Of a stretch of DNA of 34,851 nucleotides, positions 1-34,851 are shown piece by piece. Numbering within the stretch: the first letter of the stretch is position 1; every line of letters starts with the position of its first letter. The notes beneath the pieces are model-generated. The model worked only from the letters and a program-made list of their open reading frames with translations, was not told the DNA's origin and ran no database searches. The position numbers and the translations under genes were made by a program. The DNA comes from a virus: positions 1 to 34,851 of the IMG/VR virus record IMGVR_UViG_3300044521_000192; one strand, 5' to 3'.

Positions 1-1128
1 ATGGAAATCACAGTCTACAAACGACACGCGAGCGATTGTGAGCACAAGGCGGACCGGGCGTACCGCCGTTGTACTTGCCGCATGATGCTCGAATGGTCTT
101 TCGACGGCAAACGGACCCGCCAGTCCGCCAAGACGCGCTCTTGGGAGAAAGCCGAGCAGAAAGCACGCGCTCTAATGCAAGACGCGCACGCTCGTGCCAT
201 CGGTCAACCGGTCAAGTGTTCCGAGGCGTTCACTCTTGACGCCGCCGTTGGTATGTTTACCGCCAAGAAAAGCGGCAAGCACAAAGAGACCAAGCGGAAA
301 TATACAACCACGCTCACCCGGCTCACGGAATGGGCGGTCAAGAACGGCAAGCACTACGTTGCCGATATTACCGAGTCCGACCTTGAGAAGTATCAAGCCT
401 CATGGACGAGCCTCAAGAGCAACTATGCCAAGCGGAACGAGCAAGAGCGGCTCCGGGCGTTCTTTCGCTATTGCTGTGCGTCCGCCGAGATTAAGCTCCC
501 GCACAATCCCACGTCACAACTTGAGCATTTCAACACAACGAGCCAAGAGCCGGAGGACCCATTCACGGCGAAAGAATACGCGGCTATTGTGGCGGCGGTT
601 GACCGGGTTGAGAGCTTTGACGGCAAGACGGCGGAACGCATGAAAGCTCTCATTGCGGTCATGCGCTATGCCGGTCTCGCAATTCAGGACGCGGCAATCC
701 TTGAGCGGGACGCAATCACTCCCGGCAAGGTTGGGAAAAAGCCTTGCTACTTTGTGAGCATTCGCCGGAGCAAGTCTCATACGGGCGTCAATAACGCAAT
801 CCCGAAAGAGGTAGGAGACGCACTCCTCACGGTTGCGAACGGCAATAAGAAATACGTCTTTTGGAGCGGCAACGGCGAAGCGGTCACGGTTGCCAAGGAC
901 TTCTCACACAAGCTCAAGAAAGTCTTTGACAAGTCCGGTGTCTCCAATGCTCACAGTCACAGATTCCGCAAGACCTACGGCGTTGACTTGCTCACTCATG
1001 GAATACCGCTCAACATGGTCTCCAAGGCGCTCGGTCACCGCAATACGGTCATCACGGAGCGGCATTATCTCAAGTGGGTCCCAAAGCTCCAAGAGCAGCT
1101 AGCGGCGGAGATTGCAAAGACATGGTAG
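1..1128 (+). CDS. int: Tyrosine-type site-specific integrase
   Basis: Phage integrase that would catalyse recombination between phage and host attachment sites. The 375-residue length is normal for the family. The N-terminus (about residues 8-60) has a Cys/His-rich start (CEHKADRAYRRCTC) followed by an arm-type DNA-binding region; a SAM-like core-binding domain spans about 78-175; the catalytic domain covers about 185-370. Visible catalytic residues are R222 (MRYAGL), K258 (RRSKSH), H320-x-x-R323 (HRFRKTYG), H346 (LGHRNT) and the nucleophile Y356 (ERHYLKW). All are present, so the enzyme should be active. The window begins at its ATG, so its promoter and ribosome binding site are out of view. 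Its stop overlaps the start of the next gene, implying co-transcription. An attP would be expected just upstream of base 1 and cannot be seen. Confidence 0.95.
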   Translation: MEITVYKRHASDCEHKADRAYRRCTCRMMLEWSFDGKRTRQSAKTRSWEKAEQKARALMQDAHARAIGQPVKCSEAFTLDAAVGMFTAKKSGKHKETKRKYTTTLTRLTEWAVKNGKHYVADITESDLEKYQASWTSLKSNYAKRNEQERLRAFFRYCCASAEIKLPHNPTSQLEHFNTTSQEPEDPFTAKEYAAIVAAVDRVESFDGKTAERMKALIAVMRYAGLAIQDAAILERDAITPGKVGKKPCYFVSIRRSKSHTGVNNAIPKEVGDALLTVANGNKKYVFWSGNGEAVTVAKDFSHKLKKVFDKSGVSNAHSHRFRKTYGVDLLTHGIPLNMVSKALGHRNTVITERHYLKWVPKLQEQLAAEIAKTW

Positions 1129-1613
1129 CGAGCTTACAGGCAAGAGCAGACCACGAGACGGGACACGTTGTACTTGGATTGGCGCTCGGTTGCCGGGTTG
1201 TGTCTGTTGACGTACATCAACACGGTCTAGAGCGCGGCGGACGGACACAGTATGACGGCAATCCGAGTGACTGTGAGCACGCGCTCATATCGAGAGGCGG
1301 CTTGCTCACGGAAAAGCTCGTTGAGGCCGAATGGGACTCGGCTCATGTTTTGGAACTCATCCAAGGCGTTGAGGATGACATAGGACCGGAGTACAGCATC
1401 CTCACAGACTCAGAGATTGGGACAGACCAAGAGCACGCGAGCGAGTATGACGGGAAATGCGGTGTACATTCCGGCGTTGAGCATGACCGGCAGACCGTTG
1501 CGCTCCTCATGGAACACCGTGCCGAGCACGAGCGAATCAGCAGAGAGCTTTTCCGCCGCAACGAGCTTGACGAGGCAACAATCCTCCGCCTCTGGAATAA
1601 CCAGCCGGTTTAG
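1122..1613 (+). CDS. Stand-alone M41 (FtsH-type) zinc metallopeptidase-like protein
   Basis: This 163-residue protein carries the zincin motif HETGH at residues 11-15, inside a stretch (HETGHVVLGLALG) that matches the HEAGHA helix of the FtsH/M41 peptidase family. Further M41-like segments follow in order: ISRGGLLTEKL (like the GGRLAEE helix), GVEDDI with D86 in the place of the third zinc ligand (GAxNDI in FtsH), and a C-terminal helix ending TVALLMEHRAEHERI...LDEATI, like the end of the FtsH peptidase domain. There is no AAA ATPase and no membrane segment. The ATG at 1122 overlaps the integrase stop (ATGGTAG), with GGAG at 1107-1110 upstream. A role in protein turnover, for example of a repressor or host factor, is inference from its position beside int. 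An ImmA-like protease is the main alternative, but the C-terminal match favours M41. Confidence 0.7.
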   Translation: MVASLQARADHETGHVVLGLALGCRVVSVDVHQHGLERGGRTQYDGNPSDCEHALISRGGLLTEKLVEAEWDSAHVLELIQGVEDDIGPEYSILTDSEIGTDQEHASEYDGKCGVHSGVEHDRQTVALLMEHRAEHERISRELFRRNELDEATILRLWNNQPV

Positions 1614-1650
1614 CGCTGCCGTGGACCTGTGGCAACCGTGGCAAGTGTGT

Positions 1651-1670
1651 GGTACACTAGGCAGTGTAGG
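1651..1670 (+). promoter_or_regulatory. Operator-like palindrome, copy 1
   Basis: GGTACACTAGGCAGTGTAGG contains the perfect inverted repeat ACACT-aggc-AGTGT. It matches three other sites (2954-2973, 3396-3415 and the minus strand of 31482-31501) at most positions. It lies about 200 bases before the excisionase-like gene at 1870 and just after the metallopeptidase gene, so it is placed to control the control-region transcript. The -10 element next to it is poor, unlike at the other copies. Which protein binds it is unknown; the HTH proteins at 1870 and 2079 are candidates. Confidence 0.55.
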
Positions 1671-1706
1671 AAAAAGCTCCCCGCTTGTTCCTACCGTGTG
1701 ATGATT

Positions 1707-1829
1707 CCCGAGGGTTGACCTCGGGTCCGAGGACGGCTCGGGTAGCACGTAAAAATGACGGAGCGCAATGCTCCGGTGAGGCGCTAGCAGGAAACTGAGA
1801 CCGGCAAGGACCGGCGGCGGGAAGCCTCA
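1707..1829 (+). other. Structured leader: three tandem hairpins plus a closing stem
   Basis: The gap before the gene at 1870 holds hairpins with 5-base loops: CCCGAGG/CCTCGGG (1707-1713/1719-1725), CCGAG/CTCGG (1727-1731/1737-1741) and CGGAGC/GCTCCG (1759-1764/1770-1775). A further pair TGAGGC/GCCTCA (1777-1782/1824-1829) could enclose the rest. None is followed by a T run, so these are not ordinary terminators. A structured 5' leader or a small RNA is possible; I do not recognise a known riboswitch. Confidence 0.4.
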
Positions 1830-1869
1830 AGAATCTCCTCCCTGTAATCCAATCCAAAGGGAAAGCTCC

Positions 1870-2082
1870 ATGCAAGAAGTCCAACCCATGCTCACAACTA
1901 GGGAGGTCGCAGTCCGTCTCGGTATCGGACGGGAGGCGGCGCGGAAAATCATGTCAACAACCAAGGGAGTAATCACGCTCCCGCCCGTCAACGGGACTGG
2001 CAAGAATGCCACTCGCCGAATGCCAGAGCGAGTTTTAGAGGCGCTCGTTGCGAAGCACAGCTACAAGGGAGGACGGCAATGA
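1870..2082 (+). CDS. Excisionase/AlpA-like helix-turn-helix protein
   Basis: A 70-residue protein with one compact DNA-binding domain: MLTTREVAVRLGIGREAARKIM (residues 7-28) reads as a MerR/AlpA-type helix-turn-helix, followed by a basic wing (TGKNATRRMPERVLEALV). Excisionases of this size bend DNA beside the integrase and set the direction of recombination; AlpA-like proteins can also regulate transcription. The ATG at 1870 is preceded by AAAGGG about 8 bases upstream. Its stop overlaps the start of the next gene (ATGA), so the two are translationally coupled. It follows a long structured leader with an operator-like site at 1651. It could be the excisionase or the regulator of the operator family; the sequence does not decide. 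Confidence 0.6.
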   Translation: MQEVQPMLTTREVAVRLGIGREAARKIMSTTKGVITLPPVNGTGKNATRRMPERVLEALVAKHSYKGGRQ

Positions 2083-2675
2083 GCAAGAAACGATTGAGCA
2101 ATGCTGAGTTGGCCGCGAAGCTCGAAAAACAATGGGATGACTATTACGCGGAGCTAGCAAAGCCGAAAGCGCCGGAGCCGGTCATTGAGGTACACGTCCA
2201 AGCTGCGCCGGTCAAGCAAGCCGAGCCGGAGCCGGTCAAGACCGAGATGCAACTCAACGCCGAGCTAAAGAAGGCAGAGTTTGACCTCGGCTTTCACCGC
2301 AAGAACCTCGGCAAGGAATGGACCGATAAGCAGAAACAGAAAATCAAACGGCTAAAGCTAGACGTTAAGAGTGCCGTGAGCCGGGAGAGAAGTGAGGCGC
2401 GTGCTAAAGCTCAAGCCGAGCGGCTAGCAGCGAAGCTAGGCGAGCAAGAGGCGAGGCGGCTCAAGAGTCAGAGTGTCCGCCTACTCGAAATGCTGAAAGA
2501 GAAACCAAGGACCACAGTAGAGCTTGCGTCATACTTCCCACGGTACGGCGCACGAGTAGGCGAGCTAGTGACAATCGGATGGGACATTCGCAAAACACCG
2601 CTCACAGGCGGGACATACCTGTACACGCTACATGCTCCAACGTCAACCCCATGCGAGGAGCATGTAGGCTCATAA
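2079..2675 (+). CDS. Coiled-coil protein with C-terminal winged-helix domain
   Basis: Not assigned to a named family. The 198 residues divide into an N-terminal charged helix (1-25), a Pro/Glu/Val-rich linker (about 28-55), a long Lys/Arg/Glu-rich coiled coil (about 58-130) and a C-terminal domain (about 132-187, SVRLLEMLKEKPRTTVELA... GWDIRKT...GGTYLYTL). That last part has the pattern of the small winged helix-turn-helix found in phage replication or regulatory proteins: helix, turn (TTVELASYFPRYGARVGELVTIG), then a beta hairpin wing. The gene overlaps the previous one by ATGA and is followed by a strong terminator at 2717, so it ends the integrase-side operon. A DNA-binding regulator or a replication accessory protein are both possible. 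Confidence 0.55.
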   Translation: MSKKRLSNAELAAKLEKQWDDYYAELAKPKAPEPVIEVHVQAAPVKQAEPEPVKTEMQLNAELKKAEFDLGFHRKNLGKEWTDKQKQKIKRLKLDVKSAVSRERSEARAKAQAERLAAKLGEQEARRLKSQSVRLLEMLKEKPRTTVELASYFPRYGARVGELVTIGWDIRKTPLTGGTYLYTLHAPTSTPCEEHVGS

Positions 2676-2694
2676 GCTCACTACTGCGTACAAG

Positions 2695-2708
2695 CCGCTA
2701 CACCGCTA
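2695..2708 (-). repeat. Dispersed repeat TAGCGGTGTAGCGG, copy 1
   Basis: First of five exact copies of a 14-bp motif made of two GTAGCGG-like units in tandem. Here it is on the minus strand, between a stop codon and the terminator hairpin. Other copies are at 18423, 19058, 24065 and 30579. Four of the five lie in the short gap after a stop codon. Confidence 0.6.
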
Positions 2709-2716
2709 CACTCACA

Positions 2717-2754
2717 GGCAGAGACGCCGCAAGGCGTTCTCTGCCGTTGTCTTT
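2717..2754 (+). terminator. Rho-independent terminator after the control operon
   Basis: The 29 bases 2717-2745 fold into a 12-bp stem with a single bulged T and a GCAA tetraloop (GGCAGAGACGCC / GGCG-T-TCTCTGCC), followed by GTTGTCTTT. It lies 42 bases after the stop codon of the 2079-2675 gene and separates the integrase-side operon from the next transcription unit. Confidence 0.7.
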
Positions 2755-2937
2755 ATGGAATCCTACCCGCCCCACGCTCTGTTTATATACATACCTGTTA
2801 ATACCCACAGATAAGCCTATAAACATCTCAGCCTATAAACTCACCCGGCGCGGACGCCGCTTGGGAGCGGGGGTCCGCTCATCCGAGAATGTGACCGAAA
2901 ACAGATGGTCATTTTCCCACGTATTTATATATACATC

Positions 2938-2990
2938 TTGGGGAGATTGCACCGTGACACCGGGCGGTGTATCATTGGGGAGATTGCACC
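2938..2990 (+). repeat. Two 16-bp direct repeats flanking an operator
   Basis: TTGGGGAGATTGCACC occurs at 2938-2953 and exactly again at 2975-2990, a 37-bp period. The inverted repeat ACACC-gggc-GGTGT (2957-2970) lies between the copies. The first copy holds the possible -35 box and the second covers the likely transcription start. The arrangement suggests a second DNA-binding site class at this promoter. Confidence 0.6.
2947..2975 (+). promoter_or_regulatory. Promoter with operator copy 2, for the gene at 3013
   Basis: A possible sigma-70 promoter: TTGCAC (2947-2952), a 17-bp spacer, and TATCAT (2970-2975). The spacer contains the operator-like palindrome ACACC-gggc-GGTGT (2957-2970; full site 2954-2973), which overlaps the -10 box by one base. 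A protein bound here should block polymerase. The expected start near 2982 gives a leader of about 30 bases to the ATG at 3013. The rest of the 2676-3012 gap holds the terminator, an AT-rich stretch around 2780-2840 and 2920-2936, and a GCGGAC/GTCCGC inverted repeat (2850-2855/2873-2878), but no gene. Confidence 0.5.
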
Positions 2991-3012
2991 TTGAGCGCCG
3001 GGAGCGCCTCGA

Positions 3013-3381
3013 ATGGGACGGAAACGCAAGCACACGAACAAGTACAACCGGGTCCTCACCGGCTTGCTACCCGGTCGGACCGTGGGCGGTAGTGCTCACG
3101 AGGGTGTCATTACTGAGGTAGAGAAGGCACGAGACAAGGACGGTCACCTCTACGTGTGGGTCCGTTGGATTGGCTGTGATGCGTCCTGTCCCGATTGCCA
3201 CGGTGAGCCGAAACGTCATCGCTATGACAAGATACAGCGAGGCGAGGTCAAATCTTGCGGACGCCTCAAGAGAAAACTCCGCCGCGAGTATCTCAAGCAA
3301 AAGACCGCTCACCCGTTCATAGACGCCGCTACAGGTAAACCGATACCCGCAAGCGCTCGCCTCCGAAAACCCCGCCTCTAA
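3013..3381 (+). CDS. Small basic zinc-knuckle phage protein
   Basis: A 122-residue basic protein of unknown function. The order of elements is a Lys/Arg-rich start (GRKRKHTNKYN), a beta-rich segment (EGVITEVEKARDKDGHLYVWVRW), a Cys cluster (CDASCPDCHGEP) and the motif RGEVKSCGRLKRKLRREY. Small phage proteins with an SCGCL(R/K)R motif after a short beta domain are common; here the second Cys of that motif is Arg, so any zinc site must use the upstream cysteines. ATG 3013 has GGAG about 9 bases upstream. It has its own promoter with an operator-like site and is followed by another promoter, so it is probably a single-gene transcript. Nucleic-acid binding is likely; a precise role cannot be given. 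Confidence 0.6.
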   Translation: MGRKRKHTNKYNRVLTGLLPGRTVGGSAHEGVITEVEKARDKDGHLYVWVRWIGCDASCPDCHGEPKRHRYDKIQRGEVKSCGRLKRKLRREYLKQKTAHPFIDAATGKPIPASARLRKPRL

Positions 3382-3395
3382 CCTGCCTCGAAATA

Positions 3396-3415
3396 GGTAC
3401 ACCGGGCGGTATAAT
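3396..3415 (+). promoter_or_regulatory. Promoter -10 box fused to operator copy 3, for the HNH gene
   Basis: GGTACACCGGGCGGTATAAT ends in a perfect TATAAT (3410-3415) and shares GGTACACCGGGC exactly with the site at 31482-31501 read on the minus strand. No convincing -35 box lies 16-18 bases upstream, so the promoter may need an activator. The predicted start is near 3421, leaving a leader of about 78 bases to the ATG at 3499. Confidence 0.6.
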
Positions 3416-3417
3416 AG

Positions 3418-3502
3418 TCATAGGTGGGAACAACTAAGCCGGAGAGGACCTCCGAATCATTGCCTATCCTCTCCGGCTTGAGGTCCTAAGAGGCACCTAT
3501 GA
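3418..3502 (+). promoter_or_regulatory. Nested stem-loop leader that can mask the HNH start codon
   Basis: A perfect 13-bp stem AAGCCGGAGAGGA/TCCTCTCCGGCTT (3436-3448/3467-3479, 18-base loop) sits inside an outer 9-bp pairing TCATAGGTG/CACCTATGA (3418-3426/3494-3502). The outer helix includes the ATG at 3499 and the spacer after the AAGAGG ribosome binding site (3488-3493). An RNA starting near 3421 keeps at least 6 of these 9 pairs. No T run follows, so translational control is more likely than termination. Confidence 0.5.
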
Positions 3503-4413
3503 TTGATGCAAACGGCGTGGAGTTCACTCCCGAAAAACCATTACACCCGGCGAAAATACCTCGTAGAGCGTGGATGTGTCGGCACAAGGACACCGCGCAC
3601 AAGGCACTAGGACTGTGCTCCAAGTGTTACAGGGCAAAGATACGGCGCGATAACGGCATCAAGCCGCGAATCAAGCAAGCGGTGACAGCGTGTGAGCACA
3701 CGGACAGACCTCACGTAGCTCACGGTCTTTGTAGAGAGTGCTACATGCGTTACCGCTACCGTAAGGACAGACCGAACGCTAAGCCGTTTCAGCCACACTC
3801 AACGCCTATGCTCACGCGGTTTATGGACCGCGTAGAGGTTCAACCTAACGGTTGCTGGTTCTGGAAAACCGGAGCCGCTCGCAAGCCGAAAGAGCAAGGG
3901 TCTTACCCTATCTTTGTGGACCTCGCCAAGTACGGGCGGTCACCGGTACACGCGGTCAAGTGGGCATACGAAAACATACGCGGACTTGAGGCTCCGAAAC
4001 GAGATAGCGGATTAGAGCTATCGCATACGTGCGAGTCCGGCTCAATCTGTGTCAACCCAGACCACGTTACAGCGGAGACGCACAAAGAGAATATGCAACG
4101 GAGCCTAGAAACGGCACAGCGCAGCGCTGCTAACGCTCGCGCTCACATTAAGCCAAAGCCTGTACAGACGCATTGTCTCCGAGGTCACGCTAGGACGCCG
4201 AGTATGCGAGGCAAGCGTTGTTATATCTGTATGTATGAAGCACGTAAACAGCGTAACACTCTCCGCGCTTGGGTAAAAGCGATTGAGACGGGCAAGCCTA
4301 TGAAGCGTGCCAGAGGATACAAGAATTACGTACCGTCCGGCGTCCTCACACGCGGACCGGCTCCGATTTACACCGTCAACGGTCCCGTAAATGCTGTCTC
4401 CGCCTCATACTAA
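3499..4413 (+). CDS. HNH homing-type endonuclease with zinc-knuckle repeats
   Basis: A 304-residue nuclease. Two related N-terminal knuckles, CRHKDTAHKALGLCSKCY (about 27-44) and CEHTDRPHVAHGLCRECY (about 74-91), precede an HNH domain (about 104-205) of the phage HNH_3 type. That domain has FMDRVEVQPNGCWFWKTGA, a conserved HAVKWAYE helix, and the active-site run LSHTCESGSICVNPDHV with H176, N186 and H189. A third knuckle (THCLRGHARTPSMRGKRCYICM) and a basic tail follow. Such proteins nick or cut DNA at defined sites and are usually free-standing homing endonucleases. ATG 3499 has AAGAGG 5 bases upstream. Its own promoter, operator and start-masking leader suggest tightly held expression. No intron or intein host gene is evident. 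Confidence 0.85.
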   Translation: MIDANGVEFTPEKPLHPAKIPRRAWMCRHKDTAHKALGLCSKCYRAKIRRDNGIKPRIKQAVTACEHTDRPHVAHGLCRECYMRYRYRKDRPNAKPFQPHSTPMLTRFMDRVEVQPNGCWFWKTGAARKPKEQGSYPIFVDLAKYGRSPVHAVKWAYENIRGLEAPKRDSGLELSHTCESGSICVNPDHVTAETHKENMQRSLETAQRSAANARAHIKPKPVQTHCLRGHARTPSMRGKRCYICMYEARKQRNTLRAWVKAIETGKPMKRARGYKNYVPSGVLTRGPAPIYTVNGPVNAVSASY

Positions 4414-4492
4414 ACAGTATCAGCAAGCCGCGCTAGGCATAGACGCGCTTTCTCTTTCCTACCAGCTTGTTTCCGTCCGGTGACGAGCATAG

Positions 4493-4526
4493 CAACGGCG
4501 AGTGACCTCCCGGTTGCTCGCCGTTG
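4493..4526 (+). other. 10-bp inverted repeat between the HNH and Com-like genes
   Basis: CAACGGCGAG (4493-4502) and CTCGCCGTTG (4517-4526) form a perfect 10-bp stem with a 14-base loop, ending 15 bases before the ATG at 4542. There is no T run after it. It could be an unusual terminator for the HNH gene or a structure affecting translation of the next gene, whose AAAGGA ribosome binding site starts at about 4532. Confidence 0.5.
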
Positions 4527-4541
4527 TCTCACAAAGGATTT

Positions 4542-4739
4542 ATGACGTTGAAAGTCACAAAGGGTAAAGCAATCATCACGGACACCGGTCTACGCTGTGA
4601 CCAACCGCATAAGTATGACAGCACGGAGCGGTGTAACAAGCTACTGGCAAAGCTCAACAAGAGCGGCGTAGTAGCAGGATGGTTTCGCTGTGAGCGTTGT
4701 CACGCCGATTGCGAGATTGAGGTGGTCAATGCTCAATAG
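4542..4739 (+). CDS. Com-like zinc-ribbon protein, paralogue A
   Basis: A 65-residue protein with the pattern GLRC-x(n)-RCNKLLAKLNKSG...FRCERC. This resembles the Com family of phage Mu, small zinc-ribbon proteins in which CNKLL and CxRC bracket the metal; Mu Com binds mom mRNA and activates its translation. It shares GLRC, CN(K/R)L(L/I)AK, an AG-x-F-x-C-x-x-C end and an EV tail with the gene at 5303, so the two are paralogues. The ATG at 4542 is preferred over an upstream in-frame TTG (4524) because AAAGGA lies just before it, although spacing is short. No mom-like acetyltransferase is visible. RNA or DNA binding is inferred from the family. Confidence 0.55.
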   Translation: MTLKVTKGKAIITDTGLRCDQPHKYDSTERCNKLLAKLNKSGVVAGWFRCERCHADCEIEVVNAQ

Positions 4740-4768
4740 CGGACAGGTTATAGAGGTCCTTGTCACGA

Positions 4769-5296
4769 ATGCCGGGTAATGCTCAATCTTGGGAGGACTT
4801 GCTCACGAGCTTAGGTCTAGGAATGTGCGCCGGTAGAGACTCGCGCATCATGTACTTTGGCGACATGCCAAGCCGCCGAGATGACGAGGACACTGACCCA
4901 AGCGGCTACTATCCGCGCTCGATACCGTTTGACTACTCGGACAGATTCAAGCTAGCGGACGGTCACATTTATGCGAGCTTTCTACGGCGCGGCTCAAAGC
5001 ACAAGGCTACAACGCTCGAAAAGATGAGCAATGCTCACAAGGCGTTGTATGACGCCGGTAGAGTAGCTCCGTGGAAAGGCGTCACCGGCGCTCACCATCC
5101 GCTTTACGGATTTACTCACTCGGATGCTACTAAGCAACTCATAAGCGAGAAAGCAAAGGCGAGACCACGTAAACCGCTGTCCGAGGAAACGCGCCGCAAG
5201 ATTAGCGCACGGTTGACCGGTATCAAGCGGTCACTAGAAACAAGGCGCAAGGTATCAGACGCCAACCGGAGACGTTATGCCAACCCGAGCGCCTAG
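4769..5296 (+). CDS. NUMOD3-repeat protein, probable homing-endonuclease relative
   Basis: A 175-residue protein whose C-terminal half is built from NUMOD3-type DNA-binding repeats: GFTHSDATKQLISEKAKA (about 114-131), PLSEETRRKISARLTG (about 134-150) and KRSLETRRKVSDANRRR (about 152-168). These modules normally sit at the end of GIY-YIG or HNH homing endonucleases. I see no GIY-YIG or HNH active site in residues 1-110, so this may be a degraded nuclease, a novel nuclease domain, or a protein that uses only the DNA-binding module. The ATG at 4769 is chosen over TTG 4760 because the AGAGG at 4752-4756 is too close to the latter, though 12 bases is long. It lies between two Com-like genes, as an inserted homing element might. 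Confidence 0.6.
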   Translation: MPGNAQSWEDLLTSLGLGMCAGRDSRIMYFGDMPSRRDDEDTDPSGYYPRSIPFDYSDRFKLADGHIYASFLRRGSKHKATTLEKMSNAHKALYDAGRVAPWKGVTGAHHPLYGFTHSDATKQLISEKAKARPRKPLSEETRRKISARLTGIKRSLETRRKVSDANRRRYANPSA

Positions 5297-5302
5297 GATT
5301 CT

Positions 5303-5569
5303 ATGACTCGTCATTCCGTAATCACCAAGGGTAGAGGATTCATTTTCCCCGGCGAGTCTGGCTCTCAAGGTTTGCGTTGCAAAGCGGAAATCACCGTAAC
5401 GCGACACAACCGCGAGACCGGCGCGAAAGAGGAGCGGATTGAGTCCTGTAATCGGCTAATCGCAAAACCTAACCGAGACGGCGAGCTTGCCGGTGAGTTT
5501 TCCTGTCCCAAGTGTAAGCAGATTCTAGAGGTCAAGCTCAATGCCAATGAGAGCGCCGAGCGCGTGTAA
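5303..5569 (+). CDS. Com-like zinc-ribbon protein, paralogue B
   Basis: An 88-residue paralogue of the gene at 4542. It has GLRC (about 23-26), a longer charged insertion (RHNRETGAKEERIE), then SCNRLIAKPNRDGELAGEF and CPKCKQILEVKL. Four cysteines in two pairs fit one zinc ribbon. The insertion between the first Cys and the CN motif is about 12 residues longer than in paralogue A. The start is ATG 5303, with AGGA shortly upstream, just after the NUMOD3 gene. Its end overlaps the next gene, whose ribosome binding site lies inside it. As with paralogue A, nucleic-acid binding is the family expectation and the target is unknown. Confidence 0.55.
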   Translation: MTRHSVITKGRGFIFPGESGSQGLRCKAEITVTRHNRETGAKEERIESCNRLIAKPNRDGELAGEFSCPKCKQILEVKLNANESAERV

Positions 5570-5906
5570 CTTTCCAGGTTGCGGCGTTGCCACAACAGAC
5601 GGATATTGTCCCGCTCACAAGACGCAAAGTCCCCGCGCTCAATATGACCGTCAACGCGATACGTTACAACCGTGGCGGCGTTGGTATGACTTGGTAATCT
5701 GGAAAAGCATTAGGAAAGTGATTTTACAGCGTGACCCGATATGCAAGGCGTGTGACCGTGAGCCGTCAACCGAGGCGGACCATAAGCAACCGTTTCTAGG
5801 CGTATGGTCACTCTTTGTTGACCTCGGCAATATACAGGGTCTATGCAAGCCGTGTCACAGTAGAAAGACAGCAACCGAGGACTCAACCTTTGCCGGAGCA
5901 CGCTAA
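5541..5906 (+). CDS. Packaging-associated HNH endonuclease
   Basis: A 121-residue HNH protein. An N-terminal knuckle (CNFPGCGVATTDGYCPAH) precedes a classic HNH fold: KVILQRDPICKACDREPSTEADHKQP with D80-H81, then N97 (DLGNIQGLC) and H106 (CKPCHSRKT), plus CxxC zinc pairs. Small HNH proteins of this kind placed just before the terminase genes are common in cos-type siphophages, where they assist terminase in DNA cleavage and packaging. The gene overlaps the end of the Com-like gene by 29 bases, with AGAGG about 9 bases before ATG 5541; ATG 5547 is an alternative. It is followed by 336 non-coding bases rich in hairpins and then the glycosyltransferase and terminase genes. Confidence 0.85.
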   Translation: MPMRAPSACNFPGCGVATTDGYCPAHKTQSPRAQYDRQRDTLQPWRRWYDLVIWKSIRKVILQRDPICKACDREPSTEADHKQPFLGVWSLFVDLGNIQGLCKPCHSRKTATEDSTFAGAR

Positions 5907-6101
5907 CCCGCTACCCCAAGGACTCACAAAAGAGGCTAGCCTTACAGGACGCTCTAATCCGCTGATAAGACAGGCATTAGGGTAGGGGTATCTAGGTTAC
6001 TCAACGCTCGTCCTCGCCGTCCGCCGGGGCCTAACGTACACACTCCCGCACTTGTAAAACATTACCGGGACGCGACTAGAAACACATTGAGAGCAGCTCA
6101 A

Positions 6102-6231
6102 GGGTCCTAACGGGACCCGGATACGCCGCTCGCCGGAGCCTAACCGCTCCGGTCCGCTTTCCCCGAGTAATCCTCTCGGGACCGGACGCCTCGCTAGCGT
6201 CCTCTTGAGCCGGGGCATTCCGCCTCGGCTC
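6102..6231 (+). other. Array of five hairpins upstream of the packaging genes
   Basis: The non-coding stretch 5907-6242 (336 bases) contains five successive stem-loops: GGGTCC/GGACCC (6102-6107/6113-6118), CCGGAGC/GCTCCGG (6133-6139/6146-6152), CCCGAG/CTCGGG (6162-6167/6175-6180), GGACGC/GCGTCC (6184-6189/6197-6202) and GAGCCGGGGC/GCCTCGGCTC (6207-6216/6222-6231, with one G-U pair). Loops are 5-7 bases. No T runs follow. The sequence CCTAAC recurs at 6030, 6106 and 6139. This is the natural place for a cos site between the HNH protein and terminase; a structured RNA or a packaging/termination site are alternatives. I see no gene in the gap. Confidence 0.5.
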
Positions 6232-6242
6232 TCAGAGACTCT

Positions 6243-6965
6243 ATGACCGACACAATGACAGACCAACCGCAAGCCGTTGCTCTCATGCTCACGGCTAACC
6301 GGCACAAGTACATTGAGCTTGCTCTTGATTGTTTCGAGTCTCAGACATGGGACAACAAGCTCCTACTAATCCTAGACAACGGGACGGAGCCGGTTGAGGA
6401 CTTGCTCAATCAACGGTACGCCACAAGGCGTGCAGACTCCGCAATCGAGTATTACCGTTATAACTCTAACCCTCACCTTACTCACGGCTCTCTAATGAAT
6501 ACGTGCGCCTCTTACGCCGCGCCGGGAGACATTCTCTTTGCGTGGGACGATGACGATTGGTCCGCGCCGGAGAGAATGCAAGACGAGATAACCCGCCTCA
6601 TAGAAAACAAGAGCGAGGTTACCGGCTATCAAGAGATTCTGTTTTACAACATGAAGGACGGCAAGACGTACAAGTACCACTACACCGGACCCGGCATGTA
6701 CGCAACCGGTACGTCTCAATGCTTTACTTACGATTGGTGGAAGGACAACCCGTTTCCTGAAAAGCCGCGAGGCGCGGACGGAGACTTTAGCCGCCGAGCG
6801 TATGAGGCGGGTAAGCTAATCACGGTCCCCGGCGTGGGAATGATGGTAGCACGCTCACACGCGGACTCTACCTGTCCTCCGCCTCTTGGTCAAGGTCAAT
6901 TCCCCGGCTACTCCCGCGAGCTTTTCCCGCCTAGATTCTTTGAGGACATAAAACGATATGAGTAA
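6243..6965 (+). CDS. GT2-type (GT-A fold) glycosyltransferase
   Basis: A 240-residue protein with the layout of family 2 glycosyltransferases: an N-terminal nucleotide-sugar-binding strand (AVALMLTANRHKYIELALDCFESQTW), an LLLILDNGT strand, then FAWDDDDWSAPERM with the metal/sugar-nucleotide acidic motif at D102-D105. The acceptor half includes a Cys/Trp segment (TSQCFTYDWWKDNPFP) and a possible catalytic acidic pair (RGADGDFSRRAYEAG). No signal peptide or membrane segment is seen, so it acts in the cytoplasm. It directly precedes and overlaps (8 bases) the terminase small subunit, an uncommon place for a glycosyltransferase. It might modify DNA, a virion protein, or host surface precursors; the sequence cannot decide. 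Confidence 0.75.
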   Translation: MTDTMTDQPQAVALMLTANRHKYIELALDCFESQTWDNKLLLILDNGTEPVEDLLNQRYATRRADSAIEYYRYNSNPHLTHGSLMNTCASYAAPGDILFAWDDDDWSAPERMQDEITRLIENKSEVTGYQEILFYNMKDGKTYKYHYTGPGMYATGTSQCFTYDWWKDNPFPEKPRGADGDFSRRAYEAGKLITVPGVGMMVARSHADSTCPPPLGQGQFPGYSRELFPPRFFEDIKRYE

Positions 6966-7464
6966 TCGTCCGAAACCAACAGCACTCAAGAAGCTCGCCG
7001 GTAATCCCGGCAAGCGTCCGCTCAACGAGGCGGAGCCTCAATACGAGGTTGCCGCGCCGGATATGCCGGAGGGACTACCTCCCGAGGCCGTTGCCGAGTG
7101 GGAGCGTGTTGTCCCTATGCTCGTTGCCTCTCGCGTTATGACTCGCGTTGACCGCGCCGCTCTAACGTCTTACGTCCTCGCGTGGGCGAGACTCTTGCAA
7201 GCCGAGGCGGAGATACAGGCTCACGGTATTTTAGTCCCGGTCATGGTAGAGGACGCGGACGGAGTGTACATAGACTCCGGCAACCGCAAAAAGAATCCCG
7301 CCGTAACTGTACAGAATGAGGCAAAGCGAAACCTAAGAGCCTTCTCGGCGGAGTTTGGAATTACACCGGCGAGCCGGACCAAGGTCAAGAGCGAGGGACC
7401 GGAGCAAGACGCGGACCCGCTCGGATTCTTAGACGAGGACTTGAGTGAGCACGTTACGCAATAG
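6958..7464 (+). CDS. terS: Terminase small subunit, P27 family
   Basis: This 168-residue protein begins with the P27-family signature: RPKPTALKKLAGNPGKRPLNEAEP, followed by PDMPEGLPPEAVAEWERVVPML and the helix VDRAALTSYVLAWARLLQAE. P27-type small terminases bind the phage packaging site and load the large subunit. The tail (from about residue 140) is acidic and disordered. Its ATG overlaps the end of the glycosyltransferase gene, and the large subunit starts 9 bases after its stop, so the three are one operon. The hairpin array at 6102-6231 is a possible packaging site upstream. Length and motif order are normal. Confidence 0.92.
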   Translation: MSNRPKPTALKKLAGNPGKRPLNEAEPQYEVAAPDMPEGLPPEAVAEWERVVPMLVASRVMTRVDRAALTSYVLAWARLLQAEAEIQAHGILVPVMVEDADGVYIDSGNRKKNPAVTVQNEAKRNLRAFSAEFGITPASRTKVKSEGPEQDADPLGFLDEDLSEHVTQ

Positions 7465-7472
7465 GCGGGACT

Positions 7473-9167
7473 ATGACGAGCGGAGACGTGACAAAGAATA
7501 GCGTTGAGGCGGGGCTTGATTACGCGGAGCAAGTGGCAAGCGGACAGGTCCTCGCTAGCAAGCTCGTTAAGCAAGGGTGTGCTCGTCACTTGAAAGACCT
7601 AGAGACTGGCGCGTCTCGCGGTCTCTCGTTTGACTACTCCGCCGCCGAGCGCGTTATTAGATTCTTTCGCACCCTCAAGCACTCTCGCGGAGAGTGGGGC
7701 GGTAAGCCGTTTGTCCTTGAGCCGTGGCAATGCTTTATTCTCCTCTCACTCTTTGGCTGGAAACGAGCGGACGGCTCCCGGCGTTTCCGCGAGGGTCTCA
7801 TAGAGATTGCTCGTAAGAACGGCAAGAGCACATTCTTTGCCGGTATCGGTCTTTATCTCATGGTAGGAGACGCGGAGCCGGGAGCCGAGGTCTATAGCTT
7901 CGCCACAACGAAAGACCAAGCTAAGATAGTTTGGGAAGAAGCGGCGCGAATGGTACAAGCGAGCGCCGCGTTACAGACTCGGGTCCGCAAGTACCGTAAC
8001 AACCTCAACGCTCCCCTGTCCTATTCCAAGTTTGAGCCGCTCGCGTCCAACAGTGACAAGCTAGACGGACTCAATACTCACGGCGGTCTAGCGGACGAGC
8101 TACACGAGCACGTCAACCGCAATCTATGGGACGTGATTGAGGAGTCAACCGTTGCACGCCGTCAATCTCTCATGCTCGCTATCACAACGGCGGGTTTTGA
8201 TAGACAGAGCTTTTGCTACAAGCAACACGAGTATGCGGAGAAAGTCCTCACCGGCGTCCTCGTCAATGACGGATTCTTTGCCTTCATTGCCTCGCTAGAC
8301 GCCGGGGACAATTGGGAGGACGAGCGCACATGGTACAAGGCTAACCCTAACCTCGGCGTGAGCGTCAAGCTAGACAAGCTCCGGGAGAAAGCTCTCCGCG
8401 CTAAAGAGGACCCTACCGCTCTCAACAATTTCCTACGCAAGCACCTCAACCGTTGGACGGCTCAAGAGACTGCTTGGCTCCCGCTCGAAAAGTGGCAAGC
8501 GTGCGCCGGACTGGAAGCACAAGAGGCGCTCAAGGTCTCGTTAAAAGGGCGTCCCTGCTACGGCGGATTAGACCTCGCGCAGACTCAAGACCTTAACGCC
8601 TTTGTCTTGGTCTTTCCGCCCTACGGTGAGGACCCGTTTTACCGCGTCCTCGCTTGGTTTTTCGTACCTAGTGACAACATTGAGAAGCGTGTAAGGCGTG
8701 ACCGCGTACCTTATGACGTATGGAGCCGGGAGGGTTTCATTACAGCAACCGAGGGAAACGTCACGGACTATGACGTTATCCGGGAGACGGTCCGCGCCGC
8801 CGCCGCTGAGTACGAGATTAAGGAGCTAGGCTTTGACCCGTACAACGCAACACAGATAGTCAACAACCTACAGGCGGAAGGCGTCCCTTGCGTTGCTATG
8901 CGTCAAGGATTCTTGACCCTCAACGCCCCGAGCAAAGAGCTACTCCGGCTCGTGCTCGCCGGGGAGCTAAAGCACGGCTCTAACCCGGTCCTAGATTGGT
9001 GCGCTAGTAACGCAATGGTAGAGACGGACTCTCAGGGCAACATTAAACCTAGCAAGAAAAAGGCAACGGAGCGCATAGACGGCGTTGTTGCCTTGGTCAT
9101 GGGACTCGGGAGAGCAACCGCTCAACCGGTCACACCGGACCTTACTCCCGAAATATTCAGCCTCTAA
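7473..9167 (+). CDS. terL: Terminase large subunit
   Basis: The 564-residue ATP-driven packaging motor and nuclease. The ATPase domain has a Walker A-like motif ARKNGKST at residues 113-120 and a Walker B GGLADELHEH with D208-E209. The RNase H-like nuclease domain shows GGLDLAQTQD (D367, D373) and LGFDPYNA (D455), the usual acidic metal ligands. It is a Terminase_1 type, matching the P27 small subunit and HK97-like portal downstream. Length is normal. ATG 7473 has the purine run GGCGGGA shortly upstream. The enzyme converts ATP energy into DNA translocation through the portal and cuts concatemers, probably with the HNH protein encoded at 5541. Confidence 0.95.
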   Translation: MTSGDVTKNSVEAGLDYAEQVASGQVLASKLVKQGCARHLKDLETGASRGLSFDYSAAERVIRFFRTLKHSRGEWGGKPFVLEPWQCFILLSLFGWKRADGSRRFREGLIEIARKNGKSTFFAGIGLYLMVGDAEPGAEVYSFATTKDQAKIVWEEAARMVQASAALQTRVRKYRNNLNAPLSYSKFEPLASNSDKLDGLNTHGGLADELHEHVNRNLWDVIEESTVARRQSLMLAITTAGFDRQSFCYKQHEYAEKVLTGVLVNDGFFAFIASLDAGDNWEDERTWYKANPNLGVSVKLDKLREKALRAKEDPTALNNFLRKHLNRWTAQETAWLPLEKWQACAGLEAQEALKVSLKGRPCYGGLDLAQTQDLNAFVLVFPPYGEDPFYRVLAWFFVPSDNIEKRVRRDRVPYDVWSREGFITATEGNVTDYDVIRETVRAAAAEYEIKELGFDPYNATQIVNNLQAEGVPCVAMRQGFLTLNAPSKELLRLVLAGELKHGSNPVLDWCASNAMVETDSQGNIKPSKKKATERIDGVVALVMGLGRATAQPVTPDLTPEIFSL

Positions 9168-9189
9168 TCCTGATACTAGATAGGGTTGC

Positions 9190-9363
9190 ATGATAATTGA
9201 CCTTTCCGACAGCGCCGCCGTACTCGGCGGTCTTTGTATCCTCGCGGGTCTAGTTTGCCTCGGCGTACCGGGTTTCCTCATTCTCGCCGGTTTCGCTCTC
9301 TCCGGCGTGGGTCTCTTCTCCGCCGCTCGTAAGGCGTCCCGCTCCTCAAAGGATTCTAAGTAA
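9190..9363 (+). CDS. Small membrane protein between terminase and portal
   Basis: A 57-residue protein, almost all hydrophobic: two close membrane segments (about 10-27, AVLGGLCILAGLVCLGVP, and 28-43, GFLILAGFALSGVGLF) then a basic, Ser-rich tail (ARKASRSSKDSK). AGGG lies a few bases before ATG 9190, and its TAA overlaps the portal ATG (TAATG), both signs of a real gene. Small membrane proteins in this position occur in several HK97-type phages, but their role is not settled. A holin-like function is conceivable but not supported beyond topology. Confidence 0.6.
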   Translation: MIIDLSDSAAVLGGLCILAGLVCLGVPGFLILAGFALSGVGLFSAARKASRSSKDSK

Positions 9364-11096
9364 TGGGTCTCCTCACAAAGTATTTTAGGTCCTCCCTAGA
9401 AAACCCTCAGACGCCTCTGTCCTTTCCGGCAGAATGGTTGCTTGACATTTTCAACGGAGGACGGACAGACGCGGGTATCCGCGTTAGTCAACTCACCGCT
9501 CTACAAGTCCCCGCCGTTTGGTCTTGCGTTGACCTAATCTCCGGCTCTATTGCTTCCCTCCCTCTACACACTTACGAGCGTCTCCTCTCAAAAGAAAACA
9601 AGCCGGTACACCGGGGACAGCGCCTCGCTTTCGAGAATCCTCTTTTTGACATTCTCGCGCACGAGCCTAACCCGGAAATGACCTCGTTTACTTTCCGCAA
9701 GGTCCTAATGCTACACGCGCTCTTGTGGGGAAACGCCTACGCCGAGATTGTCCGCGATAAGGGCGGACGTATCGCGGAGCTTTACCCGCTCCGTCCGTGG
9801 CAAGTACGCCCGTATCGCTACAACCCGAGCACGGACAACCCGGAGGGTAAGCTCGTCTATCGCGTCACAAACGCGGACCACGAGAACAACGAGGTAGGCA
9901 AGGGCAACAAGTCCGGTAGCGAGCGCGAGCTTGCTAGCGGAGACGTGTTGCATGTTCCCGGTCTGTCTCTAGACGGACGCCTCGGTCAAGACGTTATCTG
10001 GAGTGTAAGACAGTGTGTCTCGCTCGCTCTCGCGTCCGAAAAGCAAGCCGCTAAGTTTTTCGGCAACGGCGCACGTCCCGGCGGGATTATCGAAGTCCCC
10101 GGCGCACTCAAGCCGGAGGATAAGGAAACGCTCCGGCGCTCGTGGCAAGAGGCGCAAGGCGGTGAGCGTGCTCACACCGTTGCGGTCCTAACCTCGGGTA
10201 TGAAGTGGACCCAAGTCACAACGGACCCCGACAAGTCTCAATCTCTACAGACCCGCGAGTTTCAACGCGGGGAAATCTGCTCTATTTTCCACGTCCCGCC
10301 GCACATGATAGGAGACAGCGGCAAGACCAACCGAGCAACGGTTGAGCAAATGTCTCTAGAGTACGTCAACTTTTGCCTCAACCCTTGGCTCAAGGCGATT
10401 GAGCAAGAGTTTAAGCGCAAGCTCTTTCCTAAGACCGGACAGACCGCTAACAAATACTTTGCGACGTTTGACACGCGCAAGCTCATTTACCCGGACGCCG
10501 AGACTCGCCGCAACTTCTACGCCTCGGGTAAGCAGTGGGGATTCTTGAGCACTAATGACGTTAGAGAGCTAGAGGGTCTCAACCCGATTGAGGACAACGG
10601 CACCGGAGCCGGAGACGCATACTTTATGCCGGTCAATACCGTCAACATGGAAAAGCTAGCTACTCTTGACCCGAGTCAGAATCCGTCCAACTCTAACGGC
10701 AACAACGAGAGCGGAGACGGAGCGGCTCCGGCCAAGGACGCCCCGGACGCTACGCCGGACGTTAAGAGGTATATCCGTGCCTATTCGAGCACGTTTAAGG
10801 ACGCTTGCGGACGCATTCAAGCACGCGGGAACAAGGCGGACGCGGACGCCTACAAGCGTGTGTTTACGCCCATGTTTCGAGACATTGCCGAGGCTGCGCT
10901 AGAGCTATCGGGAGAAACAGTGTCCCCGAACCTCATACTAGATAGGAGTGAGTCATTTATCTCAGAGTATTGCGGCGGCATGAGCAAGCGGAGTCTAGCG
11001 GCGGAGAATCAACCCGCCGAGCTTGACCGAGCAGTCAAGGCGATTGTAGCGGCAACATTGCGCGAGGCAATCACGGAGAAGATAAAGCATGTCTAA
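9363..11096 (+). CDS. Portal protein, HK97 family
   Basis: The 577-residue protein is the dodecameric ring through which DNA enters and leaves the capsid. Family features are the N-terminal LQVPAVWSCVDLISGSIASLPLHTY, the MLHALLWGNAYAEIVRDKGGRIAELYPLRP segment, GNGARPGGIIEVPG, and the clip/stem region PPHMIGDSGKTNRATVEQMSLEYV with CLNPWLKAIEQEFKRKLF. Residues 1 to about 430 cover the usual family length. The remaining 145 residues (from about SQNPSNSNGNNESGDG) are an Asn/Gly-rich linker plus a helical domain (DVKRYIRAYSSTFKDACGRIQARG...), a C-terminal extension. It overlaps the small membrane gene by TAATG and the protease gene by 8 bases. Confidence 0.95.
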   Translation: MGLLTKYFRSSLENPQTPLSFPAEWLLDIFNGGRTDAGIRVSQLTALQVPAVWSCVDLISGSIASLPLHTYERLLSKENKPVHRGQRLAFENPLFDILAHEPNPEMTSFTFRKVLMLHALLWGNAYAEIVRDKGGRIAELYPLRPWQVRPYRYNPSTDNPEGKLVYRVTNADHENNEVGKGNKSGSERELASGDVLHVPGLSLDGRLGQDVIWSVRQCVSLALASEKQAAKFFGNGARPGGIIEVPGALKPEDKETLRRSWQEAQGGERAHTVAVLTSGMKWTQVTTDPDKSQSLQTREFQRGEICSIFHVPPHMIGDSGKTNRATVEQMSLEYVNFCLNPWLKAIEQEFKRKLFPKTGQTANKYFATFDTRKLIYPDAETRRNFYASGKQWGFLSTNDVRELEGLNPIEDNGTGAGDAYFMPVNTVNMEKLATLDPSQNPSNSNGNNESGDGAAPAKDAPDATPDVKRYIRAYSSTFKDACGRIQARGNKADADAYKRVFTPMFRDIAEAALELSGETVSPNLILDRSESFISEYCGGMSKRSLAAENQPAELDRAVKAIVAATLREAITEKIKHV

Positions 11097-11967
11097 GAAA
11101 CTAGAGCGCCGCTTTCTAAATGTGGCAGAGCTACGGAGCGTTGACGGCGACAAGCCGGTCATTGCCGGTTATGCGGCTATGTTCAATTGCAAGAGTGAGG
11201 ACCTCGGCGGCTACCGAGAGGTAATCAAGCCGGGAGCTTTTACAGACTGTCTAGCAGGCTCGCCGGACATTCGTTGCCTACGCAACCATGAGCCGGACAT
11301 GATTCTCGGACGCACGCCTAAGACTCTCAAGGTCCGCGAGGACAACAAGGGTCTTTACTTTGAGTGCGAGCTACCGGACACGTCTTACGCTCGGGACCTT
11401 ATGGAGTCCATTAAGCGCGGAGATATTTCTCAATGCTCTTTCGGTTTCTACGCTACCGAGGCGGACTTTTCAATTCAGCCCACGGACGAGGACCCGGACG
11501 AGTTTGAGCATATCCGGGAGCTTGCGTCTTGCGAAGTCTTTGACGTTTCGCCGGTGACCTACCCGGCATATCCTCAGACCTCGGTTGACATGCGTGCTCT
11601 ATTCCCCGAGGGCGAGCCGGACAGCGTTAAGGAATGGCGCGAGAAAAAGACCAAGCGGGTTGACGGCGTTGACCTCACCGCCGATTGCTTCGCTTACGTG
11701 GGAGACAAGGACAAGACAGAGACTTGGAAGCTCCCTATTAAGTTCCCCGGTGACGAGGAAAAGACTAAGACTCACATACAGAACGCGCTAGCGCGTTTCT
11801 CCTCAACGGAAGGCATCCCGGAGAGCGAGCGTCCGGCAGTCCTAGCAAAGATTAAAGCCGCCGCGAAAGCTCACGGCATACACGTTGCGGACGAGGAAAG
11901 CAATAGCCTAGACGCCGCCGAGCGCGAGCGTATGAGAATGAGACTCCGCCTCGCAATGAGCCTCTAA
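11089..11967 (+). CDS. Prohead protease (U35, HK97 type) with C-terminal DUF6582-like domain
   Basis: The 292-residue maturation protease that cuts scaffold and capsid N-termini during head assembly. The protease domain (about 1-180) shows IAGYAAMFN, the catalytic His in LRNHEPDMILGR (H67), KGLYFECELPDT, and the catalytic Ser in SQCSFGF (S117), followed by ASCEVFDVSPVTYPAYP. After residue about 190 comes a second module (DCFAYVGDKDKTETWKLPI... HIQNALARFSSTEGIPESERPAVLAKIKAAAKAHGI) that resembles DUF6582, a small domain seen fused to or near head-maturation genes in other phages. Its role is unknown; it may act as a scaffold, since no separate scaffold gene is present. Overlaps the portal gene by 8 bases. 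Confidence 0.9.
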   Translation: MSKKLERRFLNVAELRSVDGDKPVIAGYAAMFNCKSEDLGGYREVIKPGAFTDCLAGSPDIRCLRNHEPDMILGRTPKTLKVREDNKGLYFECELPDTSYARDLMESIKRGDISQCSFGFYATEADFSIQPTDEDPDEFEHIRELASCEVFDVSPVTYPAYPQTSVDMRALFPEGEPDSVKEWREKKTKRVDGVDLTADCFAYVGDKDKTETWKLPIKFPGDEEKTKTHIQNALARFSSTEGIPESERPAVLAKIKAAAKAHGIHVADEESNSLDAAERERMRMRLRLAMSL

Positions 11968-12212
11968 CGGCTCGTTGGTAAACCGCTACACAACTACCAA
12001 GATTAGAAGTCAGCAAGACCACCACGGTTTTGCCACGTTGTAAGTAAGACCCTCCGAAAGTCCTTCGAGACTTCCCACAAGTTTGCTGTCCCACTCGCGC
12101 CGGTTGCGGCTCGCCTTGAATGGCGAAGCGAGAGAGACAGAGTGCGGTAACGCCCCGGCGCGGGACGCGAGACGCCTGTAACTCACTCGGAAGTACACAA
12201 GGACTAACAGCT

Positions 12213-13499
12213 ATGACTATCAAGGAAATGCAGGAAAAGCGCGTTAAGGCTCATGCCGACGCAATGGCGCTCGTTAACAACGACGCTATGACCACGGAAA
12301 CCCGCGCCAAGTTTGACGCATTCATGGCAGAGGTTGACCAGCTAGGTGCGGACATTAGGCGTATCGAAGCCGCCGACAAAGCAGAGGCGGAACTACGCAA
12401 GGTTGACCGTCCCGCACAGACCGCAGTAAACACACCCGGCGATAAGAAGTCCAAGGAAGAAATCCGCGCCGATTGGAATAAGGCAATGAAAGAGGTTGCT
12501 TGCAAGGGCGTAGAGGCGAGCCGTGAGGCGCGTGCTCTCGTGACCGGCAATGCAGCCGAGTACCGTGACGGCTTGACCGTTGGCACGCTAGGAGCGGGCG
12601 GATACCTCGTACCTCAAGGTTTCGTGTATGAGGTTGACGAGGCTACCAAGTTCATTAGCGAGCTTTATGCTAACGCGGACGTTATGGACACGGCTACCGG
12701 TAATGACCTGCCTTGGCCGAGCGATAACGACACGTCTAACGCCGCTTATATCGTGGGCGAAGCGGCGGGTCCGGTCAATGAGATTGATGACGTGTTTTCT
12801 CACGTCACTTTCAAGGCATGGAAGTACAGCACTGGTCTAGTCAAGGTATCGCTAGAACTGTTGCAAGATTCGGCTTTTGACCTCCCTGCGTTTCTGGCAA
12901 AGAAGTTTGCCGTCCGTAACGCTCGCGGTCTTAACCCGGACTTTACCTCCGGCGCGGGCAGCGCGGGTCCGCAAGGTCTCGTGTACGCGGCCAGCAACGG
13001 TCCGACCGTTGTAGGTAGCAACAACAACGACGGTATCACCGGCAACAACGCACACAACTCAATCGGCTCTGATGACCTCATTGCTCTTGAGCACAGCGTT
13101 GACCGCTCGTACCGTAACGGCGCTAAGTGGATGATGCACGATTCTACCCTTAAGTCTCTCAAGAACCTTAAGGACAAGTACGGGCGTCCGCTGTGGCTAC
13201 CGGGTCTCGGCGTCAATGCCGGCGACACTATCCTAGGTTACCGCTATATCGTTAACAACGATATGGACGCAATGACCACGGGAACGGAGTCTCCGACTGC
13301 GACTAAGAACCCGATTGCATTCGGCGCTATCTCGGACAAGTTCGTTGTACGGCGTGTGCGTGACTTGTTCACGATTCGCCTAGACGAGCGTTACGCCGAG
13401 TACGGACAGGTTGCCTTTATCGGCTTTAGCCGGTTTGACTCCCGTCTGTTGGACGCTGGTACGCACCCGGTTAAGAAGCTCGTCATGGTCTCTGCTTAA
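12213..13499 (+). CDS. Major capsid protein, HK97 fold
   Basis: The 428-residue shell protein. The first ~100 residues (MTIKEMQEKRVKAHADAM..., KAEAELRKVDRP) form the helical delta domain that acts as scaffold and is normally removed by the protease. The mature part begins near residues 130-150, with TVGTLGAGGYLVPQGF, followed by family segments AWKYSTGLVKVSLELLQDSAFDL, LIALEHSVDRSYRNGAKWMMHDST and VRDLFTIRLDERYAEYGQVAFIGFSRFD. ATG 12213 is chosen because AAGGA lies 9 bases upstream; an in-frame ATG at 12120 would add 31 basic residues without such support. A 245-base non-coding leader (11968-12212) separates it from the protease gene, unlike the tightly packed neighbours, suggesting its own promoter or translational control. 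A strong hairpin follows at 13534. Confidence 0.95.
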   Translation: MTIKEMQEKRVKAHADAMALVNNDAMTTETRAKFDAFMAEVDQLGADIRRIEAADKAEAELRKVDRPAQTAVNTPGDKKSKEEIRADWNKAMKEVACKGVEASREARALVTGNAAEYRDGLTVGTLGAGGYLVPQGFVYEVDEATKFISELYANADVMDTATGNDLPWPSDNDTSNAAYIVGEAAGPVNEIDDVFSHVTFKAWKYSTGLVKVSLELLQDSAFDLPAFLAKKFAVRNARGLNPDFTSGAGSAGPQGLVYAASNGPTVVGSNNNDGITGNNAHNSIGSDDLIALEHSVDRSYRNGAKWMMHDSTLKSLKNLKDKYGRPLWLPGLGVNAGDTILGYRYIVNNDMDAMTTGTESPTATKNPIAFGAISDKFVVRRVRDLFTIRLDERYAEYGQVAFIGFSRFDSRLLDAGTHPVKKLVMVSA

Positions 13500-13533
13500 T
13501 AGCGGACCTCACGAGTGAGGAAAAGAATAGGGC

Positions 13534-13554
13534 GGGGAGCGGAATCCGCTCCCC
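13534..13554 (+). terminator. Hairpin after the major capsid gene
   Basis: GGGGAGCGGAATCCGCTCCCC is a near-perfect palindrome able to form a 9-bp G+C stem. The following GTTCTAGCTT is only weakly T-rich, so it may be a partial terminator or an mRNA-stabilising 3' hairpin. A smaller palindrome, CCTCAC-ga-GTGAGG (13507-13520), lies between it and the stop codon. Confidence 0.5.
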
Positions 13555-13575
13555 GTTCTAGCTTAGAAGGATTCT

Positions 13576-13728
13576 ATGAGAGCAGAGACAGCAATGCTCG
13601 CGCCGCCGCGTAATGCAAGCCTAGCGTGTGCGCCGCTCCGAAAGCTCAAAAAGGCAAAGGTAAAGAATGAGCGCAATCAAGCAAGTAACGCCTCCGTCCG
13701 TGGAGCCGGTGAGTCTAAGCGAAGCTAA
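13576..13728 (+). CDS. Possible small basic protein overlapping the connector gene
   Basis: A 50-residue reading frame starting at ATG 13576, with a good AGAAGGA ribosome binding site a few bases upstream. The product is basic (PLRKLKKAKVKNERNQ) and runs 62 bases into the next gene in another frame. It has no family I recognise. It may only serve to couple translation to the connector gene at 13667, or it may not be a gene. Confidence 0.3.
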   Translation: MRAETAMLAPPRNASLACAPLRKLKKAKVKNERNQASNASVRGAGESKRS

Positions 13729-14449
13729 GACTTTCCTCCGTATCTCCGGGACCGGGGACGATTCGCAGATAACCGGATTGATTAGCGCGGCTCGGGAGTA
13801 CGTTGAGACGTTCTGTAACCGCGCTTTCGCGGTCAAGTCTTACGTGCAATACCTCGATTGCTTCCCCTATTACGTTGACGGAGGTATGCAATCGCAACTC
13901 GCCCTCCCTCAGTCTTACTACTCGCTCCCTCGCTATTCCCCTACGCTGTGGAACTACTCACAGATGATAAAGCTACTCCGCTACCCGGTGACGGCGGTGA
14001 CCAAGATTACATACGTCAAGCCGGACGGGACCGAGGCGGACTTGCTACCGGGGACGGACTTTATCGTTGACTATGCGAGCGAGCCGGTCCGAATCTTCCC
14101 GCTTGCCGGTAAGAACTGGCCCGCATGTTTCTACACGCCTAACGCCGTGCGTATTTTCTTTGACGCCGGTATGACCTCGCCGGTCAATGACCCGGACGCC
14201 TCGCCTATCGCGCCGGACAACCCGGAGATTGACAAGACCGTGAGCGTTGACCCGCCCGGTCAAGTCTCAGAGTACAAGTTTTATGACCGCGTACCCGAGA
14301 GCGTAAGGACTGCAATCCTTTTCCTTGTCTCGCATTGGTACTTTAACCGCGAGCCGGTAACGCAAGGCGTAGCAGGTAGCGTACCGAATCACGTTGACGC
14401 TCTCCTATGGTCCAACCGCGTTGAGGACTTCGCGCAAACAAGAGGTTAA
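13667..14449 (+). CDS. Head-tail connector, gp6-like
   Basis: A 260-residue protein of the phage connector (HK97 gp6/SPP1 gp15-like) group. The family N-terminus is clear: PVSLSEAKTFLRISGTGDDSQITGLISAAREYVETFCNRAF, a helical domain that binds below the portal. The middle (RYPVTAVTKITYVKPDGTEADLLPGTDF, PNAVRIFFDAGM) is the usual beta domain. The C-terminus (VPESVRTAILFLVSHWYFNREPV) is the closing helix. It forms a ring under the portal. The gene starts the connector/tail operon after the capsid hairpin and lies 2 bases before the adaptor gene. Confidence 0.88.
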   Translation: MSAIKQVTPPSVEPVSLSEAKTFLRISGTGDDSQITGLISAAREYVETFCNRAFAVKSYVQYLDCFPYYVDGGMQSQLALPQSYYSLPRYSPTLWNYSQMIKLLRYPVTAVTKITYVKPDGTEADLLPGTDFIVDYASEPVRIFPLAGKNWPACFYTPNAVRIFFDAGMTSPVNDPDASPIAPDNPEIDKTVSVDPPGQVSEYKFYDRVPESVRTAILFLVSHWYFNREPVTQGVAGSVPNHVDALLWSNRVEDFAQTRG

Positions 14450-14451
14450 CT

Positions 14452-14835
14452 TTGTCCCTACGCCGTCTCAGTTTTATCCCTCCCGCTACCGGCGCTTACA
14501 CGCCGCGAGGGTCTATGTGCGACACGATTACGCTACTCGCTCCGAGCAACCCGGACAACTCCGGCGCGGAGCAAGACTCTACAGCGTTTGCAACCTCATA
14601 CGCTAGCGTCCGTGCTCTCTCCGGGAGAGAGCTTGCTAAAGCGCAACAGATAGCACAGCAAGTCTCGCACATGGTCACAATTCCGTATCTGTCCGGCGTC
14701 AAAGAGGCAATGCTTGTAGGTTTTGACTCCCGCGTCTTTCGTATTCAGGCAATAGAGGACCCGGACGAGCGCAAGGTTGAGCTAAGAATGCTTTGTTTAG
14801 AGACAGGACAGAACGCCGGGGAGCCGGGGAGCTAA
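14452..14835 (+). CDS. Head closure / head-tail adaptor protein
   Basis: A 127-residue protein in the place and with the features of phage head-tail joining proteins (HK97 gp7/SPP1 gp16 type): LAPSNPDNSGAEQDSTAFATSYASVRALSGRELAKAQQIAQQVSHMVTIPYLSGVKEAMLV, then DSRVFRIQAIEDPDERKVELRMLCLE. This beta-barrel ring plugs the connector after packaging. The likely start is TTG at 14452, since AAGAGG lies about 7 bases upstream and no ATG occurs before residue 22. A non-ATG start here could lower expression. It ends directly before the next ATG. Confidence 0.8.
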   Translation: MSLRRLSFIPPATGAYTPRGSMCDTITLLAPSNPDNSGAEQDSTAFATSYASVRALSGRELAKAQQIAQQVSHMVTIPYLSGVKEAMLVGFDSRVFRIQAIEDPDERKVELRMLCLETGQNAGEPGS

Positions 14836-15228
14836 ATGTCTAACACAATCTCATGCAAGGTTGATGGACTAGCCGACCTTGAGGACGCATTGCTCAACAA
14901 GACAGTCAAGAAAGCACGCGGCTCAATGCGCGAGGCTCTTGAGTTTGCCGGTGAGTTTATGCGTGTGTGCGTTGCGCTCGCCGTTAAGCATTCTCAGTCC
15001 GGCTATCTCGCTCGGCATATCGTCAAAAAGATTACGTTGAGCGGAAAGAATGACGCCGGGACGGTGAGCGTAGGGCCGAGCAAGGACGCCTATTACGCAC
15101 AGTTTGTAGAGTTCGGCTCTATTCACAACAAGCCGCCGGAGCCGTTTATCCGTCCGGCTTTCGAGAGCAACAAAGACAAAATGCTTGACGCTTTCGCACG
15201 CAAGCTAAGAGAGGCTCTAGGTCTGTAA
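14836..15228 (+). CDS. Neck / minor tail protein, HK97 gp10 family
   Basis: A 130-residue protein that fits the HK97 gp10 family: VDGLADLEDALL near the start, a long helix KARGSMREALEFAGEFMRVCVALAV, then SGYLARHIVKKITLSG and the hallmark YYAQFVEFGSIHNKPPEPFIRPAFE. The FVEFG...PFIRPAF block is the signature. These proteins sit at the head-tail junction of siphophages. It starts immediately after the previous stop and overlaps the tail terminator gene by one base (TAATG). Confidence 0.88.
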   Translation: MSNTISCKVDGLADLEDALLNKTVKKARGSMREALEFAGEFMRVCVALAVKHSQSGYLARHIVKKITLSGKNDAGTVSVGPSKDAYYAQFVEFGSIHNKPPEPFIRPAFESNKDKMLDAFARKLREALGL

Positions 15229-15716
15229 TGCTAGACAACGCGCTATACAACATTTTACGCAATGATAGCGGCGTCTCGGCTCTCGTGACGGACGCGAAAG
15301 GCATAGCGTTTAGCCTGCTCCCTACCGGCGTAAAAGTCCCGGCGATTGTGATACACCGCGTCTCCGGCGTACCTACAACGGTGCTTGAGGAGACAACGCC
15401 GCAAGTAGAGACGCGCTATCAGTTCGATTGCTACGCAAGTCAACCGCTCGTTGCTCGGCAACTAGCGCGTTACGTCAAGCTCGCAGTAACGGACCTCGCG
15501 GGAAACTACAGCAACGGAGACAGTCCCGAGACCGTTACAACGATACAGACGAGCTATCTCAACTCTGACTTTGACGCTCCCTTTGAGCAAGGCGGAGACG
15601 GTAAGGGAATCATATACCGCTCAATCGTTGACGTGACTCTGTGGATTAGCGAGAGCTTTCTACCCATGTCAGCGCCCTCGGCGCAAGAGCCGGACATTGA
15701 CGGCGGTAACTTCTAA
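15228..15716 (+). CDS. Tail terminator / completion protein (DUF3168)
   Basis: A 162-residue protein of the DUF3168 type: LYNILRNDSGVSALVTDAKGIAFSLLPTGVKVPAIVIHRVSG, TRYQFDCYASQPLVARQLARYVKLAV and a final beta region with RSIVDVTLWISE. It forms the ring that ends tail-tube growth and joins the tail to the head. Ends with TAATG, overlapping the next start. The order connector, adaptor, gp10, DUF3168 is the standard HK97 sequence, which supports each call. Confidence 0.85.
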   Translation: MLDNALYNILRNDSGVSALVTDAKGIAFSLLPTGVKVPAIVIHRVSGVPTTVLEETTPQVETRYQFDCYASQPLVARQLARYVKLAVTDLAGNYSNGDSPETVTTIQTSYLNSDFDAPFEQGGDGKGIIYRSIVDVTLWISESFLPMSAPSAQEPDIDGGNF

Positions 15717-16549
15717 TGACAACGTTTCACATAAGAGCACGCCGAGGACTCAAAGCAAGTCTCCCGAGCGAGGGAAAGCTAGGAGAGCTTTTCCTTTGCA
15801 CGGATACCGGTGAGCTTTTCGCCGGTAACGGAACGGGACACGCGCTCACTCAGATAGGCGGCGCGGACAATGACTCCGGCAAGGCGGACGTTACATACGT
15901 TGACGCTCAGGACGCCGCTACTCTAGCGAGTGCTAACAGTCACTCGGATGCGGCGGTAGCGAGCGAGGCTAACACTCGTTACTCGGAGGACGCAAACACA
16001 CTCACAACCGCAGAGACATACACAGACAGCGCGGTATCAGGCGAAGCAACCGCTAGAAGCAACGCGGTGTCAAGCGAAGCGAGCACAAGAGCGGGCGGAG
16101 ATGCCTCAACACTGGCAACCGCCGAGGCGTACACGGACGCGGCAATAAGCAACCTCCCGGTTGCACCGTCAAGGCGGACCGTCTCTAAGACAACCGCAAG
16201 CCTCGCTAGCCTGGCGAAAGAAGTGAGCACGGTCACCCTCGCTAAGAGCTTTGTGCTCGTACAGGTGACCGTTGACTATCCGGCTCGCGTTGAACTCTAC
16301 GCAACGGCGGCTAAACAGGCGGCGGACGCGGGGCGTCCTAACACAACGCAACCAGCAGCCGGGACCGCTCACGGCGTAATCACGGACATGTACTTGACCT
16401 CAGCACAAACCTTTGACTTGAGTCCTCCGGCTCCGGGAGCCAATTGCGAGAGCACACCTAGCGCGGATATTACGTACTGCATTACCAACCTAGACACCGT
16501 TGACCGAGCTATTACCGTCACGTATGTCTTTGACATTCTTGAGGCGTAA
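15716..16549 (+). CDS. Fibre-like virion protein with repeated coiled-coil shaft
   Basis: A 277-residue protein with three parts. The N-terminus (about 1-48, HIRARRGLKASLPSEGKLGELFLCTDTGELFAGNG) resembles the anchoring segment of phage fibre and tropism proteins that read GELxxxTDTGxLxxGxG. The middle (about 62-145) is a run of Ala/Thr/Ser/Glu repeats (ASEANTR, AETYTDSAVSGEATAR, SSEASTR, AEAYTDAAIS), typical of a trimeric shaft. The C-terminus (about 150-277) is a beta-rich tip domain. It lies between the tail terminator and tail tube genes, where fibres are not normally found, so it may decorate the head or neck. Receptor or surface binding is inferred. Confidence 0.6.
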   Translation: MTTFHIRARRGLKASLPSEGKLGELFLCTDTGELFAGNGTGHALTQIGGADNDSGKADVTYVDAQDAATLASANSHSDAAVASEANTRYSEDANTLTTAETYTDSAVSGEATARSNAVSSEASTRAGGDASTLATAEAYTDAAISNLPVAPSRRTVSKTTASLASLAKEVSTVTLAKSFVLVQVTVDYPARVELYATAAKQAADAGRPNTTQPAAGTAHGVITDMYLTSAQTFDLSPPAPGANCESTPSADITYCITNLDTVDRAITVTYVFDILEA

Positions 16550-16551
16550 CT

Positions 16552-17430
16552 ATGGCAACGATTAGCGCAGTACACTACTGCGACAACTCAACCCTTGCGA
16601 ACTTCAAAGCGTGGGCGCAAGAAATCTCTAACGCTTTCCGTACCCTTGGCTGGAGTCAGACCTCGGATGCGGGACAAGTGGATTGGACTGCGCTTTCTAG
16701 CGTCCCCTCCGACTATAGCGCCTATGAGGTCTTTGTTAGCACGGACGCGCTCTCGTCAACCTGTCCTATTTACGTAAAGATTGAGTACGGAAACGGCTCA
16801 AGCGTACCGGACCTTTACATCACGGTCGGTACAGGCGGGACGGACGGCAACGCCAATATGTTTCCGCCGCACAGTACCCGCACGAATGGATTCTTTTACG
16901 TTAACGATACCTCAGACCTCATCAATTGCCATTTCTCAGGCGATGGCGGTAATTTCCGAATGGCAATGTTCCACGCCGGGAGTGCAAGCTACCCGATGGG
17001 TTACGAGCAAGGAGTCCTAGTAATTGGACGCTCGGTTGATAACTCCGGCGTGCAAACCGGTGATTACGTAGCGGTATGGGCGGCTCACTACGGAGGTCCT
17101 ATTCTGCATCAAGTGGTGTTCAACCCCACAACCGGAGGACAGACCTACGCTGAAACAAGCTCTTTTATGGGCGCACTACCGTATCACAGCAACGGCTCCG
17201 GCTCCTACGGGTCAAGTGTAGCGGTCTCGCCGGTGTTCCCGTTTGTGGGAGCGTTGGGCAACCCTAGAGACATACTCGTTGGCAATAGCACAGACTTTGA
17301 CGGCTCGAATGATGGAGCTACGGTTTCCGTGAACATATACGGGGCGGCTCACACGTACATGATTATTTCTAGACCGACCACAACATATATCGGTCAAGGC
17401 TATCAAGCTCTGTTTATGAGGTATGAGTAA
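16552..17430 (+). CDS. Putative virion surface protein
   Basis: A 292-residue protein not assigned to a named family. It starts with a short helical part (MATISAVHYCDNSTLANFKAWAQEISNAFRTLGW) and continues as a Gly/Ser/Thr/Tyr-rich beta domain (YVKIEYGNGSSVPDLYITVGTG, FSGDGGNFRMAMFHAG, YGAAHTYMIISRP). Starting with WAQ..SNAF...GW is usual for phage structural proteins that describe a sample-like beta sandwich. It begins 3 bases after the fibre-like gene and is followed without a gap by a 53-residue gene, so it belongs to the same virion cluster. It may form the tip or partner of the preceding fibre. Confidence 0.5.
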   Translation: MATISAVHYCDNSTLANFKAWAQEISNAFRTLGWSQTSDAGQVDWTALSSVPSDYSAYEVFVSTDALSSTCPIYVKIEYGNGSSVPDLYITVGTGGTDGNANMFPPHSTRTNGFFYVNDTSDLINCHFSGDGGNFRMAMFHAGSASYPMGYEQGVLVIGRSVDNSGVQTGDYVAVWAAHYGGPILHQVVFNPTTGGQTYAETSSFMGALPYHSNGSGSYGSSVAVSPVFPFVGALGNPRDILVGNSTDFDGSNDGATVSVNIYGAAHTYMIISRPTTTYIGQGYQALFMRYE

Positions 17431-17592
17431 ATGCCTACTCCTACTCTCCCTACACTCCCGGTAGCTGGTACACGTACAACCCTCGGCTTTGGCTTGTACG
17501 ACCGTATTAACACTCCTAGGAACAAAGTAGCGTTCGCCAATGGCGGCGGAGGGACTCCGGCTCCTACTACTGGTCAAATCTGGCCTAGATAA
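17431..17592 (+). CDS. Small Pro/Thr-rich protein
   Basis: A 53-residue product starting at ATG 17431, directly after the previous stop (TAAATG). GAGG lies about 9 bases upstream. It is rich in Pro, Thr and Gly (MPTPTLPTLPVAGTRTTLGFGLYDRINTP ... GGGGTPAPTTGQIWPR, split here), with no predicted domain. Its exact abutment and good ribosome binding site suggest a real gene, perhaps a minor virion component. Confidence 0.45.
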   Translation: MPTPTLPTLPVAGTRTTLGFGLYDRINTPRNKVAFANGGGGTPAPTTGQIWPR

Positions 17593-17602
17593 AAGAGGCG
17601 CT

Positions 17603-17776
17603 ATGACAATCAATGTGTTTGATAAGAGCGGAAAGCAACTAGGCGCGAGTGACATTAAGGACCTCGGCGTCAACCTCAACGGGGACCTATGGTCCGTGAC
17701 TCTCACGGACGGCTCCGTACTCACAATGCGCGTCCGGGGACAGCTAACGCTAAGCGAGGACCCGCAAGCGAAGTAA
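17603..17776 (+). CDS. Small beta-rich protein of unknown function
   Basis: A 57-residue protein starting at ATG 17603 with AAGAGG just upstream; an upstream in-frame extension is less likely. The sequence (INVFDKSGKQLGASDIKDLG, DLWSVTLTDGSVLTMRVRG) alternates like a small beta domain. No family is recognised. It is the last gene before the 179-base non-coding leader of the tail tube gene. That leader (17777-17955) contains a GC-rich stretch and ends with AAAAAGGAACAGG before the ATG. Confidence 0.5.
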   Translation: MTINVFDKSGKQLGASDIKDLGVNLNGDLWSVTLTDGSVLTMRVRGQLTLSEDPQAK

Positions 17777-17955
17777 GACCAAGTTTAGCAACAAGCTAAC
17801 AACAGGCGGTCGCGCCCGCCGCGCCGCCGCGTAACAACCCTCCGTAGTCCTCAGAGACTCCCTCACAAGACTTTTGCAGTTAGAGCCGTGCAACAAGCGG
17901 ACTAGACAGAGCAACACAGCAACTCAAACTCAGAAAAAGGAACAGGTACACAACT

Positions 17956-18384
17956 ATGTCTAGCATAGGTTATCAGGGACGCGGGTCTAAGCTATCGGTT
18001 GAGACGGCTACGTCTCCGATTACGTTTACTCCCATTGCACAGCTACAGAAATTCGCTTTCGGCGGCATTAAGGTTGCCGTTGAAAAGATTACTAACCTTG
18101 ACTCCCCGGACGCTTTCGAGGAAATCATTGCTACCACGATTGACCCCGGTGACGTGAGCTTTGACGGTGTTCTAGACCCGGCTAATACCGAGGTTGCGGA
18201 CCTCGTTGACCGCTTGCAGAACCGGACCAAGAGCAATTTCCAGATTGAGCTAACGGACGGAAGCAAGTTTACCTTTGCGGGATACTTCACGGAGCTAACA
18301 CCGGCAACCGTGGAATACAGCAAGGCAATTATGTACTCCGGCAAGATTCAGATTACCGGAGCCGTAACCGGACCGAGCATGTAA
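17956..18384 (+). CDS. Major tail tube protein
   Basis: A 142-residue protein in the standard place between the tail terminator and tail-assembly chaperone genes. It reads as a compact beta barrel with one helix: YQGRGSKLSVETATSPITFTPIAQL, VAVEKITNLDSPDAFEEIIATTIDPGDVSFDGVLDPAN, and ELTDGSKFTFAGYFTELTPATVEYSKAIMYSGKIQITG. This pattern is that of siphophage tail tube proteins, which stack as hexameric rings around the tape measure. It has a 179-base leader and a strong hairpin after its stop, both also seen at the capsid gene, as expected for a highly made protein. Confidence 0.8.
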   Translation: MSSIGYQGRGSKLSVETATSPITFTPIAQLQKFAFGGIKVAVEKITNLDSPDAFEEIIATTIDPGDVSFDGVLDPANTEVADLVDRLQNRTKSNFQIELTDGSKFTFAGYFTELTPATVEYSKAIMYSGKIQITGAVTGPSM

Positions 18385-18399
18385 TCAAGCGGAATAGGG

Positions 18400-18426
18400 G
18401 CGGCGCGGGTCTTTGGCTCGCGCCGC
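18400..18426 (+). terminator. Hairpin after the tail tube gene
   Basis: GCGGCGCG (18400-18407) and CGCGCCGC (18419-18426) form a perfect 8-bp G+C stem with an 11-base loop, 16 bases after the tail tube stop codon. No T run follows. It probably acts as a partial terminator or a 3' mRNA stabiliser. Its right arm runs into a copy of the dispersed 14-bp repeat. Confidence 0.5.
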
Positions 18427-18436
18427 TACACCGCTA
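18423..18436 (-). repeat. Dispersed repeat TAGCGGTGTAGCGG, copy 2
   Basis: Exact 14-bp copy on the minus strand in the gap between the tail tube gene and the chaperone gene, overlapping the right arm of the hairpin at 18419-18426. Confidence 0.6.
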
Positions 18437-18474
18437 ACTAGAAGTAAGAATCCTCGCTGTAAAAGGGTCTATCT

Positions 18475-18843
18475 ATGACAGACGTACTCACGCAAGCAAT
18501 CACTCCCGCCGTTGACCTCACGCTCAATGGTAAGACGTACTCCCTCGCTTTTCCCCTCTCCGCTGTCCTCAAGTACAAAGGCAAGACCGGCGATAACCTC
18601 TTTAACGTAAAGCATTGGTCCCGCATTGACGAGGACCCGGAGCGCCTCATTGCGGCGTTGTGGGCGGGCGTGTCTCTGAAACACCCGGAAATGACATACG
18701 AGGAAGTTAGCAAGCTCGTTGACATAGGGACCGCTATCCCTATCACGCAAGCTCTAGGCGAGTGTCTAGCGTCTTTCTTCCCGGAGCCTAAGCCGGAGAG
18801 TGCGGACCCAAACGGACAGGCGGCGGAGAGTCAAGGGAAGTAA
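18475..18843 (+). CDS. Tail assembly chaperone, G-like
   Basis: A 122-residue protein in the place of lambda gpG. The start LTLNGKTYSLAFPLSAVLKYKGKTGDNLF and the middle DPERLIAALWAGVSLKHPEMTYEEVSKLVDIG resemble the tail assembly chaperones that coat the tape measure during tail building. The tail (PEPKPESADPNGQAAESQGK) is a charged linker in which a slippery heptamer lies, so part of translation continues into the -1 frame. The zero-frame product ends at 18843. Chaperones are not part of the final virion. Confidence 0.8.
   Translation: MTDVLTQAITPAVDLTLNGKTYSLAFPLSAVLKYKGKTGDNLFNVKHWSRIDEDPERLIAALWAGVSLKHPEMTYEEVSKLVDIGTAIPITQALGECLASFFPEPKPESADPNGQAAESQGK
18807..18813 (+). promoter_or_regulatory. 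Programmed -1 ribosomal frameshift site CCCAAAC
   Basis: In the zero frame the codons are GAC CCA AAC, giving the canonical pattern X-XXY-YYZ (C-CCA-AAC). Slippage by -1 continues at CGG 18813 and reads through to 19229. The -1 frame is open only from 18792, so the slip site must lie between 18792 and 18840; this heptamer is the only canonical one I see there. Confidence 0.8.
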
Positions 18844-19229
18844 CAATCCTTGAGCTTTGGTCCGCCGCTCGCGCTGTCCTCAATATGAGCCGTGATGAGT
18901 TTCTCGCGGCGTCTCCCCGAGAGTTAGATGCGCTCCTCACTTGCAAGTATGTCCGTGACGCCGGAATGTTAGCCGCGCTCCGGTCCGATATATGGAATAC
19001 GGCGATGGTTGTGAGCGGCAATGAGCAACGCTTTGAGCCGGACTTTTTCCTAGGGCGTAGCGGTGTAGCGGCCAAACACAATGACGCGGACACGCGCCGC
19101 TTTATTGAGGAGTGGGAGCGCGGACAGATAGAGCAACCGGACGCGGAGACGGTCTCGGCGTTTAAGGCTCGGCTGTCAACGAAATTCAAGTTTAGGAAAT
19201 CCGGCGAGGTCCAACAGGTTAGGAAATAA
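18813..19229 (+). CDS. Tail assembly chaperone, T-like part (expressed by -1 frameshift)
   Basis: About 138 residues in the -1 frame, joined to the first 113 residues of the upstream chaperone to give a fusion of about 251 residues, like lambda gpGT. The region just before the first internal ATG (18885) is clearly coding (VTILELWSAARAVLNMSRDEFLAASPRELDALL) and matches the helical start of T-type domains, which end in the motif about a Pro-Arg-Glu-Leu. This shows that translation enters from upstream rather than at 18885. The T part contacts the tail tube protein while G coats the tape measure. It ends at TAATG, overlapping the tape measure start. Confidence 0.75.
   Translation, partial: RTGGGESREVTILELWSAARAVLNMSRDEFLAASPRELDALLTCKYVRDAGMLAALRSDIWNTAMVVSGNEQRFEPDFFLGRSGVAAKHNDADTRRFIEEWERGQIEQPDAETVSAFKARLSTKFKFRKSGEVQQVRK
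19058..19071 (+). repeat. Dispersed repeat TAGCGGTGTAGCGG, copy 3
   Basis: Exact 14-bp copy inside the T-like chaperone coding region, encoding part of GRSGVAA. It is the only copy inside a gene, so coding constraint may explain it. Confidence 0.5.
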
Positions 19230-22012
19230 TGGCAAACATTCTCGGACAACTCGTTGTCAATCTTCTTGCCAACACCGCGAGCTTTGAGGCGGGTCTCAAC
19301 AAGGCCGCCAAGCAAGCTAAGGCGAGCGGCAAAGAGATTGAGCACGTCTTTGAGAGCCTCGGCGGTACGGTTGAGAAGCTACTCGCGCCGTTTGGCGAGC
19401 TTGGCTCAACCATTGCCTCGGGTCTCGGCGGCGTGGGTGGATACGCTCGCGGGATTCTTGAGGTCCTCGGACCTCTCGGCGGCGCGGCGGGCGCGGCGGG
19501 ACTTGCGCTCGCCGGTGTTGCGGCGGTTGGTATTGCTGTAGGCGCGGCGGCTATCGGCATTGCCATACACGCAAGCGAGGCGGCGGCTCGTATCGGGGAG
19601 CTATCACAAGCAACCGGCGTCTCCGTTGAGTCCCTGTCCTTGCTCGGCAACGTAGCAGCTACTAAGGGTATCTCCGTTGACTCAATGGCGAAAGCTCTTG
19701 AGAAGATGAGCAAGAGCGCGGTTGCGGCGGCTCAAGCCGGACCCAAGACGAGCACGGCGTACAGCGAGCTAGGCATTGCGGTAAAGGACGCTCAAGGCAA
19801 TATGCGTGACGCGGACGCTATCTTTGCGGACGTGTCTAAGAAGTTTGCGGACATGCCGGACGGTCCCATTAAGACCGCCTATGCAATCAAGCTATTCGGA
19901 CGCGCTGGGGCGGAAATGATTCCGCTACTCAACGAGGGCGGCGCTCACCTAGAGGAGCTTGAGAGTCACTTTAAGGCTCTAGGCGCGGTTGTCTCCGGTC
20001 CTATGGCGAAAGCCTCAGAGGAGCTAAAGGAAAATCAGACCCTCATTAGCGCGGCTTTCACCGGTCTAGAGAATGACCTTGTAGCGGACCTAGTACCGGC
20101 TATCAATGTAGTTGCGAAAGAGTTTGTCTCATTCTTTGAGGATAACCGGACGGAGATTGCCAGCTTTATTGAGGGCGTTGCTAACACCGGCAAGGTTGTG
20201 CTCAACCTGGTACAGATTCTAGGCGCGGCTCTGTCTCTAATCTATCGCATTGTTGTGACCGCCGTTGACGAGCTACAGATTGCAGGCGGGACCGTGGGCG
20301 GTGTTGCTAGCGCGATTGCAAAGGGAGACTTTAAGGGAGCTTGGTCCGCTGTAAAGGACGGCGCGCACAACGCCGCGAGCGAGGCTAAGTACAACTTTGA
20401 CGTTGCCGTTGACAATATCAAGGGAAGCGTCAAGAGCATTGCCGGAGTGTGGGAAGCGGCTCTCCCGGACGCTAAGAAACCGCGAGCACAAGAGCAAGGA
20501 CCCGCGCCTAAGCCGGTTGACCTCACGTTTATCAACAAGACGGTTGAGGCTCTACAGCGTCAAGCCGAGAAAGAGGAGACGCTCGCCGGGGCGATTGGAC
20601 AAGCTACCGCGTCACAGATTGAGGCTAACGCCGCCGCAACAGCGGGAGAGGCTATACAGCGTCTCATTGACGAGGCAACGGACAAGGGTATTGAGAAAAC
20701 GAAAGCGTTTAAGAATGCTCTAGCCTCGGCAACTCCCAAGATACAAGAGGCGGCGGAATGGCAAGCTACCTTTAAGGCGGCGGTCTCGGACCAAGGGGAG
20801 TTTGACAAGTTCACAAAGAAGATTACCGAGCAGATAGCCGCAATGGAAGGCGAAGCGGCGGCGGGTAACAAGATTGAGCAACAATGGGCAAAGAATAACG
20901 CTACACTCAAGCCGCTAGCGGACGTGCTCACGGAGCTAGGTCTCAAGTATGAGGAGCTACGTGTTGAGTACGGGGACCAAGACCCGCAGGTTAAGGACCT
21001 CGCTCAAAAGGTTGCGTCTCTCAATGCACAGTACAAGCAAGAGACGGCTAACGTTGCGGCTCTCAATGCCGAGTACCAGAAGTCCGAGATTAAGAAAGCC
21101 TCGGACGCAGCAAAGCTACAGCTAGACGGACTACAGGCAACAACCGCCGCGTTGCTCGTGGGCGGTGAGGCTTACGCAAAGATTGACGAGGCGGTCCGCA
21201 AGTTTGCCTATGACACAGGCGCGAGCGCGGCTCAACAGGCGGCTTACCGTAAGACTCTCGTTGACACCAACGCCGAGATACAGAAGCAAGCGGCTATCAA
21301 TTTCGCGTCACCGGGGAACAGTCAACAAGCACAAAACCTCAAGCTACAGATTGCCGAGCTTGAGCAACTCTCCGCCGAGTGGAAAGCACAAGGCAAGGAC
21401 GTTACCGGTGTTGACCTCGCGCTAGAGAAGCTCAACGCCGATTATCAGCACATGCAAGTAGCAGGCGGCGGAGCTTTGCAAGGTCTAACCTCCGGCTTTG
21501 CTCAATTCGCGGCTAGCGTCCCGAGCATGGGTCAAACAATGGAGCAAGTAACCGACACCGCTCTAAAGGGTATCGGGGACAACTTCGCCTCAATGGTTGC
21601 GAAAGGTAAAGCGGACTGGGGCGGTCTTATTGCCTCAATGGAGGAAATGTTAATCAAGTCCGCTATCAACAACCTACTCAAGTCAATCTTTAACTCGCTC
21701 GGTAGCATGGGCGGCGGCGGTGGTTTCCTCGGCGCGATTGGCTCTGTCTTCGGCGGCGGTAAAGCCGTGGGCGGAGACGTGACGCCGGGTAAGACGTATC
21801 TAGTAGGCGAGCGCGGACCGGAGCTTTTCTCTCCTACCTCGTCCGGCAAGATTACGCCTAACGGCGCAACGGCAAGCGGCGGAGGACAGACCATTGTACA
21901 GAATTGGAATATCACAACGCCGGACGCTGATAGCTTCCGCCGCTCACAGTCGCAGATAACCGGCGCTATGTGGCAAGGCGCGGCGCAAGCACACTCCCGG
22001 TTGAGGCAATAA
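19229..22012 (+). CDS. Tail tape measure protein
   Basis: A 927-residue protein, the largest helical protein of the tail module. The N-terminus (ANILGQLVVNLLANTASFEAGLNKAAKQAKA) is the usual start of tape measures. A hydrophobic stretch lies at about 75-115 (GGAAGAAGLALAGVAAVGIAVGAAAIG), followed by the family segment GELSQATGVSVESLSLLGNVAATKG. Long Ala/Lys/Glu coiled coils fill about 270-760, then a Gly-rich region and a C-terminal domain (GGDVTPGKTYLVGERGPELFSPTSSGKI) found in many phages. It sets tail length: at the usual 1.5 angstrom per residue, about 135-140 nm. Starts at ATG 19229, overlapping the chaperone stop. Confidence 0.93.
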   Translation: MANILGQLVVNLLANTASFEAGLNKAAKQAKASGKEIEHVFESLGGTVEKLLAPFGELGSTIASGLGGVGGYARGILEVLGPLGGAAGAAGLALAGVAAVGIAVGAAAIGIAIHASEAAARIGELSQATGVSVESLSLLGNVAATKGISVDSMAKALEKMSKSAVAAAQAGPKTSTAYSELGIAVKDAQGNMRDADAIFADVSKKFADMPDGPIKTAYAIKLFGRAGAEMIPLLNEGGAHLEELESHFKALGAVVSGPMAKASEELKENQTLISAAFTGLENDLVADLVPAINVVAKEFVSFFEDNRTEIASFIEGVANTGKVVLNLVQILGAALSLIYRIVVTAVDELQIAGGTVGGVASAIAKGDFKGAWSAVKDGAHNAASEAKYNFDVAVDNIKGSVKSIAGVWEAALPDAKKPRAQEQGPAPKPVDLTFINKTVEALQRQAEKEETLAGAIGQATASQIEANAAATAGEAIQRLIDEATDKGIEKTKAFKNALASATPKIQEAAEWQATFKAAVSDQGEFDKFTKKITEQIAAMEGEAAAGNKIEQQWAKNNATLKPLADVLTELGLKYEELRVEYGDQDPQVKDLAQKVASLNAQYKQETANVAALNAEYQKSEIKKASDAAKLQLDGLQATTAALLVGGEAYAKIDEAVRKFAYDTGASAAQQAAYRKTLVDTNAEIQKQAAINFASPGNSQQAQNLKLQIAELEQLSAEWKAQGKDVTGVDLALEKLNADYQHMQVAGGGALQGLTSGFAQFAASVPSMGQTMEQVTDTALKGIGDNFASMVAKGKADWGGLIASMEEMLIKSAINNLLKSIFNSLGSMGGGGGFLGAIGSVFGGGKAVGGDVTPGKTYLVGERGPELFSPTSSGKITPNGATASGGGQTIVQNWNITTPDADSFRRSQSQITGAMWQGAAQAHSRLRQ

Positions 22013-22013
22013 C

Positions 22014-23180
22014 ATGAGCTTTCTAGAGATACGTTTCCCTACGTCCCTAGCTCTTAATGCTGTGGGCGGACCCGCGTACATGACCAACATTAACGCGGCT
22101 TTCTCCGGTTACGAGCAACGTAATCAAAACTGGAGTCTAAGCCGCGCTATGTACACGGTGAGCTTTGAGCACAAGGACCAAACGGACTATAACGCCTTGC
22201 TCGCAATGTTTCACGCGGCGCGAGGTATGGCAAACTCTTTCCGGCTCTTTGACCACTCGGACTATCTAGGGACCGGCGAGTTTATTGACACCGGGGACGG
22301 CTCAACTAGCTCTTTCCAGCTACAACGCACGTACACCGTTGCCGGTCTCTCTACTATCCGTCCGATACAAAAGCCGGTGACCGCGAGCGTCAGGGACTTT
22401 TACGGCAACGCGCTAACGGACACGGTAAAAGTGTACCGGAACGGGACCGAGGCAACGCATAGCGCCGCTTACAGCACGGTTGCGGGATACGATTACTCGC
22501 TTGACTACACAACCGGCGTTATCAACTTCTTTACCTCCGGCGTGTTGCATATCACCGCCGTAAGCGTCTCCGGGACTCACGCAACGTACACGTACACCGT
22601 AACGAGCGGGTCCGCGCCTCACATGGGACAGCCTGTTGTGATTACCGGCTTGAGCGGCTCGCCTAACAACGGGACCTTTACCATTACCTCTCTCGGCTCC
22701 GGCAACTTTACGGTTGTCAACGCGAGCGCGAGCAACGTTAGCTCACAGAGCGGGACCGGCTTAATCTACTTGAGCAAGCTAGCGATTACCGCCGCGTCAT
22801 TCTCAGGCGGTAACACAACGTACACTTACACGCTCTCGGCGGGTATCGTCCTCCGTACCGGCATGAGGGTAATAGTCTCGGGAATGGCGGACGACGGAAA
22901 CAACGGGACCTTTTACATAACGTCCCTCGGCTCCGGGACTTTCACGGTTGCTAACGCGAGCGGCGTAACGCACGCGGGACAGTCCGGGACTGGATACACG
23001 GACGGCGTACCAAAGACGGCGGACGTAATCACGGCGGACTATCAGTATCACGTACCGGTACGCTTTGACCTTGACTCTTTGCAGAGCATGAAAGAGACGG
23101 CGCAAGCGTCCGGCATTCTCTACACCGTTACCGGTATCAAGCTCGTTGAGGTAAGAATCCCTCTAGGGTCTAGCTCATAA
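22014..23180 (+). CDS. DUF2460 tail protein with two inserted beta-repeat domains
   Basis: A 388-residue distal tail protein of the DUF2460/TIGR02217 family, which in gene transfer agents and related phages forms the tail distal ring. The family N-terminus (FLEIRFPTSLALNAVGGPAYMTNI), a middle with GYEQRNQNWSLSRAMYTVSFEHKD and LLAMFHAARGMANSFRLFDHSDY, and the end FDLDSLQSMKETAQASG...VEVRIPLG are all present. Between them lie two related inserted units of about 70 residues (about 180-253 and 258-327). Both read ITA-x-S-x-SG...TYTYT...GTF-ITSLGSG-FTV-NAS. Without these the length would be about 240, closer to the family. They resemble Ig-like repeats and could bind the cell surface. Confidence 0.85.
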   Translation: MSFLEIRFPTSLALNAVGGPAYMTNINAAFSGYEQRNQNWSLSRAMYTVSFEHKDQTDYNALLAMFHAARGMANSFRLFDHSDYLGTGEFIDTGDGSTSSFQLQRTYTVAGLSTIRPIQKPVTASVRDFYGNALTDTVKVYRNGTEATHSAAYSTVAGYDYSLDYTTGVINFFTSGVLHITAVSVSGTHATYTYTVTSGSAPHMGQPVVITGLSGSPNNGTFTITSLGSGNFTVVNASASNVSSQSGTGLIYLSKLAITAASFSGGNTTYTYTLSAGIVLRTGMRVIVSGMADDGNNGTFYITSLGSGTFTVANASGVTHAGQSGTGYTDGVPKTADVITADYQYHVPVRFDLDSLQSMKETAQASGILYTVTGIKLVEVRIPLGSSS

Positions 23181-24067
23181 TGAAAACAGTATCTAACGCG
23201 CTCGCGGCGCACCTTGACGGAGATTGCACAACCCTCACACGGTTGTACAAGATTACGCGCAAGGACTTGACCGTCCTCACGTACACGGACCATGACCAAG
23301 ACATAGACACAACTAACTATCAAGGTCCGCTCACGGACGGCGGTTACGTGTATGAGGCGGCGGTAGGTTTCTCCCCTACGGCGATTGATAGCAAGAGTGA
23401 CCTCTCGGTTGACAACCAAGAGGTAACGGCTCTCATTGACTCGGACACGATTACGGAAAAGGACCTCCGCTTTGGAGTGTGGGACGGAGCCGAGGTAGAG
23501 ATACGGCTTGTCAATTGGGCGGACCTATCGCAAGGCGAGCTAAAGCTCCGGCTCGGGATTCTCGGTACGCTGTCAATGAAAAACGGACAGCTAACGGCGG
23601 AGATTCTCGGACTCACAAACAAGCTACAGCAAGTCTTAGGGCGGTCTTACGGCACGCCTTGTGACGCCGAGCTAGGAGACTCCCGGTGTAAGGCAACCGT
23701 CCCCACGGAGACCGGATACGTCAACACGTCCTCGGACTCGCACCACATTACACCGCACGCGGGAGGGTCACCGTCCGTGAGCTTGTCCGGCGCGAGCGGT
23801 TATTACAATGACGGAATCTTAACTTTTACCTCGGGTATCAATAGCGGAATCTCGTATCAGGTAGGGACATGGGATGGGACAACTCTTTACCTCAAGAATC
23901 CGCTTTTCGCGGCTCCCTCGGTTGACGACACGTTTACTATCTCGCCGGGTTGCGGACACAACGTAACGGACTGCCGCAACAAGTTTAACAATATCGTCAA
24001 CTATCGCGGCTTTCCCTCGATACCCGGACAAGACGCAATTCTACAATACCCGGACCCTACCGGGTAG
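23180..24067 (+). CDS. DUF2163 tail hub protein with four-cysteine site
   Basis: A 295-residue protein of the DUF2163 (TIGR02218) family, which follows DUF2460 in gene transfer agents and similar phages. Recognisable parts are HLDGDCTTLTRLYKITRKDLTVLTYTDHDQDI near the start, YEAAVGFSPTAIDSKSDLSVDNQEV, and the Cys-bearing C-terminal domain. The four cysteines C161 and C170 (TPCDAELGDSRCKA) and C258 and C265 (GCGHNVTDCRNKFNN) match the set that holds an iron-sulfur cluster in the gene transfer agent hub protein. Overlaps the previous gene by one base and precedes NlpC/P60 after two small genes. Confidence 0.85.
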   Translation: MKTVSNALAAHLDGDCTTLTRLYKITRKDLTVLTYTDHDQDIDTTNYQGPLTDGGYVYEAAVGFSPTAIDSKSDLSVDNQEVTALIDSDTITEKDLRFGVWDGAEVEIRLVNWADLSQGELKLRLGILGTLSMKNGQLTAEILGLTNKLQQVLGRSYGTPCDAELGDSRCKATVPTETGYVNTSSDSHHITPHAGGSPSVSLSGASGYYNDGILTFTSGINSGISYQVGTWDGTTLYLKNPLFAAPSVDDTFTISPGCGHNVTDCRNKFNNIVNYRGFPSIPGQDAILQYPDPTG

Positions 24068-24078
24068 CGGTGTAGCGG
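24065..24078 (+). repeat. Dispersed repeat TAGCGGTGTAGCGG, copy 4
   Basis: Exact 14-bp copy that includes the stop codon of the DUF2163 gene and most of the gap before the ATG at 24088. The flanking bases extend the match with copy 5 to 17 bp (GGTAGCGGTGTAGCGGA). Confidence 0.6.
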
Positions 24079-24087
24079 ATAGACACT

Positions 24088-24312
24088 ATGACTCAACGCG
24101 CTATCACATGGGACGAGGCTCACACTTGCGAGGTATGCAAGGTGGAGAAAGTCTTTACTCCGGCGACGCACAGCGTCACGGACGCGAAGCAAACCGCCGA
24201 GGGTTGGCAGGAGACCGCGGCTCGCTATGGTTGTAAGAATCACAAGGTAACGGCTAACGTCATTCTCGTTGACGGTACGGTTATGCCGTGGGAGACATAC
24301 CGTGTCAACTAA
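24088..24312 (+). CDS. Small zinc-knuckle protein
   Basis: A 74-residue protein with a possible zinc site made of CEVC (residues 14-17) and GCKNH (about 49-53), framing a Thr/Lys/Glu-rich loop. Similar short Cys-pair proteins appear in the 3-5.6 kb cluster. No family is recognised. It lies between the hub protein and NlpC/P60 genes, and its end overlaps the next gene by 11 bases. Confidence 0.5.
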   Translation: MTQRAITWDEAHTCEVCKVEKVFTPATHSVTDAKQTAEGWQETAARYGCKNHKVTANVILVDGTVMPWETYRVN

Positions 24313-24451
24313 CGTCACTGTCAACTATCACTGTCCCAAGTGTGGGGAGTTTCACACGCTCACGCTCCCGGAGATACCGGAGCCGGGAAAGCCTGTCAAG
24401 ACTTTCGCGGACGCGCTCCGCGAGGCTACTTGTCCCAAGGACGCTAACTAA
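24302..24451 (+). CDS. Small zinc-ribbon-like protein with GTG start
   Basis: A 49-residue protein. The most likely start is GTG at 24302, with GGAGA about 7 bases upstream inside the previous gene; upstream codons in this frame have no ribosome binding site. The sequence VNYHCPKCGEFHTL is a rubredoxin-like knuckle, with one more Cys near the end (EATCPKD). It ends at TAATG, overlapping the NlpC/P60 start. Function unknown. Confidence 0.5.
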   Translation: MSTNVTVNYHCPKCGEFHTLTLPEIPEPGKPVKTFADALREATCPKDAN

Positions 24452-24903
24452 TGGCAACTAGAAAACAGATTCAAGAGACCGCGAGAGAATATATCGGGAC
24501 TCCGTTTGCTCACCAAGGGCGGGTAAAGGGTCTCGCGTGTGACTGTATCGGACTCCCTCTTATGGTTGCCGGGGAGCTTGGTATCTGTGACGTTGACGGA
24601 AACGAGTTTACCGGCTCGCGTTACAACGTTTACTCTAATCAACCGCTCGGCAATTATGTGCATGACATGACGCAAACGGTACTCCCGAGCAAGTCTCCGC
24701 GCCTAATGCAACCCGGAGACATTGTGTCTATCCGTTTCGGGACCTCGGTTAGTCACCTTGCGATTGTCACGGAGTACGAGGACGGTCTAGGTCTTATACA
24801 CGCTTACAGTAGCGGAGCGGCTAAGGTTGTTGAGCACCGGCTTGACGAGGTTTGGCGCTCGCGGATAGTGGGTTGCTTTGAGTTTCCCGGAGTAGAGGAC
24901 TAA
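24451..24903 (+). CDS. NlpC/P60-family peptidoglycan hydrolase of the tail
   Basis: A 150-residue cell-wall peptidase. The N-terminal helix (TRKQIQETAREYIGTPFAHQGR) leads to the catalytic Cys in LACDCIGL (C32), with the catalytic His in VSHLAIVTEYED (H102) and a further conserved His in LIHAYSSG (H117). The motif DCIGL is typical of the gene transfer agent/phage tail form of NlpC/P60. Such enzymes sit in the tail tip and open peptidoglycan during DNA entry. It follows DUF2460 and DUF2163 in the standard order and overlaps the tail-tip gene by one base. No other cell wall hydrolase is found in the window. Confidence 0.9.
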   Translation: MATRKQIQETAREYIGTPFAHQGRVKGLACDCIGLPLMVAGELGICDVDGNEFTGSRYNVYSNQPLGNYVHDMTQTVLPSKSPRLMQPGDIVSIRFGTSVSHLAIVTEYEDGLGLIHAYSSGAAKVVEHRLDEVWRSRIVGCFEFPGVED

Positions 24904-27900
24904 TGGCAAGACTAGCATTGACGGTAGCGGGAGCGGTAATCGGCGCTCTGTTGGCATTGCCGACGGGCGGTATGTCTGTTGCTATGGGAATGCAGCTAGG
25001 CATACTCGCGGGTAGTCTCGCCGGCGCTCTAATCTTCCCCGGCAAAGGGACGCACACTTACGGACCGCGCCTCAACGATATGCAAATATCAAGCTCCGCG
25101 CCGGGAGCGGTTATTCCGCTCCTCTACGGAAGCATGAGGCTAGGCGGTAACATAATCTGGGCAACCAAGATAAAGGAAACAACTACAACAACCTCACAGT
25201 CCGCTAAGGGCGGACCTACGGTCAAGCAAACAACGTACTCTTACTCAATCTCTTTCGCGGCGGCTTTCTGTCAGGGACCGGCGACTATCTCCCGTATCTG
25301 GGGAGACGCAAAGCTAATCTATGACACAACCGGTAACAAGAATCTCGGACCGTGGAGTAGCTCAACAAACTACGTTACCGGGGACGTTGTGTCTCGTAAC
25401 GGTCACTGGTACAAAGCAAAGACCTCTAACACTAACGAGGACCCGGAGGGAGCCGGTGTCTTTGGCTCGTTGCTCGGTCAACTCTTTTGGGAGCCTACCG
25501 CCGCTCCGTCAACGAGCACGAGCGCAATTGCAAAGAATATACACGTAGTCCCTACGTTTTACCGTGGGACAGAGACGCAACTACCAGACCCGTTAATGGT
25601 CTCGCATGACGGAGCCGCTAAGACGCCGGGATACCGGGGCGTGTGCTACGCCGTTGTTGAGGACTTCCCTCTAGAGGACTTCGGAAACCGCTTGCCGAAT
25701 ATCCGCGCCGAGGTCAACTCTCTCGCGGTGACAAACTACCCGGCGTATAGCTTTGATAAGGCTAATATCCCGGACCCGGACAACGGCAACGCCGTAGAGG
25801 TTCAATGGCTTGAGCCGTGGATTGTTGACCGTACCCGTCAAGTGGGTTATTGCATATCAACCCGCGCTCGCGTGATACAGCGCGTCAACCTCATTACTAA
25901 CGCGATTGAGGCTCAAGGTCTCGTTGACGCTAGCTTGTACGGCTTGCGCGAGGACGTTGACTATAACGCGGTCCTTACACAAGCTCACAACATTACGATT
26001 GACGGTGACGGCTTTCTGTGGATTGGCTTTATTAGCACAATGTACAAGCATGACGATAGGACCGCTCACGCCGGGGACCTCGGGGACCCGTATGACCGTA
26101 CTACCTTCGGAGCCGCTACTAACTACTGGCTTAAAAAGATTGACCCCTACACGTTTAAGGCGGTTGCACAGATACAGCTAAACAACTCGCAAGGCGTACA
26201 GAGACCGGACCCGGCAAGCTATCCCGGTTACGGGTTGGCGTGTGCTTACGGGCGTTACCTGCTAGCGGGTTGCTATGACTTCCACACTAACACGGCGGGT
26301 CTTTTCGTCTATGACACCGCAGTCCTTGACCTTGTAGGCTACTCGCCTATCTCTGACGGCTCTTGGTACGGCGCTAGCTCCGGCTATCCGCTACATGACC
26401 CGGAGACTAACATTGTGTACGTGCTCTCGTTTGTTGGCAACTCGTCAATACCGGGGAGCGGTGACTATGCAACAATCACCCGCGTTAACCTCAACGGCGG
26501 CGTGACACATTTTGTCTCAGATGCGCCGCGTTACATTGACGTTTACTCTTGGTCCGTGCCGTGGAGTGCGGCGGACGGCGTTGCTATGGTTGGTTGGTTG
26601 GACCCGACAGACAAAACTATCCTCATGCTTACCAACGTTGGTAAGCTCCTCAAGTTTGACACAGCAACCGGAGCGGTCATTGACTCTATCGGAGACATTG
26701 ACAATCACGTTGCGGAGATTAACAAAGTCTCCGGCGTATCAACACAACCGTTCGAGCTACTCGGCGGTTATCCGGGTTGGCAATCGGGACAGAATTACGG
26801 GACCCTTGATACCGGCGTGCTGTGGTTGCCGGGTCCCGGCTTTGGACAGTCTAGCGCCGCTCAAGCGTTTGTATGGTCCGTCTTTATTGCCGGAGCAATG
26901 TCTCACCTTGACCCGGACTTTGTTGACCCGTCAAGCAACGGAACAGTACAGGCAACACAAGGCGAGGTACAGAGCTTTATCACGTACCTTGCGGCTAACC
27001 CGAGCGTCAATGATTCGCTCACCGCGAGCCTACAGAATAACTACTGGTTTCTAGACATGCTCGCGCAAGCTACCCTAGCAAGTGACGCGAGCTTAAAGGA
27101 CGCCGCCGTATGGCTTAACGCTCATTGGACGGACCAAGTAGCAACAACCGCTATGTACGTCTTTCGGTCTTTCAGGACTTCGGACCTTAGCGTAATTGCA
27201 AGCTACAACACAAAGAATTTTATCAGCGGTTTCAATCTAGGAGAGGTCACTTTCGGCAACGTAGGCTTTGCCTTTGACCCTAACTCTAACTCCGTGCTCG
27301 CGCCGGGGTACACGCTCAACAAGGCGTATCACTTCTATCTAGACCGCCTCGGAAACAACGGCATAGGTTGTGACGAGATTGTCCTAGACGTGTGCGAAAA
27401 AGCCGGTCTTGACCCGAGCCGCGTTGACGTGTCCGCTATTGCCGGTATCGCCGTGCAAGGCTACCCGGTGACCTCGCTACAGTCCGGCAAGGACATTATT
27501 ACCGCGCTCGCTCAATACGGATTCTTTGAGGGACGTGAGACGGACTTTACTCTCTCGTTTGTACCTCGCGGACAGGAGTCCGTCCTCACAATCCCGGAGA
27601 GTGACCTAGGTCTAGCACAAGACAAAGCCGAGCTTACGGAGACAATCGGACAAGAGCAAGACACTCCTAAGACGGTTGAGGTCTTGCACATTGACCCGGC
27701 GCAAGATTACCAGCAAGGACAGCAAGTCAAGGTCCGGCATAGCCGGACAACCGCGAGCCTCAACAAGACGAGCATTAGCTTGCCTATTGTCATGTCCTCG
27801 TTACAGGCGGCGCAACTCGCGGACCGGATTATATGGACGGCGGAGAATGAGCGGAGAGCTTACAAGACCTCGCTCTACAAAGCCTCTTACATGCTCCTAG

Positions 27901-29075
27901 ACCCCGGTGACGTTGTAAACTTTGTCTATAACGGTCTCACTCTAGCCGGACGTGTGTCCGGCTCTATGATTGGTCAAAACTTCGCAACCGCTCTAGAGAT
28001 TACGAGCGAGGACAGCAACAACTATCTCAGCACGGCGGCGGGTACGGACAATGACGGATTCCAAGGACAGACGCTCACCGGTCTAGCCGCGTCTCTGCTG
28101 TGGCTCTTTGATATGCCGTATCTCTCCGATACGGACGCGGACGCCTCGGGAAACCTCGGCTATTACTTCGCAATGAATCCGCAAGGCTCCGGCACATGGG
28201 GAGCGGGAGCACTTTACTCCTCAACGGACAATATGTCTTTCTCCCAAGTGGGAGCGAGCGCAACCGGTCTAACCTACGGCATTGCACAGAACGTGCTAGG
28301 CGCTCCGCGCTCGCCGTTTACGTGGGACAATGACAACACGCTAACCGTTAACTTGCTCAACGGCACGGCTCCGGCGAGTGACACGGAGTTTAACGTCCTC
28401 AACGGCGCTAACGCGGCTATCCTGTATCCCTCGCTTGAGGTCATACAGTTTACAACCGTCACGCTTAACCTTGACGGGACGTACACGCTCTCCGGGTTAC
28501 TCCGGGGACGGCGCGGTACGGAGTGGGCGGCTCATGCTACCTCGCACGCGGCGGGAGAGTTTGTTGTATTCCCGCTCTCGGGCGGAATGGTACACGAGCA
28601 AGTGTCTCTTGCGGCTTTCAATCAACAACGCTTTTACAAGGGCGTAACGGTAGGCTCGGACCTCAACAGCGCAACGAGCAAGCCGCTAACGTTAATCGGA
28701 CGTGACCTAATGCCTTACGCTCCGGCTCAATTCGGCGGCGTTAAGAGCGGCTCGGACATTATTCTTACTTGGGAGAGGCGTACACGCCTCGGCGGGGACC
28801 CTTGGTACAACGGTACTAACACCGTACCATTAAACGAGGACAGCGAGGGCTATGACGTTGAGATATTGAGCGCGGCGGGAGGGACGGTCAAGCGGACATT
28901 CTCCGGCTTAACCTCGCCAACCGTGACCTACACGTCCGCGCAACAGACTACGGACTTCGGAAGCACTCAAAGTGACATTGCGGCTAGGGTCTATCAAGTC
29001 TCCGCTCAAGTAGGGCGTGGATTCCCTACCGAGAATGACCATTGTCTAACCGGAATGGCGGTAAGTGGCGGCTAA
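24903..29075 (+). CDS. Large tail-tip protein (GTA gp15/Phage-tail_3 type) with inserted carbohydrate-binding and propeller-like regions
   Basis: A 1390-residue protein. The first 50 residues are the usual hydrophobic Ala/Gly start (LALTVAGAVIGALLALPTGG), and the next segment (MQISSSAPGAVIPLLYGSMRLGGNIIWATKIKE) is a family landmark. At about 149-185 lies a CBM5/12-like module: PWSSSTNYVTGDVVSRNG then HWYKAKTSNTNEDP. Residues about 280-640 contain repeated beta units of the type LWIGF..., LKKIDPYTF, LFVYDTAVLDLVGY, LLKFDTATGAVID, suggesting a beta propeller. The family core resumes around 800 (FYLDRLGNNGIGCDEIVLDVCEKAGLD), followed by LTIPESDLGLAQDKAE and a C-terminal part with LSGLLRGRRGTEW, a GTA-type landmark. 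It would be the host-contacting tail tip. Confidence 0.85.
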   Translation: MARLALTVAGAVIGALLALPTGGMSVAMGMQLGILAGSLAGALIFPGKGTHTYGPRLNDMQISSSAPGAVIPLLYGSMRLGGNIIWATKIKETTTTTSQSAKGGPTVKQTTYSYSISFAAAFCQGPATISRIWGDAKLIYDTTGNKNLGPWSSSTNYVTGDVVSRNGHWYKAKTSNTNEDPEGAGVFGSLLGQLFWEPTAAPSTSTSAIAKNIHVVPTFYRGTETQLPDPLMVSHDGAAKTPGYRGVCYAVVEDFPLEDFGNRLPNIRAEVNSLAVTNYPAYSFDKANIPDPDNGNAVEVQWLEPWIVDRTRQVGYCISTRARVIQRVNLITNAIEAQGLVDASLYGLREDVDYNAVLTQAHNITIDGDGFLWIGFISTMYKHDDRTAHAGDLGDPYDRTTFGAATNYWLKKIDPYTFKAVAQIQLNNSQGVQRPDPASYPGYGLACAYGRYLLAGCYDFHTNTAGLFVYDTAVLDLVGYSPISDGSWYGASSGYPLHDPETNIVYVLSFVGNSSIPGSGDYATITRVNLNGGVTHFVSDAPRYIDVYSWSVPWSAADGVAMVGWLDPTDKTILMLTNVGKLLKFDTATGAVIDSIGDIDNHVAEINKVSGVSTQPFELLGGYPGWQSGQNYGTLDTGVLWLPGPGFGQSSAAQAFVWSVFIAGAMSHLDPDFVDPSSNGTVQATQGEVQSFITYLAANPSVNDSLTASLQNNYWFLDMLAQATLASDASLKDAAVWLNAHWTDQVATTAMYVFRSFRTSDLSVIASYNTKNFISGFNLGEVTFGNVGFAFDPNSNSVLAPGYTLNKAYHFYLDRLGNNGIGCDEIVLDVCEKAGLDPSRVDVSAIAGIAVQGYPVTSLQSGKDIITALAQYGFFEGRETDFTLSFVPRGQESVLTIPESDLGLAQDKAELTETIGQEQDTPKTVEVLHIDPAQDYQQGQQVKVRHSRTTASLNKTSISLPIVMSSLQAAQLADRIIWTAENERRAYKTSLYKASYMLLDPGDVVNFVYNGLTLAGRVSGSMIGQNFATALEITSEDSNNYLSTAAGTDNDGFQGQTLTGLAASLLWLFDMPYLSDTDADASGNLGYYFAMNPQGSGTWGAGALYSSTDNMSFSQVGASATGLTYGIAQNVLGAPRSPFTWDNDNTLTVNLLNGTAPASDTEFNVLNGANAAILYPSLEVIQFTTVTLNLDGTYTLSGLLRGRRGTEWAAHATSHAAGEFVVFPLSGGMVHEQVSLAAFNQQRFYKGVTVGSDLNSATSKPLTLIGRDLMPYAPAQFGGVKSGSDIILTWERRTRLGGDPWYNGTNTVPLNEDSEGYDVEILSAAGGTVKRTFSGLTSPTVTYTSAQQTTDFGSTQSDIAARVYQVSAQVGRGFPTENDHCLTGMAVSGG

Positions 29076-29133
29076 ACACAGCCTCACAAAATCCTAGAAG
29101 GGCGTGACCCTCATGTAGAAAAGGACATTCAAC

Positions 29134-30291
29134 ATGAGCAACACACCCAACCTAAATATCTCGCATATCGCTAGTAGTCAGAACCAAAAAGAGGTCACGG
29201 CTAACACTGCGTTCGATGACCTCGACACTGCTATGACGGACACGCTCACGGTTGACCTCTCAACGGCGAGCGGCGGCGCTATCACGCCCACAACGTCAAC
29301 CGTGTTGCTAGCGTTTGCGCTCAAGTTCACTAACCAAGCCTCGCCGGACGCGGACATCACAGTCAATGTCCCTAGCAACAAGCACTTTTACCGGCTGCAT
29401 CACGCCGGGTCTGGCTCACACAATGTCATTGTCAAGGTATCGGGACAGACCGGGGTGACCCTCGCTCCCGGAAATGTGCGGTTAGTCTATTGCAACGGGA
29501 CCGATGTTGTTGTTGCGGAGAACGTCTACGAGCTACTTGCCAACAAGGACACGGACGGCACTCTAACCGCAAATTCGGACACAAAGTACGCAAGTCAAAA
29601 AGCTACTAAAACATACGTTGACGCAGCGGTTGCGGGAGCAGGTGCTATCAAGACCGTAACGGTTGACATCTCATCCTCGGACCTCATCAACGCTGGCACT
29701 ACTCCTATTGTGCTTGTCGCGGCTCCCGGCGCTAACAAAATGCTCATTGTTGTGAGCGCCTCATTGCTGTACAAGTACAACTCCGTTGCGTACAACAGCA
29801 ACGCCGGTGTGCGTCTTGAGTATGACAACCTTGGTCCGTTTGGCTCAACACTAGTTCTGCCTAATGACTTCTTTGAGACGGTTGGAGGCAACAACATAGG
29901 CGTGTTTACTCTCCCGTTCGGCGAGGTCTCCGTTGCCTCCCTTGGTTCAACTAATCTACCGCTCACGCTCGTTGCTAATGTTGCTTGCGGACCTATTCTC
30001 AGCGCATCGTTAGACGTGGGAGGGTCCGGCTACGCTCCGGGAGATACCGGCACGATTACAAGCGGCGGAGCAGACGCTACTTACGTTGTTGACACGGTTG
30101 ACGGCGGCGGAGCGGTCCTTACGTTCCACTTGTCCGGCAACGGCTCTCACTACGAAGTATCAACCGGCAACGCTACCTCGGTTGACACCGGAGGCGGTGA
30201 CGGCGGTTTTACCATTGACATCGGCTCTGTGACCCTCGGCAACGGGACGGCAAGAGCAACAATTTGCTACTACACTATTGCAACAACATAA
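29134..30291 (+). CDS. Tail fibre protein
   Basis: A 385-residue fibre. The N-terminus (TPNLNISHIASSQNQKEVTANTAFDDLD) resembles the DUF2793-type start of tail-associated proteins. A beta-sandwich (about 35-145) follows, then a linker with SDTKYASQKATKTYVDAAVAG, a classic fibre shaft motif. Next comes a second beta domain, and finally a Gly-rich region (VGGSGYAPGDTGTITSGGADATYVVDTVDGGGAV) of a kind common in phage fibres. It is the last structural gene and lies directly after the tail tip. AAAAGGA lies about 10 bases before its ATG. Receptor recognition is the likely role. Confidence 0.75.
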   Translation: MSNTPNLNISHIASSQNQKEVTANTAFDDLDTAMTDTLTVDLSTASGGAITPTTSTVLLAFALKFTNQASPDADITVNVPSNKHFYRLHHAGSGSHNVIVKVSGQTGVTLAPGNVRLVYCNGTDVVVAENVYELLANKDTDGTLTANSDTKYASQKATKTYVDAAVAGAGAIKTVTVDISSSDLINAGTTPIVLVAAPGANKMLIVVSASLLYKYNSVAYNSNAGVRLEYDNLGPFGSTLVLPNDFFETVGGNNIGVFTLPFGEVSVASLGSTNLPLTLVANVACGPILSASLDVGGSGYAPGDTGTITSGGADATYVVDTVDGGGAVLTFHLSGNGSHYEVSTGNATSVDTGGGDGGFTIDIGSVTLGNGTARATICYYTIATT

Positions 30292-30300
30292 GGAATCGTC

Positions 30301-30561
30301 ATGCTCATCATTCCCATACTAGCTCTTTTTCTTCCCTACGTAGGATTCGTCTCCGCCGCTCTCGCTGTCTTTGCTTTCTTTCGGGACATGCGCCGGGACG
30401 TGTCCGACATTAAGACCAACCATCTACCGCACTTGCTAGAGGCAACACAGGACCAAACCAAAGAGCTACGGGAGATGCGCTCAGACTTCCGTACATATTT
30501 CGCCAAAGACGGCGGCGTGACGGTTACGGTGAGCGGAAACAACAAAGCCGAATCCCGGTAA
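30301..30561 (+). CDS. Small membrane-anchored protein, possible holin-like
   Basis: An 86-residue protein with one or two N-terminal membrane segments (about 2-27, LIIPILALFLPYVGFVSAALAVFAFF), then a charged helical part (RDMRRDVSDIKTNHL, EATQDQTKELREMRSDFR) and a short tail. AAGGA lies close before ATG 30301. Its position after the fibre gene is where lysis genes often start, and a holin or anti-holin would fit its size. No endolysin follows, so this remains a guess; a superinfection or anchoring function is also possible. Confidence 0.5.
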   Translation: MLIIPILALFLPYVGFVSAALAVFAFFRDMRRDVSDIKTNHLPHLLEATQDQTKELREMRSDFRTYFAKDGGVTVTVSGNNKAESR

Positions 30562-30571
30562 GGACTCGGCT
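30546..30571. terminator. Inverted repeat between convergent genes
   Basis: AGCCGAATCC (30546-30555) and GGACTCGGCT (30562-30571) pair over 9 of 10 positions with a 6-base loop. The structure overlaps the stop of the plus-strand gene and precedes the end of the minus-strand gene at 30596. Both strands lack T runs, so efficiency is doubtful, but the place between converging genes fits a bidirectional terminator. Confidence 0.4.
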
Positions 30572-30578
30572 CTTGAGG

Positions 30579-30592
30579 TAGCGGTGTAGCGG
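30579..30592 (+). repeat. Dispersed repeat TAGCGGTGTAGCGG, copy 5
   Basis: Exact 14-bp copy in the 34-base gap between the converging genes that end at 30561 and 30596. It matches copy 4 over 17 bp. Confidence 0.6.
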
Positions 30593-30595
30593 AGT

Positions 30596-30922
30596 TTATG
30601 CCTTAGCCGTCTCCGCCTCTTTCGGATGTTTCTTGTAATAGTCCGCTCGTGCCTTCCGGCTAGGCTCCGCAATCTTCCCGGCTTTATGGAGCTTATGCAC
30701 GTCCGCCCATACCCGCTTGCTCGCCGCCGATACTTTCTTGTTGGCGGCGCTCGTGCGTTTCTTGGTTGCCGCTTTCACCCGGCGAGCGCGAGCCGGAGCC
30801 GGGCCGTCCTTAGAGAATGCGGCTTTAAGCTCCGCAATCTCTCCGTCTATACGGTCTCGCTCTTTCTGCAAACCTGCTAGCCGCTCCCTCACTTGCTGTA
30901 CTAGCTTCCCTGTCGTAACCAT
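30596..30922 (-). CDS. Basic coiled-coil protein, possible nucleoid-binding cargo
   Basis: A 108-residue minus-strand protein. Residues 1-36 form a coiled coil (LVQQVRERLAGLQKERDRIDGEIAELKAAF), followed by a Lys/Arg/Ala-rich chain (ARARRVKAATKKRTSAANKKVSAASKRVWADVHKLHKAG) and a charged end. The layout, an oligomerising helix plus a basic tail with repeated (K/S)AAxK(K/R), is that of small histone-like or H-NS-like proteins; such KxxSAAxKxxWA tails are common in some soil bacteria. GGAGG lies about 8 bases before its ATG. It follows the secreted-protein gene by 32 bases, so both are likely read from the promoter near 31480-31509. Confidence 0.55.
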   Translation of the reverse strand: MVTTGKLVQQVRERLAGLQKERDRIDGEIAELKAAFSKDGPAPARARRVKAATKKRTSAANKKVSAASKRVWADVHKLHKAGKIAEPSRKARADYYKKHPKEAETAKA

Positions 30923-30954
30923 TCCCTTTCCCTCCGCGTTTGGATTGTACTCCT

Positions 30955-31452
30955 CTATTTGCTCGTTTCACATTCTTTCGGCTTATCACCGGAGAGGCTC
31001 CGCAAGGCAACTCTCCATGCCGCAATACAGCCGTCTATCTGCTCAAGGTCTTTCTTGTCTTTGTCTAGCGCCTTGCTCGCGCTATCGTTAGCATCGTTCG
31101 CGTGACAATCGGGATGCTTCTTTGCACATGGCACAGCCTTGTCCGCCGCCGCCGTGTTGGTAGCGAGCAAGAATGTTGACAGCGTGACAGGACGCATCAC
31201 GGACAGGAATTTTATCTCTTTAACAACGGCGGTCTCAGAGTCCGAGATTCCAGCGGCGTCCGCGTCATTGATTGCAGTTTGTACGGTCTTATCGGGACCC
31301 ATTCCGGTGTTGTCTGAATTCTTGATTGCGACCAGCGCGAGGTTCGCGGCTTTCGCAAACTCGGCGCTCACTGCTTTCTTGGTTGGCTCTTGAGCACTCA
31401 CTGACAGCGCGAGCGCAAGGACTGCTAGGACGGTTGTGATTGTCTTTTTCAT
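30955..31452 (-). CDS. Secreted cargo protein of unknown function
   Basis: A 165-residue minus-strand protein with a clear signal peptide: MKKTITTVLAVLALALSVSA, then QEPTKK, with cleavage expected after Ala20. The mature part is alpha-helical and Ala/Asp/Lys-rich (FAKAANLALVAIKNS, TAINDADAAGISDSETAVVKEI). It has four cysteines (VPCAKKHPDC, DGCIAAW, KECETSK) that could form two disulfides in the periplasm. The start at 31452 is supported by GGAGG just upstream; earlier codons in frame lie across the promoter. It is a typical moron: reversed, self-promoted, at the end of the structural genes. A role in surface change or exclusion of other phages is inference only. Confidence 0.65.
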   Translation of the reverse strand: MKKTITTVLAVLALALSVSAQEPTKKAVSAEFAKAANLALVAIKNSDNTGMGPDKTVQTAINDADAAGISDSETAVVKEIKFLSVMRPVTLSTFLLATNTAAADKAVPCAKKHPDCHANDANDSASKALDKDKKDLEQIDGCIAAWRVALRSLSGDKPKECETSK

Positions 31453-31474
31453 TTGTCCTCCGTTTGCCCTACAT

Positions 31475-31509
31475 TTGACATGGTACATTGCCCGGTGTAC
31501 CTTTGCCAA
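31475..31509. promoter_or_regulatory. Overlapping divergent promoters sharing operator copy 4
   Basis: Plus strand: TTGACA (31475-31480), 17 bases, TACCTT (31498-31503), reading to the R-M gene. Minus strand: TTGGCA (complement of 31504-31509), 18 bases, TACCAT (complement of 31480-31485), reading to the secreted-protein gene. Between them lies the operator-like site 31482-31501, whose ends GGTACA/TGTACC are a perfect 6-bp inverted repeat. Read on the minus strand it shares GGTACACCGGGC with the site at 3396. One bound protein should affect both promoters. Confidence 0.6.
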
Positions 31510-31551
31510 GGTGACCGGCGTAACCGTCTAGTGCGGCGGAGGTTGCGGTAT

Positions 31552-34500
31552 ATGGTTCGCAAGCGTAAGCGGCGCAATACCAAGGCGATACATCCTCTGC
31601 TATCATCGCGCTTTGGCATGGCTGAAACGCTAGAGCAACGCACAAGGGAAACCTTGCGGGGTTACCTCCGCGAGGTCAAGACCCTCCCGAACGAGTCCGC
31701 CAAGCGGTCACGGTTTGCAGCGCTCATAGCAGAGCTATTTCCCGGCACAAACGCCGTTACCGAATATGCGCGAGGCGTGGAAAAACTCATCCGTATCACC
31801 CGCCCGGAGGGTGAGAAGCGCGGACGAGCGGACGCCTATTACGGCAACGTCATCATTGAGTTTGAGAAGTCTCTCGCCGCTACCCTTGGGGAAGCCGAGG
31901 GACAGTTGCGCGAGTACGTAGCCGGGACATGGCAAGCGGACAAAGGCTCTCCTCGTCCGCTTATTGCTATCGCCTCGGACGGTGTGAATTGGAATATCTA
32001 CCGCCCGGTGTTGCTAGCCGGAGCCAAGCCGACACCGGAGACAGTGACCCTTGAGTTGCTCCGACCGTTCAAGGTTGCCGAGGACTCGTTAAGCGAATTT
32101 TGGCTTTGGTTGACGAGCCTACTTTTTAGACCTCAACAGGTAGAGCCAACCGCCGAGCGTTTTCAATTGGACTTTGGGACATGGAGTCCTCTCTATCGTG
32201 ACGGACTGGCGGCGCTCAAGAGAGCGTGGGCAAGTGTTAGCGCCGAGCCGGAATCAACGCTCGCCTTTGAGACGTGGCAACGATACCTCACAGTCACCTA
32301 TGGGCGTCTCGCGGAGACGGCAACCGCTCAAAAAGACGCCGAGACCGGACAGGAAATATCCGAGCTTGAAAATCTATTCTTGCGGCACACGTACCTAGCA
32401 AGCATTGCTCGCTTGCTGATATGGGCGTCCCTTTCGCAAGGCAAAGGCAACGATGACCTCCGCAAGGTTGCAAAGGACGTGCTCACCGGGCGGTATTTCG
32501 AGTCCAAGAGACTAGCGAACCTCGTAGACGACGACTTTTTCCATTGGCTCCGCAATCCGACCGCTGAAAAGATGCTAGCTCCTACGTGGGAGCGCATCCT
32601 CTCTCATTTGACCGAATATGACCTCTCCCTGATACGTCAAGACGTTCTCAAGGGCGTCTATCAGCAATTGATTGACCCCAAGGACCGGCATGACCTTGGA
32701 GAGTATTACACTCCCGATTGGCTCTGTGAGCGCATGGTTGCGGAGTTGCTCCCGGCTCACGGTTATAAAGCCGTTCTAGACCCTAGTTGCGGGTCCGGGA
32801 GTTTCCTCCGCGCCTCAATCACTCACTTTCTAAAACACAACACAGATGGAACGGACAACGAGCGGCTCCGTCTCGTCCTACGCAACGTGCAAGGGATTGA
32901 CATTCATCCGGTAGCGGTGACCATCGCACGCGCTACTTACGTCCTCGCTCTCGGAAAGCTCGTCAACGCGGCGCGAAAGCCAATACAGATACCGGTCTAC
33001 CTCGCGGACTCTCTATTCCTACCGAGAGAGGTTGAGGCTAGTCTCATAGAGAAACTCAGCGGCGTTGAAATTACCTATGGCGCTCGCAAGGACCGTAAGA
33101 CCGTAGTTATGCCGGACATGCTTATTCACATGCCGGAAGTGTTTGACGATTCGATTGCAGCGTGTACGGCTATCGCGGAGGAGCACGCAAGGACCGGCAA
33201 GGATACGCGCAAGACAATGGAGAACCATCTCGCGCAATCTGTGCCGGAGTTGACCAAGGTTCTTGAATACCAAACTGTGCTTGACGCTCTATGGTCATTC
33301 ACGGAGGGATTAGCCCAGCTAATCCGCGAGCGCAAGGATTCTATTTGGTCTTTTATCATTCGCAACAGCTACCGTCCCGCAATGCTCAAGGGACAGTTTG
33401 ATTTAATCATCGGCAATCCGCCTTGGCTTTCTTACCGCTACATTGCGGACCCGGAATATCAGGACGAAATCAAGCGCAGAGCGATAGACCGTTACCGAAT
33501 CGCGCCAAAGTCTCAAAAGCTCTTTACACAAATGGAGCTAGCAACGGTCTTTCTAGCTCACTCAATGGCGGTGTTTGCCGGTCCTAATGCTCGCCTCGGC
33601 TTTGTCATGCCGCGTAGCGTCCTCACGGCAGACCAACACGAGAAGCTCATAAAGCGGGAGTACAGCGCTCCGTTTCGCCTCAAGGGATATTGGGACTTTT
33701 GGGAAGTGACGCCGCTTTTCAACGTCCCTTGTTGTGTGCTTTTCGCGCAACGGGACACAACACACGGAAGTCCGAAAGACCCGCTCCCGGTAAAGACTTG
33801 GAGCGGAACACTCCCGGCGCGGGATGTAGCTTGGGACGTAGCAAAGACGAGGTTGAGCGCCAAAGACGAAGAGGCTCGCGTTATCTATCTCGGCTCGCGT
33901 TGTGCGTTGTCAACCGAGGCGGGAGCGTCTCAGCAAGGCAGAGCGAGCAGTTACAGCAAGTCATTTCAGCAAGGCGCTACGATTGTCCCGCGTAGCTTCT
34001 ATTTCGTTCGGGTTGAGGGTTTGACCGGCGAGCCGAACTTGTCAGACGAATATTGGGCGGAGACGGACCCGGAGCAAGCCAAGCACGCACAGCCGCCTTA
34101 TGACGAGGTAACCTTAAGCGGACGGGTAGAGGGACGATTCCTCTTTACAACCGCTCTCTCGCGGCATCTGCTACCGTTCGCAACTCTCAAACCCGCAACC
34201 GCGCTCTTGCCGGTTGAAATAAAGCATGGCTCGTTACGCATCATTAAAGCGGACGCCTTGATTCGTGACGGCTCCCGGCTCTTTGGAAAATGGATGCAAG
34301 AGGCGGAACGAATTTGGATTGAGAAACGCAAGGACAAAGCAAGTAAGCAGACCGTGTATGAGAGGTTGGACTACCAGCGCGAGCTAACAACCCAAGACCT
34401 CTCTCACCGGCATCTCGTGCTCTATAACGCCGCTGGTACTAATGTCTCCGCCGCCTATTTCGACCGAGGCGAATATCCGCGTTTCATCTGCGAGCACAAA

Positions 34501-34851
34501 ATTTATTGGGCGGCTTTCTCGGACCCGCAAGAGGCTCACTATGTCACCGCCGTCTTAAACTCCGATACGGCAAACGAGGCAATCAAGCCGTTTCAGTCAA
34601 CGGGTCTCATGGGAGAGCGGGACATTGAAAAGAAGCTCTTGGAAGTGCCGATTCCGACATTTGACGCCGCGAATAAAACCCACAAACGACTAGCAGAGTT
34701 AGGCGGACAGGCGCGTGACGAGGCGGTGAGGGTCTTGCAATCCGGCGAGTTCCCGAGCGGCTCCGGTCTTGCCGGTCAGAGAGGTTTTATGCGCGAGCAT
34801 GTCAGCACGCTATTGCAGGACATTGACAAGCTCGTCCGCGAGTTGTGGTAG
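31552..34851 (+). CDS. Single-chain nuclease-methyltransferase (type IIG-like restriction-modification protein)
   Basis: A 1099-residue protein carrying cutting, methylation and specificity in one chain. Near the N-terminus, RADAYYGNVIIEFEKS has D94 and E103-F-E105 followed by K106, a PD-(D/E)xK-like nuclease site in an ExE form. A helical connector follows. The N6-adenine methyltransferase shows GEYYTP (384-388), DPSCGSGSF (D410 on), GIDIHP (D450) and NPPW (622-625). The C-terminal part (about 850-1080) has target-recognition features such as FICEHKIYWAAF and YVTAVLNSDTANEAIKPF. No helicase is seen, so types I, III and ISP are unlikely; PglX-type BREX enzymes lack the nuclease. ATG 31552 has GGAGG 9 bases upstream and lies after a good promoter, which rules out earlier in-frame starts; ATG 31618 is an alternative. 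The last base of the window is its stop. Confidence 0.8.
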   Translation: MVRKRKRRNTKAIHPLLSSRFGMAETLEQRTRETLRGYLREVKTLPNESAKRSRFAALIAELFPGTNAVTEYARGVEKLIRITRPEGEKRGRADAYYGNVIIEFEKSLAATLGEAEGQLREYVAGTWQADKGSPRPLIAIASDGVNWNIYRPVLLAGAKPTPETVTLELLRPFKVAEDSLSEFWLWLTSLLFRPQQVEPTAERFQLDFGTWSPLYRDGLAALKRAWASVSAEPESTLAFETWQRYLTVTYGRLAETATAQKDAETGQEISELENLFLRHTYLASIARLLIWASLSQGKGNDDLRKVAKDVLTGRYFESKRLANLVDDDFFHWLRNPTAEKMLAPTWERILSHLTEYDLSLIRQDVLKGVYQQLIDPKDRHDLGEYYTPDWLCERMVAELLPAHGYKAVLDPSCGSGSFLRASITHFLKHNTDGTDNERLRLVLRNVQGIDIHPVAVTIARATYVLALGKLVNAARKPIQIPVYLADSLFLPREVEASLIEKLSGVEITYGARKDRKTVVMPDMLIHMPEVFDDSIAACTAIAEEHARTGKDTRKTMENHLAQSVPELTKVLEYQTVLDALWSFTEGLAQLIRERKDSIWSFIIRNSYRPAMLKGQFDLIIGNPPWLSYRYIADPEYQDEIKRRAIDRYRIAPKSQKLFTQMELATVFLAHSMAVFAGPNARLGFVMPRSVLTADQHEKLIKREYSAPFRLKGYWDFWEVTPLFNVPCCVLFAQRDTTHGSPKDPLPVKTWSGTLPARDVAWDVAKTRLSAKDEEARVIYLGSRCALSTEAGASQQGRASSYSKSFQQGATIVPRSFYFVRVEGLTGEPNLSDEYWAETDPEQAKHAQPPYDEVTLSGRVEGRFLFTTALSRHLLPFATLKPATALLPVEIKHGSLRIIKADALIRDGSRLFGKWMQEAERIWIEKRKDKASKQTVYERLDYQRELTTQDLSHRHLVLYNAAGTNVSAAYFDRGEYPRFICEHKIYWAAFSDPQEAHYVTAVLNSDTANEAIKPFQSTGLMGERDIEKKLLEVPIPTFDAANKTHKRLAELGGQARDEAVRVLQSGEFPSGSGLAGQRGFMREHVSTLLQDIDKLVRELW

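Follow-up and report, generated by a model that had tools for sequence, protein, structure and literature searches.

A survey of ~4000 prokaryotic virus genomes found that the sites of orthodox Type II restriction systems are avoided, with complete or almost complete elimination in around one tenth of viral genomes; elimination is weaker in temperate phages, and viruses do not avoid the sites of Type I and Type IIG systems and very rarely avoid Type III sites (PMC6286503). In the HF1-group haloviruses (Serpecor1, Hardycor2, HF1, HF2), GATC is absent from seven isolates and CTAG has also been lost. Twenty-one 6-mer palindromes are missing group-wide, from which the authors infer diverse sequence-specific host defences (PMC7230728). 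Elimination of GATC from Staphylococcus phage K, attributed to Sau3A, is cited in PMC6532042.

The window analyzed here is a 34,851-bp viral contig with no known flanks, taken as a whole, and represents a tailed phage or provirus that carries an integrase and whose hosts are probably soil Acidobacteriota. An exact search of its 34,851 bases detected no GATC, confirming the claim of the initial annotation, while GATT (146), GATA (92) and GATG (44) are present, as it had also noted. Base composition predicts 132 occurrences and an order-2 Markov model 63, and 100 dinucleotide-preserving shuffles gave a mean of 111.7 (sd 10.6). Synonymous-codon shuffling of the window genes, which keeps both protein sequences and codon usage constant, yielded 73.4 ± 7.4 and never fewer than 49 (n = 200). 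The Markov and synonymous-shuffle nulls are conservative for GATC, since part of the effect is already built into the depleted trinucleotides and codons. Composition does not account for the absence of GATC.

The word was removed through synonymous choices, as site avoidance predicts. In the window genes, Asp is encoded by GAC every time the next codon starts with C (125/125); Ile never uses ATC when the preceding codon ends in G (0/118, versus 157/330 elsewhere), and Gly before TC never uses GGA (0/50, versus 219/762 elsewhere).

GATC is absent from the integrase, early, head and tail genes, the minus-strand cargo and the restriction-modification (R-M) gene (Table 1). This coverage had been correctly described, although the R-M gene, which had been placed on the minus strand, lies on the plus strand, leaving just the two small cargo genes on the opposite strand. 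GGCC is also absent from the Type IIG-like gene, against 14.4 expected. Endonuclease genes of homing type are part of the gene content of the window. Since every module is depleted, the R-M gene included, the cargo must either have been long resident or have come from a similarly purged element, which supports the proposal of long-lasting selection over the whole element, cargo included. Recent acquisition of the cargo was rejected, the R-M gene being as clean as the remaining modules. Full-length relatives of the Type IIG-like protein, ~34-35% identical, are found on plasmids of Cupriavidus, Salinibacter and Methylocystis. Searches of viral contigs with the R-M protein, the tape measure or the large tail protein, each alone, returned nothing close, and family searches with the minus-strand cargo genes gave no match.

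Table 1. Modules of the window, with observed versus expected word counts.
Module	Position	Strand	Content	GATC	Six-base palindromes
Tyrosine integrase	1..1128	+	PF00589, phrog_1	0 vs 2.9	3 vs 15.3
Early region	1870..6965	+	NUMOD3-motif protein (4760-5296); HNH endonuclease (5541-5906); glycosyltransferase-like protein (6243-6965)	0 vs 9.3 (early genes pooled, 1870-7464)	
Head region	6958..15716	+	Terminase small and large subunits, portal, head protease, HK97-type major capsid, connectors	0 vs 17.3 (seven genes, large terminase onward)	24 vs 120.3 (same seven genes)
Tail genes	15716..30561	+	Tape measure (19229-22012); tail protein (24903-29075)	0 vs 38.7	63 vs 220.9
Two small cargo genes	30596..31509	-	One with a signal-peptide-like start	0 vs 2.1	
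Type IIG-like restriction-methyltransferase	31618..34851	+	N6 methylase and Eco57I domain	0 vs 8.3	16 vs 52.7

GATC is the extreme case of a wider purge of short palindromic words. With 4-mer content held, the 64 six-base palindromes together occur 142 times in the window against 528 expected. Fourteen of the 24 six-base palindromes with an expectation of at least 8 are absent, versus only 4 of 1,404 non-palindromic 6-mer pairs at the same expectation. GGCC occurs 13 times (124-157 expected; ratio 0.07-0.11), CCWGG (CCAGG/CCTGG) 3 times (91 expected from base composition) and TCGA 30 times (62-178 expected). CTAG is not avoided (155 versus 130-143 expected), and CAATTG, GCTAGC, TCTAGA, TGTACA, GTTAAC, TACGTA, ACCGGT and TTGCAA are at or near expectation; as some palindromes stay near expectation, it is particular words that have been purged and not symmetry as such. 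When paired 3-bp arms were counted by the gap between them, observed/expected was 0.26 at gap 0, 0.77 at gap 1 and 0.87-0.97 at gaps of at least 4, a profile consistent with Type II enzymes but not with hairpins. The depletion of recognition words against both composition and codon nulls agrees with Type II site avoidance, as does the palindrome specificity seen in the 6-mer absences and the gap test, though some non-palindromic 4-mers are also low.

Comparison with the described systems shows that the phenomenon itself is already known, from phage K and the HF1-like haloviruses. The HF1 group and the window share GATC loss and the disappearance of many 6-mer palindromes. However, the former are archaeal myoviruses of haloarchaea whereas the window is a bacterial integrase-bearing phage, and CTAG, lost in the HF1 group, is kept in the window, where GGCC is avoided. 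The 155 CTAG sites, and a bacterial flank in the related record L146, place the window outside the HF1 group, to which it is alike in its working only. Phage K and the window have both lost GATC genome-wide; in phage K the cause is a known host enzyme, Sau3A, whereas in the window the loss extends to many palindromes, and neither DpnII- nor HaeIII-family enzymes turned up in the Acidobacteriota genomes selected for searching. Palindromic Type II sites are avoided in the surveyed viruses and in the window alike. Unlike the temperate phages of that survey, the integrase-bearing window is nearly purged, and the non-palindromic GTCG/CGAC is low too. The extent of the purge is notable because weaker elimination is expected of a temperate phage (PMC6286503).

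The integrase is 72-76% identical in two records, L145 and L146. The latter, of 44 kb, has long head- and tail-gene stretches in common with the window, and carries a tRNA-Ser at its start and, at its end, an MFS transporter gene that matches genes in three Acidobacteriota genomes at 74-80% identity. Because this flanking gene matches Acidobacteriota, they are the likely host group, the host of the window itself being read from L146. Genomes of the host group contain 5.3-6.9 GATC per kb (0.84-0.94 of Markov expectation) and have a six-base palindrome ratio of 0.77-0.87, and the 702-bp host flank of L146 has 8 GATC (11.4/kb) and palindromes as expected. The phage part of L146 has 0.65 GATC per kb (0.24 of expectation) and a six-base palindrome ratio of 0.37, and its palindrome avoidance correlates with that of the window (Spearman 0.65, p = 8e-6, 39 palindromes). 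A Markov count of this kind had been proposed as a check in the initial annotation; it locates the loss in the window and the related provirus L146, with the host group normal. Neither the host-group chromosomes nor the L146 flank shares the depletion, as avoidance predicts, the chromosomes tested being those of the probable host group. In L146, a minus-strand insert of 975 bp (L151:765-1739) holds 5 GATC, whereas the remaining 19 kb of that stretch hold 9, a difference to be expected if the purge has yet to reach newer DNA. In L145, GATC is nearly normal (0.70-0.82). Two tail-protein relatives, L231 and L230, have six-base palindrome ratios of 0.36 and 0.55, while their GATC is close to expectation or slightly lower, so that GATC loss is apparently specific to the lineage of the window and L146 and palindrome avoidance is wider.

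We consider it likely that long selection, exerted on infecting DNA by several enzymes of the host population, has rid the whole genome of the window of its Type II restriction targets. Several Type II enzymes, GATC cutters (DpnII/MboI/Sau3AI-like) among them, would cut incoming unmodified DNA, and the phage would meet many hosts, or host strains, with differing enzymes; target words would then be lost by synonymous replacement across every module. The initial annotation had likewise invoked selection and not composition, which the GATC content of the host group and the synonymous choices bear out, but a cause specific to GATC is too narrow, as many unrelated palindromes have been purged too. 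If correct, the genome would be a fossil record of restriction enzymes in past hosts, and its purged versus tolerated palindromes (CAATTG, TTGCAA, GCTAGC, TCTAGA, TGTACA and ACCGGT being tolerated) would predict the enzymes circulating in little-studied soil Acidobacteriota. The window also shows that near-complete elimination of sites, usually a trait of virulent phages, is within reach of an integrase-bearing phage.

Some observations run against this Type II account. The search for GATC-specific restriction enzymes, also proposed initially, found the DpnII family in 0 of 13 Acidobacteriota genomes, selected because they carry a related flank or integrase gene, and the GGCC-specific HaeIII family in 0 of 10 selected genomes. 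Across the phylum, DpnII-family genes occur in 9 and MutH/Sau3AI-family genes in 4 of 376 genomes; Pfam families cover part of restriction-enzyme diversity, and these DpnII, MutH and HaeIII counts are weak evidence either way. Temperate phages are usually less completely purged (PMC6286503), and simple Type II avoidance does not predict low GTCG/CGAC, CTGG/CCAG and GAAC/GTTC. In the window, synonymous-shuffle ratios are 0.12 for GTCG/CGAC, 0.25 for CTGG/CCAG, 0.35 for GAAC/GTTC and 0.38 for GAAG/CTTC; the ratio for CCA/TGG is 0.44. GTCG/CGAC occurs 52 times in all of the window, nearly as depleted as GATC. In the window genes, Val is encoded by GTC in 3 of 217 cases before G but 55 of 122 before C, and Glu by GAA in 5 of 138 before C but 48 of 145 before A. 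L146 shows a weaker form of this depletion, L145 and the host group none. For the non-palindromic words (GTCG/CGAC, CTG/CAG words), it reflects either further defences or a separate codon-context bias. That a defence reading short non-palindromic words (chiefly GTCG/CGAC, but CTGG/CTGA and GAAC as well) selects on the phage beside the Type II enzymes seems rather unlikely; if true, a 4-base asymmetric target class would shape a whole phage genome.

We also considered attack on methylated GATC, in which sites methylated by Dam are cleaved by Type IV enzymes resembling DpnI or Mrr, in place of cutting at unmethylated GATC. D12 methylases (the Dam/DpnM fold family) score over the cut-off in 163 of 376 Acidobacteriota genomes, and Mrr acting on Gm6ATC has been described in Haloferax (PMC7230728). 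However, D12 methylases have many specificities, and such attack would account for GATC alone and leave the loss of GGCC, CCWGG and numerous 6-bp palindromes unexplained, making it an improbable cause. It is very improbable that the phage mirrors the composition of a host, or former host, lacking these words. Window codon usage is indeed odd, with CTG at 6% of Leu (47% in the inferred host group) and GAC at 85% of Asp, and the oddity falls in a gradient from the window through L146 and L145 to the bacterium. Against such an inherited signature, palindrome loss persists at fixed 4-mer content and GATC loss at fixed codon usage, and host-group genomes have near-normal six-base palindromes and normal GATC, on which ground host composition was rejected as the cause.

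The core words of phosphorothioation-linked defences (Dnd/Ssp) are GATC, GGCC, GAAC/GTTC and CCA. All four are depleted in the window (GATC 0, GGCC 0.07, GAAC/GTTC 0.35, CCA/TGG 0.44), and the integrase-sharing L145 carries SspB, SspC and SspD homologues in a row (L148:14154-19362). Selection by such a defence against its core words is nevertheless a very doubtful explanation: unlinked words are equally hard hit (CGAC 0.12, TCGA 0.19), loss of most 6-bp palindromes is not predicted, and L145, the carrier of the Ssp genes, has nearly normal GATC. Palindromes are inverted repeats, but their deletion through avoidance of hairpins or RNA structure is refuted by the gap test, hairpin-forming arms (4-8 base spacing) standing at 0.87-0.97 and adjacent arms at 0.26.

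The window combines GATC absence with general palindrome loss, which sets it apart from 45 further viral contigs that have a related terminase. Among these, only L047 and L039 approach its palindrome loss, both with normal GATC; their six-base palindrome ratios are 0.28 and 0.33. Two terminase relatives, L048 and L055, lack GATC but show no general palindrome loss. The idea that losing GATC is rare in itself was rejected: these two and L238, L239, L244, L248 and L251, all phage contigs unrelated or distantly related, also have 0 GATC versus 23-57 expected. The last five, viral contigs rich in AT (31-33% GC), have a weak tape-measure match; in them general palindrome loss is not strong and GATC stands at 0 versus 28-57 expected.
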